DNA of 64,000 nucleotides from Bradyrhizobium ottawaense (GTDB lineage Bacteria; Pseudomonadota; Alphaproteobacteria; Rhizobiales; Xanthobacteraceae): contig NZ_CP029425.2 of the NCBI RefSeq assembly GCF_002278135.3, positions 7,850,001-7,914,000 on the forward strand. Direction: 5' to 3'. Under the pieces are notes generated by a model. The model was not told where the DNA came from. It saw only the letters and a list, made by a program, of their open reading frames with translations, and ran no database searches. The first letter of the stretch is position 1. The number at the start of each line of letters is the position of its first letter. Below, in pieces: positions 1 through 64,000 of this stretch. The translations under genes were made by a program, and so were the position numbers.

Positions 1-55
1 GATTTCCGACGTTCGGGAATTGCGCGCCGCAGGTTTCGCAGGTCCAGAGAGGCAT
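1..55 (-). CDS. MBL-fold metallohydrolase, N-terminal start only (runs off window)
   Basis: Reading leftward from the ATG at 55 gives MPLWTCETCGAQFPNVGN before the window edge. The CxxC knuckle in an N-terminal zinc-ribbon context resembles the start of MBL-fold hydrolases common in Bradyrhizobium, which open with a similar LWTC-TCGAQF stretch. Only 18 codons are visible, so the assignment rests on this short match. It would be divergent from the MFS gene that follows. Confidence 0.45.
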   Translation of the reverse strand, partial: MPLWTCETCGAQFPNVGN

Positions 56-207
56 GACCAGAACTCCGTGGGAAGATCGCAGGATGACATTGCGACCGCG
101 CTTTCGGCAAGATCGGAACCAACGCGCCCAGCGCTCGTTACGTTCAGGTCCACGCCGGAAGGATGGTCAAGAGGATCGCGACACACGAAGAGCATGTTTA
201 GGTATCG

Positions 208-1410
208 ATGACATCGCGGCCTCCCTCCTCGTCCCGTATCTGGCCTCTGTTCGCGCTCAACTTCTTCATGGCCGACATGCAGTCGGGCATTGGGCCGTTC
301 GTCGGGGTCTTCCTCCAGGAGCGCGGCTGGGCGACCGGGTTGATCGGCACCGCGATGACGATCGGCAATGTCGCGGGCATGCTGGTCACGACCCCGATCG
401 GCGGCTTCATCGATTCCAGCCGCAACAAACGGCTATGGGTCGTCATTCCCGGCATCTGCGTCGTTCTCGCCTCCGCCATCATCCTGATCTCGCAAAACTT
501 CTGGGCGGTGACGTTCTCGCAAGTGGCGCAATCGCTGGCGAGCGCCGCCATCGTGCCGGCGGTAACAGGCATCACGCTCGGCATCGCCAAGCAGAAGGGG
601 TTCAACGCGCTCAACGGCCGTAATCAGGCCTTCAACCACGCCGGCAACATGGTCGGCGCGGCATTGTCCGGCTATCTCGGCTACAGGTTCGGCTATGTCG
701 CCGTGTTCGTGCTGGCGGCCGTGTTCGGCGCCATCGCGATCGCCTGCGTGATGATGATCCCCGCCAAAGCGATCGACGACCGTGCCGCACGCGGCAGCAA
801 GGAAGACGACTCCAAGGCTCCGCCGGATGCGATGACGATGCTGCTCAAGCACAAGGCTCTGCTCGTGCTGGCACTCGCGCTCGCGGTCTTCCACCTCGGC
901 AATGCCGCCATTGTACCGCTCTACGGGCTTGCGGCCGTGGCCGAGGGACAGGCCAACGGCCCAAGCTTCGTCGCGACCACCGTGGTGATCGCGCAAGGCG
1001 TCATGATCGTGACCTCGCTGATCGCGATGAAGGCCGCGAGCAAGCGCAACTATTGGCCGGTGATCCTGGTGTCCTTCATGTTCCTGCCCGTCCGCGGCGT
1101 GCTGGCCTTCTTCGTGACGGGATGGTGGGGCGTCATACCGATGCAGGTGCTCGACGGTATCGGCACCGGCCTGCAGACGGTCGCCGTTCCCGGTATGGTA
1201 GCGCGCGCGCTGAACGGCAGCGGCCGCATCAATCTCGGCCAGGGCGCCGTGATCACGGTGCAGGGCATCGGCGCCAGCCTCAGTCCCGCGCTCGGCGGCT
1301 GGATCGCGCAATGGATCGGCTACGGGCCGACCTTCCTGCTGCTCGGCGGCTTCGGCCTCGCCTCAATGGTGCTGTGGCTGGCATTCGGGGCGGCAGTGAA
1401 GAAATTCTGA
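208..1410 (+). CDS. MFS transporter
   Basis: The 400-residue protein is the normal length for a 12-helix major facilitator. It begins with a short polar tail and then a first helix containing WPLFALNFFMADMQSG. Alternating hydrophobic stretches follow throughout, and residues around 185-210 form a charged central loop (RAARGSKEDDSKAPPD), as expected between the two six-helix bundles. The ATG at 208 places the first helix correctly. It is probably an inner-membrane drug or metabolite exporter of unknown substrate. An AraC regulator follows on the same strand after about 190 bp, with no strong evidence that they form one operon. Confidence 0.85.
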   Translation: MTSRPPSSSRIWPLFALNFFMADMQSGIGPFVGVFLQERGWATGLIGTAMTIGNVAGMLVTTPIGGFIDSSRNKRLWVVIPGICVVLASAIILISQNFWAVTFSQVAQSLASAAIVPAVTGITLGIAKQKGFNALNGRNQAFNHAGNMVGAALSGYLGYRFGYVAVFVLAAVFGAIAIACVMMIPAKAIDDRAARGSKEDDSKAPPDAMTMLLKHKALLVLALALAVFHLGNAAIVPLYGLAAVAEGQANGPSFVATTVVIAQGVMIVTSLIAMKAASKRNYWPVILVSFMFLPVRGVLAFFVTGWWGVIPMQVLDGIGTGLQTVAVPGMVARALNGSGRINLGQGAVITVQGIGASLSPALGGWIAQWIGYGPTFLLLGGFGLASMVLWLAFGAAVKKF

Positions 1411-1603
1411 GGCTCGCCGCCACTCGAACGCCACGGCGCAAAGTGCTTTTGCAGTCCACGCACATGGGGACTGCGGCACCTGGTCGCGGTCTCTGGGCGC
1501 CGTTGCGAGTGGCTTATCACGCAATCCGCCGCTTTTGCCGTTGCGGCGCACCGGCCTGACGATACAACCTGCCATAAACCGTCAACACCTGCGCTTCCGA
1601 TCG

Positions 1604-2554
1604 ATGATCCAGCCACAACTCTCATTCGATGGCGACCCGAATGGCCCGGCCTATGAAAGATGGCGCGAGCAGTTTTGCCGTCAGGTGGCCAACGTCGATT
1701 TCGTGCCGGTCGGAGAAGGGCGCGTTCACCGAACCATTGCGCCGGCGATTCTTCCCCGCATCAGGCTCTCGGCCTCGTTCGGCTCGCCGATGTCTTTCGT
1801 GTCGTTGGGGACCAACGACGAATTGGTGATTACGATGTCGCCCAATTCGGCGCTCAGCGGGGCCATGGGAAAACGCCCGCTGGAGATCGCCGCGGGCGAC
1901 GTTACGATCGGCGATCCCTCGATCAAGGGCGCGCACATCACTCAGACAGGGTTTGGCAATTTCCAGACTGCGCTGTTGCCGCGCAAGGCGCTGCTGCGCG
2001 CGTGCCCGAATGCAGAGGATTTGATTGCACGCTCAATCCCCGGCGCCAATCCGATCACATCGATGTTCCTGCGCTATTATGATCTCGCGCATGAGTATGC
2101 CGACAAGCTCGGCCCCGCGGAGCTGGACGCGGTCTCGCAGCACCTGTTCGACCTTTCGGTGCTGATGATCGGAGCGCGCGGCGATGTCGCCGAGCAGGCT
2201 CGAATGCGAGGCCTGGCGGCAGCGCGTCTCGAAACCCTCAAGTCCGACATCCTGGCGCAGCTTGACAGCCCCGCGCTGTCGCTCACCGTCCTTTCAGCCG
2301 CGCACCGGATCAGCCCGCGCACGATCCAGCTATTGTTCGAACAGGCCGGCATCACCTATAGCGGCTTCGTGCTGGAGCAGCGCCTGCTGCGTGCCGAACG
2401 CCTGCTGCGAAATCCCGCCATGCGCATGCGCAAGATCATCGAAATCGCGCATCTCGCGGGCTTTCACGACGTATCCTACTTCCATCGCGCATTCCGCCGC
2501 CGCTTCGGACAGACGCCCGACGACGTCAGGAAGCTGGCCGGCGACGCCGGCTAG
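1604..2554 (+). CDS. AraC family transcriptional regulator
   Basis: This is a 316-residue cytoplasmic DNA-binding regulator. The C-terminal third (about residues 215-310) carries the two helix-turn-helix units of the AraC family: LTVLSAAHRISPRTIQLLFE, then KIIEIAHLAGFHDVSYFHRA ending in FRRRFGQTPDDVRKL. The N-terminal two thirds match the AraC-binding-like domain seen in regulators of aromatic catabolism such as the AraC/XylS-like group. The frame is open from 1535, but the ATG at 1604 (MIQPQLSFDG) is preferred because the earlier codons are not regulator-like. Its target is not evident; the MFS gene upstream and the acyl-CoA synthetase converging from the right are the candidates. Confidence 0.85.
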   Translation: MIQPQLSFDGDPNGPAYERWREQFCRQVANVDFVPVGEGRVHRTIAPAILPRIRLSASFGSPMSFVSLGTNDELVITMSPNSALSGAMGKRPLEIAAGDVTIGDPSIKGAHITQTGFGNFQTALLPRKALLRACPNAEDLIARSIPGANPITSMFLRYYDLAHEYADKLGPAELDAVSQHLFDLSVLMIGARGDVAEQARMRGLAAARLETLKSDILAQLDSPALSLTVLSAAHRISPRTIQLLFEQAGITYSGFVLEQRLLRAERLLRNPAMRMRKIIEIAHLAGFHDVSYFHRAFRRRFGQTPDDVRKLAGDAG

Positions 2555-2591
2555 CGAACTCGATCACGACGCAGCCAAAGGCCGCCCGGCC

Positions 2592-4205
2592 TTACGCGCC
2601 AAAATTCTTCTGGATCGCCTTGTCGAGCGTCTCGCCGCCGACGAAGCGCTGGCGCAGTTCGCGCTTGAGCAGCTTGCCGCTCGGATTCTTCGGCAAGGCA
2701 TCCACGAAGATGACGCGCTTGGGCACCTTGAAATGCGCCATCTGGCCGGCGCAGTGCTTGATGACGGCGTCCTCGTCCAGCTTTTCGCCGCTCTTGACCA
2801 CGACGATGGCGGTGACCGCCTCGATCCAGCGCGGATCGGGCAGGCCGACGACGGCGACCTCGGAAACCGCCGGGATACGATATACCATCTCCTCGACCTC
2901 GCGGCTGGCAACGTTCTCCCCGCCGGTCTTGATCATGTCCTTGACGCGATCGACCACGGTGATGTGGCCCTCTTCGTCGACGGTGGCGAGATCGCCGGAG
3001 TGAAACCAGCCGCCGGTGAATGCTGCCGCGGTCTTCACGGGATCGTTGTAATATCCGGACAATAGATGCGGCGAGCGGTGCACGATCTCGCCGACCTCGC
3101 CGACCTCAACGTTTTCCATTGACGTGTTGACGACGCGCGTCTCGACATTGAGCACCGGCTTGCCTGCCGAGCCTGCCTTTCGGAGCTGGTCCTCCGGACG
3201 CAGCACGGTCGCGAGCGGCGCGATCTCGGTCTGGCCGTAGAAGTTCCAGAATTTTACGGCGGGCAAGCGGCGCTGCAGCTCGAGCAAAACTTCCACCGGC
3301 ATGATCGAGGCGCCGTAATAGCCCTTCTGCAGGGACGACAGGTCGGACTTGTCGAAATTCGGCGAGCGCAGCATCGCGATCCAGATCGTCGGCGGCGCGA
3401 AGAACGAAGTGATCTTGTGGGCCTCGATCAGCGCCAGGATGTTGTCGGCGGTCGGCTTGCCCGTGATCACCCCGGAGGCGCCGAGATACACTTGCGGCCC
3501 CAGAAAGACGTCGAGCTGAGCGCAGTGATAGAGCGGCAGCGCGTGCAGGAACTTGTCATCCACGCTCATGCCGCCATCGATGATGCAGCTGACATACTGC
3601 CACATCACCGCTTCATGGGTCAGCATCGCACCCTTGGGCAGCGATTCGGTGCCCGAGGTGTAGACGATCTGCGCGAGATCGCGGCTGTCGACCGAGGCTT
3701 CCAGGAATGAGCCGTCGGAATGAAGTAGATCGTCGAAGGTGGTGAGGCCCGCCGGCGCCGACGCGGGATCCTCGCCCGGCAGCCAGATCATCTTCTCGAC
3801 GGCGCAATCCCTGGCGCTGGCCGCGCGCGCGGGCTCGACGAAGTCCGGCCCCGCCGCGAGCAACTTTGCGCCGGAGCTTTTCAGGATGAAATTGATCTCG
3901 TCCGGATTGAGCATGAAGTTGATCGGCACCAGCACCGCGCCGATCCGCGCCACCGCGAAGCGCAGCGCGGCGAAGGCGTGCGAATTGCGCGACAGCACCG
4001 CGAGGCGATCGCCCTTCTTCACGCCGAGCCCGAGCAGACCGCGGCCGAGCCGGTTGCAGATCGCATCCATCTCGGCAAAGGTCCAGCTCACATCACCGCA
4101 GCTCACCGCAAGCTTGTTCGGCTCACGGCCCCCCGAGCGGCGCAGGAGATCGCCGATGGAATGTTCGCGCGCTTTCGAGATGGTGGCTGCGGTGTCGCCT
4201 GTCAT
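2592..4205 (-). CDS. AMP-dependent acyl-CoA synthetase/ligase
   Basis: The enzyme has 537 residues, the usual length for ANL-superfamily acyl-CoA ligases. It should activate a carboxylic acid with ATP and CoA through an acyl-AMP. The AMP-binding P-loop is YTSGTESLPKGAMLTH near residue 180, with TES in place of the common TTG. The adenine motif is NFYGQTEIAP, the hinge region is HSGDLATVDEEG...VVDRVKDMIKTGGENV, and the catalytic lysine is in PSGKLLKRELR near the C-terminus. A GntR regulator lies upstream on the same strand after 66 bp, and a Liv-type binding protein is divergent beyond it, so an imported organic acid is the likely substrate. The acid itself cannot be read from the sequence. 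Confidence 0.9.
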   Translation of the reverse strand: MTGDTAATISKAREHSIGDLLRRSGGREPNKLAVSCGDVSWTFAEMDAICNRLGRGLLGLGVKKGDRLAVLSRNSHAFAALRFAVARIGAVLVPINFMLNPDEINFILKSSGAKLLAAGPDFVEPARAASARDCAVEKMIWLPGEDPASAPAGLTTFDDLLHSDGSFLEASVDSRDLAQIVYTSGTESLPKGAMLTHEAVMWQYVSCIIDGGMSVDDKFLHALPLYHCAQLDVFLGPQVYLGASGVITGKPTADNILALIEAHKITSFFAPPTIWIAMLRSPNFDKSDLSSLQKGYYGASIMPVEVLLELQRRLPAVKFWNFYGQTEIAPLATVLRPEDQLRKAGSAGKPVLNVETRVVNTSMENVEVGEVGEIVHRSPHLLSGYYNDPVKTAAAFTGGWFHSGDLATVDEEGHITVVDRVKDMIKTGGENVASREVEEMVYRIPAVSEVAVVGLPDPRWIEAVTAIVVVKSGEKLDEDAVIKHCAGQMAHFKVPKRVIFVDALPKNPSGKLLKRELRQRFVGGETLDKAIQKNFGA

Positions 4206-4271
4206 GTGTCCCTCCGTGTGATGTCTTGATTAGTTGAATTTCTTGTTTGAAATCTTGCGTCTTGTTTTGCG

Positions 4272-5039
4272 CTACCGGCGCCGGGCCGCCTGCGCGTGCT
4301 CCATGTACATGTGCTCGACCGAGCGATCGAGCGAAGCAATCTTCTCGAAGCCGCGGCGCCAGTCCTGCAAATGCCGGCGAGTCCAGAGCACGCCGGCCTC
4401 GCGGTCGCGGTCGCGGATCGCGTCAATGAGATGGCGGTGCGCCGCGACGAGACGCGGGCCGCCTTCGGCGACACCGGTCACGATCATCTCGGTGGTCGGA
4501 TAGAACAATTGCGCCGCGGGCTCGCGCGCGAGCTGGAGCACGCGGTTTTGCGAGGCTTTTGCGACCAGCACGTGGAATTCGGCATCGCATTCGGCCAGCA
4601 GCGCGGGATCGCCGACCACGGCCTCGCTGCGCGCGAGATTGCCGGCGAGCTCGGCGAGATTCTCCTCGCTCGCACGCTCCACCGCGCCCTCGATGCTGGC
4701 TACCTCCAGCGTCATCGAGGCCTCATAGAGCTCGCGGAACGTTACCTCGTGCAGGACCAGCGCGCGGCTGAGACGGCTTGCGAGTTTGCTGTAGCGCGGC
4801 AGGCAGGCGTGCAGGCGGCGCGAGGAATCGCGCCGGATCAGCCCGCCCTCCTCCAGCACACGGATGCCCTCGCGGATGGTCGAGCGATTGACGCCGAACT
4901 GGCGGACCAGATCGTGCTCGGTGCCGATGGGATCGCCGGGCTTGATGCGGCCATTGACGATCTCGCGCTCGATGGCGTCGGCCACCTTCTGATAGGCCGG
5001 CGCGACATCGATCGGTCGGAACAGCGGCGCGACAGGCAA
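4272..5039 (-). CDS. GntR family regulator (FCD/FadR subfamily)
   Basis: About 255 residues. The N-terminal winged helix includes PAYQKVADAIEREIVNGRIK, then DLVRQFGVNRSTIREGIRVL and the wing EEGGLIRRDS. A helical FCD effector domain occupies the rest, with metal-binding-type His residues in AECDAEFHVLVAKAS and RLVAAHRHLIDAI. The frame opens at a TTG at 5051; a second TTG at 5039 has GGAGG five bases before it and is chosen here. There is no ATG. It sits between the acyl-CoA synthetase (same strand) and a divergent binding-protein gene. Two identical TTGTCGGACAA palindromes in the divergent gap are its likely operators, implying that it represses both directions and itself. Confidence 0.85.
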   Translation of the reverse strand: MPVAPLFRPIDVAPAYQKVADAIEREIVNGRIKPGDPIGTEHDLVRQFGVNRSTIREGIRVLEEGGLIRRDSSRRLHACLPRYSKLASRLSRALVLHEVTFRELYEASMTLEVASIEGAVERASEENLAELAGNLARSEAVVGDPALLAECDAEFHVLVAKASQNRVLQLAREPAAQLFYPTTEMIVTGVAEGGPRLVAAHRHLIDAIRDRDREAGVLWTRRHLQDWRRGFEKIASLDRSVEHMYMEHAQAARRR

Positions 5040-5057
5040 ATCGGCCTCCAATGGTGA

Positions 5058-5068
5058 TTGTCGGACAA
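5058..5068. promoter_or_regulatory. Putative GntR operator, copy 1
   Basis: TTGTCGGACAA is a perfect 5+1+5 inverted repeat immediately upstream of the GntR gene. An identical copy lies about 100 bp away. Inverted repeats of this size are typical of FadR/FCD-type GntR operators. The assignment is by position and symmetry only. Confidence 0.6.
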
Positions 5069-5156
5069 AGTATAAGCGTCGCCGCAGAATGCGTCAAACT
5101 GCGCCATTCCTGCGACAGAGGCAACAAATTGACTCTGCCGGAACCGAGTTCTAACT

Positions 5157-5167
5157 TTGTCGGACAA
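5157..5167. promoter_or_regulatory. Putative GntR operator, copy 2
   Basis: This is the second copy of TTGTCGGACAA, embedded in the slightly longer palindrome CTTTGTCGGACAAAG and lying 37 bp before the start codon of the Liv-type binding protein. Binding here would block that promoter. Confidence 0.6.
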
Positions 5168-5204
5168 AGGGACAGAATAGTCCCGCTCAAGAGGAAACGT
5201 ATCC

Positions 5205-6410
5205 ATGAGATCTATCGCAGCACTCGTGTCTGCGGCCGGCTTGCTGTCGGCTGCCCTGATCACCCCCGCCTCGGCCCAGCAGGCGCCGCTCAAGATCGGC
5301 GTGCTCTCCGACTTCTCCTCCGTCTATTCCGACATTGGCGGCATGGGGAATGTCGAGGCGACCAAAATGGCGATCGAGGATTTCGGCGGGCAGATGTTCG
5401 GCAAGCCGATCGACATGGTCTCGGCCGACGTGCTCAACAAGCCCGACGTCGCCTCGACCATCGCCCGCAAATGGTGGGAGACCGAGGGCGTCGACATGAT
5501 CATCGACCTGCCGACGTCGGCGACCGCGCTTGCGGTGATGGAGCTGTCGAAGCAGTACGAGAAGATCATGATCGTGACGGATGCGGCCAGCTCCGACATC
5601 ACGGGAAAATCCTGCTCGCCCTACACCGCGCACTGGACCTACGACACCTACGCCAACGCGCACACCGTCGGCAGCGCCATCGTCAAGAACGGCGGCGACA
5701 CCTGGTTCTTCCTCACCGCCGACTACGTGTTCGGCCATTCGGTCGAGCGCGATACCGGCGATGTCGTGAAGGCTGCGGGCGGCAAGGTGCTCGGCAGCGT
5801 CAAGCATCCGCTCAATACCGCCGACTTCTCCTCGTTCCTGCTTCAGGCCCAGGCCTCCAAGGCCAAGATCATCGGCCTCGCCAACGGCGGCGGCGACACC
5901 ATCAACGCGATCAAGCAGGCTGGCGAGTTCGGCATCGTCGCCGGCGGCCAGAACCTGGCCGCGATCGTGATGTTCATCTCCGACGTGCACAGCCTCGGCT
6001 TGAAGCTCGCGCAAGGCCTGATCATCACGGAGGCCTATTACTGGGATCTCAACGACAAGACCCGCGCCTTCGGCAAGCGCTTCCTCGAGCGCGTCAAGCG
6101 CATGCCGACGATGAACCAGGCCGCCACCTACAGCGCGACGCTGCATTACCTCAAGGCCGTGCAGGCCGCCGGCACCAGGGACACCAAGACGGTGATGGCG
6201 AAGATGCGCGAGCTGCCGGTGAAGGACGCCTTCACCGACAACGGCGTGCTGCGCGAGGACGGCCGCATGGTGCACAGCATGTACCTGTTCCAGGTGAAGA
6301 AGCCCGAGGAATCCAAAGGGCCGTGGGATTACTACAAGCTGCTCGCCGAGGTGCCCGCCGACCAGGCGTTCCGGCCGCTGAAGGATGGCGGCTGCCCGCT
6401 GGTGAAATAG
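5205..6410 (+). CDS. ABC transporter substrate-binding protein (Liv/branched-chain type)
   Basis: This 401-residue periplasmic binding protein belongs to the LivK-like Peripla_BP_6 family. A classical signal peptide (MRSIAALVSAAGLLSAALIT...ASAQQ) ends near residue 24. The mature part begins PLKIGVLSDFSSVYSDIGG, the usual opening of this family, and contains the NGGGDTINAIKQAGEFGI and YYWDLNDKTRAFGKRF segments seen in rhizobial homologues. An AGAGG ribosome site precedes the ATG. No permease or ATPase genes are beside it, so it probably shares a transporter encoded elsewhere. It is divergent from the GntR gene and the acyl-CoA synthetase and probably captures the acid that the synthetase activates. 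Confidence 0.9.
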   Translation: MRSIAALVSAAGLLSAALITPASAQQAPLKIGVLSDFSSVYSDIGGMGNVEATKMAIEDFGGQMFGKPIDMVSADVLNKPDVASTIARKWWETEGVDMIIDLPTSATALAVMELSKQYEKIMIVTDAASSDITGKSCSPYTAHWTYDTYANAHTVGSAIVKNGGDTWFFLTADYVFGHSVERDTGDVVKAAGGKVLGSVKHPLNTADFSSFLLQAQASKAKIIGLANGGGDTINAIKQAGEFGIVAGGQNLAAIVMFISDVHSLGLKLAQGLIITEAYYWDLNDKTRAFGKRFLERVKRMPTMNQAATYSATLHYLKAVQAAGTRDTKTVMAKMRELPVKDAFTDNGVLREDGRMVHSMYLFQVKKPEESKGPWDYYKLLAEVPADQAFRPLKDGGCPLVK

Positions 6411-6452
6411 GGCGGCCCGGATCGAGCCGATAGCAATCCGTTCAGCAATCCT

Positions 6453-6485
6453 CGCTCGTCCGCTTGCAATCACGGCGGACGAGCG
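6453..6485 (+). terminator. Hairpin after the binding-protein gene
   Basis: CGCTCGTCCGC and GCGGACGAGCG form an 11-bp perfect stem with an 11-base loop, 43 bp past the stop codon. There is no clear T-run, so it may act with Rho or stabilise the 3' end. Confidence 0.5.
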
Positions 6486-6649
6486 GCGACGCAGAGCCCA
6501 AATTTGAGGCAGATACGCCTCGCGCCTCCGTCTGATCTGCATCAAGTTGCGATGCAAAATTCGCTGCAATGTTGAGCCTGCCTTTCCGCACCATCAGCGG
6601 CCGGGTTCGTGTCTCAACAGTGGGCGCCGCCTCACGGCGTTTTGATCAA

Positions 6650-7717
6650 ATGAACTTCACTCCGGGTCGCGTCATCGCCGCGATCGCCGTCCTCGTTGCT
6701 GGCGGCGGCTATTACTATTGGCAGCACCGCGATACCAACACGCTGCCTGCAGGCTTCGCCCGCGGCAACGGCCGCATCGAGGCAGTCGAGATCGACATCG
6801 CGACCAAGACGCCGGGCCGGATTCGCGAGATCCTGGTCAACGAGGGCGACTTCGTGCGCGCGGGCCAGATTCTGGCGCGCATGGACACCGAGCAATTGCA
6901 GGCCCAGCGCCGCCAGGCCGAAGCACAGCTGCAGCGCGCGTCCATCAACGTCGAGACCGCCAAGAGCCTGGTGAACCAGCGCGAAGCCGAACGCAAGGCC
7001 GCGGAGGCCGTGGTCGACCAACGCATCGCCCAGCTCGACACCACGAGCCGCAAGCTCGATCGTTCCGAACAATTGATCAGAACCAGCGCGGTATCGCAGC
7101 AGGTGCTGGACGACGACCGCTCTGCCAACGCCACGGCCAAGGCGGCGCTTGCCGCGTCCCACGCTCAGGTCGCGGCATCCGAGGCCGCGATCAGCTCCTC
7201 CCGCGCCATGGTGATCGACGCGGGCGCTTCGGTCGACGCCGCGAAGGCCGCGATCGAAAGCATCAATGCCGACCTCAATGACAGCGTGCTGAAGGCGCCG
7301 CGCGACGGCCGCGTGCAGTATCGCGTGTCGCAGCCCGGCGAGGTGCTCGCCGCCGGCGGCCGCGTCCTCAACATGGTCGATCTCGGCGACGTCTACATGA
7401 CGTTCTTCCTGCCGACGGCCGATGCTGGCCGCGTCGCGATGGGCGCCGAGGTTCGCCTCGTGCTCGACGCCATCCCGCAATATGTGATCCCCGCCAAGGC
7501 CACCTTCGTCGCCGACGTCGCGCAATTCACGCCCAAGACCGTCGAGACCGAGGAGGAGCGTCAGAAGCTGATGTTCCGCATCAAGGCACATATCGCGCCC
7601 GAGCTGCTGCGCCAGCACATCGAGCACGTGAAGACCGGCCTGCCCGGCATGGCCTATGTGCAGCTCGATCCGACCGCACAATGGCCCGACAATCTCAAGA
7701 TCAAGCTGACGAGATGA
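6650..7717 (+). CDS. HlyD family periplasmic adaptor (membrane fusion protein)
   Basis: This is a 355-residue adaptor linking an inner-membrane ABC exporter to the outer membrane. A single N-terminal anchor helix ([17 protein letters not shown]) is followed by a split biotinyl-lipoyl-like domain ([13 protein letters not shown]... and [20 protein letters not shown]) around a long alpha-helical coiled coil (about residues 75-215, rich in Q, A, E and R). A beta-barrel domain follows. This architecture matches the YhiI/YbhG-type adaptors that accompany RbbA-like ATPases. The ATG at 6650 is chosen over 6569 because it puts the anchor helix at the N-terminus. Its TGA overlaps the ATG of the next gene (ATGA), indicating translational coupling. 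Confidence 0.9.
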
Positions 7718-10482
7718 GCGCGACTGCCACAGCCGATGCATCGGCTGCCGCCGGCAGCGTGGTGCATCTGGAAGGCGTGGGCCTGAGCTATGGCAAGGCC
7801 CGGGCGCTCGATGCCATCACGCTCGACCTGCCGTCCGGCTGCATGGTCGGACTGATCGGCCCCGACGGCGTCGGCAAATCGAGCCTGCTGTCGCTGATCG
7901 CCGGAGCCCGCGCGATCCAGGACGGACGCATCCACGTGCTCGGCGGCGATATGGCAAGCTCGCGCCATCGCCGCAACGTGTGCCCCGACATCGCCTATAT
8001 GCCGCAGGGGCTCGGCAAGAATCTGTATCCGACACTGTCGGTGTTCGAGAACATCGACTTCTTCGGCCGTCTGTTCGGACACGACAAGGCCGAGCGGCAC
8101 AGGCGGATCGCCGGCCTGCTGCGCGACACCGGGCTCACGCCCTTCGCCGACCGGCCGGCGGCAAAACTCTCCGGCGGCATGAAGCAGAAGGTCGGCCTGT
8201 GCTGCGCCCTGATCCACGATCCCGAACTCTTGATCCTGGACGAGCCGACCACCGGCGTTGATCCGCTGTCGCGCCGCCAGTTCTGGGAATTGATCACCTC
8301 GATCCGCGATAGCCGGCCCGGCATGAGCGTGATCGTCTCGACCGCCTACATGGAAGAGGCCGCGCAGTTCGACTTCCTGATCGCGATGAATGCCGGCCGC
8401 GTGCTGGCGACCGGAACGCCTACCGAGCTCAAGCGGCAGACCGGCGCGGATACGCTCGATGACGCCTTCATTCGCCTTTTGCCCGACGCGGATCGCAGCA
8501 ACTACACCAATGTCGTCATCCCGCCGCGCGCCGAGGACCATGACGAGATCGCGATCGAGGCCGACCACCTGACCCGACGGTTCAACGGCTTCGTGGCCGT
8601 CGACGACGTCAGCTTCCGCATCAGGAAGGGTGAGATCTTCGGCTTCCTCGGCTCGAGCGGGTGCGGCAAGACCACGACCATGAAGATGCTCACGGGCCTC
8701 CTGCCGGTGAGCGAAGGCACCGCGCGGCTGTTCGGCAAGACCATCGATGCCGGCGACATGTCGGTGCGGCGGCGCATCGGCTACATGTCGCAGGGCTTCT
8801 CGCTCTATTCGGAGCTCACGGTCGCGCAAAATCTCGATCTGCATGCGCGGCTGTTCGAGCTGCCGGCGGAGACCATCGCCCCGCGCATCAGCGAGATGAT
8901 CAGCCGGTTCGACCTCGCCGACGTTACCGAGGCCCTGCCCGATGCGTTGCCGCTCGGGCTGCGGCAGCGATTGTCGCTGGCGGTCGCCATGATCCATGCG
9001 CCCGACATCCTCATCCTCGACGAGCCGACCTCCGGCGTGGATCCGGTCGCCCGCGACCGCTTCTGGCAGATCCTCGCCGAGCTCTCCCGCAAGGACAACG
9101 TCACCATCTTCGTCTCGACCCATTTCATGAACGAGGCCGAGCGCTGCGACCGGGTCTCGCTGATGCATGCGGGCAAGGTGCTGACGTCGGACACACCCGC
9201 GGCGATCGTGGCCGCACGCGGCACCGCGACGCTGGAGCAGGCCTTCATCGCCTGCCTGGAAGAGGCGATCGCGGATAAGGCGGAGCCGGCCGGCCAGCCT
9301 GCGATCGCATCGCCCCTACCGGCCGCGACAGCGCAGCCGCCACGCAAGCGCGGCGCGACGTTCAATCCGACCCGCATGCTCGCCTATTCCCGGCGCGAGG
9401 CACTCGAACTGCGGCGCGATCCGATCCGCGCCACGCTCGCAATCCTCGGCAGCGTGCTGCTGCTGTTCGTGCTCGGCTATGGCATCAGCATGGACGTCGA
9501 GAACCTGACTTTCGCCGTGCTCGACCGCGACGACAGCGCGATCAGCCGCGATTACAGCCTCCAGATCGCGGGCTCGCGCTACTTTACCGAAAAATCCCCC
9601 ATCACCGACTATGCCGATCTCGACCGTCGCATGCGCGCCGGCGAGATCGGGCTTGCCATCGAGCTGCCGCCGGGCTTCGGTCGTGACGTCAGCCGCGGCC
9701 GCCATGTCGAGATCGGCGCCTGGGTCGACGGCGCCAATCCGACGCGGGCCGAAACGCTGCGCTCCTACGCCCAGGCGATCCACGCCACCTGGCTCGCGCA
9801 AAAGGGCCGCGAGCTCTATGGCGAGGCGGCGATCGCCGGCGCCTATCAGCTCCAGCTGCGCTACCGCTACAATCCCGATGTCATCAGCGTCGTCGCCATG
9901 GCGCCGGGCATCATTCCGCTGCTGCTGATCATGATTCCGGCCGTGCTCGCCGCGCTCGCGGTCGTGCGCGAGAAGGAGCTCGGCTCGATCGTCAATTTCT
10001 ACGTGACGCCGGTGACGCGGCTGGAATTCCTGCTCGGCACGCAGCTGCCCTATGTCGTGCTGGCGTTCGGAAATTTCCTCCTTCTCGTCGGCTTTGCCCT
10101 CGTCGTCTTCCGTGTCCCCTTCACCGGGAGCTTTCCGACCTACGCGCTCGCCGCGCTGCTCTACGTCACGGCGACGACCGGCATGGGGCTGGTGATCTCG
10201 GCCTTCATGAGCAGCCAGATCGCGGCCCTGTTCGGCACCGTTCTGGTCACGCTGATTCCGGCCATCCAGTATTCCGGGCTGATCGATCCGGTTTCCTCGC
10301 TGCAGGGACTTGGTGCCCTGGTCGGGCGGCTCTATCCCACCACCTATTTCGTCACGATCTCGCGCGGCACCTTCTCCAAGGGCCTGGCGTTCGACACCCT
10401 CCACAACGATCTGCTGGCGCTCGCGATCATGGTCCCCGTCCTGGTGATTGCCGGCGCGATGCTGAAGAAACAGGCCCGCTGA
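7714..10482 (+). CDS. RbbA-like ABC exporter: two ATPase domains fused to a permease
   Basis: The protein has 922 residues in three parts. The first nucleotide-binding domain (about 15-245) has Walker [10 protein letters not shown], signature [11 protein letters not shown] and Walker B LLILDEP. The second (about 285-515) has Walker [10 protein letters not shown] and Walker B ILILDEP, but its signature is degenerate ([11 protein letters not shown]). A C-terminal ABC-2 permease (about 560-922) starts with one helix, then a large extracytoplasmic loop and a helix cluster. This order is that of RbbA/YhiH-type proteins, which pair with a HlyD adaptor and a YhhJ-type permease, both present here. 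Substrate unknown; efflux of a small molecule is likely. The frame is open from 7681, but the ATG at 7714 overlaps the adaptor stop and is preferred. Confidence 0.9.
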
Positions 10483-10484
10483 CC

Positions 10485-11597
10485 ATGCGCTTCGACAATT
10501 TGTTTCAGCTCGGCATCAAGGAATTGCGCGGCCTCGTGCGTGACCCCATGCTGCTCGTGCTCATCGTCTATTCCTTCACGCTGGCGGTCTATGCCGGCGC
10601 GAAGGCGCTGCCGGAAACGCTGAACCGCGCCGCGATCGCGGTCGTTGACGAAGACCATTCGCCGATCTCGACCCGCATCGAGATGGCATTCACGGCGCCC
10701 TACTTCTCCGTACCGCGCATGATCTCGCAATACGACATGGACCGGCGGATGGATGCCGGCCTCGATACCTTCGCGCTCGACATCCCGCCTGACTTCCAGC
10801 GCGACCTGCTGGCGCGCAAATCGCCCACGATACAGCTCAACGTCGATGCGACCCGCATCTCACAGGCGTTCAACGGCGGCGGCTATATCGAGCAGATCGT
10901 CAGCGCGGAAGTCGCGGAGTTCCTGGCGCACACGCGCAATGCCCAGACCGCGCCGATCGAGCTGACGCTGCGGGCGCGATTCAATCCGGAGCTGAAGAAA
11001 TCCTGGTTCGGCGCCATCGACCACGTGATCACCTCGATTACGATGCTCTCGATCATCCTGACCGGCGCGGCGCTGATCCGCGAGCGTGAGCACGGCACCA
11101 TCGAGCATCTGCTGGTGATGCCGGTCACGCCATTGGAGATCATGGTGAGCAAGGTCTGGTCGATGGGCGCCGTGGTGCTGGTCGCCTCCGCGCTGTCGAT
11201 CGCCTTCGTCGTCAAGGGCTGGCTGGAGGTGACGATCGACGGCTCGCTGGCGCTGTTCCTCGTCGGCGCCGCGCTGCAGCTGTTTGCCACCACCAGCATG
11301 GGCATCTTTCTCGCCACCGTCGCCGGCTCGATGCCGCAGTTCGGGCTGCTGCTGATCATGATCCTGCTGCCGCTGCAGACCCTGTCGGGCAGCATGACAC
11401 CGCGCGAGAGCATGCCGCAATTCGTCCAGGACATCATGCTCGCGGCGCCCAACACGCATTTCGTGATGCTCGCCCAGGCGATCCTGTTCCGCGGCGCGGG
11501 CCTGGAGGCCGTGTGGCCGCAGCTGGTCGCGCTCGCCGTGATCGGCAGCGTCTTCTTCGTGATCGCACTGCGGCGCTTCCGCGCGTTCCTGGCTTAG
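10485..11597 (+). CDS. ABC-2 type permease (YhhJ-like)
   Basis: 370 residues, starting 2 bp after the RbbA-like gene. It has one N-terminal helix (MLLVLIVYSFTLAVYAGAKA), a long extracytoplasmic domain (residues about 45-175), and a cluster of five or six helices from about 180 to the end. This is the ABC2_membrane_3 layout. The motif REREHGTIEHLLVMPVTPLE at about 200-220 is characteristic of the family. It probably forms a heterodimer with the permease half of the preceding fusion protein. Confidence 0.9.
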   Translation: MRFDNLFQLGIKELRGLVRDPMLLVLIVYSFTLAVYAGAKALPETLNRAAIAVVDEDHSPISTRIEMAFTAPYFSVPRMISQYDMDRRMDAGLDTFALDIPPDFQRDLLARKSPTIQLNVDATRISQAFNGGGYIEQIVSAEVAEFLAHTRNAQTAPIELTLRARFNPELKKSWFGAIDHVITSITMLSIILTGAALIREREHGTIEHLLVMPVTPLEIMVSKVWSMGAVVLVASALSIAFVVKGWLEVTIDGSLALFLVGAALQLFATTSMGIFLATVAGSMPQFGLLLIMILLPLQTLSGSMTPRESMPQFVQDIMLAAPNTHFVMLAQAILFRGAGLEAVWPQLVALAVIGSVFFVIALRRFRAFLA

Positions 11598-11605
11598 CCC
11601 GCGGC

Positions 11606-12094
11606 TCAGAGCTTGTGGCCTTTCTGGCGCAGCGCCTCGATCAGGCGCTGCTTCAATTCGTCGGCGGCCTTCTGGCTGACATCCTGGCCGATCTGCGCAC
11701 TCGCCTGCGCCAGCGCATCCGACTTCTCCAAGAACTTCTTCCCGGCCGGCTGGGCATAGAACGCCTCGATCTGGCGCAGCTCGTCCACGCTGAAGCTTTG
11801 GGCATAGAACGCCGCGATCTGCTCGACCATGGACGCAACGAACGGAGCATAGATCTCGGAGCCGGGTGCCGTCACCGCATCGTAGTCGCGCTCGATCTCC
11901 GGCCTGTCCTGCGCGACCACGGGCCGGAGCTTGAGCAGGAGCTGCGGCAGCAATGCGCGGTACTGATCGGCGATCTTCAAGGTGACGACGAGCTTGCGCG
12001 CCGCGCTCATCGCCTCCGGCGACGGCGCCTGCGCCGATGCACCGCAGACGAGAAACAGGAGAGCGCCGGCGATCGTCAACAAACGTTTGGACAT
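11606..12094 (-). CDS. Secreted DUF2059-family protein
   Basis: This 162-residue protein has a cleavable signal peptide (MSKRLLTIAGALLFLVCGASAQA). The mature part is all helical and contains FYAQSFSVDELRQIEAFY and AQPAGKKFLEKS, which mark DUF2059 proteins. These are periplasmic or exported proteins of unknown function common in Bradyrhizobiaceae. The gene converges with the exporter operon (8 bp gap) and lies 29 bp downstream of the OpgC-like gene on the same strand, so the two are likely co-transcribed. Confidence 0.8.
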   Translation of the reverse strand: MSKRLLTIAGALLFLVCGASAQAPSPEAMSAARKLVVTLKIADQYRALLPQLLLKLRPVVAQDRPEIERDYDAVTAPGSEIYAPFVASMVEQIAAFYAQSFSVDELRQIEAFYAQPAGKKFLEKSDALAQASAQIGQDVSQKAADELKQRLIEALRQKGHKL

Positions 12095-12123
12095 TGGGCT
12101 CTCCAGGACATGCGGACGATGCT

Positions 12124-13338
12124 TCAGCGGCTCGCGGGAGCCGCGCCGGCGGTCGCGGCCTGCGCGCTCTCGACCATCTCCGGCTCCTCGACCTCCGTCA
12201 CCTTCACGAACAGGTTCGGCACACGCTCGGCGCGGTCGAGCAGCCAGGCCGCGCCGACCATGATGACGATGCCGACGATGGAGACGGCGAGCTGCTCCCA
12301 GATGCCCCTGGTGTACTGCGTCAGGATCCAGTGCGCCGAGAACGACAGGAACACGCCGAGGCAGAAGATCGGCAGCGAATGCTGGCCGCAGAGGATCACG
12401 GGGCGCAGCCAGGCCCCATGCAGCGCCCGCCATTTGCGCGAGAGGAAGTGGGTGACCCAGATTGCCAATGCCAGGAAATGCGTGAAGCGCAGCATGTCGA
12501 GATCGGTCTTGTCGATCGGGTAGATCGCCTTGATCATCCATTTCGGGATCAGCGCCTCGAGCGCTGGGACGTGCCAGGTCATCACGATCAGCAGCGCGAA
12601 CACCAGCCAGGCCGCGGCCAGACCCATCGCCGCCCTCGACCACACCCACCTCGCGATCTTGTCGATCTGCCCGACGCCGCACCAGGCCGCAAACACGAAC
12701 ATCAATTGCCAGCAGAACGGGTTGAAGTACCAGGTCGTGCCGGGCGGGTAGGAAGCGACGTTCCAGTTGAACCAGCGCGACAGCACATAGAGCACGACCG
12801 AGGCGGCGAGCGTCAGGTTGGGCCGGCGCACCAGGCACCAGACGATGAAGGGCGAGGCGAGCACCAGCGTGATGTAGAGCGGCAGCACGTCGAGATTGAC
12901 CGGTTTGTATTTCAGCACGATCGCCTGCCCGATCAGCTCGTCCGGATGCGCCAGGAAGTTGAACACGTTGAACTCGTGCTGGTACATCGGATTGTCGAAG
13001 CGGCGCGCGGTGCGGGCGATCTGCGCGGTGAACAGCAGAAACAGCATGATGTGCGCGACATACAGCTCGGCCGCACGCCGCCACAGCCGCTTCATCGCGG
13101 CGAGAAACCAGCCGCCGGCGACGATCGGGCCGTAGATCCAGCCGACCAGATAGCCGGAGATGAAGACGAAGAACTCGGCGGCGTCGCTGAAGCCGTAATT
13201 GCGCAGCGTCAGCCAGGCCACGACGTCGTGCGGGATGTGGTCGAGGAAGATCATCCACAGGCCGATGCCGCGGAAGAGATCGAGCCTGAGGTCGCGCTCG
13301 ACCGGCGCCAACAAAGCTGACTGGTCCCGTGTGATCAT
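12124..13338 (-). CDS. OpgC-family membrane protein (glucan succinyltransferase-like)
   Basis: 404 residues with about ten transmembrane helices. The N-terminus RDLRLDLFRGIGLWMIFLDH, followed by FSDAAEFFVFISGYLVGW, is the hallmark of the OpgC_C family (acyltransferase-3-like). These proteins transfer succinyl groups to periplasmic glucans. A cytoplasmic tail of about 45 residues rich in Ala and Glu ends the protein. In rhizobia, related proteins modify cyclic glucans, but no glucan synthase lies nearby, so the acceptor is uncertain. Confidence 0.85.
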   Translation of the reverse strand: MITRDQSALLAPVERDLRLDLFRGIGLWMIFLDHIPHDVVAWLTLRNYGFSDAAEFFVFISGYLVGWIYGPIVAGGWFLAAMKRLWRRAAELYVAHIMLFLLFTAQIARTARRFDNPMYQHEFNVFNFLAHPDELIGQAIVLKYKPVNLDVLPLYITLVLASPFIVWCLVRRPNLTLAASVVLYVLSRWFNWNVASYPPGTTWYFNPFCWQLMFVFAAWCGVGQIDKIARWVWSRAAMGLAAAWLVFALLIVMTWHVPALEALIPKWMIKAIYPIDKTDLDMLRFTHFLALAIWVTHFLSRKWRALHGAWLRPVILCGQHSLPIFCLGVFLSFSAHWILTQYTRGIWEQLAVSIVGIVIMVGAAWLLDRAERVPNLFVKVTEVEEPEMVESAQAATAGAAPASR

Positions 13339-13655
13339 GGCCCCGCCTCATCCGGTAGGCGTCGCGCCATGGCGGCGCCGGCAAAATGCGATGCTAAGAA
13401 ATCGAGATCAAAAGTCACCTGGCCCTGCGGCTAGTCACCGACGGTAGCCCACCTTGGCGTCGGTGCAAGGGGTTCGTCACTGCGGTGAGCGAGGCTGCCT
13501 CTCGCAGCCGCCTGGAGGCGGCGCCCGATCAATTATGCGAAAACAACCCCATGCACAGTAGCTAACCCCTTGTGCTACCTACAAGATTCATTCGGCATTT
13601 TGGGCCGACGGTTCGGTCCCGCGGCGACAAGGTGCAGACCCGGCGGGACGCGGCG
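13339..13655. other. Intergenic gap with two competing GC hairpins
   Basis: No gene is supported. GGCTGC/GCAGCC (13493-13509) and GCCGCC/GGCGGC (13507-13522) form mutually exclusive small stems downstream of the adenylate cyclase gene and may end its transcript. The right part probably also carries the promoter of the OpgC-like gene. Confidence 0.4.
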
Positions 13656-16600
13656 TCAGATGAGCTCGCTGCCCTGGGCGAGCACCTCGGTCAGCATCGC
13701 CTCGGCCTTGCGCTGGAGCGGCAGCGCGCCGCTTTCGGAGGCGATCGCGATGGCCGCGCGCAGCGCGGTAAGGATGGCCGCCCTGCTCTCCGTACTGGAG
13801 ATGGGCGTCACAACGGCTTCGCCGAACAGGGCCTCGGCCTCGAGGCCCGAAAACCCCTGCTGGCGGGCGGTGTTGCGCGCCTCGCGCAGCATGTTCTGCG
13901 CAGCCCTGACATCGCCGAGGCGGCAGGTCGTGAGCGCAAGGTAGATCGAACTGCGCAGCACCGCCGAGGTGTAGCCGACCGCCTTGGCCTCCTCGCGCGC
14001 CTCGGTCAGCATGCCGCGCGCCCGGTCGAACAGGCCCTGCTCCAGATAGGCCATGCCGAGGTGGCAGGCGAGCACCGGCACGAACAGGCGGATGCCGTGC
14101 TTCTGCGCCAGGACAAACCCGTCTTCGAGAATGGCGGCGGCCGCCGCCGGGTCGCCTCGACCGAGCATCAGCCAGCCGCCGCAATAGGCGGCGGCGACAC
14201 GGTCGTAGGGGCGGCCGGTCTCCTCCGCGATCGCGGCGGCCTGTTGCTGGAGCTGCTCGGCGGCGTCGAGCTCACCCATGACGGTGTGGGTGATGCCGTT
14301 CATCATGCAGCAGAGGAGGAGCAAGGATCGTGGAGTCGTGCCGATCGGGGCACTCGATGCCGAGCCCACGAGACCGGCACGTGCCGCGGCCAGCATCTTC
14401 TCGGCGCTTTGATAGCGGCCGCAGAGAAAATAGGCCTGCCCAAGACCATATTGCGCGAGATTACGCCAGCCGGGATTGCCTGAGCTTTCCGCCAGACGCA
14501 CGACCTCTTCCCCGATCGCGACAGCTTCGACCGGCGTTCCGTAGAAGTTCTGCGCGCCCGCTCTCACGGTCATGGCCGCGATCTTGCGCCCGATGTCGTC
14601 GATTGCATCGGCGCGCCGTTCGGCTTCGCGTCCCAGATCCAGGGCTTCGGCGACGCGCCCCGATCCGGCAAAGGCCAAGCGCGCCTCCATCCGGAGATCG
14701 ATGGCGTCCGCTTCTCGCGCTTGCGTCACCGGGGTCTTGTCGAGAGACCCCATTGCGATCTCGAAATAGTCGACCGCGTCGGCATAGGCTGAGCGCACCA
14801 GACATTTTCGAGCGGCGCTTCTGCCATGGTGAAACGCCTTCTGCCAATCCTTCGCCCTCGTCGCGTGATAGCAGAGCGCGTCCGGCCCGTCGTTCGATGC
14901 CTCGTCGTCCTCGAGCGCTGCGAGGATGCTGGCATGGATGCTCTCGCGCACCTTTTCGACCATGGAATCGTAGGTCACCTGCCGGACCATCTCGTGCCGA
15001 AATTCGAGCGAGTCCTCCAACTCGCTATCGATCCTGACGAGCAGTTCGGCCCGGTCGAGCGCGGTGAGGCAATCCTGCAGCACGCCTTCCGGCAAGGCCG
15101 CGATCTTCCGGAGCAGGGCCTGGTTTGTCCGGGGACCAAACGCCGCGGCGATCTGCAGGAGCGATCGTTCCTGTCGTGACACGCGATCGAGCCGCGCCGC
15201 GATCACACCTTGGATGCTGGTGGGAATGCCGAGCTCTTCCACGGGACGCGCAAGAGACAGGTCGCCCCATTGACCGAGGAGCATGCCGCTATCCTTCAGA
15301 CTGCGGCAGACTTCCTCGATGAACAGCGGAACGTTGGCGGTATGGGAGATGATCCGGTTCTTCAGATCCGCGTTGGTGGTGGCGGGGCCGAGCATTTCGG
15401 CGAGCATGGCCAAGCCCGAATCGTCGTCGAGGGGCCGCATGGCCACGATCTCTGCGTGACAGCGCGCAATCCACACCGGCATCCCGTTGGGCCGCGTGGT
15501 CAGCAGCACGAGCAAATCGGGACATTGCAGCGCGGAGAGCGTGGCCATGACCGCATCGCTGGCCCGATCGATCCAGTGCAGGTCCTCGATCAGAAGGATC
15601 GTGCGCTGACGACGGGCGATGCTCTCGACGATCGCGCAGCTAGCATCTGAAATCGCGCGCCCGCGCGCGTGCGGCTCCAGTTCGTCCCATTGCGGATCGG
15701 AGATCGGCAGGTCCAGGACCGCGTCGATGGCTCGCTGCTGCACGGCCGGCAACGCCCCTCTGGGATCATCCGCCCTGGCCTGATCCCTTGCGGCCGACTC
15801 GAAGATCGACAGCAACAATCGCTTGAGGGCGCTGTACGGCGCGCCCTGGAGATTCGGACTGCACTCGGCATCGATCAGCCGCCAGCCGCTGGCGCGAAGG
15901 TCCTGCGCGAACTCGTGCGCAAGCCGCGACTTTCCGATGCCGGCGTCACCCATGAGCAGAACGGTCTGGCGGCTGGCGCTGACCCTTTCGGCCGCACGCC
16001 ACAGCAAGGCCCGCTCCGTCGTGCGGTCGACAAATCGGGAAACACTGCGCGCACGCCGGACCCGCCAGCTCGAAAGATCGCTCGCGCCCATGACCCGGTA
16101 CACAGGCATCGGCTCGCCGAAACCGCGGAGCGTCTTGCGGCCCAGGAATTCGAAGCGGACGTGTCCATCCGCGAGCTTTTGACAGGCCTCAGAGACGTAG
16201 ACCTGGTTCGCCTCGGCCGCCGCTTCCAGCCGCGCGGCCAGATGCTGGGCCGCCCCGCCGATCTCATAGACCTTGGAGAATTCGCTGGCGACCATGTAGG
16301 CGACCACATGGCCCGAGTGGAGCCCGACCCGGACCTGAAGACCGGGATCGCCCAGGCTGCCAACACGCCGGACGAGCTCGATGGCCGCGTGGCAAGCGAG
16401 CGGCGCGTGGTTGTCGTCGGCGATCGGGGCACCGAACACGGCGGCCAGCCCGTCTCCCAGCTCCTTGCTGACAATGCCACCGAACTGGCGCACCGCTCCT
16501 CTCATCGCCGCGAGAGCCGGCTCGAGGCGCGACACCGCGGCCTCCGGCTCCAGCTCGGCGACAAGTCCTGTGGAATCGACGACGTCGGCGCGCAAAATGG

Positions 16601-16712
16601 TCACGAACCGCCGTTCGCTGTCGGGCTCAACGCGCTCGCGGACCGCCGCTCCGCATTTGGAGCACCAGCTATCGCCCGGACCGATCGCCGACTGACACGC
16701 GAAGCAATGCAT
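13656..16712 (-). CDS. Class III adenylate/guanylate cyclase with AAA ATPase and TPR-like domains
   Basis: The protein has 1018 residues. An N-terminal zinc ribbon (CFAC...CSKC, residues 3-21) is followed by a class III cyclase domain (about 35-210). The two metal-binding aspartates are in LRADVVDST and ELGDGLAAVFG, and GLHSGHVVAYM is also typical. A STAND/AAA module follows with Walker A GDAGIGKSRL near 255, Walker B-like TILLIEDLHWIDRASD near 365, and a long helical-repeat C-terminus (about 620-1018) resembling TPR. Proteins of this form are frequent in rhizobia and are thought to link cAMP signalling to protein-protein sensing. No partner gene is adjacent. The catalytic residues look intact. 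Confidence 0.9.
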   Translation of the reverse strand: MHCFACQSAIGPGDSWCSKCGAAVRERVEPDSERRFVTILRADVVDSTGLVAELEPEAAVSRLEPALAAMRGAVRQFGGIVSKELGDGLAAVFGAPIADDNHAPLACHAAIELVRRVGSLGDPGLQVRVGLHSGHVVAYMVASEFSKVYEIGGAAQHLAARLEAAAEANQVYVSEACQKLADGHVRFEFLGRKTLRGFGEPMPVYRVMGASDLSSWRVRRARSVSRFVDRTTERALLWRAAERVSASRQTVLLMGDAGIGKSRLAHEFAQDLRASGWRLIDAECSPNLQGAPYSALKRLLLSIFESAARDQARADDPRGALPAVQQRAIDAVLDLPISDPQWDELEPHARGRAISDASCAIVESIARRQRTILLIEDLHWIDRASDAVMATLSALQCPDLLVLLTTRPNGMPVWIARCHAEIVAMRPLDDDSGLAMLAEMLGPATTNADLKNRIISHTANVPLFIEEVCRSLKDSGMLLGQWGDLSLARPVEELGIPTSIQGVIAARLDRVSRQERSLLQIAAAFGPRTNQALLRKIAALPEGVLQDCLTALDRAELLVRIDSELEDSLEFRHEMVRQVTYDSMVEKVRESIHASILAALEDDEASNDGPDALCYHATRAKDWQKAFHHGRSAARKCLVRSAYADAVDYFEIAMGSLDKTPVTQAREADAIDLRMEARLAFAGSGRVAEALDLGREAERRADAIDDIGRKIAAMTVRAGAQNFYGTPVEAVAIGEEVVRLAESSGNPGWRNLAQYGLGQAYFLCGRYQSAEKMLAAARAGLVGSASSAPIGTTPRSLLLLCCMMNGITHTVMGELDAAEQLQQQAAAIAEETGRPYDRVAAAYCGGWLMLGRGDPAAAAAILEDGFVLAQKHGIRLFVPVLACHLGMAYLEQGLFDRARGMLTEAREEAKAVGYTSAVLRSSIYLALTTCRLGDVRAAQNMLREARNTARQQGFSGLEAEALFGEAVVTPISSTESRAAILTALRAAIAIASESGALPLQRKAEAMLTEVLAQGSELI

Positions 16713-16975
16713 TCCAGCGCCTTCAAACGACTGCCTCAGCAGTCTTCGCTACCCGCGCCCGCGAGACATTCGGCTTACATTACCAATAGGGGACTGCATG
16801 GCAATTAGGCTTGCGGGATACGCGACCTTACCGGATGGTAGCTCGCTGGACGAAGTACAGTCGTGGGTGGTAGCGTGCCTGCACACAACAAATTGTGTGA
16901 TCGGCCGCCGCATCGCGCGTATTTGCGGCCACACGCTACGGTTTTTGACAAACAGACATATCGAGGAAAGAGGCG

Positions 16976-17467
16976 ATGGCCGGACTGGTATATAGCGGCA
17001 AGGCATTTCGAGACTTGATGAACGCCAATTACTATCCCCTGGCGAACATGAAAAAGAGCGTCGCCAAGCTCAAGGCATCCGACGACATCGACCTGCCGAC
17101 CCTGGAATACGGCCAGTACCATTTGATCTTGAACCCGCCGTCGAGGTGGCCGCAGGGCAGCGCCAAGTACTGGCACAAGGAGAAGGGCCGCGCCCGCGTC
17201 GACCTCAGCACCCAGCCAAACACGGCCCCGCTCTCCAAGGACGAGCCCGGCGTCATCCCCCTGACACGATGTGACCTGCTCGATGCCTGTGTGCGGAAAT
17301 GCTTCAACTCCGAGCCGCCAATCCCGATGAAGACGAAGATCATCACCCACGCGGCAAGCGATGCCTATGCCCACCGACACGAGATCCGGTTGGAGTGGGA
17401 ATACAAGAAAGGCTCGGACAAGCCGACGCTGCTGAACCTGACGATGGTCTGTCCGTACAGATCTTGA
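16976..17467 (+). CDS. Hypothetical protein, 163 residues
   Basis: I do not recognise this protein. It starts at an ATG preceded by GAGGAAAGAGGCG, a strong ribosome site. The product is soluble, basic at the N-terminus, and has no signal peptide or membrane helix. It contains a Cys pair (CDLLDACVRKC, about residues 98-108) and an Arg/Tyr-rich middle. Its codon usage is normal for the window. It converges with the alpha/beta hydrolase gene, with a hairpin between them. Confidence 0.65.
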   Translation: MAGLVYSGKAFRDLMNANYYPLANMKKSVAKLKASDDIDLPTLEYGQYHLILNPPSRWPQGSAKYWHKEKGRARVDLSTQPNTAPLSKDEPGVIPLTRCDLLDACVRKCFNSEPPIPMKTKIITHAASDAYAHRHEIRLEWEYKKGSDKPTLLNLTMVCPYRS

Positions 17468-17485
17468 ACATGACCCGAGCTCGCA

Positions 17486-17519
17486 GAAGCGGATGCTAGC
17501 AATGCTAGGCGTCCGCTTC
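17486..17519. terminator. Hairpin between convergent genes
   Basis: GAAGCGGA and TCCGCTTC form an 8-bp stem around an 18-base loop that contains a further CTAG/CTAG pairing. It starts 19 bp after the hypothetical gene's stop and could serve both convergent genes. There is no T-run. Confidence 0.45.
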
Positions 17520-17587
17520 GAGGCGCTGGCAGCGAGGCCTCGGTCTGCGCGCTAACACCCCGGCGCCGACGCGGGCTGGCATTGCTG

Positions 17588-18484
17588 CTACCGTCTGCCG
17601 AAAAACCGGTTCAATTCGTCTGCAGTCTGCTGCGAAAGCTCCTCCGGAAAGAAGTGTCCTCCATCGAGCGGCTTCCCTTGCACGTCATCGGCCCAGCTCC
17701 GCCAAAGCCCCAAGGGACCGCCCTCGCTCGCGTACCACGCGTTCAACGGGCCGCGACCACTCCAGAGAACCAGGACAGGGCAATCAATCCGCCGGCCGGA
17801 ATTGCGATCCGCCAGATCGTGCTCGTGATCGATCGTTGCCGCCGCGCGATATTCCTCGCAGATCGCGTGAACATGCGCCTCATCGCGCAACGCCTCGACA
17901 TAGGCTGCCCGGACCGCCGGACTGAAGCTGCCTGCTGCCGAACCCCAGCCATGGAGGGCATTGTCGACGACGGCGTCGGGAGCTGCGGACAAGAGCCGCT
18001 CAGGAAGAGGCTCTGGCTGCGCAAGCAACGACCATGGCCAATAGCCGACCGCCAATTTCTTGTCGGCGCGCTCCCAGGCATCGGCGATCGGAACGACGTC
18101 GAGGACGGCGAGCCGCTCCACGCGTTCGCCGTGGTCGAGTGCGAGCCGGTAAGCGACACGGCCACCGCGATCATGGCCGGCGACCGAGAAACGGTCGAAG
18201 CCAAGGCGCGTCATGACGGACACCATGTCCTTTGCCATCGCACGTTTGGAATATGGCGCGTGGTCGGGGCCTGAGGGCGGACAAGCGCTGCGCCCATACC
18301 CGCGAAGGTCGGCGCAGACCACGGTGAAGTCTTGCGCGAGCAATGGCGCAACGTCTCGCCACATCAGATGCGTCTGGGGAAATCCGTGCAGCAGGAGAAT
18401 GGCCGGTCCCGACCCGGCCCGACGTATGAAGATCCGCGCTTCCTCCGCCTGAATATCGGCGGCCTCGAAATCCTCGAACTTCAT
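17588..18484 (-). CDS. Alpha/beta hydrolase, haloacetate dehalogenase-like
   Basis: 298 residues with the alpha/beta hydrolase fold. The oxyanion loop is LLLHGFPQTHLMW. The nucleophile elbow is GHDRGGRV, with aspartate as nucleophile, as in fluoroacetate dehalogenases and epoxide hydrolases. The C-terminal histidine is in LDGGHFFPEE. The stretch YWPWSLLAQPEPLPERLL aligns with the halide-pocket segment of haloacetate dehalogenases, but a Pro stands where those enzymes usually have His, so dehalogenation is doubtful. The ATG at 18484 is chosen because the 32 earlier codons precede the conserved N-terminus. It appears monocistronic. Confidence 0.8.
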   Translation of the reverse strand: MKFEDFEAADIQAEEARIFIRRAGSGPAILLLHGFPQTHLMWRDVAPLLAQDFTVVCADLRGYGRSACPPSGPDHAPYSKRAMAKDMVSVMTRLGFDRFSVAGHDRGGRVAYRLALDHGERVERLAVLDVVPIADAWERADKKLAVGYWPWSLLAQPEPLPERLLSAAPDAVVDNALHGWGSAAGSFSPAVRAAYVEALRDEAHVHAICEEYRAAATIDHEHDLADRNSGRRIDCPVLVLWSGRGPLNAWYASEGGPLGLWRSWADDVQGKPLDGGHFFPEELSQQTADELNRFFGRR

Positions 18485-19181
18485 TGGACCAGCCCTTCCG
18501 AATGACAGACGCCCGGAAAGCAAGTGCCGGATGGGCCCGGCGACAAAGATGACGCGCGGATCGAGACCGTGTTCCTTCAATCATGAGTGCTGTTGCGCGC
18601 GGCATGCACGCCCATGGAGCGGCGGCCCGTCATGTCCTATCCGAACCAGCACCAAAGAATCGCAGCTCCGCGCGATCGCCCTCAAAACAAAAATGGCCCG
18701 CGTGATGCGGGCCATTTTCGTCTCGGATCCGGTGAAATCCGAATTTGGTTGCGGGGAGGCGCAACCACCGATACCGACATTCGGTTCAAGTTGCGATCTG
18801 ACCGAGCCCCCGCCTCTCGAACGCGGTGGCCATCCTCTAAGCTATTGATTTCACTGATAGCAATAGGCGTTTCCGTCACGCTTTGTTCACGGTCGTTTCA
18901 CCAATTCGTTGCGACGTTCTTGAGACCGCGACCCGTTGGGGCGGGATGGCACCTGCAACCGGGCATTCCTATGGAGCACAAGATAAAACTGTCAACCTCG
19001 ACAGGGAAAAAGAAACATATCTCTTAAAAAAGGCGACCCAACGCATCAAAACATCCAATGGTCGCGTGATCATCACGTAAGAACTTCCCACCCAACGCCA
19101 TGTGAAAGGCGGAGTTGCCTCGCGTTGGGCGCGGAGGTCTCAAGTGCCCACGAGCGATGCGCCGCTGGCAGGAACGTCCGG
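18485..19181. other. 697-bp intergenic region with hairpins, no supported gene
   Basis: Short open frames here have no recognisable product. The region contains a strong T-ended hairpin (18690-18718), a GGTTGCG/CGCAACC stem (18747-18766) and CCCAACGC/GCGTTGGG (19091-19129) just below the chemoreceptor gene. The middle section, around 18840-19080, is notably AT-rich for this genome. A small RNA ending at the first hairpin is possible. Confidence 0.4.
18690..18718 (+). terminator. Rho-independent terminator-like hairpin
   Basis: AAAATGGCCCGC, a five-base loop, then GCGGGCCATTTT form a 12-bp perfect stem ending in T residues. The symmetry allows function in either direction. No gene with a known product lies directly upstream on the + strand, so it may terminate a small RNA or block read-through. 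Confidence 0.65.
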
Positions 19182-20888
19182 TCAGGCGGCTCGCATTTTG
19201 GTCAGAAATTGGTCTACCGCCGTACGCAGCATATCCGACTGATTCTCCAACCCGCGCGCGTTAGTGAGAACGTCGCCGGCTGCTGTACCGGTGGCGGCCG
19301 CAGCGGTGCTGACGCTGCCTATATGGCCTCTGATTTCGCTGGAACCCGCGGCAACGGACTGGATGTTGCGCGCAATTTCGCTTGTCGCAGCACTCTGCTC
19401 CTCGACCGCGGAGGAAATGCTCAGCGTGATGTCACTCATCCTGGCGATCGTTTGCGTAATTCCGTTAATGGCGAGAACTGCGTCGTTTGTAGTTGCCTGC
19501 ATGGTCTCGATCTGCGCGGAGATCTCCTCCGTTGCCTTTGCCGTCTGATTGGCAAGCGCTTTAACCTCGGCTGCCACGACAGCAAATCCGCGTCCGGCGT
19601 CGCCGGCACGCGCCGCTTCGATCGTCGCGTTGAGGGCCAGGAGATTGGTCTGCGTGGCGATACTATGGATGAGCTGGACGACTTCGCCGATCTTTTCGGC
19701 TCCGCTTGCCAAGACCTGCACCGTAGCGTCTGTGCGCTCAGCGTCACCAACAGCTTGGCGCGCGACCTCAGTCGACTGCAACACCTGTTGCGATATCTCC
19801 CTTACCGACGCAGATAATTCTTCGGCGGCGGCGGCTACCATTTCGACGTTCCCGGACGCTTTTTCTGACGCAGCGTCGACGGTGGACGCGCGCAGACTAG
19901 CATCGCTGGCGGTCGTGGTCATAATATCCGCTGTGCCCTGCATATCGGCGGCTGAAGCGGCGACCGCACGAACGATGCCATCGACGCTTTGCTCAAAATC
20001 ATTCGCAATGCTCTCCAAGGTGGCACGGCGCTCGGCAGCCGTGCGTCGTTGAGCTTCGGCCTCGACCTGCTCCAGCCCCCGAATGCGAATCGCGTTGTCC
20101 TTGAACACTTGGACGGTCGCGGCCATTGCGCCGATCTCATCTTTCCGACCTACACCTGGAATGTCCTGTTCGAGTTCGCCGTCAGCGAGCCGCCTCATGC
20201 ACGTGCCAAGTACTGCCAACGGTTTAGTGATGCTGCGGCCGAGGAACCAGGCGATGACACCCGAGACCAGTCCGATCACGATGATGGCACCCCCGAGCGA
20301 CCACATGATCGGTTGCAGCTTGGCATCAAGATCATCCAGATACGCGCCGGAACCGACGAACATGTCCCATCCGGGAATGCCTACCGCGTAGGACAGCTTC
20401 CTGATCGGCTCCTTTTCGCCGGGCCTCATAAACTCGTAACGCAGCACGACATCGCCGTTCGCCGCCACGCCGTCCCGCAGTTCGCGGATCAGCGCACGTC
20501 CGTTGGTCTTGCCGTCAAGACGATTGACCCCAATTGTCTTTGGATCCTGAGAGGCGACCGCGACACCTTCCATGGTATTTGCGAAAATATAGCCCGCGCC
20601 CTTGTCATATGTCATCGTCTGAGCACGGCGGGAGAATTCAGCAATTGCCGCCTCTTTGGTGAGTTGGCCTGCCTCGACTTGCTTCTGCAAGCCTAATGCA
20701 AAGTTCTTGGCGATCTCGACGATGGCGCGGGTCTGTTCGACACGCGAATTGATCATTTCCTTCTGCATCAAATAGCCCGCAAGCAATCCAGCTGAGAAGA
20801 GGCCCAGCATCGAGATCGCAACTAGAATGCTGATCTTGGGAGTGATCGGCAGGTTATTGAGTGATTTCAAGGAACGTCTCCAAGGCAA
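19182..20888 (-). CDS. Methyl-accepting chemotaxis protein with a single Cache domain
   Basis: 568 residues. Helix TM1 ([22 protein letters not shown]) is followed by a periplasmic sCache_2-type domain (about 45-190, with the conserved [16 protein letters not shown] and [20 protein letters not shown]). TM2 is at about 195-217, then comes a HAMP domain and a cytoplasmic signalling domain with the hairpin tip [20 protein letters not shown]. sCache_2 receptors usually bind small organic acids. It lies on the same strand just downstream of the nicotinate-type operon, about 200 bp from its transporter gene and with its own palindromic site. Chemotaxis to nicotinate or a related acid is an inference from position. 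Confidence 0.9.
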
Positions 20889-20920
20889 CTGCCCGGCGGG
20901 CTCAGGCGCATAGATTATTG

Positions 20921-20932
20921 CTTGTATACAAG
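20921..20932. promoter_or_regulatory. Palindromic operator candidate before the chemoreceptor
   Basis: CTTGTATACAAG is a perfect 12-bp palindrome 33 bp upstream of the chemoreceptor start codon. The TTGTATACAA core is of the type bound by GntR/FCD regulators. No matching regulator gene is adjacent. Confidence 0.5.
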
Positions 20933-21096
20933 TGATCGGTTTTAGGTTTCGTTACAGCCGCTACAAGTCGGCCAACACTTGCGCCATGTTGACCAGGATC
21001 GGATGACGGAGTGCCAGCTCCTTTCCACTGCGCATGCATCGACGAGATGAGCAGGTCGACAACCCTCATCTCGCCGGTCAAGCCCTTCCACCAGCG

Positions 21097-22446
21097 TCAA
21101 ACGCTCGACACCGACGCAGCCTTCATCGTGGCCTCCGTTTCCGTGTCGACCTTGAAGCCCTTCGCGGACAAATCCCGGCCGAGGGTCTCGGGCAGCAAAA
21201 GAGAGGCGAGAATGAAGACGGCCGCAGCGGGAAGGGCCACCGCAACCATGCCGTTGAGAAGGCTTCCGCCGAAATGGGCGGCCGCAAGTGGCACGATCAC
21301 AGGGGCTATGCTGCCGAGCCCGCGACCTCCCATATAGAATGTAGACACCGCTGTCGCACGCAGGTTGACCGGATAGAGCTCCGAGATCCAGACGCCCGTC
21401 ACACCCAGCGCGACGTTGCCAATGCCGAAGCCGATGTAGAGCCAGAACATCGGCCACTCAGTCTTCGATCCCACGTAGAGCTGGCTCCCCCACACAGCCA
21501 TACCGACCAAAGACCCGACCCAGAACAGCGCGGGCACGAGGGCTCCGAAGCGGCGGCCAGCCCTGTCGTTGAAAAAGCCGTTCGCGAGGTAGCAAATGCC
21601 GCTGACCACCGAGAGCAGAACGGCTGTCGTGCGAACGACATCACCTGGCGTATGCATATCGCGCAGCAGCAGTGTCGGAATAAAGGAGACTACGCTGTAG
21701 TAGCAGAGCATGTAGCTCATCAGCCATACGAAGGCGATGACGGTCTGCCGTGCCAGCCCATTGCGGAAGAGATCCGCAAGGGGAAGTGTGCGGGCTTCTG
21801 CGGTGACCTGACCGGCCTTGCGTTGCGCCTCATACTCCAGCCAGATCTTGGATTCAGGCATAAAGAAACGAATGAAGATGATCAGCAGGATGGGCACACC
21901 GCCACTCAGTAGGCCGATGCGCCAGCTCCACTCGTCGCTGAACGTCGCAATCAGCCAGATGCCAACGATTGAAGCCGTGGATGACGCGATCACGGCACAG
22001 CCTTGGAGCGCGGCCGCGCCCAAACCTCGGCTGCTCTTTTTCCAGGCCTCGTTGAAGAGCACCATGCCTACGCCATACTCGCCGCCAAGACCGATGCCCG
22101 TGATCAACCGCAGCACGGCAAGCGACCAGTAATTCCATGCGAAGGCCGAAATGATCGCGGCAACCGAGAACAGCGCGATTGTGAGTTGAAGCGAGGTCTT
22201 TCGGCCAAGTCGATCACCAACGATCCCAAACAGCGCGCCGCCAATGGCCGACCCGAACAATGTCAGAGCCTGCAGTGAACCGACCTCGGCCAACGATAGC
22301 GACATCGACCGTTGGATCGCGGGCAAAAGAAACGGAAAGATCAGAACGTCGTAGAAGTCGAGAATGTAGCCCAGCATCGCCGAGATCATAATCGAATACC
22401 GTTGCCTCGCCGTGTAATCTTCCGAAGTTCCGATCGCCGTAGACAT
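21097..22446 (-). CDS. MFS transporter, probable pyridine-carboxylate importer
   Basis: 449 residues with twelve predicted helices, of the metabolite:H+ symporter group. Signature loops include GDRLGRKTSLQLTIALF after helix 2 and GIGLGGEYGVGMVLFNE in helix 4, a pattern shared with aromatic-acid and dicarboxylate importers (AAHS/SHS-like). A cytoplasmic central loop (YEAQRKAGQVTAEARTLP) separates the halves. It is the last gene before the chemoreceptor on this strand and lies 114 bp after nicX, so it probably imports the pathway substrate, comparable with NicT in Pseudomonas putida. The substrate is inferred from context. Confidence 0.85.
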   Translation of the reverse strand: MSTAIGTSEDYTARQRYSIMISAMLGYILDFYDVLIFPFLLPAIQRSMSLSLAEVGSLQALTLFGSAIGGALFGIVGDRLGRKTSLQLTIALFSVAAIISAFAWNYWSLAVLRLITGIGLGGEYGVGMVLFNEAWKKSSRGLGAAALQGCAVIASSTASIVGIWLIATFSDEWSWRIGLLSGGVPILLIIFIRFFMPESKIWLEYEAQRKAGQVTAEARTLPLADLFRNGLARQTVIAFVWLMSYMLCYYSVVSFIPTLLLRDMHTPGDVVRTTAVLLSVVSGICYLANGFFNDRAGRRFGALVPALFWVGSLVGMAVWGSQLYVGSKTEWPMFWLYIGFGIGNVALGVTGVWISELYPVNLRATAVSTFYMGGRGLGSIAPVIVPLAAAHFGGSLLNGMVAVALPAAAVFILASLLLPETLGRDLSAKGFKVDTETEATMKAASVSSV

Positions 22447-22560
22447 GTGGTGCGCTTCCCGTTGAGAGAACTGGACAATTGATGGTCGTTATCGAAACGC
22501 TTTCCGCGTCGTTGGGAGTCGCAAATGCGGCTCCGAGCACCGATTTTGATGCGCGGGGGC

Positions 22561-23613
22561 CTAGCGGCCCGGCGCTCTCAATTCCGGATAAGCAAAGTCG
22601 CCCTTGTCGAGGATGTGGATATCGTCGAGCCACAGGCTGCAGCCGCGAAGCGGGATGTCCAAATGACACGGCGTGTCATTCGTACCGCCGAGCTCCGTGT
22701 TCGGCCCCGTCGAGAACAGGACGTTCCCGTAGAAGGAAAGCGCATTCATGATGTGCTCCGACGCGAGCTCCTGGGAGACCGCGATGTGGTGCCAGGTGGC
22801 ACGCTCGTTCGATCCCCAGCCGATATGCGAGATCGCCCAGCCGCGCGGATCGCCGAAACTGTCGATATAGTTTTTGATGAGGAGCGCGTCCGTGCCCTCG
22901 CCCTTGAGGTCGACGATATAACCGTCCTTTACAGTCAGCGTGACCGGCGACTGGATGTAACGCTTGAACGCGCAGAGGATGTCACCGGGCATCAGCACGA
23001 CCGTGCCGTTGACCTCGCCATCGGTCGCCTGGGTGAAGGCAAAGCCTGACGGGAAATGATCCCAGCGCCCGGGCTCATCCGTGTATCCGTATTCGGAAAT
23101 GACCGGGTATTGCTTCAGGCCATAAGTTACGTCCGTTCCGCCGGGCGACGTGATCCGCATTTTGCTGGCCGACTGGAGGAGGGTTCGAGAAAGCTCCGTT
23201 CGCCGGCGCAGATCTTCGGTCGGGAACATCTTCTTGAGGATGTGGAACGGCTCCATCACGCGCAGGATGCGCGTGCCCGCTTCCTGAATTTCGGCTTGCT
23301 CGCGAGAGAACAGCAACCCCAGGAGATCGATCACCATGTCCACGCGCTTGAGCGTATCAATCGCCGGCTGGTTGCCCGTGAGCGCATGCCGGCCCTGCAG
23401 GCCCGCGACCTTGCCCTGGCCGTATTTGGGCACGTTGAGATGAAATGTCGTTGCGCCGAGGCTCTGCGCGGCCAGCATGAAGGCCTGGGCGTATTCCTGC
23501 TGATCCTCGCCGCCGCTCAGGACCGCGACGACTTCGCCCTTCGTCACCTTGCAGAGTGTCAGCTCGGCCTTGAAGAGCTCGAGCATTTCAACATCAACGA
23601 TTTGTCGGGACAT
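22561..23613 (-). CDS. nicX: 2,5-dihydroxypyridine 5,6-dioxygenase
   Basis: 350 residues, as in NicX of Pseudomonas putida. It opens the pyridine ring of 2,5-dihydroxypyridine with O2 to give N-formylmaleamate, using mononuclear Fe(II). Family segments seen are GYTDEPGRWDHFPSGFAF, ISHIGWGSNERA, FYGNVLFSTGPNTELGG and TPCHLDIPLRGCSLWLDD; the last holds the His and Asp of the metal site. The gene overlaps the end of the deformylase gene by about 20 bp, a sign of coupling. The ATG at 23613 is preferred to 23619. It belongs to the family once annotated as M29 aminopeptidase, so older labels may mislead. Confidence 0.9.
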   Translation of the reverse strand: MSRQIVDVEMLELFKAELTLCKVTKGEVVAVLSGGEDQQEYAQAFMLAAQSLGATTFHLNVPKYGQGKVAGLQGRHALTGNQPAIDTLKRVDMVIDLLGLLFSREQAEIQEAGTRILRVMEPFHILKKMFPTEDLRRRTELSRTLLQSASKMRITSPGGTDVTYGLKQYPVISEYGYTDEPGRWDHFPSGFAFTQATDGEVNGTVVLMPGDILCAFKRYIQSPVTLTVKDGYIVDLKGEGTDALLIKNYIDSFGDPRGWAISHIGWGSNERATWHHIAVSQELASEHIMNALSFYGNVLFSTGPNTELGGTNDTPCHLDIPLRGCSLWLDDIHILDKGDFAYPELRAPGR

Positions 23614-24484
23614 CTTCACTGATCTCCTGTTTGCCGAACGTAGACACGCGGCCGTCGAACCGATCGCGTGGTCGCGCTAGAAGCTCTTCGACGATCAAAA
23701 GGAAGCCCTCGGTATCGTCGATCTGCATTTGGTGACCCGCGCTTTCCAGCGTCCTGATCGCGATCGACGGCAGCAATCCGCGAATTTCCGCTTCATCTTC
23801 GGGTCGAATGACCCCTCCCCGCCCGGCGACGATCAATGCGGTGGGAACGCCGAGATGGGCGAGGTCGCGGTGGATATCATCGTCATGAAAGCCGTTATGG
23901 CTCTCGATGAGAGCACGCTCGTCGCAGGTATGCATCCACTCGGCCCGAGTGCGGATGTGCAGCTCGGGCCACCGCGGAGCAGAGGGGCTTCGCAGCGCCG
24001 CGTCGGCTTCTCCGCGCTTCGCGCTTTGAAGCAATTTGAGAAGCGGTTCGACCGGAATCGGATAGGCGCGGCGTCCGGGACCGGAGACCGGCGGATCGAC
24101 CAGTATCAGTTGGTCCATGAAAGATGGCCGCCAACGCGCGGCGCGGATTCCGATGCGGCCGCCCATCGAGTGGCCCAGCAGCGTATAAGGGCCCATTCCA
24201 AGCGCTTCAGCGAACCCGATGAGGTCGGATGCGTATGCGTCGAGCGAATAATTGAGATGCGGGCCGCTTTAGGAAAGGCCGCGACCGCGGACATCGAGCA
24301 CGAAAACGTCGTGTCCGGAGCACAGGCGTTCTGCGATGAAGGCCCATTGCGCCGCAGTCGTCGAGATGCCAGGGACAATGATGATCGCCGGCCCGGCCCC
24401 GCCGAACCGCAAATAATGCTGCCGAATGCCGTTGGCGTGCACATTGGCGCCGTAAAGCAATCCGGATGCCGCGGCGCCGCTCAC
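23594..24484 (-). pseudogene. nicD: N-formylmaleamate deformylase gene with in-frame stop
   Basis: This alpha/beta hydrolase should cut N-formylmaleamate to maleamate and formate. The frame starts at the ATG at 24484 (MSGAAASGLLYGANVHANG), includes the oxyanion loop IIIVPGIST, and reaches DVRGRGLS. A TAA (24271-24269) then interrupts it at codon 72. The same frame continues SGPHLNYSLDAYASDLIGFA, then the nucleophile elbow LLGHSMGGRIG and the catalytic histidine ESAGHQMQID. Both halves are in one frame, so a single base change explains it. An internal ATG at 24196 could yield only the C-terminal part, lacking the oxyanion loop. Its start overlaps nicF by 4 bp and its end overlaps nicX. Confidence 0.85.
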
Positions 24485-25197
24485 GTCTGCTGATCCTTTG
24501 TGTGGTCATCCGACAGCGCGCGAAGCCGCTCGATGGCGACCTGCGTCGGCATGACATCCGCGTATTTGCTGGCGATATCGAACAGGTTGACGGCGTGAGA
24601 CGTGGGCGAGCGGTCGTAGACCGCATCGCTCGGCACAATTGATTTGAAGTTCAGCGCGCACGCATCCACAACCGAAGCCCGCACGCAGCCGCTGGTCGTG
24701 CAGCCGGTCACCACCAGCGAGTCGACGCCGGCACCAATCAGATAGGTCGCAAGCGGAGTGCCGAAGAACGCGCTTGCCTGAGTTTTCGGCAGCAGCAACT
24801 CGCCGGGCTCCGGAGCCACCTCTCGGACGAACTCGTAGCCCTCGGACGGGATCCGCATGATACCCGGGATCTTCGCGGAGAACGCGCCCTGGTCCTGGCC
24901 TACCTTCCGCGCGACATGCGGGAAAATCACCGGCCGTTCTTTCTCGCGAAACAGCCGCACCAACTCGGCGATGTGTGCGATCGCATGCCAACCGGCCTCG
25001 CCGCAGCTGGTGGGGTATTGCTTGATCGCGTCGCGGATCGGCATCGGCCGGTCGCCGACCGAACGATACTGCACGTCGATGACCAGCAACGCCGGTCGTC
25101 TGCCGAATCCCGCCGCACCACCCAGCCCTGCGAGGGCATAGGTCTCGCGCTCGTCCAGCGGTATCACGTCGTCCCAGGGTTGCCTGGTGCCAGTCAC
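24481..25197 (-). CDS. nicF: Maleamate amidohydrolase (isochorismatase family)
   Basis: 238 residues. It hydrolyses maleamate to maleate and ammonia in the nicotinate pathway. The cysteine-hydrolase triad is visible: Asp in ALLVIDVQYRSVG, Lys in LLPKTQASAFFGT and Cys in VVTGCTTSGCVRASVVDA. The cis-peptide region and substrate loop match N-carbamoylsarcosine-type isochorismatase relatives, and NicF is the member expected next to nicX and nicD. The stop overlaps the nicD start codon (ATGA). No maleate isomerase gene (nicE) is found in the window. Confidence 0.85.
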   Translation of the reverse strand: MTGTRQPWDDVIPLDERETYALAGLGGAAGFGRRPALLVIDVQYRSVGDRPMPIRDAIKQYPTSCGEAGWHAIAHIAELVRLFREKERPVIFPHVARKVGQDQGAFSAKIPGIMRIPSEGYEFVREVAPEPGELLLPKTQASAFFGTPLATYLIGAGVDSLVVTGCTTSGCVRASVVDACALNFKSIVPSDAVYDRSPTSHAVNLFDIASKYADVMPTQVAIERLRALSDDHTKDQQT

Positions 25198-25230
25198 TGT
25201 TGCGCTCCAGAGGTCACAATCGTGAGCATG

Positions 25231-26442
25231 TCAGTGAAGCGGCGCGGTGGCCGCGTCGTACTGGTAGATCCAATCGTATCGCGCAGCCGTCGCGTCCGGT
25301 GCCCACTGGGTCTTGATGTAGTCACCCGCCGTCTCCGGCTTGCACAGCGCCTGGTTATGAAAGATCGGCAGCATGCCGGCCGCCGACTTTGCGACCTTGG
25401 TGGTGCGATCGAGCCGCAGGCCCTGATACGTCTTGAATACCGCCGCGATGTCATCGGGCTTCTCCTCGAAGCAACGGGCGAGGACGGATGCATCCTCCAG
25501 GGCCATGTTCACGCCCTGCCCGAGGTACGGCAGCATCGAATGGCAGGCGTCGCCGAGCAGGGTGACGCATCCCTTCGACCACGTACCCAGCGACGGCCGC
25601 ACGAACAGTCCCCACTTGTTCAGGGTATCCACATTCTTGACCAGTTGGATGATGTCCGGATGCCAGCCCTCGAAGTCCTTCAGGCATTCCTCGACAGAAC
25701 CCTTCTCCGACCAGGATTCGAGGAGCCAGTCGTCATGGTCGACCTGGCCCGAAAAGGTCATCATGACGGTGTTCTGCCAACGGACCGGATAGGCCGTGAC
25801 ATGAGCGGTGGGTCCGATCCAGGTTGCCACCTCGGGTTCGCGCTGATGCGGCGCAAGGCGGTCGACGGGCACGAGACCACGCCACGCGATGGCCTTCGTG
25901 TACTGGCTCTCGATGTTGCCGATGAGGCCAAGACGGACCTTCGAATGCGCACCGTCAGCGCCGATCAGCGCGCGCCCTTCGACTTCGGAGCCGTCAGCAA
26001 GCTTGGCCCGAACCCCTTCGTCGTCTTGACTGAACCCGACAACGTGGGCGCTCAGATGAATGGCGCCCGGCTTCAACTCGCGCACGCCGTCGACGAGAAT
26101 CTTCAGCAGGTGAGCACGGAGCAGCAGATAGGGCTGATTGCGCGCCGCGTCGGAGCTGCGGTTGTAGAGGGGCCACCTATCACCGGTGTTCCAGAGCCGG
26201 ATCGAGCGTCGCTCGGCCGCGATGCAGTTCTGCTCGACCTGTTCGGTGAGGCCGAGATCCCGAAGAACGCGCACGCCGTTCATGGAGATCCAAAGGCCGG
26301 CTCCGACCTCGCGCAACTCGGACGCTTGCTCAAATACGTCACAATCGATGCCGCGACGAAGCAGCGAAAGCGCCATCGCCAAGCCGCCGATGCCGGCGCC
26401 GGCAATGAGGACACTCGATTTACTGACCTGTTCAAGACTCAT
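25231..26442 (-). CDS. nicC: FAD-dependent monooxygenase, probable 6-hydroxynicotinate 3-monooxygenase
   Basis: 403 residues of the class A flavoprotein monooxygenase family. The FAD dinucleotide motif is VLIAGAGIGGLAMALSLLRR near the N-terminus, the DG motif is ALIGADGAHSKVR near 175, and the second FAD motif is CVTLLGDACHSMLPYLGQG near 300. NicC performs decarboxylating hydroxylation of 6-hydroxynicotinate to 2,5-dihydroxypyridine, exactly the step needed between the Mo-hydroxylase and NicX. The protein also resembles salicylate hydroxylases, so the assignment depends on its neighbours. GGAG precedes the ATG at 26442. The open frame from 26514 would overlap the previous gene and is not used. 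Confidence 0.75.
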   Translation of the reverse strand: MSLEQVSKSSVLIAGAGIGGLAMALSLLRRGIDCDVFEQASELREVGAGLWISMNGVRVLRDLGLTEQVEQNCIAAERRSIRLWNTGDRWPLYNRSSDAARNQPYLLLRAHLLKILVDGVRELKPGAIHLSAHVVGFSQDDEGVRAKLADGSEVEGRALIGADGAHSKVRLGLIGNIESQYTKAIAWRGLVPVDRLAPHQREPEVATWIGPTAHVTAYPVRWQNTVMMTFSGQVDHDDWLLESWSEKGSVEECLKDFEGWHPDIIQLVKNVDTLNKWGLFVRPSLGTWSKGCVTLLGDACHSMLPYLGQGVNMALEDASVLARCFEEKPDDIAAVFKTYQGLRLDRTTKVAKSAAGMLPIFHNQALCKPETAGDYIKTQWAPDATAARYDWIYQYDAATAPLH

Positions 26443-26479
26443 GATATCTCCAAACGACATTGCGCTATCTTGCGACGGG

Positions 26480-26968
26480 CTAGGCGGCGTCTTCGGAGAC
26501 TTGCTCGGCGGCAAGGCTCCTTACGGCCTCGAAAATCTTGGTGTATCCGGTGCAGCGGCAGAGGTTGCCGTGCAGGTAGTGACGGATTTCTTCGTCAGTC
26601 GGGTGCGGCGTCGCCTTCAGCAACGCTGTGACAGCCATGATGAAGCCCGGAGTGCAAAAGCCGCACTGAAGGCCGCCGTGAAGCACGAACGCCTTCTGAA
26701 TCCGCGACAGGCCCTCAGGCGGCGTTACGCCCTCGATCGTCGTGACCTCCCGCTGATCGACATCGACGGCGAGCGTGGTGCAACTCGAGATCGGCTCACC
26801 GTCGAGCAGAACGGTGCAGGCGCCGCACACCTCCATGTCACAGGAGCGCTTCGTCCCCTTGAGGCCAAGGCGATCCCGGATCAGGTCGATCAATAGCGTA
26901 TGGGCAGGAACGTCGATCGCGATCGCCTGGCCGTTCAGCGAGAACGAAATGGGCAGCACATGTGTCAT
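26480..26968 (-). CDS. [2Fe-2S] subunit of a molybdenum hydroxylase
   Basis: 162 residues. The N-terminal plant-type ferredoxin domain contains CDMEVCGACTVLLDGEPISSC and the C-terminal helical domain CGFCTPGFIM...CRCTGY, so all eight cysteines for two clusters are present. This is the small (CoxS-like) subunit of xanthine-dehydrogenase-family enzymes. It carries electrons from the Mo site to FAD. The frame is open from 27085, but the ATG at 26968 (MTHVLPISFSLNG) matches the family start and lies next to the FAD-subunit stop. Beside nicC and nicX the enzyme is expected to hydroxylate nicotinate at C6. Confidence 0.9.
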   Translation of the reverse strand: MTHVLPISFSLNGQAIAIDVPAHTLLIDLIRDRLGLKGTKRSCDMEVCGACTVLLDGEPISSCTTLAVDVDQREVTTIEGVTPPEGLSRIQKAFVLHGGLQCGFCTPGFIMAVTALLKATPHPTDEEIRHYLHGNLCRCTGYTKIFEAVRSLAAEQVSEDAA

Positions 26969-26969
26969 T

Positions 26970-27839
26970 TCACGCGCTCCCGGCTGCGGCGATCGCCTCG
27001 TCCGCGTTTCGCAGAAGCAAGACACCTGCAAGGTGCCGCTTATAGTCGGCGCCGCCATGCCGATCCTCGTTGACTTCAAGCTCATCCAGCGCCGTCGGGA
27101 GCGCCGCCTCGATAGCCGGGCGGACTTCCGCGACGGATATGCCCTGGAGGGTGTCTTCGACGGCCTTCAAAGGCTGAGGTCGCGAACCGAGCGCTCCGAC
27201 CCGCACGCGGGCGCTTTTGATCGTCCTCTCGCCGACGCCTAGCGACCAGGCCATCGCGACATTCACCGAGGGCCTCTCACCATGCTTGAACCGCCGATAG
27301 GTCACCGGACCGGTAGGGCGCGAAAACGCAATGACTGTCAGAAGCTCATCCGGCTCCCGCACCGTTTCCAGCTCACTCCGGATGAAATCGTCAGCGTGAA
27401 CGACACGCGTACCGCTGGGGCCAATAAGCACCAGCCGTGCGTCCAAGGCCGCGAGCATAGTCAGCGGATCGGCGTGGGGCTCTCCGAAGCACAGATTGCC
27501 TCCGATCGTTCCAACGCTGCGGACCCTGACGTTTGCGACGTTGGCGCAGAGCGAGGACAGCGCCGGCACGTACTCGCGAATAACAGGATCATTGGCGATC
27601 TTGTTGTGCGTGCAGCGCGCACCGATTTCGATGTTATTCGCATCGTTCAGAGCAATGCGGTCAAGTCCGGGGATTCCCTTGATGTCGATGAGCCGGTCCG
27701 TATGGATGACGCGCATCTTCATCGCCAGCAGCAGTTCGGTTCCGCCGGAGTAGAACATGCCATCACCGGACTGTCCGACCGCACGCACGGCGCCTGCGAT
27801 CGTCGAAGGCCTCTCGAATTCGAAGGGTGATGGCAGCAT
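26970..27839 (-). CDS. FAD-binding subunit of a molybdenum hydroxylase
   Basis: 289 residues, CoxM-like. FAD-binding segments are FYSGGTELLLAMKMR (about 30-45) and TIGGNLCFGEPHADP (about 110-125). A C-terminal CO-dehydrogenase flavoprotein domain follows. It lies between the CoxG-like gene (2 bp gap) and the [2Fe-2S] subunit (1 bp). A separate FAD subunit marks this enzyme as the three-subunit type, unlike the two-subunit NicAB of Pseudomonas putida, which passes electrons to cytochromes. Confidence 0.9.
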   Translation of the reverse strand: MLPSPFEFERPSTIAGAVRAVGQSGDGMFYSGGTELLLAMKMRVIHTDRLIDIKGIPGLDRIALNDANNIEIGARCTHNKIANDPVIREYVPALSSLCANVANVRVRSVGTIGGNLCFGEPHADPLTMLAALDARLVLIGPSGTRVVHADDFIRSELETVREPDELLTVIAFSRPTGPVTYRRFKHGERPSVNVAMAWSLGVGERTIKSARVRVGALGSRPQPLKAVEDTLQGISVAEVRPAIEAALPTALDELEVNEDRHGGADYKRHLAGVLLLRNADEAIAAAGSA

Positions 27840-27841
27840 GA

Positions 27842-28290
27842 TCAGGTCGCGCCCAACATTTCTTTGAGCCGCTTCTCGAACTCATCGAAGTTCTGATCGA
27901 CGCGACGCTTGATGACGCCGAACCCCATAGTCGCGAGGCGACCTTGCACGTCGACCTTCGCGTCTACGGCGAATGTGGACCCCGCCCCTTCCGGCGTCAC
28001 GGTCACGTCGAGAACCACCGCCAGCCTCGTCCCGGTGATCTTGTCGCGGCCCGTGGCGCGCGTGCGGACGTGAAATGGCTCCGTTATCGATTCAACGATG
28101 ATGTCGGCGGGGACCTCGACCTTGAACGGGCCGATCTTCTGTTTGACGGTCGCTTTGTAAGTTGCAAGCCGCTCGATTTCCTCGACGTTTTCGCAGCCGG
28201 GGATGCAACCTGATATGCGAGGGACGTCAAGCAGCGTGCTCCAAAGCTCGCCGGCGTCGCTGGCACCACCATCGACATATTGAATTCCAT
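27842..28290 (-). pseudogene. CoxG-like SRPBCC protein, frameshifted
   Basis: Homologues (CO dehydrogenase subunit G, about 150 residues) are thought to help assemble or anchor Mo-hydroxylases. The frame starts at the ATG at 28290 as MEFNMSMVVPATPA, 4 bp after the large-subunit stop. Near 28250 the reading frame is lost. In the next frame the expected continuation resumes at once: ELWSTLLDVPRISGCIPGCE, then IGPFKVEVPADIIVES and the family C-terminus ATMGFGVIKRRVDQNFDEF to the TGA at 27842. One missing base in GC(N)GAG explains it. No start codon exists in the second frame after the upstream TGA, so no intact product is expected unless the base is a sequence error. Confidence 0.8.
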
Positions 28291-28294
28291 GAAT

Positions 28295-30535
28295 TCAGTT
28301 CCTCTTCTGCAGGGCGCGCCATACCTTTTCGGGCGTCATTGGCAGCTCGGTGATCCGAATGCCGTAGGTGGAGAACAGCGCATTGGCGATCGCGGGCGCG
28401 ACCGGAAGGATCGCTCCCTCGCCCATTCCCTTGGCGCCGCCTGGACCAGGACCGTCCCCGTTTTCGACAAGGATGGTGTCAAACACGGGGGGAACGTCAG
28501 AGATGCGCGGTATCGAATAATCGATCGGCGTCGCATTGATGGGCTGACCATCCTCGAACTCCAGCACTTCATAAAGCGCGTGTCCGAGGCCCATGATGGC
28601 AGCCCCCTCGTCCTGCCCTTCCGCCGCAACGCGATTGATCGCGCGGCCGACGTCAGCGGCGCTGGCATATCGGGGGACACGGATCTCGCCGGTGCCTTCA
28701 TCGACAACGATTTCAGCAAGGCCCGCGGAAGTCTCCCAGAACAGAGGGGACTCGGCCAGGGCGCCCTTCTTCGAGCGCGGCGTAATCGCGCCGCGGCCGA
28801 TGACCTCTCCCGAGTCGACACCCAGCGTGCGGTGAAAAATCTGATGGAAAGTGAGAACCTCTGATCCGGTAGAGACACCCCCCTCAACAAGCGACAGGTT
28901 CTCCCGGGGAAGCTCCCAAACATCAGCAACCATTTCGAGGATCTGATCGGCTGCGTCGATTGCGGCATTCTCGACGGAAAGGCCGACGACCACGGTCGAT
29001 CGGCTTGCGCCTGTGCCCCAGTCGTAAGGGGCGACGGCCGTATCGGTGCGCAAGACGGTTACCGCGGAGGCCGGCTGCTTCAAGGCCTGCGATGCGATGC
29101 GCGCCATGGCCGCGTGCGCGCCCTGGCCGACTTCAATGCTGGAGACCGAAACTAGGATCGACCCGTCGATCTTGAGACGTACGATCGCGTTGCTGATCGG
29201 CGTATTGGCCGGATCGGTTGCGGCGACTGCCAGTCCGCACGCCTGCCGGTTGGAGGCCTTCACCTCCGATGCGAACGACTGGGTCACCCGGCCTATCAGC
29301 TCGCTCATATCCATATCGAGCGCCCGCAAATCGGGGCGGATGCGCTCACCGCGGGACGCCAAATTCAGCAACCGAAACTCGGACGGATCCATGCCGATTG
29401 CCGCCGCGACATTATCCATGTGCGATTCTTTGGCCCAAACAGCTTGCGGCCCTCCGATCGAGCGGAAGGCCGCACCTGGAACGGTGTTCGTGTAGACCGC
29501 GCACGCCTCAAGACGCAGATTGGGCACCACGTAGGGGCCCATGATGCGATTTGCCGATTTCGTGGCGACCGCTGAGCCTGTGTCGGAATATGCCCCGCCA
29601 TCGAGCAGCAGTTTGGCGCTCTTGGCGAGGATCCGTCCCTTGGCGTCCAAAGCCGTTCGAATCGTGATGTCGGCGCCCAACCTTCGGCAGGTGAGCATTG
29701 ATTCAGTCATGGATTGCGCAACGCGAACCGGGCGCTGCACCTTCCACGATGCAGCGGCAACCAAAGGTTCGATCTTCACCGAGGCCTTGCCGCCAAACCC
29801 TCCGCCGACAAACGGAACGATCACGCGGACCTTGGCCAACTGCAGTCCGTAGAGCCGTGAGAGCACCTTCTGAACAGCGGTCGGCGTTTGTGCACCTGCC
29901 CAAACCGTCAGAGAGTCCCCCTGGAAATCCGCAATGACCGCATGCGGCTCCATTGCGAAGTGAGAAATGGCCGGGAAGGTGAAGCGGTCTTCGTGGATGT
30001 AGGCCGCGGCCGCCTCTGCAGCATCAACGTCTCCGACGTTGTTCCGGTAAGTGTGGAAAATGTTGCTGTTCTGGGTCGGCCGGGCGCCGCCCTTGAAATA
30101 AAAGTCTTCCAGATTTTCATGGCGCTCGTGGATGAGCGGCGCTTCTTCCGCCAGGGCTTCCTGGATGGTCGTTGCGCGCGGAAGGTCGTCGTATTCCACA
30201 TCGACTAGTTCTGCGGCGTTTTCTGCGATCTCTATTGTCTCCGCGATCACCACGGCGACGGGTTCGCCCACATATCTCACGCGGTCGGTCGCAATGATCG
30301 GCCGGTCTTTAAGCACAACGCCCCAGTTACCGAACGAGGCGACGTCTTCGCCGATTAGCACGTCCACAACGCCGTCCATGGCCCGCGCAACGCGCGAATC
30401 GATCGAAGCGATGCGGGCATGAACGGCTGGCGAGCGAACCACAAACCCATGCAGCATCCCCGGAACCGTCAGGTCGGTAACGTACTCGGCGCGTCCCGTA
30501 ACCTTTTCGATCAGGTCGGACCGAACGGAACTCAT
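28295..30535 (-). CDS. Molybdopterin-binding large subunit of a xanthine-dehydrogenase-family hydroxylase
   Basis: 746 residues, CoxL/XdhB type. It starts MSSVRSDLIEKVTGRAEYVTDLTVPGMLHG, the usual substrate-binding N-domain. Mo-cofactor segments seen are PFVGGGFGGKASVKIEPLVA, NTVPGAAFRSIGGPQAVWA and the C-terminal GPGGAKGMGEGAILPVAPAI, which holds the catalytic glutamate. It probably hydroxylates nicotinate to 6-hydroxynicotinate using water-derived oxygen. It is the first gene of the leftward operon, facing a MarR regulator across a 440-bp gap. The family covers many substrates, so nicotinate is inferred from nicC, nicF and nicX. An alternative ATG is at 30553. Confidence 0.85.
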   Translation of the reverse strand: MSSVRSDLIEKVTGRAEYVTDLTVPGMLHGFVVRSPAVHARIASIDSRVARAMDGVVDVLIGEDVASFGNWGVVLKDRPIIATDRVRYVGEPVAVVIAETIEIAENAAELVDVEYDDLPRATTIQEALAEEAPLIHERHENLEDFYFKGGARPTQNSNIFHTYRNNVGDVDAAEAAAAYIHEDRFTFPAISHFAMEPHAVIADFQGDSLTVWAGAQTPTAVQKVLSRLYGLQLAKVRVIVPFVGGGFGGKASVKIEPLVAAASWKVQRPVRVAQSMTESMLTCRRLGADITIRTALDAKGRILAKSAKLLLDGGAYSDTGSAVATKSANRIMGPYVVPNLRLEACAVYTNTVPGAAFRSIGGPQAVWAKESHMDNVAAAIGMDPSEFRLLNLASRGERIRPDLRALDMDMSELIGRVTQSFASEVKASNRQACGLAVAATDPANTPISNAIVRLKIDGSILVSVSSIEVGQGAHAAMARIASQALKQPASAVTVLRTDTAVAPYDWGTGASRSTVVVGLSVENAAIDAADQILEMVADVWELPRENLSLVEGGVSTGSEVLTFHQIFHRTLGVDSGEVIGRGAITPRSKKGALAESPLFWETSAGLAEIVVDEGTGEIRVPRYASAADVGRAINRVAAEGQDEGAAIMGLGHALYEVLEFEDGQPINATPIDYSIPRISDVPPVFDTILVENGDGPGPGGAKGMGEGAILPVAPAIANALFSTYGIRITELPMTPEKVWRALQKRN

Positions 30536-30975
30536 GTTGTCAATCGCCGACATACGCAAATCCGATAGTACTTTGGCGCGCCGGTCCGTAAGGCGTGTAG
30601 CCAAGGCCCCGGGGAGCAATCTCAGGACACTACGACATTTATCACTTGAATGCAAGTGCTGCACTCGCTTGCAAGTTATGAGATGTCCTCTTCCCGTGAT
30701 CGGAGGCAAGCCAGGAGCGAATCGGTCTAGCCCAGCGCGTGCGAGAATGGGTTTGCCTCTTAGGCGGAGCGGATTTCGATATGCGAACGACGGACGCATC
30801 GAAGCGAGCCACTGCCGGGGCTCTCAACGAAGCAAATCGCATTAAACAGAATGAAGTCGAACAAAGATGGATTTCCTAGGTCGGGAAATGTAGACAATCG
30901 GCCGGCACCGAAGACCTTCGGAGCTAGAAGCCTGTATTTCTTGAACTGAGGCAACCTACGGCAAGGAAGCAAAAA
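30536..30975. other. Divergent promoter region of the nicotinate-type operon and its MarR regulator
   Basis: 440 bp without a gene. It should hold promoters for both directions. The two inverted motifs at 30643-30677 are the clearest control sites. The right half has no other symmetry that I trust. Confidence 0.5.
30643..30677. promoter_or_regulatory. Paired MarR operator candidates
   Basis: CACTTGAATGCAAGTG (30643-30658) is a perfect 6+4+6 inverted repeat. Starting 19 bp further on, CACTCGCTTGCAAGTT (30662-30677) is a second, less perfect copy. On the other strand both read as ACTTGCAnnC(A/G)AGTG. Two similarly oriented palindromes, about two helical turns apart, in the gap between a MarR gene and its presumed target operon are typical of MarR repressor sites. 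Confidence 0.6.
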
Positions 30976-31446
30976 GTGGTGCAACCCAAGACAAAGCCGC
31001 GCGCGGCCGGGAAAGTGAAAGAAGCTATAGATTCGTACCGGCTGGATGACGCACCGGGCTTTTTGTTGCGAGTCGCGCTCCGTACTCACACGTCCATCTT
31101 TGCCGCTAAGATGATTGAAGAATTAACGGGGCCCCAATTCTCGACGCTAGCGAAATTGAAGGAGGTAGGTCCTTGCTCGCAAAACCACTTAGGACGGCTA
31201 ATTCATTATGATTCGGCGACCATCACCGGCGTTATCAATCGCCTGAAATCTCGCGGCCTCATCAAGAGCTCCAAAGACCCTCTGGATCCGCGGCGACGCG
31301 AGATAGATTTGACCGAGAAGGGAAGACGGATAGCGGACGCAGCGATTGAAACTATTGGCGAGATTTCCGGCGAGACATTCGCTCCGCTGACCCAAGATGA
31401 ATTTCGAGCGCTCACCGAAATCTTGAAGAAGATCATACGACGCTGA
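30976..31446 (+). CDS. MarR family regulator, likely repressor of the nicotinate-type operon
   Basis: 156 residues. The winged helix contains LTGPQFSTLAKLKEVGPCSQ, NHLGRLIHYDSATITGVINR and the wing LKSRGLIKSSKDPLDPRRRE, all canonical for MarR. The start appears to be GTG at 30976 after an AAGGAAG site; a second GTG follows at 30979. NicR of Pseudomonas putida and the regulator of picolinate degradation are also MarR proteins, which supports a role in sensing a pyridine intermediate. It is divergent from the operon it probably controls. Confidence 0.85.
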   Translation: MVQPKTKPRAAGKVKEAIDSYRLDDAPGFLLRVALRTHTSIFAAKMIEELTGPQFSTLAKLKEVGPCSQNHLGRLIHYDSATITGVINRLKSRGLIKSSKDPLDPRRREIDLTEKGRRIADAAIETIGEISGETFAPLTQDEFRALTEILKKIIRR

Positions 31447-31942
31447 TCAACCGGCTTCGAGCGGCACTAGATATCGTCAGCAGCCGAGAAAAAGGGCCCG
31501 GCGATCGCGCCGGGCCGAGTAGAGGGAGGAAAACGAAAGATCGCAAATCTTTCGCAGACGCCGAATGCGGAATTCGATCGCAGAAACCCAACGAACGACC
31601 TCCAGCAGCAATACTATCGTACATGTCAGACCGCATTTTGTGCTGAAGTCGGCACCTCTCCGCACCGTTTCCGGCATTTGACGGGTCGTACGATTTCGAC
31701 AGCACGACAAAGAGCGCGCGCGAGACTTGGAAGGTCCCGATCACCAGGCTCCGCGCGTCCGGTAGTTCATTTCATCGCCCGGCTCCGATCTCGCAATGCC
31801 CGCACCGCCGTACCCGCCTCTGCAATTCAGAGATCCGAATCTCCTGCCAAGGGATGACTGCCGGTCCTCGTTGCGTCGATGAGTATCTATTCCTCTAATC
31901 TGCGCGTTGAATGAATCGTGCTAGTAACCCGAGGGGCTGTCC
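31447..31942. other. 496-bp gap, no supported gene
   Basis: Open frames here are short, lack family features and differ in base composition from the genes around them. The only clear structure is a T-ended hairpin for leftward transcription (31490-31516). The gap lies between the nicotinate-type region and the broken lpd copy and may be the remains of an insertion or lost gene. Confidence 0.35.
31490..31516 (-). terminator. Leftward Rho-independent terminator
   Basis: GGCCCGGCG, ATCG, CGCCGGGCC forms a 9-bp perfect stem. On the minus strand it is followed by TTTTT (AAAAA at 31490-31493 and flanking on the + strand). It points at transcription coming from the right, where no intact gene now ends, and also shields marR from antisense read-through. 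Confidence 0.6.
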
Positions 31943-32263
31943 TCAATCGTCCCTACCTAGCGCGCGGAGTATCTTCCTTCTATAGCTCGCCAGGTCGAAC
32001 AGGAGTCTTGGCACTCTTTTGAGCGCAATCGCCTTGCCCTCGATTGCGAGATGTAGAACTCGTACCAATCTGGCAAGACCAAGTTCTACAAACGCGAGCC
32101 GAACATGCGGATCGTTCACAATCCTGAGCTGGTTGTGTACAATGACGATGGATGCCGCGAGATCAGGTTTCCTCTCCAGAACGAAGTCTCGACATGCCGC
32201 GGCAAATTCCTCCTCTTGAACGCTCAAAGGTACCTTTACTTCCCTGCGAGAACTTCCCGCCAT
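31943..32263 (-). CDS. Hypothetical protein, 106 residues
   Basis: I do not recognise this product. The ATG at 32263 follows a GGGGA site. The sequence is soluble and mixed helical, with a hydrophobic stretch VRLAFVELGLARLVRVLHLA, and ends KILRALGRDD. It sits 60 bp downstream of the broken lpd piece on the same strand. It could be an old gene fragment made open by chance. Confidence 0.35.
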   Translation of the reverse strand: MAGSSRREVKVPLSVQEEEFAAACRDFVLERKPDLAASIVIVHNQLRIVNDPHVRLAFVELGLARLVRVLHLAIEGKAIALKRVPRLLFDLASYRRKILRALGRDD

Positions 32264-33023
32264 ATTCGGGTCCCCTATGAACAATCGGCAGCGAGGCACC
32301 TGAGCCGGCTCAGGTTTTTGGATTTCTAGTGGCTCGCCCGCTTGGTCGATCTCTTCGGACCCGGCAACACATCCGTGCAAACACCTTCATACACTTCGCC
32401 AGCCAGGCCTATTGTCTCTCCGAACGTCGGATGCGGATGGATGGTCTTGCTGAGATCAATTGCATCGGCGCCCATCTCGATCGCCGGGCAGATTTCTCCA
32501 ATCATGTCGCCAGCGTGCGGGCCAACGATCACACCGCCGATGATGCGGTGCGTCTCTTGGTCGATGATCAGCTTGGTCATGCCATAAGACGCGCCCGAGG
32601 CGATCGCTCTGCCCGAGGCAGCCCACGGAAACTTCGCGGATCTAACGTGCCTGCCTGAGGAGGCCGCTTCTTGTTCCATGATGCCAACCCAGGCCACCTC
32701 AGGATCAGTGTAGCCGACGTTCGGGACGATCTTCGCGTCAAATAAGCTCTTGAGCCCGGCAGCCGCTTCTGCCGCGACATGCCCCTCGTGAACCGCCTTA
32801 TGGGCGAGCATCGGGTTACCCGCGACATCGCCGATCGCGAAAATATGAGGCAAATTCGTCCGCATTTGCCTATTGACTGCAACGAAACCTTTGCGTCGCA
32901 TCTTACACCAATCTTCTCCAAGCCCAGATATGCGCTGTTCGGACTCTGCCTGCGGACTGCAGGATCAATTCGTAAGTTCGACGCCCCGGCTTTGAGCTTT
33001 CAATCTGGACCGATACGCCGTTA

Positions 33024-35207
<2,184 letters not shown>

Positions 35208-35232
35208 CTGAGTGTTCGCGTTCGATTGTCGA

Positions 35233-37119
35233 TTATCCGGAAACCTTCGGGTTTTGGATCCGGTTGTAAGCGGCATTTAGCGTTGCCAAGGCGTCGCAAC
35301 TGACGTGAATAAAGCTGCAGATGCCAGCCCGCCGAAACGCGGCCTCGGATTGAGAGGGAAGTCCCGCCAAATAGATGTGCCTAGCTCCGACTTGCCGAAG
35401 CGCGTGGGCGGAGATTTCGGCGCGCTCCGCATAGATCTTATCGCTGGAGCAAAGGCAGGCAAGTTCGGCACCAGATCCCGTGAATGCGAGGGCAAGCTCG
35501 GCTGGGTCGGCGAAGCCGGCGCCGTCGATAGCCTCAATTCCTCCCGCTTCGAAGAAGCTCTTGGCGAATGTCGCGCGGGCCGTAAAGTCGGTCGGTGTGC
35601 CGAGATTAGCAAGAAACACTCGCGGCCGCGCGCCGAGTAGCTTCAATATCGCATCGGACTTATCGCGGAGCGATTCGAAGGGTTCCGCAAGCCGGATCGG
35701 CGGCAGCGCGTCGAATACGAATTTCTGATCAAAGCTAGGCGGAAGAGCCATCGGTCTTACGCTTAGTACCGCCGCTGCGCCTTCGCCAAGGTTTGCGAAC
35801 TCGCTCACTCCGGTCAGCGGGTCGCTGCGTTTCGCGAGATTTGCACGGCGCGCTGTGCGTGTAGCTGTGATCTTCGCCTGAAGCGTTCCTTGCTGTAGAG
35901 CGGCAAAAATGCCGCCCGCATTTTCAGTCTCTTGAAAACTCCTCCAGGCCGCGTCGCAAAGCTCCGTTGTTAGCGCCTCAATGCCGCCAGCACCTGAGGC
36001 AGGATCGCTAACCTTGGCAAGATTGCTTTCCTCCAGCAGCAGAAGCTGCGTGTTGCGGGCCACGCGCCGGGCAAACGAGTCTGGAAGGCCGAGCGCCAAC
36101 GTGTGCGGCAGAACTGTGATCGCATTGGCACCGGCGATTCCCGCAGAGAATGTCGCCAAGGTAGCGCGCAACATGTTTACGTAGGGATCGCGCCGGGTCA
36201 ACATGCGCCAGGACGTGTCAGCCGCAATGAACAGCGGCCTCGGCGCCACACCGCACGCCGATTCGATGCGCGCCCAGAGGAGCCGCAACGCGCGGAATTT
36301 AGCCATAGTCAAAAACTGGTCGGCGTCAGCAGTGAGTCGCGCATAGATCATACTTCGCGCTTGATCCAGCGGAATGCGCGCCGCCTCCATAGCGTGCAGA
36401 TATGCCACGCCGCAGGCGAGCACAAAGGCAAGCTCCTGCACTTCTGAGCCGCCGGCGTCATGAACGATACGCCCGTCGCTCGCGGCAAACGGCCCCTTGA
36501 ACCCCAGCGTTACAAGCCCTTTGATCGTGCTGGCAACGTTCCGTGCGATTTCTTCCCAAGTGTATGGACTGCGTCCGCTTAGGGCGCACGCGCCCAGCGG
36601 ATCGAGCCCAAATCGAATGTCGCAGACGGCAGGATCGAGACCGACCGACTTCACATATTCCGCAACATGGATCGCGGTCTTACGCCCGTCTGTACCAATT
36701 TGAAGTTCAATCCCGATGCCGGCATCAAGGTGGACGTCCTTTAAAGCTTTGGCGACGGCACCTGCCGTTTGATCGAGACCGAACCCGCGGCTGCAGTTGG
36801 CGCCGGCAAAGACGAGCGCCAGGCCCGTCGCCCCATTCTCCAGATCGTGAAGGGCCTGCCTATTGGCCGTCACCGCGTCTGGATGATCGATGCGCTGTAT
36901 GATCTGCCAAGGCGCCGCGGGTGCCCGCCCGTCGACTAGTGCAATGTCTTTCGCGCGGAGATAAATCGGCTCGATTCTCAAGTCGTCGTACGTCCTACCA
37001 ATCAGCTTTTCGAACGGCGCTCCCTTTAGCACGCCATCAACCAGCTTGTGCCAGTCCTGGCGTGAAGCAGGCGCAAAGCCCGATGCCAATGCCAACCGTT
37101 CGGTTTTCATCAAGTCCAC
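35233..37119 (-). CDS. mutA: Methylmalonyl-CoA mutase, small subunit
   Basis: 628 residues. It resembles the large subunit's barrel ([40 protein letters not shown]) but lacks the DxHxxG cobalamin motif, as expected for the non-catalytic MutA subunit of two-subunit mutases. It partners with the MutB encoded next. Its base usage is visibly less GC-rich than mutB and pccA on either side, so the unit may be a mosaic. The start lies 101 bp after the pccA stop, the largest gap inside this operon. Confidence 0.9.
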
Positions 37120-37220
37120 CTAATCCCAAGTGACGCCGAGCTGACCAACATGACTTCTGCCTGGAAGTAACCGGAATTCCTGCAGACAGGCTGCCCATCT
37201 CAGGTCGCCTCTTGCGGTGT

Positions 37221-39236
<2,016 letters not shown>

Positions 39237-39244
39237 AGCTCTTC

Positions 39245-40774
39245 CTACAACGGAATGTTGTCGTGCTTCTTGGCCGGCATCTCGACCTTCTTGTCCCTAA
39301 GCATCTCCAGCGCGCGGGCGATGCGCTTGCGGGTCGAGTGCGGCATGATGACGTCGTCGATGTAGCCGCGTTCCGCCGCGATGAACGGCGACAGGAAGCG
39401 GTCTTCGTATTCCTTGGTGCGCGCCGCGATCTTGTCGGGGTCGCCGATGTCGGAGCGGAAGATGATCTCGACCGCGCCCTTGGCGCCCATCACCGCGATC
39501 TGGGCGGTCGGCCAGGCGTAGTTGAGGTCGGCGCCGATCTCCTTGGAGGCCATGACGTCGAAGGCGCCGCCATAGGCCTTGCGGGTGATGATGGTGACGA
39601 GCGGCACGGTGCACTGCGAATAGGCGAACAGCAGTTTCGCGCCGTGCTTGATCAGGCCGCCATATTCCTGCGCGGTGCCCGGCAGGAAGCCCGGCACGTC
39701 GACGAAGGTGACGATCGGGATGTTGAAGGCGTCGCAGAAGCGGACGAAGCGCGCGGCCTTGCGCGAGGCGTCGCTGTCGAGCACGCCCGCCAGCACCATC
39801 GGCTGGTTGGCGACGAAACCGACAGTACGGCCCGCGATACGGCCGAAGCCGGTGACGATGTTCTTGGCAAAACCCTCGGCGATCTCGAAGAAGTCGCCCT
39901 CGTCCACGACTTTCAGGATCAGTTCCTTCATGTCGTAGGGCTTGTTCGGATTGTCGGGGATCAGCGTGTCCAGCGACATGTCGACCCGCTCGATGGAATC
40001 GAAGCTCGGCCAATCCGGCACGCCGTCGGTGTTGTTCGCCGGCAGGAAGTCGATGAGACGGCGCATCTGCAAAATCGTCTCGACATCGTTCTCGAAGGCG
40101 CCGTCGGCGATCGAGGAGCGCGTGGCGTGCACCGAGGCGCCGCCGAGCTCTTCGGCGGTGACGACCTCGTTGGTGACCGTCTTCACGACGTCGGGGCCGG
40201 TGACGAACATGTAGCTGGTGTTCTTCACCATGAAGATGAAGTCGGTCATGGCCGGCGAGTAGACGTCGCCACCGGCGCAGGGGCCCATGATGACCGAGAT
40301 CTGCGGGATCACGCCGGAGGCAAGCACGTTGCGGCGGAACACGTAGGAATAGCCGGCGAGCGCGGCGACGCCCTCCTGGATGCGCGCGCCGCCGGCATCA
40401 TAGAGGCCGATGATGGGCGCCCGCGCCTTCATCGCCAAGTCCTGGAGCTTTGTGATCTTCAGCGCGTGGGTCTCGGACAGCGAGCCGCCGAACACCGTAA
40501 AATCCTTGGCGAAGACAAACGTTTTGCGGCCGTTGACGGTACCCCAGCCGGTGACCACGCCGTCTCCTGGAATCTTGGTCTTCTCCATCCCGAATTCGGT
40601 CGAGCGGTGCTGGACGAACATGTCCATCTCCTCGAACGAATGCTTGTCGAGCAGCAGGTCGATCCGCTCCCGCGCGGTGAGGCGGCCGCGCGCATGCTGC
40701 GCGTCGATGCGCTTCTCGCCGCCGCCGAGTTTGGCACCGGCGCGACGTTGTTCAAGGGCTTCGATAACGGACAT
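39245..40774 (-). CDS. pccB: Propionyl-CoA carboxylase, carboxyltransferase subunit
   Basis: 509 residues with the two crotonase-like carboxyltransferase domains. Diagnostic segments are [20 protein letters not shown] (first oxyanion region), [17 protein letters not shown], and the C-terminal [20 protein letters not shown]. It transfers the carboxyl group from biotin to propionyl-CoA, giving (S)-methylmalonyl-CoA. The ATG at 40774 ([13 protein letters not shown]) is chosen, 17 bp after lpd. The frame is open to 40828, which would overlap lpd. Confidence 0.92.
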
Positions 40775-40791
40775 CGATTGGGCCAACTGAT

Positions 40792-42504
40792 CTACCGCTT
40801 TCTGGCGATTGGAGGCAGGTCGGTGCAAATGCCCTCATGGACTTCGGCAGCCATGCCGATCGTCTCGCCGAGGGTCGGATGCGGGTGAATGGTCTTTCCG
40901 ATATCGATCGCGTCAGCCCCCATTTCGATAGCGAGACAGATTTCCCCGATCATATCGCCGGCATGCGGTCCGACGATCACGCCCCCGACGATGCGACCGG
41001 TTTCGGCGTCGAACAGCAGCTTCGTCATGCCATAGGATGCGCCCGACGCGATGGCCCGGCCGGACGCGGCCCATGGGAATTTTGTCGAACGGATCTTCCG
41101 TCCGGATTCGGCGACATCACGCTCGGACTTGCCGACCCAGGCGATCTCAGGATCGGTGTAGGCGACATTGGGGACGATCTTCGCGGTAAAGGCCGCCGGC
41201 TTCCCGGCAGCTACTTCCGCGGCGACGTGCCCCTCGTGAACGGCCTTGTGCGCCAGCATCGAACCGCCGACGACGTCGCCGATGGCGAAGACGTTGCGCG
41301 CCGTCGTTCTCATCTGCTCGTCGACCTGAATGAAGCCGTTCGAATCGATGGCAACGTCGATCCGTTCGAGGCCGAGCTCGCTACTGTTGGGAACACGGCC
41401 GGCCGATTGCAACACCAAATCGTACGATCGTGTCCGTACCGATGCGCCTGTGGTACCGACCCTCACGCCGTCCGGCGTGATTTCGGCGGTTGATACGCTG
41501 CTTGCGACGTCGATATGCTCGAAGCGATGCGCGTTGCGCGAACGCCAGATCTTCACCGCGTCGGCATCCACGCCCGCCAGGATATCGGGAAGCCTTTCGA
41601 CAAGATCGATCTTGGTGCCGAGCGAGTTGTAGACGGTCGCCATCTCCAGCCCGATGATCCCCGCTCCGATCACGAGCATGCGGCCCGGAATGCTTCGCAG
41701 CGCGAGCGCGCCGGTCGAGGTCACGACCCGCTCATCCTTGGGAAGCACCGCTAGCTGCACCGCGCGCGAGCCCGTGGCGATGATGCATTGACCAAATTCA
41801 ATTTGCTGCGAGCCTGCCCCCTCACCGACAATCTCGAGCCGCGTGGCGGAGGCGAATTTCGCGATGCCGCGAATCACCGTGACGCGGCGCGCTGCTGCCA
41901 TCTGGCTCAGCCCATCCGTCAGCTTCTTGACAGTGCCGTGCTTGAAGGCGCGCAGCTCCTGCAGATCGATCTGCGGCGCGGCGAAGCGAATGCCCTTGTC
42001 CGCGATCCGTTTGGCTTCCTCCTTGACGGCCGCAACATGAAGCAGCGCCTTCGACGGGATACATCCAACGTTCAGGCAAACTCCGCCCAAGGTGCCGTAG
42101 CGTTCGACGATCGCGGTGTTCAGTCCAAGGTCTGCGGCCCGAAACGCTGCTGAATAGCCGCCCGGCCCGCCTCCGATCACGACAAGATCGTAGCGCGTAT
42201 AATCTGTTGCGCGCTGGCCAACATCCTGATCCGCTGAGATCGTCTCGCCTTGCGCGCCCGCTTCGTCCGACGCCGACGCCGTGCCAATCATGGAGCCTTG
42301 AGACACCTTGTCTCCAACACGCAGCGACATGCTCGTGATCACCCCTGCGATCGGCGACGGAATCTCCAGCGTGGCCTTGTCGGATTCCACTGTGATCAAC
42401 GCCTGCTCTCGCACGACGACGTCGCCTGCCCTGACGTGGACCTCGACGACCTCGACGTCTCGAAAATCCCCGATGTCGGGGACCCGGATTTCCTCTGTCC
42501 GCAT
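40792..42504 (-). CDS. lpd: Dihydrolipoyl dehydrogenase (E3) with N-terminal lipoyl domain
   Basis: 570 residues. An N-terminal lipoyl domain ([18 protein letters not shown], with the lipoyl Lys in VESDKATLE) is followed by a flexible linker and the E3 flavoenzyme. The FAD motif is [20 protein letters not shown], the redox disulfide is [13 protein letters not shown], the NAD motif is [17 protein letters not shown], and the C-terminal interface His-Glu pair is in [13 protein letters not shown]. It regenerates oxidised lipoamide on the E2. A lipoyl domain on E3 as well as E2 is known in some bacteria. The gap to aceF is 8 bp. Confidence 0.92.
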
Positions 42505-42512
42505 CTGCGTCC

Positions 42513-43793
42513 TCACAACGCGAAGCGCCGCAGATCGGAGAGCACCGACGCGACGAAGCCCAGGAACCGGGCCCCAGCCACGCCGTCGACGACCCGGTGA
42601 TCCCACGACAGACTCATCGGAAGGATGAGGCGCGGTTCAAACTCGCGGCCGTTCCAGACCGCCTCGGTGGCGGCCCGCCCGGCGCCGAGGATCGCCACCT
42701 CGGGCGCGTTGATGATGGGCGTAAATCCCTGACCGCCGATGCCTCCGAGAGACGACACCGAGAAACAGCCGCCCTGCATGTCGCTCGACGCGAGCTGCCC
42801 CGCGCGCGCCTTGTCGGCGAGCGAGCGCATCTCCGCGGCAATTTGCCGAAAGCCCTTCTTATCGCAGTCCCGGATCACCGGCACGACCAGACCTCTCGGC
42901 GTGTCGACAGCGACGCCGATGTGGACATAGTGCTTGAGGATCAACTCATCGCCATCGAGCGACGAATTGAAGCGCGGGTATTTCTGCAGCGCCAAGGCCG
43001 CGGCCTTGATCAGCAGCGACACCATGGTGAGCTTCGCCGTGTCCTTCGCGGCCTCGGCATTGGCGAGTTGACGAAAGGCTTCGGCGTCGGTCACATCCGC
43101 TCTGTCGAAATTCGTTACATGGGGAATGACGCTCCAGTTGCGCGAGAGGTTCGTACCGGTCAGCTTCTGGATCCGTGTCAGCGGCAGGCGCTCGACCGCG
43201 CCGTACCTCTCGAAATCCACCTTGGGCCAATCGACCGGGGCGCCGGGCTCAGGCGCCGTCGCCGGTCTCGATCGCACCAGTCCGTTGACGAAGGCCGCCA
43301 CATCCTCGCGCAAAGTCCGGCCCTTGGGGCCTGTGGGCACGACAGAGTCCAGCGTCACGCCGAGCTCACGCGCCAAAGCGCGGACCGACGGCGATGCATG
43401 CGCCGCCCCGCTAAGCTGCGGCTGCTGTGCACGTGCTCGCGAGTCATCGACTGGAGCCACGGGCGCCGGCCGTGACAGCGCCTCCTGCTGCGAGATCCGT
43501 TGCTCCACCTGCGGTGCCGACGCAGTCGCCGGCGGAGGCGCGGTGGATTCGCCGCGCCCTTCGAGGACCATCAGAACCGAACCTTGAGAAACCCGCACCC
43601 CGACGTCGATCATCAGTTTGGCCACCGTGCCTGCGGCCGGGGATGGCACCTCCATCGTCGCCTTGTCGGACTCGATCGACAGCAACGGCATGTCGATCGT
43701 GACCTCGTCGCCGACCGACACATTGATTTCGACTACCGGAACATCCTTGTAGTCCCCAATATCTGGCAGAACGACTTCAATTGAACGAGACAT
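42513..43793 (-). CDS. aceF: Dihydrolipoyl acyltransferase (E2) of a 2-oxoacid dehydrogenase complex
   Basis: 426 residues. One lipoyl domain (EVVLPDIGDYKDVPVVEI, lipoyl Lys in IESDKATMEV) is followed by an Ala/Pro/Gln-rich linker. A peripheral subunit-binding domain follows (ASPSVRALARELGVTLDSVV...GPKGRTLREDV). The C-terminal catalytic domain has SLSWDHRVVDGVAGARFL, where the His and Asp act in acyl transfer. Only one lipoyl domain is present, fewer than in E. coli AceF, perhaps offset by the extra one on E3. It follows aceE by 17 bp. Confidence 0.9.
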   Translation of the reverse strand: MSRSIEVVLPDIGDYKDVPVVEINVSVGDEVTIDMPLLSIESDKATMEVPSPAAGTVAKLMIDVGVRVSQGSVLMVLEGRGESTAPPPATASAPQVEQRISQQEALSRPAPVAPVDDSRARAQQPQLSGAAHASPSVRALARELGVTLDSVVPTGPKGRTLREDVAAFVNGLVRSRPATAPEPGAPVDWPKVDFERYGAVERLPLTRIQKLTGTNLSRNWSVIPHVTNFDRADVTDAEAFRQLANAEAAKDTAKLTMVSLLIKAAALALQKYPRFNSSLDGDELILKHYVHIGVAVDTPRGLVVPVIRDCDKKGFRQIAAEMRSLADKARAGQLASSDMQGGCFSVSSLGGIGGQGFTPIINAPEVAILGAGRAATEAVWNGREFEPRLILPMSLSWDHRVVDGVAGARFLGFVASVLSDLRRFAL

Positions 43794-43810
43794 GCGCGCT
43801 CCGCCCTCTC

Positions 43811-46489
43811 TCAGCGCGACCAAGGCGATGCAACGCCGGTCGGCAATTCGTAGCTGGCGATGGCTTCGGCGACCTGCTCACGCGCCACTTGACCCAATTT
43901 TGCCAGCGCCGAGAGCGCCGCAACGACGATCTGCTTGCGATCGACCTCGAAGAACGATCTCAGCGCGGCGCGTGTATCGCTGCGCCCGAAGCCGTCGGTG
44001 CCCAGCACCGTATAGGGCGCCTCGATGTAAGAACCGATCAGTTGCGGATACGCCCGGACATAATCCGATGCCGCGACGATCGGCACCTTGCCGCCGAGGC
44101 ATTGTACGACGTGGCTCTCGACCGGGGTCGACAGTGGCGAGAGCCGATTAGTTCGCTCCACATCGCGCGCCTCCCGCGCCAGCTCGGAAAAGCTCGTTGC
44201 CGACCAGACTTCACAGGCCACTTTCCATTCGCTTTGCAGCATCGCTGCGGCGGCGAGCGCCTCCGGGAGAATGGCGCCCGAGCCGACCAGCCTGATCTTC
44301 GCCGGCCCGTCAGCGCTCGGCAGAACCCGATAGAGACCCTTGATGATGCCGTCGCGTGCATCGTCGGGCATCGAGGGCTGCGCATAGTTCTCGTTCATCG
44401 CCGTGAGGTAATAGAACTCGTCGTTGCCCTGCTCGAGCATCGACCGCATGCCGTGATCGACGATGACGGCCACCTCGTAGGAGAATGCCGGATCGTAGGC
44501 CCGGCAGTTCGGAACGGTCGCCGCCATCAGATGGCTGGACCCGTCCTGATGCTGCAAGCCTTCGCCGCCGAGCGTCGTCCGGCCGGCCGTCGCCCCGATC
44601 AAAAAGCCACGCGCGCGCTGGTCCGCCGCCGCCCAGATCAGATCGCCGACCCGCTGAAAGCCGAACATCGAATAGTAGATATAGAACGGCAGCAACGGGA
44701 AGTTATGGATGCTATAGGAGGTCGCCGCCGCGGTCCATGACGAAATCGCCCCCGCCTCGGTGATCCCCTCCTCCAGCAATTGACCGTCGATCGCTTCCTT
44801 GTAGTACAGCATCGAACCGGCATCTTCCGGCTCGTAGAGCTGTCCCGCCGGCGAGTAGATGCCGACCTGTCTGAACAGGTTCGCCATTCCGAAGGTGCGG
44901 GCTTCGTCGGCGACGATCGGGACGATGCGCGGGCCGAGCGTTTTGTCCTTGAGCAAATTGGTGAACAGCCGCACGATCGCCATCGTGGTCGACGTCTCCT
45001 TGCCGTCGCCGCGCAGCGCGAACTCCGCGTAGGATTGCAGCGGCGGCACCGGCAGCGCCGCCGAAGCGCGTCGCCGCGCCGGCATGTAGCCACCGAGTGC
45101 CGCGCGACGGGCGCGCAGGTACTGAATTTCCGCGCTGTCTTCCGCAGGCCTGAAGAATTCCAGATCCTCGACTTGCTCGTTGCTGAGCGGCAGGGCGAAC
45201 CGGTCGCGGAACGCATACAGCGCGTCGACATCGAGCTTCTTGGCCTGGTGCGACGTCATGCGCGACTCGCCGGCGCCGCCCATGCCGTAGCCCTTCTTGG
45301 TCTTCGCCAGAATGACGGTCGGCCGACCCTTAATGTCTTTCGCGGCGGCAAAGGCCGCGAACAGCTTCTTGAAGTCGTGGCCACCGCGCTTAAGGCCGTC
45401 GATATCCACGTCCGACATGTGCGCAACTAGCGCCCGGACCTCGGGATCCTCGCTGAAGAAGTGGGCGAGGTTGTAGGCCCCATCCTTGGCGCCGAGCGTC
45501 TGATATTTGCCATCGACGGTGTCGGCGAATTTGCGCAGCAGCGCATGCTTGCTATCGCGCGCGAAGATATCGTCCCAGTCCGATCCCCACAGCACCTTGA
45601 TTACGTTCCAGCCGGCGCCCTGGAAAAGTGATTCGAGTTCCTGAATCACCTGCCCGTTGCCGCGGACCGGCCCATCCAGGCGCTGCAGGTTGCAATTGAC
45701 GACGAAGGTGAGGTTGTCGAGATTTTCCCGCGCCGCCAGGGCGAGCCCGGCGATCGATTCCGGCTCGTCCATCTCGCCGTCGCCGAACACACCCCAGACG
45801 TGACGACCAGCCGTCTGCACCAGGCCGCGATGCTGCAGATACTTCATGAACCGCGCCTGGTAGATCGCGCTGATTGGCCCAAGGCCCATCGACGCCGACG
45901 GCACCTGCCAGAACTCCGGCATCAGCCAGGGATGCGGATAGGACGACAGACCGGGGCCGCTCAGTTCCTGGCGATACAGCTTCAGATTTTCGTCCGACAG
46001 TCGGCCTTCGAGATACGCTCGTGCATAGACTCCGGGGGACGAATGCGGCTGGAAATACACCAAGTCGCCCTCCGACTCGGAGCTTGACGCGCGAAAGAAA
46101 TGATTGAAACCGACTTCGAAAATCTCCGCGGCCGAGGCGTAGCTGGCGACGTGCCCGCCGAGCTCCCCATAGGCCTTGTTGGCACGGACCACCATCGCGA
46201 GCGCGTTCCAGCGAATGATCGCCGTCAGGCGGGTCTCGATCGCGATGTCGCCGGGGTAGGGCTTCTGCTGCTCGAGCGGAATAGAATTGCGATAGGGCGA
46301 AAACGGCGGAGAGTCCGGCAGAACGCCGAGCTCCTTCGCGCGCCGATCGAGCGCAGCCAGGATGTAACGCACGCGCTCGGCACCGGCGCTGTGGTGGAGC
46401 GATCCAAGCGAGGCGAGCCAATCGGCGGTTTCGACCGCATCCTGATCGGCGTTGACGACCTTGCGTGGCGGATCGATGTGTGCAGTCAT
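43811..46489 (-). CDS. aceE: Pyruvate dehydrogenase E1, homodimeric AceE type
   Basis: 892 residues. It decarboxylates a 2-oxoacid with thiamine diphosphate and acylates lipoamide on E2. The ThDP motif is VFGDGEMDEPESIAGLALAA...FVVNCNLQRLDGPVRGN, and RMTSHQAKKLDVDA is the AceE-type linker. The second half holds the pyrimidine domain. Alphaproteobacteria usually use the two-chain PdhA/PdhB E1, so an AceE-type enzyme here is likely a second, specialised complex. Next to pcc and mut genes it may act on 2-oxobutyrate as well as pyruvate. It is the first gene of the operon and is divergent from an AraC gene. Confidence 0.92.
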   Translation of the reverse strand: MTAHIDPPRKVVNADQDAVETADWLASLGSLHHSAGAERVRYILAALDRRAKELGVLPDSPPFSPYRNSIPLEQQKPYPGDIAIETRLTAIIRWNALAMVVRANKAYGELGGHVASYASAAEIFEVGFNHFFRASSSESEGDLVYFQPHSSPGVYARAYLEGRLSDENLKLYRQELSGPGLSSYPHPWLMPEFWQVPSASMGLGPISAIYQARFMKYLQHRGLVQTAGRHVWGVFGDGEMDEPESIAGLALAARENLDNLTFVVNCNLQRLDGPVRGNGQVIQELESLFQGAGWNVIKVLWGSDWDDIFARDSKHALLRKFADTVDGKYQTLGAKDGAYNLAHFFSEDPEVRALVAHMSDVDIDGLKRGGHDFKKLFAAFAAAKDIKGRPTVILAKTKKGYGMGGAGESRMTSHQAKKLDVDALYAFRDRFALPLSNEQVEDLEFFRPAEDSAEIQYLRARRAALGGYMPARRRASAALPVPPLQSYAEFALRGDGKETSTTMAIVRLFTNLLKDKTLGPRIVPIVADEARTFGMANLFRQVGIYSPAGQLYEPEDAGSMLYYKEAIDGQLLEEGITEAGAISSWTAAATSYSIHNFPLLPFYIYYSMFGFQRVGDLIWAAADQRARGFLIGATAGRTTLGGEGLQHQDGSSHLMAATVPNCRAYDPAFSYEVAVIVDHGMRSMLEQGNDEFYYLTAMNENYAQPSMPDDARDGIIKGLYRVLPSADGPAKIRLVGSGAILPEALAAAAMLQSEWKVACEVWSATSFSELAREARDVERTNRLSPLSTPVESHVVQCLGGKVPIVAASDYVRAYPQLIGSYIEAPYTVLGTDGFGRSDTRAALRSFFEVDRKQIVVAALSALAKLGQVAREQVAEAIASYELPTGVASPWSR

Positions 46490-46860
46490 GCGTCGGGCTC
46501 CGAGAAAGCCCGCACTTGGTAGCATCGGGTGCTATGGCACGTGCTGCTGAATTCGGCCGCGTTCCGACGGATTGCCCGGCTCCGGCGGGACGCGGAGGCT
46601 CGCATCGCAGCATTCTCTGCTGTTGGTTTAATCGGGCGAGTGATCGAGCCGCCGGCCGCCTGACAGGTGCTCCCGCTTGGTCACGGCGCAGCATGCCGCA
46701 TCGCTCAGCGCTCACGCCGCAGTAGCGGGCATCTTGTCGCAGATCAGCGAACTCGACGGCTCGCCGCGACTAGTGACCTGACCTTTCAAAACAGCTAACC
46801 TCGGCTAGCAGCAGGATCTGCATCAAGGCTTGACTGACTTGACGAATTGGCAGGATTGAA
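46490..46860. other. Divergent promoter region, aceE and AraC
   Basis: 371 bp with no supported gene. TAGCA-5-TGCTA (46520-46534) is an inverted motif 31 bp before the aceE start. GCTA repeats also occur near 46795-46810. Either could be bound by the adjacent AraC protein. The remainder is GC-rich without clear structure. Confidence 0.45.
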
Positions 46861-47721
46861 ATGCCGCCCGAGACCGAGTTCGATCGCGATTTTGCGCGAA
46901 TGGATCTGCCCGATCTTCGGATCAACTATGATCCTGTCGATCCGGATCAGTTCGATCGTCCCGTCACTTCATTCTGTCTCGAAACCAGCAAAGACAACGA
47001 CGACCTGCCGCTGCACTCACACCGCAAAGGCCAATTGGTCGTCGCATCTCACGGCTCGGTGATGTGCCGGGCGCCCGGCGGCTTGTGGATCGTGCCTCCG
47101 CAAGGCGCGGTATGGATCCCGGCCGGCGTGCAGCACAGCAATTGCGTGGCCGATTTCGGCAAACTCTACACAGTGTTCATCGATCCGCAGGTCAGCATGC
47201 TGCCGCGGACCTGCTGCACGCTGATGATCACGTCGCTGGTGCGGGAATTGATCCACCGCCTCTCGGTGTTCCCACCGCTCTATCCGCTGGAAGGACCGAC
47301 CAGCCGTCTCGGCCGGGTTTTGCTCGACGAACTCGTGCAGATGTCGACGACGGATGAAATGTATTTGCCGATCTCCCCCGACGCCCGTCTTCAACACCTC
47401 GCGACCTCCTTGTTGAATAATCCGGGCGACCGCAGCACGATGGACGAAGTCGCCTCGCGCTACGCGATGAGCGAGAGTACCTTCGCACGCTTCATAGCCA
47501 AGGAAACGGGGATGACCTTCGGGCGCTGGCGCCAGCGTCTCCACATTCTGATCGCCATGCAACGCCTCACGGCGGGCACTTCGGTCCAGGCCGTGTCGCT
47601 GGAACTGGGGTACGAAACCCCCAGCGCGTTCATCACGATGTTCAAGAAGACGATGGGAAAGAGCCCCCGCCGCTTCCTTGCCGAGCGGTCGCGCCTGATT
47701 AATTCGGACAGTTTGCCCTAG
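46861..47721 (+). CDS. AraC family regulator with N-terminal cupin
   Basis: 286 residues. The cupin part contains LHSHRKGQLVVASHGSVMCR and IVPPQGAVWIPAGVQHSN. The C-terminal pair of helix-turn-helix units includes TMDEVASRYAMSESTFARFI and SVQAVSLELGYETPSAFITM, then FKKTMGKSPRRFL. This is the NimR/YdiP-like AraC group. It is clearly paralogous to the AraC gene at 61529-62467; the two flank the accessory catabolic region. Its targets may be aceE (divergent) or the converging catabolic operon. An AGGATTG site precedes the ATG. Confidence 0.88.
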   Translation: MPPETEFDRDFARMDLPDLRINYDPVDPDQFDRPVTSFCLETSKDNDDLPLHSHRKGQLVVASHGSVMCRAPGGLWIVPPQGAVWIPAGVQHSNCVADFGKLYTVFIDPQVSMLPRTCCTLMITSLVRELIHRLSVFPPLYPLEGPTSRLGRVLLDELVQMSTTDEMYLPISPDARLQHLATSLLNNPGDRSTMDEVASRYAMSESTFARFIAKETGMTFGRWRQRLHILIAMQRLTAGTSVQAVSLELGYETPSAFITMFKKTMGKSPRRFLAERSRLINSDSLP

Positions 47722-47757
47722 CTCGCACGTCCCTGCCTGGGCACTTGACGACCGCGA

Positions 47758-47778
47758 CCCCGCGACGCTTTCGCGGGG
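47758..47778. terminator. Bidirectional hairpin between convergent genes
   Basis: CCCCGCGA, CGCTT, TCGCGGGG forms an 8-bp perfect stem between the AraC stop and the binding-protein stop, 16 bp from the latter. No T-run is present on either side. Confidence 0.5.
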
Positions 47779-47793
47779 CCGCCCGTAACGACG

Positions 47794-49017
47794 TCAGCGT
47801 TTGCTGTAAGGCGCAAGCGGATACTCGAGCGACGCTTCCGCAATGGCCTTTGGAGCCACCACCCGAGGCCTGCCTTTCAAACCCTGCAGCATCACCATCG
47901 AACAGTGGATGTTCTGGCCGGTCTCGTCGAACTTGGTGTTGTCGCCGTACATCAGGATCGGCTTCATGTCGGTCTTCTTGAGCGCGCCGTGAATCGCCGC
48001 GGACTCCGGCGAAGCCGCCCGCGTCACGGCGTCTGCGACGATCTGCACCGCCTCGAACGCGCAGCCCGCATTGGCATCGAACCAGTCGTTCGGGTAGTCG
48101 GCCGCGAACATCTTCATGATCTTGTCGGTCTCGGCGCCCTTGGGATTGAGCCACAACGCCGACAGAACCGGACCGTCACCATACTTTCCGAGCGCGTCGT
48201 GATACGCCTTGTCGGACACGCCGTTGGAGTTGGGCGAAAACACCATCTTCGGGTCCCAGCCCTGCTTGATGCATTCGCGCGCGATCATGATCGCGTCGTT
48301 GACGCGCGTGACCGAGATCAAAGCATCGGCACCCGACGCTTTCGCCTTGGCAACTTCCACCGACAGATCCTTGGCCTTCTCGTCATAGGCAACGTGCTGC
48401 GCGATCTTGAGCGGAACATCCACTTCCTTCCACGCCTGATCGATGCTGGCCGCCGTCGACTGCCCCATCGTGTTGTTGAGATGGAGAACGACGGCGCTGC
48501 TCGGCGGATCCTTCAGCGTGCCGAGCACGGACTTCAGCTCGGCCAACGATTGCCGCACGATGGTCAGCGACGTGGGGTAATAGCGGAACACCTGGGTGAA
48601 GCCCTGTGAAGTTACCTGGGTGGCGCTCGCGATGTGGACCACCATCGGCACCTTGGCGGCCTCGCAGGCCTGCAGCGCCGAAATGGTGGCACCGGAATCC
48701 CACGCGCCGATCAGCACGGTGCAGCCCTGCCGGATCAGGCTCTCGGCGGCAATCCGGCCGTTCTCCGGACGGCTTTGCGTATCGGCGTGAACGATCTCGA
48801 TGCCGAGGCCGAACTTCTCACGCGCGAATTTGGCGCCGAGATCGATGCCGCGCACGCAGGCCTGACCGGGAAACGCCAGCACGCCGCTGCTGGGCATGAT
48901 CGCTCCGACTTTCACTTTCGTGTTCGCCGCAAACGATGGCCTTGATACCAGGCCTACCGCAATTCCCAATCCGCTTCCGACAATCGTCCGCCGCGTGATT
49001 CCGCTTCGCTTGGTCAT
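47794..49017 (-). CDS. ABC transporter substrate-binding protein (Liv type)
   Basis: 407 residues. A probable Tat-type signal peptide (MTKRSGITRRTIVGSGLGIA...SFA) ends near residue 31, followed by the family opening VKVGAIMPSSGVLAFPGQAC. Segments such as LIGAWDSGATISALQACEAA and FSPNSNGVSDKAYHDAL belong to the Peripla_BP_6 fold. It is last in the LLM-hydratase-ligase-binding protein unit and probably serves the LivHMGF-type transporter at 54.7-58.0 kb. A substrate containing a carboxylate is suggested by the ligase beside it. Confidence 0.88.
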   Translation of the reverse strand: MTKRSGITRRTIVGSGLGIAVGLVSRPSFAANTKVKVGAIMPSSGVLAFPGQACVRGIDLGAKFAREKFGLGIEIVHADTQSRPENGRIAAESLIRQGCTVLIGAWDSGATISALQACEAAKVPMVVHIASATQVTSQGFTQVFRYYPTSLTIVRQSLAELKSVLGTLKDPPSSAVVLHLNNTMGQSTAASIDQAWKEVDVPLKIAQHVAYDEKAKDLSVEVAKAKASGADALISVTRVNDAIMIARECIKQGWDPKMVFSPNSNGVSDKAYHDALGKYGDGPVLSALWLNPKGAETDKIMKMFAADYPNDWFDANAGCAFEAVQIVADAVTRAASPESAAIHGALKKTDMKPILMYGDNTKFDETGQNIHCSMVMLQGLKGRPRVVAPKAIAEASLEYPLAPYSKR

Positions 49018-49094
49018 CTCGATGTCCTGTTGCTGAAGGAGTGAAATCTTATCTCGACTGTTAGCTTCGTACGTTTTGGGACCGACCGCCGACC

Positions 49095-50960
49095 TCAAAG
49101 GCCCATCTCGGCCTTGATCAATTCTTCCTCGGTTTCGTCGTAGAGCGACGCGATCAGCGACTGATAGCGCTCGTTGATCTGCTTGCGACGCTTCTTCCGC
49201 GTCGGCGTCATCACGCCGTTCTCGAGCGACAGCTCCTCTGGCAGAATGCGGAACGCCTTGATCTGCTCGGCTCGCGCCAGCCTTCCGTTGGCCTTGCCGA
49301 TCTCCGCCTCGATCAGCCGGTTGACGATCTCGGAGCCTGCCAGGTCCGCGTAACTCGCGATCTTGTCGTCGCGCGACTTCGCCCAGTCCATTGTGGCGGT
49401 GGCATCCACTTCGATCAGGGCGGTGAGATATTTTCGCCCCTCGCCGATCACAGCCGCCTCGGAGATGAACGGGCTGTGCCTCAGCTCGTTTTCGATCTGA
49501 GTCGGGCTGATCGATTTGCCGTTCGACGTGTTGATGATCTCCTTCTTCCGGTCGACAAGCTTGAAGGTTCCTTCCGGCGACACTTCGACGATGTCGCCGG
49601 TGTAGAGCCAGCCGTCGCGAAGCGCCGCTTTCGTCTCGTCCGGCTTGTTCCAATAGCCCGCGAACAATCCCGGTCCACGGACGATCATCTCGCCGTCCTG
49701 GAGCACGGCGGTTTCCCAGGCCGGATCCGGCAGCGGGACCCCGACGTTGCCGGCCTTCGGCCACTCCGCCATCTGCACCAGATTGGCACCGACCAGTTCG
49801 GTCTGGCCGTAGCACTCCTTGAGCTGCAAGCCCCACAACTGCCACAGCGACATCAGCTCGGACGGCATCGCCGCCGACGAGGTGAACGCGACCTTCAGTT
49901 CGTCGAAACCGACCTCCGCGAGCAGCGGCAGGAACACTTGCTCGCGGCAGGCCGCGAACAGTTTCGAGACGAAGGCATCCTCGTGGCCGCGCTGACGGTC
50001 TTCGAGCGCCCTGCGCGCGATCGTCACGGCAAGCGTGTAGTTCTGATCTCCCGCTTCACCGGCGGGATGCACCTTGCTGAGGATCTGTGTCGCAAAGCGC
50101 TGGTAGAACCGCGGCGGCGCCATATAGTAGGTCGGCTTCACCTCTTTGATCGTCTGGGCGAAGTCCGCGGTCGTCTCGCCGAAATATGGAACTGCGTCGG
50201 CGATCAGCGGCAACGTGGTCGCCTGCCCGCGCGCCACAGTGTGCGACATCGGCAAATGCACGACCACCCGGTGTTCCTCTTCGCGCATACTGGGGCCGAA
50301 CAGGGTGATGCAATGAACGCCGGCGAGAATGGAAAGGTGCGTCAGCATGGCGCCTTTGGGGTTTCCGGTCGTCCCGGACGTATAGCCGATGCTGACGACA
50401 TCGGACGCCTTTGCTGTCGCGCTCTCCTTCTGCAGATAGTCATGCGCATCGACATCGTGTGCTCCAACAAAGTCGGCCAGCGACTTGATCAACGCCGAGG
50501 CCTCGCCGGTCCAATCCGGGTCGAGCACGATGATGCCGCGGAGCTGCTCGGCCCGACCGGAGGCGAGCACGATGCGAAGCTGCGGCTCCCCGCCGACGAA
50601 CGCGAACTTCGCGCCTGAATCCGTGAAGCAGTAAGCCACTTCTTCGGGTGACGAGGTGAAGTAAACGCCCACCATGACGCCGCCGGCGCACATCGTGGCC
50701 ATGTCGGCGATCAGCCATTCCTCGGACGAATCGCCCATGATCGCGACCCGATCGCCGCGCTCGAGACCAGCACGCCGCAGCGCGCTGGCCAGGTTCACGA
50801 CACGCTGCGCATATGCGCCCCACGTCATGGCGGTCCAGGCGCCGTGACGCTTTTGTTGCAAGGCGATCTTGTCGGGCCGCTCCGCGAGTCGCGCGGCCAA
50901 AAGCTGCACGACGGTCGTATCCGCCAACTGGGCGCCGGATGTCATCTCAGCGACGTTCAT
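49095..50960 (-). CDS. Long-chain-type acyl-CoA synthetase
   Basis: 621 residues of the FadD15-like ANL group. The P-loop is GYTSGTTGNPKGAMLTH near 205. The adenine motif is KECYGQTELVGANL, and the hinge region WLYTGDIVEVSPEGTFKLVD, then RKKEIINTSNGKSISPTQIE is that of long-chain enzymes. The gene follows the enoyl-CoA hydratase by 1 bp (TGAGATG) and precedes the binding-protein gene by 77 bp. It probably activates the pathway's acid as a CoA thioester. The long-chain label reflects family, not a proven substrate. The ATG at 50960 is chosen over 51005. Confidence 0.88.
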   Translation of the reverse strand: MNVAEMTSGAQLADTTVVQLLAARLAERPDKIALQQKRHGAWTAMTWGAYAQRVVNLASALRRAGLERGDRVAIMGDSSEEWLIADMATMCAGGVMVGVYFTSSPEEVAYCFTDSGAKFAFVGGEPQLRIVLASGRAEQLRGIIVLDPDWTGEASALIKSLADFVGAHDVDAHDYLQKESATAKASDVVSIGYTSGTTGNPKGAMLTHLSILAGVHCITLFGPSMREEEHRVVVHLPMSHTVARGQATTLPLIADAVPYFGETTADFAQTIKEVKPTYYMAPPRFYQRFATQILSKVHPAGEAGDQNYTLAVTIARRALEDRQRGHEDAFVSKLFAACREQVFLPLLAEVGFDELKVAFTSSAAMPSELMSLWQLWGLQLKECYGQTELVGANLVQMAEWPKAGNVGVPLPDPAWETAVLQDGEMIVRGPGLFAGYWNKPDETKAALRDGWLYTGDIVEVSPEGTFKLVDRKKEIINTSNGKSISPTQIENELRHSPFISEAAVIGEGRKYLTALIEVDATATMDWAKSRDDKIASYADLAGSEIVNRLIEAEIGKANGRLARAEQIKAFRILPEELSLENGVMTPTRKKRRKQINERYQSLIASLYDETEEELIKAEMGL

Positions 50961-50961
50961 C

Positions 50962-51741
50962 TCAGCGCTCCGCGAAACGCTTGCGCTTGGCCGCGAATGC
51001 GGCAACCGCCTCGGCCCGCTCGGGCGACTTGAACGTCAACATCTCCAGCGCCGCAGAGGTGTCGAGCAGCAGGTGGGCGTACTGCTTGATGATCTTGTTG
51101 ACGCTGTACTTGGTCCACACGATCGATTCCTTCGGCCCGCTTGCCAGCAGTTCGGCGTATTCGATCGCGGCATCGAGAACGTTGCCGTCTGCGACCACCT
51201 CGTTGATCATACCGATAGCAGCCGCTTTCTCGGTGGAGATGAATTCGCCGGTCATCAGATAGTGCTTCGCGCGTACCGGCCCCATCAGCAGCGGCCAGAT
51301 CACCGCGCCGCCATCGCCCGCGACGACGCCGGCATTGACATGCGTGTCGGCGAAACGGGCTGTCGAGCTCGCATAGATCACGTCGCAGAACAGCGCGAGC
51401 GTGGCACCCAGGCCGACCGCGACACCGTTGACGGCCGCGACGATCGGCACTTCGACTTCCAGCATGTTGCGGATGAGGTGGCGACCGCTGCGCGTCGGGG
51501 ACGGCAGCGTTCCCTTATCCAGCGACTTCTGATCGCCACCAGAGCAAAATCCGCGGCCCGCACCGGTGAGAACGATCGCGTTGACAGAACTGTCGTGATC
51601 CAGCTTGACGAAGACGTCTTCGAGCTCCTCGTGCATCTCCCAGTTGATCGCGTTGAGGATCTCCGGGCGGTTCATCGTGACGATCGCGACGCCAGTGGCG
51701 CGCTGCTCGACGATCAGGTACTTGTAGCCGTATTGCGACAT
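50962..51741 (-). CDS. Enoyl-CoA hydratase/isomerase (first copy)
   Basis: 259 residues of the crotonase fold. The oxyanion-hole segments are GAGRGFCSGGDQKS and AVNGVAVGLGATLALFCDVI. The usual catalytic glutamate positions are partly changed: HVNAGVVAGDGGAVIW has Val/Ala where E. coli-type hydratases have Glu. It may therefore act as an isomerase, hydrolase or ring-cleaving crotonase. It lies between the LLM monooxygenase (16 bp) and the ligase (1 bp), forming a tight operon. The ATG at 51741 is preferred to 51750. Confidence 0.85.
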   Translation of the reverse strand: MSQYGYKYLIVEQRATGVAIVTMNRPEILNAINWEMHEELEDVFVKLDHDSSVNAIVLTGAGRGFCSGGDQKSLDKGTLPSPTRSGRHLIRNMLEVEVPIVAAVNGVAVGLGATLALFCDVIYASSTARFADTHVNAGVVAGDGGAVIWPLLMGPVRAKHYLMTGEFISTEKAAAIGMINEVVADGNVLDAAIEYAELLASGPKESIVWTKYSVNKIIKQYAHLLLDTSAALEMLTFKSPERAEAVAAFAAKRKRFAER

Positions 51742-51757
51742 TGATTTCACCGTTCGA

Positions 51758-52891
51758 TTACTGCTTCTGGGTCCGCATCAGCCGGATCTGCCCGAGAATC
51801 TCCTCGGTCGGCCGCACGACGTTGTTTCCGTCGTTGAAATGCGGGATGACGTAGCGACCGACCATGTCGATCGCCTCCATGATCTTTTCGTGCGGGACGG
51901 AGTCCATGTGCAGCAGCACCTCGTCGATACCCATGGCCTCGAACTTCTCGATCTGACGAATGACCGTATCGGGGCTGCCGCACACCGTCGTGGCCGACTC
52001 GTTGACCAGATAGTCCCAGTCGTTGGCGGCGCGCTCCATCGACGGCACGCTCTCCCCCATGTATTTGTAGTCGTCGGCAATCGCCGCGAGACGCGGATAG
52101 GCATCGGTCGAGATCTTGGCATAGTGCATTAGCGGGCCGGCATAATCCGCCTTGGCCTGCTCGTCCGTTTTCCCGATGCCGATGAACAGCGGAATGCCGA
52201 TACGCGGACGCTGCAGCGGTCCCTCCGCGTCGCACTTCCAGTTTTTTTGATAGGCGTCGATCAGCTTCTGCTGAGCTTCCCAGCCCTGATAGATGTTGCT
52301 GCTCATCACGGCGAAGCCCTGCGAGGCCGCCCAGAGATGACTGCGCTCGCTGGTCGCCGCGATCCCGATCACCGGATGCGGCTTCTGCAGCGGCTTCGGA
52401 ACCAGCTGGCGCGGAGGGATCTGGTAGTACTTGCCGTCAAACGTGAAAATGTCCTGGCGCATCGCCGTTTTCAGCAGCGCCAGCCCTTCTTCCATCTGCG
52501 CCAGCGTTTCGTTCGGATCGACGTTGAACGCCCGCATCGCGATGGTGGTGTTGGCGCGGCCGCCGTAGAATTCCATGCGGCCGTTGGACAGGATGTCGGT
52601 CACGGCAAGCCGCTCGGCCGAACGCAAGGCGTGGTTGATGCGCTGCGGCATCAGCGTCACCGCCGCGCGCAGCTTGACGCGCGACGTCACCGCGGCCAGA
52701 TAGCCGAACACCACTTCGGGCGCCGAGCTCGAGATCCCGCCCAGTGCCACGTGCTGCTCGGAGAGCGCGACGCAGTCGAAGCCGACCTTCTCGGCCAGAC
52801 GGACTTCGTCGACCAGTTCGTGAAGCCTGCGCGAGTAACTGTGGCCGACCTGGGTTTCCTGTTCAGACCAGAACCCAAACGTAAGTGCCAT
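51758..52891 (-). CDS. LLM-class flavin-dependent monooxygenase
   Basis: 377 residues of the bacterial luciferase-like fold. It begins LTFGFWSEQETQVGHSYSRR and has VALSEQHVALGGISSSAPEV, in the style of alkanal monooxygenases. PHPVIGIAATSERSHLWAAS and the C-terminal ATTVCGSPDTVIRQIEKF, the usual F420/FMN-binding closure, follow. Such enzymes use reduced FMN delivered by a separate reductase. A flavin reductase gene of the right type lies at 58150, and a ribB-type gene at 60494. It should insert oxygen into a carbonyl or heteroatom substrate that I cannot identify. It is first in its unit, with an inverted motif 100 bp upstream. Confidence 0.85.
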   Translation of the reverse strand: MALTFGFWSEQETQVGHSYSRRLHELVDEVRLAEKVGFDCVALSEQHVALGGISSSAPEVVFGYLAAVTSRVKLRAAVTLMPQRINHALRSAERLAVTDILSNGRMEFYGGRANTTIAMRAFNVDPNETLAQMEEGLALLKTAMRQDIFTFDGKYYQIPPRQLVPKPLQKPHPVIGIAATSERSHLWAASQGFAVMSSNIYQGWEAQQKLIDAYQKNWKCDAEGPLQRPRIGIPLFIGIGKTDEQAKADYAGPLMHYAKISTDAYPRLAAIADDYKYMGESVPSMERAANDWDYLVNESATTVCGSPDTVIRQIEKFEAMGIDEVLLHMDSVPHEKIMEAIDMVGRYVIPHFNDGNNVVRPTEEILGQIRLMRTQKQ

Positions 52892-52990
52892 GTCTCAATC
52901 CTTTTAGCTTGCGAGATGGCACAGGGTTTCATAGGCGTGGCGATATTTTCGCCCGAAAGCCGCGTTGCGTAGTAACGCTTTCCGAATTTT

Positions 52991-53003
52991 ATGCTGTCAG
53001 CAT
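52991..53003. promoter_or_regulatory. Inverted motif upstream of the LLM operon
   Basis: ATGCTG-T-CAGCAT is a perfect 6+1+6 inverted repeat in the gap before the LLM gene. The same half-sites (CAGCAT-TTT-ATGCTG) recur at 59213-59227 before the other catabolic unit, each preceded or followed by an ATTTTATGCTGT stretch. A common regulator is implied, perhaps the local Lrp/AsnC or AraC protein. Confidence 0.55.
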
Positions 53004-53058
53004 TCGCAACATGGCAGACGCCCCGGGAAGCTTCGCCACGCAGCGGACGGGCTGATCG

Positions 53059-53850
53059 TCAACGGCGGGCGATGGCGGCTCCGGCCTCGCTATCGAAGGT
53101 CTTGATCAGCAACTCGGCGACCGCCGCGAGGCACGCTTCGCCGATGGCGTAGCTCGAGCCGATCGGACTTCCGATCACGCCGTTCTGCGAAACCGATCGG
53201 ATGCCGTTCTTCCACATCAGTTCGAGATCAGCCTCCGACAAGCCGCCAAGATGGCCCACCTCGAAGCGGTCCGGTCTGACGCTGTCGGGCCTAATGACCA
53301 TCATCAGCGACGTCTCGGCGATGTCGGCGTGGCCGCCGACGGCCAACACGTCTCCTCCGGCTTCGCGCACCGCATCGCGCCACGTGTCGATCCATTTCGT
53401 CGAGTCGAAGAACGCCAGGATCTCGACATCCGAGGGGACGGCCTCGCGCAAGCGACCGAGCATGTCCTTCAGGACCGGAAAATTGCCGATGTGACCCGAG
53501 TGAATCAGGATACGCTTGAAGCCGTGCCGCGCCAGGCTTGTGCAATAATCGACACAAATCGCTTCCAGCGTCCCCGGCCGTAGCGAGATCGTACCCGCGA
53601 ATGGCAGATGGTGAGACGAGCAGCCGACCGTGATGGTCGGCGCCACCAGCGTGTTGCCGCGGCTGCGCGCGATCCGCTCGGCCAGAGCATCGGCATGATC
53701 CGCATCCATGCCCAAAGACAAATGCGGCCCATGCTGCTCGACGGCCCCCAGCGGGATCACTACCGTCGTGCACCCATCGGCCAGCGCCGCGGCGACTTCC
53801 TCGTGGCTCATCTGCTCCAGATAGATCTGATCGGGATATCCGCGCGTCAT
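53059..53850 (-). CDS. Creatininase-family hydrolase
   Basis: 263 residues. The metal-binding family signature is VIPLGAVEQHGPHLSLGMDADHA (Glu, His, Asp), with a further His region in ILIHSGHIGNFPVL and VGGHADIAETSLMM. Members hydrolyse cyclic or linear amides (creatinine, formamides) with zinc or manganese. It follows the second enoyl-CoA hydratase by 4 bp. An amide or lactam step in the pathway is therefore likely, though the exact substrate is unknown. The ATG at 53850 is chosen over the open frame from 53919. Confidence 0.85.
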   Translation of the reverse strand: MTRGYPDQIYLEQMSHEEVAAALADGCTTVVIPLGAVEQHGPHLSLGMDADHADALAERIARSRGNTLVAPTITVGCSSHHLPFAGTISLRPGTLEAICVDYCTSLARHGFKRILIHSGHIGNFPVLKDMLGRLREAVPSDVEILAFFDSTKWIDTWRDAVREAGGDVLAVGGHADIAETSLMMVIRPDSVRPDRFEVGHLGGLSEADLELMWKNGIRSVSQNGVIGSPIGSSYAIGEACLAAVAELLIKTFDSEAGAAIARR

Positions 53851-53854
53851 CGGC

Positions 53855-54619
53855 TCAACCCTTACTGTTCTTTGATAGAAATCTTGCACGCGCTTTGGTT
53901 GAGCTCTCGGCTGTGACATAGGCGTCGAGGTCGGCCACGGTCATTTTTTCGAGCGCCTGATCGCTCATTTGCGCGGTGAGGTTGAGCGATCGCTTGATGG
54001 CATGGAACAGCTTGCGGTCTTTCTGCCGCAACACGCCGCACACGTCTCGCGCACGGGATGCGACCTCCTCGGTCGGGACGATCTCGTTCACGGCGCCGAT
54101 CGCCACGGCGCGCTCCGCGCCGACGAGCTCGCCCCAGTACAGCAGCTCTTGCGCCGCCCGCACGCCGAGCTTCTCGACGGCCCGGCGCATGCCTTTGGTC
54201 ACCGGCAGCAGGCCATGGTTGATTTCCGGAAATCCAATCTTGCACGCCGCATCGGCCACAACATAGTCCGCATGCAGCAGAAACTCCAGGGCGCCTCCGA
54301 CCGCATAGCCGCGGACGGCGCAGACGATCGGGCCCGGATAGTTCTCCATCGCCACGAGGAGTTCGTGGAAGAACCGGATGCGCGGCCTAGCGACGTCGAT
54401 CCCGACGACTTCCTTGATGTCGCCGCCTGCGCTGAAGAAGCGGTCGCCGCTTCCGGTGAGCACGATGCCGGGCGGATTCTCGTCGTCGGCAAGGCGCCGG
54501 ATCGCCTCCAGCAACTCGACGATTAGTTGCGCATTCAGCGCATTGGCCGGCGGCCGGTTCATCGTGATCGTGACCAGGTCTTGATCACGCTCGATCAGGA
54601 GAGAAGTGGCAGTATTCAT
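53855..54619 (-). CDS. Enoyl-CoA hydratase/isomerase (second copy)
   Basis: 254 residues of the crotonase fold. Oxyanion segments are GSGDRFFSAGGDIKEVVG and AVRGYAVGGALEFLLHADYV. FPEINHGLLPVTKGMRR retains a Glu at the classical catalytic position, so hydratase or related activity is plausible. It differs clearly from the first copy at 50962, so the two probably act at separate steps. It precedes the creatininase-family gene and follows livF after 105 bp. Confidence 0.87.
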   Translation of the reverse strand: MNTATSLLIERDQDLVTITMNRPPANALNAQLIVELLEAIRRLADDENPPGIVLTGSGDRFFSAGGDIKEVVGIDVARPRIRFFHELLVAMENYPGPIVCAVRGYAVGGALEFLLHADYVVADAACKIGFPEINHGLLPVTKGMRRAVEKLGVRAAQELLYWGELVGAERAVAIGAVNEIVPTEEVASRARDVCGVLRQKDRKLFHAIKRSLNLTAQMSDQALEKMTVADLDAYVTAESSTKARARFLSKNSKG

Positions 54620-54724
54620 CAATGAGACCCAAGCGAGAGGCGGCTGCAACAGCCGGGGAGCGGTGGACCGAACGGCGGCGAGACGAGAGCCGCAACGCCC
54701 GACGCCTCGCCGAGACGGCGCGCC

Positions 54725-55444
54725 TCACAATCCCAGATAGGCGCGCTGGACATCGGGGTTCTCGAGCAGATCGCGGCTAGATCCATGCAACACCACGGAG
54801 CCGTTCTCGAGCACATAGCCGCGGCTGCTCAGAGCGAGCGACTTGGCGACATTCTGCTCGACGAGAAGGACCGTGATGCCCTGCTCGTTGAGGGATTTGA
54901 CGACGCTGAACATCACATCGGTCAGCGCCGGCGACAGTCCGATCGACGGCTCGTCGAACATCACGATTTCTGGCTTCGACATGATCGCCCGACCGATCGC
55001 CAGCATCTGTTGCTCGCCGCCGGACAGCGTGCCGGCGAGTTGGTCGCGGCGCTCGCGAAGTCGCCCGAACAGCTGATAGACGGAATCAAGCGTATTTGCC
55101 AGGTCGTGCCTGGCCCGCTTCAGCGAGCCGCCGATCAGCAGATTGTCCTCGACGGAGAGCGCACTGAAAATCTGGCGGCCCTCGGCGACCTGAGCGATGC
55201 CCATTTCGCAGATGTCCCACGGCGGTAGCCGCGAGATTTCGACTCCGTTGATCCTGACGGAACCGCGCGACGACGGCACGATCCCCGCGATTGATCGGAT
55301 CAGAGAGGTCTTGCCGGCGCCGTTGGCGCCGACCACGCAGATCAGTTCACCCTTGCCGATGCGGAGCGACACGCCGTTCAGCGCATTGGAGCCGTCATAG
55401 GCCACGCACAGGTCGTCGACTTCGAGAAGCGCGTCGTCAGGCAT
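54725..55444 (-). CDS. livF: Liv-type ABC transporter ATPase
   Basis: 239 residues. Walker A is GANGAGKTSLIRS, the signature LSGGEQQMLAIGRAI and Walker B IVMFDEPSIGLSP, all intact. The LivF-type C-terminus is LVEQNVAKSLALSSRGYVLE. It energises the importer together with LivG, LivH and LivM. Its start overlaps the livG end by 8 bp. Because livG is broken here, this may be the only working ATPase subunit encoded at the locus. Confidence 0.92.
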   Translation of the reverse strand: MPDDALLEVDDLCVAYDGSNALNGVSLRIGKGELICVVGANGAGKTSLIRSIAGIVPSSRGSVRINGVEISRLPPWDICEMGIAQVAEGRQIFSALSVEDNLLIGGSLKRARHDLANTLDSVYQLFGRLRERRDQLAGTLSGGEQQMLAIGRAIMSKPEIVMFDEPSIGLSPALTDVMFSVVKSLNEQGITVLLVEQNVAKSLALSSRGYVLENGSVVLHGSSRDLLENPDVQRAYLGL

Positions 55445-56154
55445 GGAAACCGGCTCCCAGATAACTTTCCAGCACCGCAGGATCCGCTACCACCTCTGAC
55501 GGCTTGCCCTCGGCGATCTTGGCGCCGTGGTGTAGCACCACCACGGTCGACGCCACTTCCATCACGATCCGCATCACGTGCTCGACCAGTAGGATCGTCA
55601 GTCCACCCTCGGCGAGCCGGTGCAGCACGCCGACGACGCCTGCCGCTTCGGTCGGACGCAGCCCCGCCATCACTTCGTCGAGCAGCAGCAACTTGGGGCG
55701 AGTCGAGAGCGCCTTCGCCATCTCGAGCATCTTGCGATCGGGCAACGTCAACTGATCCGTCCGGGCATTCGCCTTGCCGGCGAGCCCGACATTTTCGAGC
55801 GACTCATACGCCTTGTCCCGCGCCTCCTTGACGTTCGTCGTCCAGCTGAAGGCGCCCACCATGGCATTCTCGAGCACTGACATATCTTTCATCGGTCGGA
55901 CGATCTGGAAGGTGCGCGCAATGCCCATGCGGCACACCGCTTCGGGCGGCTCGCGCTCGAGCGAACGCCTCTCGAATAGCACCCGCCCGGCGGTCGGTCT
56001 CAGCGCCCCGGCGACGAGATTGAAGCAGGTGGTCTTGCCGGCGCCCGATAAGGGCGGTGATGCGGCCTGCCTGCAGTGAGAAGCTGACGTCATTGACCGC
56101 GACCAATCCAACGAACGCTTTGGTCAGGTTCTTCACTTCGAGCAGCGCGGTCAT
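55437..56154 (-). pseudogene. livG: Liv-type ABC ATPase gene frameshifted at Walker A
   Basis: The frame begins at the ATG at 56154, overlapping the livM stop, as MTALLEVKNLTKAFVGLVAV and LQAGRITALIG. The next bases read ATCGGGCGCCGGCAAG where GPNGAGK would need eight more (GGGCCnAAyGGCGCC). The frame then shifts. In the other frame GAGKTTCFNLVAGALRPTAG resumes and runs to the end, with TDQLTLPDRKMLEMAKAL and Walker B LLLLDEVMAGL. The eight missing bases lie inside the nucleotide-binding loop near 56046, so neither frame alone can make an active ATPase. A small deletion between short GGCG-like repeats would explain it. Confidence 0.85.
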
Positions 56155-57182
56155 TCCTCGACCTTCCGCAATTGTGAGATCCGGCCGCGCGCCGGCAGCT
56201 GGATCGCCTCGTAGAGCCGGACGATTGCCGGCCAGATGCCGTCGGGCAGAAACCACACGACCAGGATCAGCACCGCCCCGTAGGCGACGCTGTTCAGTCC
56301 GGGGAGCCCCAGGCTGTCGCCGAGCGCCCCCATGGCGTGATGCAGCGGGATCGCGGCCATCGAGCCGACCAGCGGGCCGAACGCAGTGCCCAATCCGCCG
56401 ACCACAGGGCCGATCAGTACGTCGACCGAGATCGCCATGCCCATGATCGAATCCGGAAAGATCGCACCCTGCACCAAGCCCAGCACGCCGCCGCCGACCG
56501 CGGCCGTCGCGGCCGATATCGAGACCACCAGCACCTTGTGGCGAAACGTCCGCACCCCCAGTGCGCGGGCGGCCTCTTCGTCGTCCCGCATCGCCCGCCA
56601 GACATAGCCCCAATAGGACCGCGAGATCAGCTCCGTTCCCGCGACGCCGATGGCCGCAAGCGCGAGCGCGACGAAGTAGTAGAACCGCGCGTCACCGCGC
56701 AGCATCCCGAGGTCCATCGTGCCGCTCGGCGCCTGATAGAACAGGCCCTGCATGCCGCCGACATAGTCCCACCCGCCGAACATGATCCGGGCGAATTCGG
56801 CGGCTGCGATCGTGAGCAGCGCGAAATAGATGCCACGGACCTCGAAGCGGAAGCTCAGCCACGCCAGCACCGCGCCGACGAAGCCCGCAATCACCGCGCC
56901 CAGCAGCAGACCGATCCACGGGGTGACGCCGTATTTGATGTTCAGGATCGCCACCGCATACGCACCGATTCCAACGAACAGCGCGTGACCGATGGATAGC
57001 TGCCCGCCGATCCCGAGCATCAGGTTCCACGATTGTCCCATGAAGGTGAACAACAGGACGATCGTCAGAAGTGAGATGACGTAGGCGTTGGACATGCCAC
57101 CCACCACGGCCAGGGCGGCGAAGACCAGAGCGCCGGCACCCCAACGCTTGGTGTCGCTGGCTTGATCAGATGTCCTTTGCAC
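56151..57182 (-). CDS. livM: Liv-type ABC permease
   Basis: 343 residues with about nine helices. Family marks are SWNLMLGIGGQLSIGHALFV near 50-70 and the cytoplasmic ATPase-contact loop SYWGYVWRAMRDDEEAARAL. VGGLGTAFGPLVGS follows later. It overlaps livH by 17 bp and livG by 4 bp. Paired with LivH it forms the transport channel for an organic or amino acid. Confidence 0.9.
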   Translation of the reverse strand: MQRTSDQASDTKRWGAGALVFAALAVVGGMSNAYVISLLTIVLLFTFMGQSWNLMLGIGGQLSIGHALFVGIGAYAVAILNIKYGVTPWIGLLLGAVIAGFVGAVLAWLSFRFEVRGIYFALLTIAAAEFARIMFGGWDYVGGMQGLFYQAPSGTMDLGMLRGDARFYYFVALALAAIGVAGTELISRSYWGYVWRAMRDDEEAARALGVRTFRHKVLVVSISAATAAVGGGVLGLVQGAIFPDSIMGMAISVDVLIGPVVGGLGTAFGPLVGSMAAIPLHHAMGALGDSLGLPGLNSVAYGAVLILVVWFLPDGIWPAIVRLYEAIQLPARGRISQLRKVEE

Positions 57183-58035
57183 CGAAAAACCCCCTCGGAC
57201 GGAAAATCAGGATGATGATCAGGAGCGCGTAAGGGAGTGCTGTTTTCATCGACGGCGTGAACATCAAGGCCGCGACCGCTTCGGCGACCCCGATCGTCAG
57301 GCCGCCCAGAAGAGCGCCACCGAAGCTGCCGAGACCGCCGACGATCACCGTCACGAAGGCCAGCAGCGTGAAGTCGACGGCGAGATAGGGCTGCGCATCG
57401 AACAGCGGCGAGATCAATGCGCCGGCGACGCCAGCGCAGGCGGCTCCGATGCCGAAGGTCACCGCATAGACCCGAGGGATATTCAGCCCGACCACCAGTC
57501 CGCCCAGTCGATTATTGGCGGCGCCCCGCAGCGATCGGCCGAATGCGGAGTACTTCAGATAGGCTCCCAGTGCGGCGATCAGCAGTCCGGCCGTAGCGGC
57601 CGCCTGGATGCGGGCCCAATCCAAGGTGAGCGGACCCACGCTCACGGTCTGGAAGGACAACTGAGACGCCGTCGGCCGCGGATCCGGACCGAACGACATC
57701 AGCAATACGCCGCTGAAAAGCAGTGAGAGGCCGATGAAGACGATGAACTGATAATGATGCGGCCGATTGACGAACCGCTTCACGACGAGCGTCTCTAGCA
57801 GATAGCCGAACACGAACATGACGACCGCGGCGATCGCGGCGGCTAAAACGATCGGGATGTCACAGATTTGAACGGTCCAGTATCCGATGTAGATCCCGAA
57901 CACGACCATCTCGCCATGAGCGAAATTGACCACGCGCATGACGCCGAAGATGATGGTGAGACCGAGCGCGACGAGCCCGTAAACCAGCCCGATGAGCACC
58001 CCGCCGGCGATGACATTGAGCCAGAGCGACAGCAT
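57166..58035 (-). CDS. livH: Liv-type ABC permease
   Basis: 289 residues with about eight helices. The N-terminus LNVIAGGVLIGLVYGLVALG and MRVVNFAHGEMVVFGIYIGY are hallmarks of LivH, and NNRLGGLVVGLNIPRVYAV is the ATPase-contact region. It is the first transporter gene of the unit and lies 114 bp after the flavin reductase gene. Confidence 0.92.
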   Translation of the reverse strand: MLSLWLNVIAGGVLIGLVYGLVALGLTIIFGVMRVVNFAHGEMVVFGIYIGYWTVQICDIPIVLAAAIAAVVMFVFGYLLETLVVKRFVNRPHHYQFIVFIGLSLLFSGVLLMSFGPDPRPTASQLSFQTVSVGPLTLDWARIQAAATAGLLIAALGAYLKYSAFGRSLRGAANNRLGGLVVGLNIPRVYAVTFGIGAACAGVAGALISPLFDAQPYLAVDFTLLAFVTVIVGGLGSFGGALLGGLTIGVAEAVAALMFTPSMKTALPYALLIIILIFRPRGFFGAKDI

Positions 58036-58149
58036 CAGCGACCGACCGCCGATGGATGCGCGATAGAAAGTCTTCGTCTTCCTTGCATGCTGATCGGTTC
58101 CATCTTGGCTGTAGCGGAAACGTAGCGGCGCCTGACGTCGTCCTGCGTT

Positions 58150-58695
58150 TCAGACCGCCTTTGGCGCGGCGAAACATCCGTCGATGTAGACGAGCGACTC
58201 ACATCCGGCCCTCGTGGTCTGAGCCACCACCTCTCCGGTGAAAATGGTGTGACTACTGTCGCTGTAAGCATTCACCACGCGGCAATCGAAGCTGCAGACC
58301 GCGCCGACCAGACTTGGTGCTCCGGTTTTGAGATCGCACCACAAACCGTCACCGAAGCGGATATCGCCCTTGCTGCCGTCCTGCCCGGAAAACTTGAGCG
58401 CCAGATCGCGATGCTCGACTCCTAGAATATTCCAGCAGAACGACCCACTGCTGAGAATGATGTCGTGCGCACCGGCAGATCGATTGACGCAAACCAGCAC
58501 GCTGGGCGGAGCCGCCGACAGCGAGCAGCCCGCCGTCAGTGTCAGACCATGGCGGTTCGGCGCCCGACCTGTCGTGACGATCGACACGGTGCCCGGCACG
58601 CTGCGCATCGCAGCACGGAATGCTGCGGCATCGAGTGGGCTCGTTTCGGACAGCGGCGGTGTTGCGGACGGCATGGCTACGACCCTTGGATTCAT
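58150..58695 (-). CDS. Flavin reductase (HpaC-like)
   Basis: 181 residues of the flavin_reduct family. Segments include FRAAMRSVPGTVSIVTTG, HGLTLTAGCSLSAAPPSVLV and FCWNILGVEHRDLALKFSG, which form the FMN/FAD site. It reduces free flavin with NAD(P)H for a partner monooxygenase, most likely the LLM protein encoded at 51758. The ATG at 58695 is chosen after a GAGGG site; 58674 is possible. It shares a unit with VOC upstream and livHMGF downstream. Confidence 0.87.
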   Translation of the reverse strand: MNPRVVAMPSATPPLSETSPLDAAAFRAAMRSVPGTVSIVTTGRAPNRHGLTLTAGCSLSAAPPSVLVCVNRSAGAHDIILSSGSFCWNILGVEHRDLALKFSGQDGSKGDIRFGDGLWCDLKTGAPSLVGAVCSFDCRVVNAYSDSSHTIFTGEVVAQTTRAGCESLVYIDGCFAAPKAV

Positions 58696-58764
58696 GAGAT
58701 GGATGCGCCCTCTTTGTCTGGTTGTGAGTCCGGGCATGCAGCGCTGCCCCGGTGAACGTCTGAG

Positions 58765-59118
58765 CTATCCGGCTGCTTGATAGAACTGGATGACGTTGCC
58801 GCCCGGATCCCGCACCTTCACCGCACGGCCGTGACTTTCCATGTCCCGGACCGCGCCGACTTGCGCCCCCATGGCTGCGGCACGCTCCATGGCGGCATCG
58901 AGGTCATCGACACCGAAGACAAGAACGGCATCTTGCAGCTGGTCCGAGACCGACTCCGTCGGTCCGGCGACGCAGAACGCAGCCGCATCGCTCACGAACT
59001 GTATCCACTTGCCGGGATCAGCGAAGCGCACCTTCAGACCCAGACCTTCGTAGAACTCGGCCAGGCGTCCAGGATCGTTCGCTGTCAAATAGACTTGCTT
59101 CAGTTTCACGCTCGACAT
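58765..59118 (-). CDS. VOC (glyoxalase/bleomycin resistance) family protein
   Basis: 117 residues with paired beta-alpha-beta-beta-beta modules: LKQVYLTANDPGRLAEFYEG, then ALKV and WIQFVSDAAAFCVAG in the first, and DAVLVFGVDDLDAAMERAAA, then VKVRDPGGNVIQFYQ in the second. VOC proteins include epimerases, dioxygenases and binding proteins. The metal-binding His and Glu of methylmalonyl-CoA epimerase are not present at the expected positions, so that role is unlikely. It is first in the flavin reductase-livHMGF unit. Confidence 0.8.
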   Translation of the reverse strand: MSSVKLKQVYLTANDPGRLAEFYEGLGLKVRFADPGKWIQFVSDAAAFCVAGPTESVSDQLQDAVLVFGVDDLDAAMERAAAMGAQVGAVRDMESHGRAVKVRDPGGNVIQFYQAAG

Positions 59119-59727
59119 CCAAACCGTCGCTACCCAAGTGCGATCGTGGGTGGATAGTCGCCCGAGCCTCTCAGCATTACTGCTTGAACAACGCCTGTCA
59201 CAGAAGCTTCATCAGCATTTTATGCTGTAACGACTTGTCGAGTCGCTAGATCCAACTCTGCATCCGGCCGATCTTTGCCATTTTCTGGTTGACGAGGTGG
59301 GCGTCGTTGCTGCCGAACCTTTTGTCTCGCGCAACGCCCGCGGCGTGGTCAGCGACGTGGGACCGAAGCCACACGCGACGACAGGCGGTTGTACGAAACA
59401 GGGCAGTTCTCGACATCGAGCTCTGCTGCACGTCCCGTCAAGTGACACGGGGAGCCAATCGATGGAGCGGCGGGCATTACATCTTGACCGAATCCGTGGA
59501 TCAACGTCGGCCTGCATATCGCATAGGCAAAAAATGTATCGGAAGTAGGCAACTAACCTTTTGATCGCAATGCACAATGCGAAGGTTGACGGTTTTTCGA
59601 TACAAATCGACGATTTGTCGAAATCCCACAAGCGCAATTGCGGTTAGCTTTTACCACGCGATTGTCATCACCCCGCAAACGACGGTGATACGCGCCGCAG
59701 AAGACTGCCATACTTGGGAGATACGCG
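59119..59727. other. 609-bp intergenic region before the VOC and Lrp/AsnC genes
   Basis: No gene is supported; the longest open frames have no family features. It should contain promoters for the leftward VOC unit and the rightward Lrp/AsnC gene. The inverted motif at 59213-59227 lies near the left promoter. CGAC-GATTT-GTCG (around 59609-59621) lies about 110 bp before the AsnC gene and may be its own site. Confidence 0.5.
59213..59227. promoter_or_regulatory. Inverted motif upstream of the VOC-reductase-transporter unit
   Basis: CAGCAT-TTT-ATGCTG has the same half-sites as the motif before the LLM operon, here with a 3-base centre. It lies 95 bp upstream of the VOC start codon. Confidence 0.55.
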
Positions 59728-60351
59728 ATGTCGACAACCTCTCTCGACAGAATAGATATCAAGATCCTCAACGAGCTCCAGCAGAATGCGAGCTTGACCA
59801 ATGTCGAGCTCGCATCACGCGTCAATCTTTCGCCGTCGCCGTGTCTGGCACGCGTCAGAACACTCGAAAAACTCGGCGTGATCGATCGACGGATCGCCCT
59901 TCTCGATCCCGCCGTGCTCGGCATTGGTGTAACGGCTTTCATCCAGATCAAGCTGGAAAAGCAGGTCCAGACGTCCCTCGAGAATTTCACCCGATCCATC
60001 GACCGGCTGGCCCAGGTAATGGAATGCTATCTCATGACCGGTGAGAGCGACTACATGCTCCGCGTCATGGCGGCCGACATCGAAGATCTCGAAGACCTGA
60101 TTGTCAACAAACTATCCCGCATTCCCGGCGTCAGCAGCATTCGATCAAATCTGGCCCTCAAGCGCATTTCGCACAAGACCGTGCTGCCGATCGACGCCAA
60201 TCGGCCGGTCACCGTCAAGGCTTGCGCCACCCCCTCGCGCCCTCTGGAGCGCTCACCAAGACCCCGATACGACCCAACCGGTCCTTTGCTGTCCGATGCG
60301 CCGATCGGGCTCGACACCAATCGTCCCAGCTACAGCGTGGAAAGGCTATGA
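59728..60351 (+). CDS. Lrp/AsnC family regulator with extended C-terminus
   Basis: 207 residues. The N-terminal helix-turn-helix is LDRIDIKILNELQQNASLTN, then ELASRVNLSPSPCLARVRTL. An AsnC effector domain follows (about 70-155) with MTGESDYMLRVMAADIEDLE. Family members usually stop near residue 160; here about 45 extra residues rich in Pro, Arg and Ser follow and look disordered. A GGGAG site precedes the ATG. It probably controls the surrounding catabolic units and lies 142 bp before the ribB-type gene. Confidence 0.88.
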   Translation: MSTTSLDRIDIKILNELQQNASLTNVELASRVNLSPSPCLARVRTLEKLGVIDRRIALLDPAVLGIGVTAFIQIKLEKQVQTSLENFTRSIDRLAQVMECYLMTGESDYMLRVMAADIEDLEDLIVNKLSRIPGVSSIRSNLALKRISHKTVLPIDANRPVTVKACATPSRPLERSPRPRYDPTGPLLSDAPIGLDTNRPSYSVERL

Positions 60352-60493
60352 GGCGCCCCGCCATGGGCTCCGGCCAGTTGGCAATAATGGTGAAGTTAAG
60401 ATCGGCAGAGTGCTCGAGCGGCGCTGCGAGCCTGACAATCCGCACACGACCCAACGCGAGCACCCGTCGGTTCCAGCGAGCAGAGCGACCGAG

Positions 60494-61570
60494 ATGACGG
60501 GATCGATCGAAGCGGCCCTGCAGGCGCTCGCCGACGGCGAAATCGTCGTGGTCACCGACGACGACGATCGCGAGGGCGAAGGGGACCTCGTCGTTGCCGC
60601 CTCGCGGTGTACGGCTGCGAAGATGGCCTTCATCATTCGCCATACATCGGGAATCGTCTGCGCTCCGATTACCCTCGAAGACGCGAGACGCCTGCGGCTT
60701 GACCCGATGGTTGTCAACAACGACTCGGCTCACACCACGGCGTTCACCGTGTCAGTGGACTACCGGCCGGATAACGGTACGGGCATCTCGGCCGAAGAGC
60801 GGGCCTCGTGCTGCCGTGCACTCGCCAACCCCAACGTCGGCGCCGGCGATTTTTGCCGGCCGGGACACGTTTTCCCGCTGATCGCAAAAGAAGGTGGCGT
60901 ACTCATGCGCTCGGGTCACACCGAGGCCGCCGTCGACCTGTGCAGACTGGCAGGTCTCGAGCCGGTCGGTGTCATCAGCGAACTGATGAACGACGATGGC
61001 TCGGTGATGAAGGGTCCGCAAGTCGCGGCGTTCGCCGACAAGCACAAGCTGAAACAGGTCACCATCGCAGACCTCATCAGCTTCCGGCAGGCCCGCGAGA
61101 CGCTGATCGAGCGCGTCTCGAGCGTCACGGCGGAGAGCTCGATCGGCCCGCTCCAGGGCTATTCGTATCGCTCGCCGTTCGACCCCATTCATCACGTCGC
61201 CTATATCTACGGAGAACTGGGCGACGGCACCAACGTCCTCACGCGCTTCTATAAACCCAACATCCTGCGCGATTTGTTCTCGGGTCAGGAACAGGCCAAG
61301 ATGAACGTCATTCTGCAACGCTTCAAGGATAATGGCAGCGGCGTGCTCGTCTATCTGCGCGACGGCGCGGCGGGCGTTCCGCCTGCGCCGCTAGGCCCGA
61401 TCAGTTCGCGCGAAGACGACCGTAATCGGCAATGGCGCGAGATCGGTGTCGGCGCCCAGATCCTGCGGGATCTCAAGATCAGCTCCATCCGTCACCTCAC
61501 GTCGTCGACGCATCACTTCAAGGGACTGTCAGGCTTCGGCATCGAGATCGTCCGAAACGAAGCGCTCTAA
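60494..61570 (+). CDS. ribB: 3,4-dihydroxy-2-butanone 4-phosphate synthase, RibBX type
   Basis: 358 residues. The RibB domain (1-200) contains VVTDDDDREGEGDLVVAASR (acidic metal site), PDNGTGISAEERA and VLMRSGHTEAAVDLCRLAGL. It makes the four-carbon unit of riboflavin from ribulose 5-phosphate. The C-terminal domain is GTP-cyclohydrolase-II-like but lacks the zinc-binding CxC cysteines and RC-DC motif, as in RibBX proteins of alphaproteobacteria, so it is unlikely to make the pterin precursor. The frame is open from 60101, but the ATG at 60494 matches the family start. Its location beside flavin-dependent genes suggests dedicated flavin supply. Its 3' end overlaps the converging AraC gene by 42 bp. 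Confidence 0.88.
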   Translation: MTGSIEAALQALADGEIVVVTDDDDREGEGDLVVAASRCTAAKMAFIIRHTSGIVCAPITLEDARRLRLDPMVVNNDSAHTTAFTVSVDYRPDNGTGISAEERASCCRALANPNVGAGDFCRPGHVFPLIAKEGGVLMRSGHTEAAVDLCRLAGLEPVGVISELMNDDGSVMKGPQVAAFADKHKLKQVTIADLISFRQARETLIERVSSVTAESSIGPLQGYSYRSPFDPIHHVAYIYGELGDGTNVLTRFYKPNILRDLFSGQEQAKMNVILQRFKDNGSGVLVYLRDGAAGVPPAPLGPISSREDDRNRQWREIGVGAQILRDLKISSIRHLTSSTHHFKGLSGFGIEIVRNEAL

Positions 61571-62467
61571 CTCCAGCCATCCGCGTTTCGAAAGTCCATT
61601 GAGCGCGTCCCGCACCTCAGGCATCCGGCGAAGCTTGCAGTTCGTGTCGCGGCAGGTCTCCCCCGGGCCAGTCTGGCCGGCCTCGCGCTCGGAGAAGTAG
61701 CGCGCCGGCGATTTGCCAAGCGCCTTCTTGAACATGGTGATGAACGCGCTCACCGACTCGTAGCCGAGCGCCTCGGACACGGACTGAACCGTGTTGCCAG
61801 CAGACAATTTCTGGATGGCGACGATGATCTGAAGCTGCTGACGCCAGCGACTGAAGGTCATGCCGGTCTCGGCGAGCACAATGCGCATCAGCGTCCGCTC
61901 GCCGAGCGCGACGGCTTGCGCCCACTCCGCCACGGTCCTACGGTCGGCCGGATTGTCCATCAAGGCATCGGCGATCATACGCAGTTTCGAACTCCGCGTG
62001 ATCGGAAGATGCAGCCGTTCGGTCGGCATGGCGATCAACTCGTTGAGGAGCACCGCGGCGATCTGCGCGGGCGGGCCGTCGGGATCGTAGAGCGGGGGCA
62101 GCGTCGCCATCCGATGGATCAGCTCGTGCAACAGCGGTGAGATCGACAGCGTGCAGCATTCCTGCGGCACGCTCGCCGCATCCATGTCCACATAGAGAAA
62201 CAGCAGGCTGGCGTTGCCGCTGACGCGATTGCTGTGGGGCATACCGCCGGGAATCCAGACGCCGCAGCGCGGCGGGACCATCCACAGGCCGCTCGGCACT
62301 TCGCACGTCACACCGCCGCGCTGGGCGAGGACGAGCTGTCCCTTGCGATGGATGTGAACCGGCAGCTCGTCCTCCTGCTCCCGGGTATCCACCATGCCGG
62401 CCACGATCGGACGGTCCAAAATGTCAGGATCGAACCGCCGATAGTGCTGATAGAGCGTGCCGCGCAT
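61529..62467 (-). CDS. AraC family regulator with N-terminal cupin (paralogue)
   Basis: 312 residues. The cupin part contains PVHIHRKGQLVLAQRGGVTC and MVPPRCGVWIPGGMPHSNRV. The helix-turn-helix pair is TVAEWAQAVALGERTLMRIV and TVQSVSEALGYESVSAFITM, then FKKALGKSPARYF. The domain order and many residues match the AraC protein at 46861. About 40 extra C-terminal residues overlap the ribB end. It is divergent from the truncated FUSC-family gene, its likely former target. Confidence 0.88.
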   Translation of the reverse strand: MRGTLYQHYRRFDPDILDRPIVAGMVDTREQEDELPVHIHRKGQLVLAQRGGVTCEVPSGLWMVPPRCGVWIPGGMPHSNRVSGNASLLFLYVDMDAASVPQECCTLSISPLLHELIHRMATLPPLYDPDGPPAQIAAVLLNELIAMPTERLHLPITRSSKLRMIADALMDNPADRRTVAEWAQAVALGERTLMRIVLAETGMTFSRWRQQLQIIVAIQKLSAGNTVQSVSEALGYESVSAFITMFKKALGKSPARYFSEREAGQTGPGETCRDTNCKLRRMPEVRDALNGLSKRGWLELERFVSDDLDAEA

Positions 62468-62557
62468 TGTCATCCTTTAGCAATTAATTGGCAGAATAAC
62501 GAAATTCTCTCGACGCAGCAACGCCTATGGTCTCCGTGCTTCACGGACGATCACATC

Positions 62558-63172
62558 ATGCCTTCACCATTTCTGTCTCGGCTTCTCGCAACAGCAGCGC
62601 CCGGCCGGCTCGATCCGAAATGGGCGCTGTTCTCTTCGAACTCCTTCATCGCGGCAATGCTCGCGATCTATTTTGCCTTCCGGCTCGGATTGGAGCGGCC
62701 GTATTGGGCGATGCTCACGGTCTATCTGACCGCACAGCCGTTCGCCGGCGCGGTTCGGTCACGCGCCGTCTACCGCTTTGTCGGGACATTGCTGGGCGCC
62801 TGCGTGGCGCTGGCGCTGGTCCCGATCCTGGTCGATCAACCCGCGTTATTGTCGGTTGCCGTTACCGCATGGGCCGGACTCTGCCTCTATATCTCCTTGC
62901 AGGATCGCACGCCGCGCAGCTATGCTTTCCTGCTGGCAGGCTACACCGCGACGACAATCGCGTTCTCGAGCGTCAACGTTCCGGCGATGGTATTTGTGAC
63001 CGCGCTGTCGCGTGTCGAGGAGATCCTGCTCGGCATCGGCTGTGCGACCTTGGTGCACACCCTGCTGTTCCCGAGCGACGTCACTACTCCTGTGCTGAAA
63101 TCCCTCTGCGCCGCATTGTCGGACGCCTTCGCCCGGACCACCGATGTGCTCTGCGCGCGCGTCGACAAGGCA
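62558..63172 (+). pseudogene. FUSC-family efflux protein, truncated
   Basis: The intact part is about 205 residues, starting MPSPFLSRLLATAAPGRLDP. It carries about five to six helices of the N-terminal bundle, for example FIAAMLAIYFAFRLGLERPY, WAMLTVYLTAQPFAGAVRSR and EEILLGIGCATLVHTLLFPS. This is the AaeB/FUSC family of aromatic-acid exporters, normally about 650-700 residues with a second bundle. After DVLCARVDKAPN the sequence becomes the antisense of a relaxase gene. The open frame runs on to 63733 but is not FUSC beyond that point. A functional exporter is unlikely. Confidence 0.85.
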
Positions 63173-64000
63173 CCGAATACGGGTGTGCATGGTCTTGATG
63201 ATGTCGCCGCGCATGCCGAGATCGCGCAAGCTGCGCTCGGCCTCGAGCCCAACCATCCATTCCCCCGATGCGGCGGATGCGGCGAGGCCCATCTTCTCCA
63301 AATGTTGAAGGCGACCGACCATCAGGCGCCGGATCTCGGGATCGGACTGGCCGGGGTTCTCTGGGCGAAGATCGATCGAGCCGGTCTCATCTGCCGCCAG
63401 GCGGATCTCCCGATCGAGCCGCGTCCATCGTTCCGCCGTGACCTCCCTCTCCAGCGAACTGCGGATCTCATGCTCTGGCTTTGGACCCAGTTCGATAGCG
63501 ACCAGTTCCTCGGCGCGCGAGCGCAGGCCCCGGCTGATGTAGTCGCGGGAGATCACCAGATCCGCCCCTTCCTCATCTACACCCCGGACGAGAAGGTGGA
63601 CGTGAGGGTTGTCGGTATTCCAATGATCGACAGCCACCCAATCGAGCCGCGTGCCGAGATCGGCCTCCATCTGCATTGCGAGATCGCGGGTGAAGGCCTT
63701 GAGATCGGTCATATCGCCCGCATCCTCCGGTGAGACGATGAACCTGAAATGATGCCTGTCGTCCCTGCACCGTTCTGCGAAAGCCGCGCTATCGGCGCGG
63801 TCGCTGCCGGCATCGAACATCTCGGCCCTCTCGCCGCTCCGGGTCACGCCGTCGCGCTTCAGATATGAGAGATGGGCGGTCAGTGGCGCTGAACGGAAAG
63901 CTCTTCCTCTGTGACGAACCACGCGGGCCTTCACCATGACGCGACGCGTTGGGCTGAACAATCGGGCACGGCTAAAGGACAGTCGGCCGCGGCCAAACGT
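63173..64000 (-). pseudogene. Relaxase (VirD2-like) gene, C-terminally truncated and running off the window
   Basis: The frame enters from beyond the right edge (TFGRGRLSFSRARLFSPTRR) and encodes VKARVVRHRGRAFRSAPLTA, HLSYLKRDGVTRSGE, HHFRFIVSPEDAGDMTDLKA, WVAVDHWNTDNPHVHLLVRG and GDIIKTMHTR. The HxHxH-like region NPHVHLLVRG with upstream Asp is the HUH relaxase metal site. Homologues continue with a DUF3363 domain; here it is absent because the sequence crosses into the antisense of the FUSC gene. The open frame continues to 62846 with meaningless residues. It marks the edge of a conjugative or mobilisable element. Confidence 0.85.

Follow-up and report, generated by a model that had tools for sequence, protein, structure and literature searches.

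Trigonelline catabolism in Acinetobacter relies on TgnAB, a luciferase-like monooxygenase (LLM) and its reductase, which open the pyridinium ring, and degradation of the Fusarium phytotoxin fusaric acid by Burkholderia ambifaria T16 reportedly involves a flavin monooxygenase and propionyl-CoA (methylcitrate) metabolism. TgnB has been named a luciferase-like trigonelline monooxygenase (PMC11354265, in the part available to us), and the fusaric acid degradation genes of strain T16 have been published (Vinacour et al. 2023, Appl Environ Microbiol, doi 10.1128/aem.00630-23, as cited in the available part of PMC13400623). For another fusaric-acid-degrading Burkholderia, fusC and nic genes rather than an LLM cluster were proposed as the route (PMC10293998). 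The beta-diketone hydrolase of Anabaena (2j5s) is described, in the excerpt available to us, as coenzyme-A-independent, with residues H43, D141, H144, D153 and E243 listed for it (PMC3584854). No publication was found that, by its title or the start of its abstract, describes the gene set reported here.

This gene set lies in a 64,000-nt stretch of DNA, the window, on contig NZ_CP029425.2 of Bradyrhizobium ottawaense. Every gene that an earlier note had named at 47794-61570, as parts of an uncharacterised flavin-monooxygenase pathway, was found there, and the cluster is flanked, as the note said, by two paralogous AraC regulators (PF12833), at 46861-47721 on the plus strand and 61529-62473 on the minus strand, which are 49% identical over 255 residues. 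The genes were thus correctly placed, but the extent was drawn too narrowly: positions 18790-63183 form one collinear block of 44 kb, shared with two other Bradyrhizobium genomes (97.8% and 97.4% identity) and ending at 63183 in a truncated FUSC gene. Nor was the earlier gene list complete: farther along the same strand come genes for an MdeB-type 2-oxoacid dehydrogenase complex, a propionyl-CoA carboxylase (PCC) and a methylmalonyl-CoA mutase (MCM). We propose, with a probability of about 0.52, that the block serves the catabolism of a pyridine-2-carboxylic acid and that this acid is most probably a 5-alkylpicolinate, fusaric acid being the likeliest candidate. The window holds no tRNA, and a tRNA-borne island was rejected for that reason. 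ORF starts were set by inspection, including that of the substrate-binding protein.

The catabolic genes had been taken to form one unit, and their distribution bears this out. Of the 265 genomes of the genus, 42 carry the LLM (E up to 1e-80), exactly these 42 also carry the creatininase-like gene (E up to 1e-60), and all 48 LLM places have a creatininase-like partner within 6.2 kb; the co-occurrence of the two genes exceeds chance. The check suggested at the outset, a search for co-occurrence of the LLM, the creatininase and both crotonases, came out positive, with the first crotonase (ECH1) in 48/48 and the second (ECH2) in 46/48 loci, the stretch ending at the hydrolase in the other two (L079 and L081). 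These counts concern the 48 related loci L038-L085, all with an LLM at least 66% identical, and leave out 17 further loci (L086-L102) with an LLM of at most 33%; the identity thresholds were of our own choosing (RibB 28%, reductase 35%, ECH2 38%, others 45-60%). In a phylum-wide sample, an LLM at E up to 1e-70 was found in one of 398 genomes, the window's own, so the LLM is rare overall. The LLM, both crotonases, the CoA ligase, the hydrolase and the flavin reductase recur jointly in Alpha- and Betaproteobacteria; on Burkholderia and Paraburkholderia plasmids the cluster keeps its core order, and a Streptomyces plasmid encodes relatives of all six core enzymes. Plasmid neighbourhoods were examined for eight of 24 records (H2, H7, H9, H12, H14, H15, H19 and H24). 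Two observations speak against the proposal: actinobacterial sister clusters have a different type of ligase, nearer ACS2, and near the LLM of Rhodococcus pyridinivorans SB3094 (32%) no ligase or crotonase is annotated.

The LLM gene (51758-52891, minus strand) encodes the proposed pyridine-ring-opening oxygenase. PF00296 (E 4.6e-46) covers residues 4-323 of its 377, and a separate flavin reductase, the proposed supplier of FMNH2, is encoded at 58150-58737 on the minus strand (PF01613, E 1.8e-32; 45 of the 48 related loci), the arrangement of a two-component LLM monooxygenase. Alkanesulfonate, dimethylsulfone and other named LLM families were rejected, since the protein scores far below their NCBIfam cut-offs; it falls under the cut-off of all 25 models listed among the 26 matched. 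In a tree against seven other LLMs of the same genome as outgroups, some of them on long branches, and without TgnB, NtaA and DszA, LLMs with known substrates, it groups with an LLM of plasmid p2MP of Arthrobacter sp. 68b (support 97/94), although the two are only 30% identical. Its sequence thus places it in the clade of the p2MP protein, which we take to be the pyridine monooxygenase PyrA, and apart from the other LLMs of the genome. The p2MP record carries two LLM places; a flavin reductase gene adjoins the LLM gene, and a riboflavin kinase gene lies about 6.5 kb away.

The cluster had been credited with its own flavin supply. A RibB-type gene (60494-61570, plus strand, the start being about 60494; RibB domain E 6.7e-79) is indeed present as a second genomic copy, yet it is found in 25/48 related loci (flanks up to 10 kb) and so is not a constant part. 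The GTP cyclohydrolase II of bifunctional RibBA needs zinc cysteines, and in an alignment of 24 proteins the RibA half has a single cysteine in L081 and none in the other 23, that of the window among them; the protein therefore reads as RibB with a degenerate GTP-cyclohydrolase-II-like domain and not as bifunctional RibBA. Control by an FMN riboswitch was rejected, no Rfam match being found in the window at gathering score. Between the reductase and RibB-type genes lie a VOC family gene (58765-59118, minus strand; PF00903, E 3.4e-10) and an Lrp/AsnC regulator absent from the earlier note (59728-60351, plus strand; PF01037, PF13412).

The remaining core enzymes are all encoded on the minus strand. 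An AMP-forming acyl-CoA ligase (49095-50963; AMP-binding and AMP-binding_C_3), present in 48/48 related loci, is proposed to activate the pyridine carboxylate. In ECH1 (50962-51750), T117 and H137 occupy the positions of the hydratase glutamates; both are missing, and a plain hydratase role was rejected on this ground. Instead, residues H40, D135, H137, D146 and E236, which correspond to the five residues listed for the Anabaena enzyme (PMC3584854, in the part available), are invariant in 13/13 aligned proteins, the rows having been hand-picked from the loci; another ECH1 set includes a different crotonase picked up by BLAST, L066_15, of which this alignment is free. The ECH1-type protein of the Streptomyces plasmid keeps H137, D146 and E236, while H40 is replaced by F and D135 by E. 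ECH1 has the residue set of crotonase-type beta-diketone hydrolases, including their catalytic H/H/D/E (H40, H137, D146 and E236), and we propose that it acts as a C-C hydrolase. Its predicted structure (mean pLDDT 59.7, below 50 in the active-site stretch of residues 135-168) is too poor for geometry. ECH2 (53855-54649) conserves both glutamates of enoyl-CoA hydratases, E122 and E142. The creatininase-family metal hydrolase (53059-53919; PF02633, E 4.5e-64), found in all 48 related loci, is the proposed deformylase or amidase of the ring-opened N-formyl product. A function with creatinine or mycofactocin was rejected, as its scores lie below the cut-offs of both TIGR04448 (103.4 against 235) and MftE TIGR03964 (142.8 against 172).

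The genes by which the block exceeds the earlier list, also on the minus strand, include a homodimeric 2-oxoacid dehydrogenase E1 of the MdeB type (43811-46525), which scores 1535.7 bits against TIGR03186 (cut-off 1408.3); its aceE score of 1398.7 is also above cut-off but lower than that against TIGR03186. NCBI describes TIGR03186 as alpha-ketoglutarate dehydrogenase, the gene symbol is mdeB in a Burkholderiales record, and MdeB-type E1 presumably acts on 2-oxobutyrate. The others encode an E2 acyltransferase of the AceF type (42513-43823; TIGR01348 at 531.6 bits, just below the cut-off of 552.1), an E3 dihydrolipoyl dehydrogenase (40792-42606; TIGR01350 above cut-off), the beta (carboxyltransferase) subunit of PCC (39245-40828; assigned by context, the best NCBIfam match being an mmdA-type carboxyltransferase under cut-off), its alpha subunit (37221-39236; biotin carboxylase matches, propionyl-CoA by context), and the small (35233-37119; TIGR00642, E 9.2e-121, under cut-off) and large (33024-35276) subunits of MCM. 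E1 and large MCM are second genomic copies, 56% and 96% identical to the others.

The importer varies between loci. The Liv-type importer of the window, all on the minus strand, comprises a periplasmic substrate-binding protein (47794-49017; PF13458, E 2.5e-42) and, identified by sequence and synteny, LivF (54725-55444), LivM (56151-57182) and LivH (57166-58035). In the LivG region (55437-56613) the reading frame of this genome is interrupted near position 56046, where the Walker A motif should lie; the low part of the region is in one frame and the high part in another, and the open frame runs on into LivM. An open LivG with a Walker A motif was seen in 11 of 14 relative stretches scanned, the remaining three (L109, L111 and L113) being neighbouring stretches from genomes already counted. 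LivF/LivH occur in 33/48 related loci, and examples of loci without them have TRAP, MFS, TonB-receptor or DUF1302 genes: the importer is an exchangeable, not a fixed, part of the cluster. AraC regulator 1 has a match of at least 45% in 48/48 related loci. Regulator 2 adjoins the N-terminal part of a gene for a pump of the FUSC (fusaric acid resistance) family (62540-63183, plus strand; PF04632, E 1e-68), which matches positions 2-179 of 660 and is cut off at 63183, where synteny stops. FUSC lies beside this regulator in the window, four other Bradyrhizobium genomes (G150, G046, G008 and G037) and Azospirillum oryzae, where FUSC-DUF1656-HlyD stands upstream, and inside the stretch in four of the eight loci L071-L078 (L072, L074, L075 and L077); the window's genome has two FUSC matches. 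A point against the proposal is that pumps of the FUSC family handle aromatic acids other than fusaric acid as well.

The outline suggested earlier, uptake of a nitrogen-containing acid, oxygenation by reduced flavin, CoA activation and amide hydrolysis, holds as a deduction from gene content. We computed gene content, co-conservation, residue sets, family scores and LLM placement; we infer the substrate, the CoA ester as substrate of the oxygenase, the order of the LLM, hydrolase and ECH1 steps, and the substrates of the 2-oxoacid dehydrogenase complex and of PCC. The Liv importer (LivG being broken in this strain) would take up the acid, and the FUSC-type pump (truncated here) would export its excess. 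The ligase would convert the acid to pyridine-2-carbonyl-CoA, and the LLM, with FMNH2 from the reductase and flavin provided partly by the dedicated RibB, would oxygenate the ring and open it beside the nitrogen; the product would be an N-formyl enamide whose alkylated carbon has become a ketone. The creatininase-family enzyme would then release formate, upon which the enamine would hydrolyse to ammonia and a 2-oxo group. ECH1 would cleave the C-C bond next to the ketone, with the CoA dienolate as leaving group, yielding an alkanoate, which in the case of fusaric acid would be valerate, together with a C4 unit leading to 2-oxobutyrate; ECH2 may be a normal hydratase along the route or in beta-oxidation. 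The MdeB-type complex would turn 2-oxobutyrate into propionyl-CoA, and PCC and MCM would carry this to succinyl-CoA.

The block also contains a nicotinate-type operon (21097-31446, minus strand with MarR on the plus strand), comprising genes for an MFS protein, NicX, an alpha/beta hydrolase, an isochorismatase-type amidase, an FAD monooxygenase, a three-subunit molybdenum hydroxylase and MarR. NicX (22561-23619), outside the LLM core and 28 kb from the LLM, matches the 2,5-dihydroxypyridine dioxygenase 7cn3 (E 5.7e-83). The operon adjoins the LLM cluster in the window, G150, G046, G008, G036, one of two copies in G146, and G037, cases that all belong to one genus and are not independent; MarR and two molybdenum subunits of such an operon reach the end of the stretch in L083, as do MarR and the large molybdenum subunit beside the sister cluster of G250. 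It was not seen in the flanks, mostly 20 kb and hence a partial test, of ten other window-type copies; G260 and G084, for which 40 kb were read on that side, lack it. This neighbourhood and the LLM placement indicate pyridines in general, and the same enzymes might act on another pyridine acid (picolinate, nicotinate, isonicotinate or another pyridine carboxylate), the FUSC link being incidental and fusaric acid, if used, perhaps going through the adjoining nic-type operon, as proposed for Burkholderia sp. IMCC1007 (PMC10293998, in the part available). Picolinate would give 2-oxobutyrate and formate in the same scheme. We nevertheless consider this unlikely: a crotonase of the C-C hydrolase type would be needed mainly if the opened carbon is alkylated and yields a ketone, the related clusters of Pseudonocardia and Arthrobacter sulfonylureivorans carry an aldehyde dehydrogenase and a Rid protein where ECH1 was not seen in the stretch read, and nicotinate is already served by its own operon next door.

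The composition of the block could also reflect chance adjacency, the LLM cluster merely sharing a catabolic island with an unrelated NicX operon and unrelated propionyl-CoA genes, and the pathway being made up of the LLM, ligase, crotonases, hydrolase and reductase only. The NicX and propionyl-CoA genes are indeed missing around many copies: E1 occurs in 17/48 loci (flanks up to 10 kb), so that the propionyl-CoA genes are not constant, and among 19 Bradyrhizobium copies, read with flanks of about 20 kb and in one case on one side, E1 of at least 80% accompanies eight, and MCM is at least 90% identical in five, 60% in two and missing from 12. In G118 and G263, PCC/MCM lie on the opposite side of the cluster with 90-96% identity, as expected of housekeeping copies. 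Against this, the block has second copies of E1, MCM and RibB, arranged as they are in G008 and G150, and E1/E2/E3 adjoin the cluster in the plasmids of two Burkholderiales with other surroundings (Burkholderia cepacia ATCC 25416 and Paraburkholderia caledonica), which makes mere adjacency rather improbable. Least probable of all is a substrate other than a pyridine acid, such as a lactam, cyclic imide or terpenoid. This reading could draw on the wider range of LLM enzymes, which includes ketones, sulfonates and amines, on the part that the related 6-oxocamphor hydrolase plays in the breakdown of camphor, and on the opening of a lactam-like ring by creatininase, but the LLM groups with that of a pyridine plasmid and not with the other LLMs of the genome, NicX is a neighbour in several genomes, and the 2-oxoacid dehydrogenase, PCC and MCM genes argue against taking such substrates as the first choice. 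Indole-acetate (iac/iad) pathways were also considered and set aside.

If the fusaric acid reading is true, many bacteria of soil and of plants, among them Bradyrhizobium, Rhodopseudomonas, Azospirillum and Burkholderia, are equipped to destroy this phytotoxin or a closely related compound through a flavin oxygenase and CoA activation, a route that differs from the hydroxylation of nicotinate and picolinate; a beta-diketone-hydrolase-type crotonase would have a testable role on a CoA ester, a creatininase-family enzyme would gain a role outside creatinine metabolism, and targets for biocontrol and pyridine bioremediation would follow. More tentatively, a general CoA-dependent opening of pyridine carboxylates might exist in Pseudomonadota and Actinomycetota, in which an LLM cleaves the pyridine-carbonyl-CoA and, after a creatininase-family deformylase, a beta-diketone-hydrolase-type crotonase sets free the alkyl part and leaves 2-oxobutyrate. 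Sister clusters with amidase, aldehyde dehydrogenase and RidA in place of the creatininase-like enzyme and ECH1 would take pyridines whose cleaved carbon bears no alkyl group; gene content would then predict ring substitution.

Compared with known systems, the cluster shares with p2MP an LLM of one clade, a flavin reductase and a nearby flavin-cofactor gene, but no CoA ligase, crotonase or creatininase-like gene is annotated in the 17-kb p2MP stretch (L105), and the window cluster lacks the amidohydrolase and succinate-semialdehyde dehydrogenase of that pyridine pathway. The Tgn system, likened here by description only, also sets an LLM and reductase on a pyridinium ring, but is not known to include a CoA step. 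Genes of the nic kind adjoin the cluster, whereas that pathway proceeds by hydroxylation and then a dioxygenase, and NicX is not in the LLM core. ECH1 shares the H/D/H/D/E set of 2j5s, one of the beta-diketone hydrolases (Anabaena ABDH and 6-oxocamphor hydrolase, 1szo), but is accompanied by a CoA ligase and is overall nearer to EchA15-type crotonases. The earlier view that no known pathway matches is probably too strong, since fusaric acid genes of Burkholderia have been published (PMC13400623, in its available part) and plasmids of Burkholderia carry the cluster. The window cluster is probably homologous to the genes of B. ambifaria T16, from which it would differ in having a Liv importer and in sending propionyl-CoA into the carboxylase and mutase instead of the methylcitrate cycle.

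The creatininase-family metal hydrolase and the luciferase-like flavin monooxygenase (LLM) of the cluster at 47794-61570 travel together throughout the genus: the LLM (E 1e-80 or better) was found in 42 of the 265 genomes and the hydrolase (E 1e-60 or better) in the identical 42. At all 48 LLM places in these genomes, the hydrolase is located at most 6.2 kb from the LLM, the distance being 0.9-1.4 kb where the LLM is of the window's own type (38 places; identity 80% or more) and 3.2-6.2 kb where it is of the sister type (10 places; 41-44%). Across a sample of 398 genomes from the whole phylum, only the genome of the window had the LLM. A separate set of 48 related loci (LLM identity 66% or more) comes from Bradyrhizobium, Rhodopseudomonas, Tardiphaga, Afipia, Mesorhizobium, Azospirillum, Tistrella, Pararhodobacter, Sphingomonas, Sphingosinicella, Croceicoccus and metagenome-assembled genomes; their flanks extend up to 10 kb, and absences are partly edge effects. 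Two of these loci, L045 and L046, are from Rhodopseudomonas palustris. The crotonase ECH1, the CoA ligase, the hydrolase and an AraC regulator were found at all 48, the second crotonase, ECH2, at 46 and the flavin reductase at 45, which bears out the conserved co-occurrence of the LLM, the creatininase and both crotonases that the earlier note had raised. Other genes are less constant: the Lrp regulator and the binding protein (34/48 each), LivF, LivH and the VOC protein (33/48 each), the RibB-type gene (25/48) and E1 of an MdeB-type 2-oxoacid dehydrogenase complex (17/48). Examples of loci without Liv genes carry TRAP, MFS, DUF1302 or TonB-receptor genes instead.

The cluster is also present, with an LLM of 75-77% identity, on plasmids of Burkholderia cepacia ATCC 25416 and Paraburkholderia caledonica, which both contain E1-E2-E3 (E1 of P. 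caledonica being detected by tblastn), Lrp, RibB, a second acyl-CoA synthetase, AraC, ECH2, the hydrolase, the LLM, ECH1, the ligase and the flavin reductase. For the LLM, ECH1, the hydrolase and the CoA ligase, identities to the Burkholderia plasmids range from about 50 to 80%. A plasmid of Streptomyces sp. SAT1 encodes the hydrolase, the LLM, ECH1-type and ECH2-type crotonases, the flavin reductase and the ligase at 34-50% identity. Based on this occurrence across related loci and plasmids, the core consists of six enzymes (LLM, ECH1, ECH2, CoA ligase, hydrolase and flavin reductase), found complete in 43 of the 48 related loci, and transport and flavin synthesis are accessories. Of the pathway with its own flavin supply that had been proposed, the flavin reductase belongs to the core; the RibB-type gene and the Liv importer do not.

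The window represents positions 7850001-7914000 of an 8.59-Mb single-contig genome. All genes that the earlier note had named at 47794-61570 are present, with Pfam matches over the cut-off for the ten proteins scanned, and they lie, as described, between two paralogous AraC regulators (46861-47721 and 61529-62473; 49% identical); the list had, however, left out an Lrp/AsnC regulator at 59728-60351. The extent had been drawn too small: genes on the cluster strand continue to 33024, encoding E1 (43811-46525), E2, E3, the beta and alpha subunits of propionyl-CoA carboxylase (PCC) and both subunits of methylmalonyl-CoA mutase (MCM), and the window is collinear over 18790-63183 with two other genomes of the genus, G008 (97.8%) and G150 (97.4%). 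Genome G260 is collinear over 37227-61802 only. Wider flanks were read for 19 Bradyrhizobium copies: E1 (80% or more) is located near 8, MCM (90% or more) near 5, being on the other side in G118 and G263, and a 60% MCM near 2, with no MCM near 12; these end genes are therefore not constant beside the LLM cluster. Further copies of E1 (56%), MCM (96%) and RibB (a second family match) are present outside the block. The MCM copy of the block sits with the PCC genes at 33024-40828, and the other (G000:C1:5826352-5828523) has one stop inside the match; apparently, the catabolic block carries a second MCM copy together with PCC genes. A second dihydrolipoyl dehydrogenase is represented by a C-terminal fragment at 32326-32901, and in G008 and G150 an 86% copy of 31488-32578 lies beyond the FUSC (fusaric acid resistance family) side.

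The block also includes a nicotinate-type operon (21097-31446) encoding NicX (matching 7cn3, E 5.7e-83), a molybdenum hydroxylase, an FAD monooxygenase, an isochorismatase-type amidase, an alpha/beta hydrolase, an MFS transporter and MarR. By eye, the NicD-like alpha/beta hydrolase appears spread over two frames (23594-24638). A methyl-accepting chemotaxis protein with a Cache domain, encoded at the edge of the 44-kb block (19182-20888), is a candidate sensor for pyridine acids. The operon also adjoins the LLM cluster in G150, G046, G008, G036, G037 and one copy of G146; its MarR and two molybdenum subunits are seen up to the stretch end in locus L083, and its MarR and large molybdenum subunit up to the stretch end next to the sister cluster of G250. 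G263 and the second G146 copy have only weak pieces of it, and it is absent from the stretches read of G260, G192, G084, G118, G239, G238, G056, G141, G113 and G095, and likewise of sister-type G018. Only for G260 and G084, which were read over 40 kb, can the absence be taken as final; most of the stretches reach 20 kb, short of the 28 kb that separate the LLM from NicX in the window.

Several observations bear on whether the substrate is a pyridine. In a tree that also contains seven further LLMs from this genome, the window clade and the sister clade join the LLM of p2MP, a plasmid of Arthrobacter sp. 68b (support 97/94), which we take to be the pyridine monooxygenase PyrA. A flavin reductase gene adjoins the p2MP gene and a riboflavin kinase gene lies ~6.5 kb away, independently hinting that LLMs of this kind have flavin-supply genes nearby. 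The better of two FUSC matches in the genome is a truncated gene (62540-63183) beside the second AraC gene; FUSC has this position also in G150, G046, G008 and G037, where a HlyD match follows. FUSC is found in 4 of the 8 loci L071-L078, and in Azospirillum oryzae the operon is preceded upstream by FUSC-DUF1656-HlyD. Two points count against a simple reading: the genome paper on a fusaric-acid-degrading Burkholderia proposes a route through fusC and nic genes (PMC10293998), and around the LLM of Rhodococcus pyridinivorans SB3094 (32%) the stretch read has neither a ligase nor a crotonase annotated.

The two crotonases differ at the hydratase glutamate positions: both glutamates are kept in ECH2, and ECH1 has T117 and H137 there. 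H40, D135, H137, D146 and E236 of ECH1 are invariant in all 13 aligned sequences; of these five residues, H137, D146 and E236 recur in the Streptomyces relative, whereas H40 and D135 do not. Among the PDB matches of ECH1, the second best is the Mycobacterium avium crotonase 3q1t, which is judged to be no hydratase and to match the Anabaena beta-diketone hydrolase 2j5s at D153, H144, E243 and H43 (PMC3584854). ECH1 has the same residue spacing as 2j5s (H-D 9, D-E 90). Residues 1-106 of ECH1 match 109-214 of 6-oxocamphor hydrolase 1szo and, if the alignment is ungapped, its histidine and aspartate would fall on residues 145 and 154, presumably catalytic. The predicted structure of ECH1 (mean pLDDT 59.7) is too poor for active-site geometry.

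With the gene content of the sister clusters described below in view, we propose a reaction scheme for a 5-alkylpicolinate. An unsubstituted cleaved carbon would yield an aldehyde, to be handled by a dehydrogenase, and an alkylated one a ketone, to be handled by a C-C hydrolase; 5-alkylpicolinate would give 2-oxobutyrate and an alkanoate, which would fit MdeB, PCC and MCM. MdeB acts on 2-oxobutyrate. The window's E1 exceeds the TIGR03186 cut-off (1535.7 vs 1408.3), its aceE score being lower, although also over the aceE cut-off, and a Burkholderia relative bears the gene symbol mdeB. The NCBI description of the TIGR03186-type E1 names alpha-ketoglutarate, and a literature search found no paper on MdeB activity with 2-oxobutyrate. 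In Pseudonocardia and Arthrobacter sulfonylureivorans, neither ECH1 nor a creatininase-like gene was seen in the stretches read of the sister clusters; the ligase there is nearer ACS2, and amidase, aldehyde dehydrogenase and Rid protein genes are present. Actinobacterial plasmid modules (L106, flanked by IS3 elements, and L158) consist of LLM-ECH2-ligase-amidase-aldehyde dehydrogenase-Rid protein and also include a flavin reductase. The genus sister clusters L146, L147 and L136 combine an LLM of 42-44% with an ECH1 of 75-83%; the creatininase-like protein is ~50% in L146 and L147, and AraC 81% in L147. By these identities, they would represent a parallel pathway with one closely shared enzyme.

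The window's copy shows damage. LivG, whose frame is open in relatives, has a frame break at ~56046 within the Walker A motif region. FUSC is cut off at 63183, the point to which synteny extends, and the 62540-63961 region also holds, on the opposite strand, a MobA/VirD2-like relaxase gene. In genomes of the G008 or G150 type the cluster is intact. In the present strain, uptake and export may therefore be impaired; alternatively, an assembly error may account for the LivG break.

Fusaric acid degradation by B. ambifaria T16 reportedly involves a flavin monooxygenase and the methylcitrate cycle. The degradation pathways of this strain are the subject of Vinacour et al. 2023, as cited in PMC13400623. 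Among the papers within reach of a literature search, none was found that describes the present gene set. If the T16 genes are orthologues of the cluster, this type of pathway has been described before, and the window would add a new member, equipped with a Liv importer and ending in carboxylase and mutase. With moderate confidence, we place the window cluster with the two-component LLM systems that open pyridine rings, as a variant of them.
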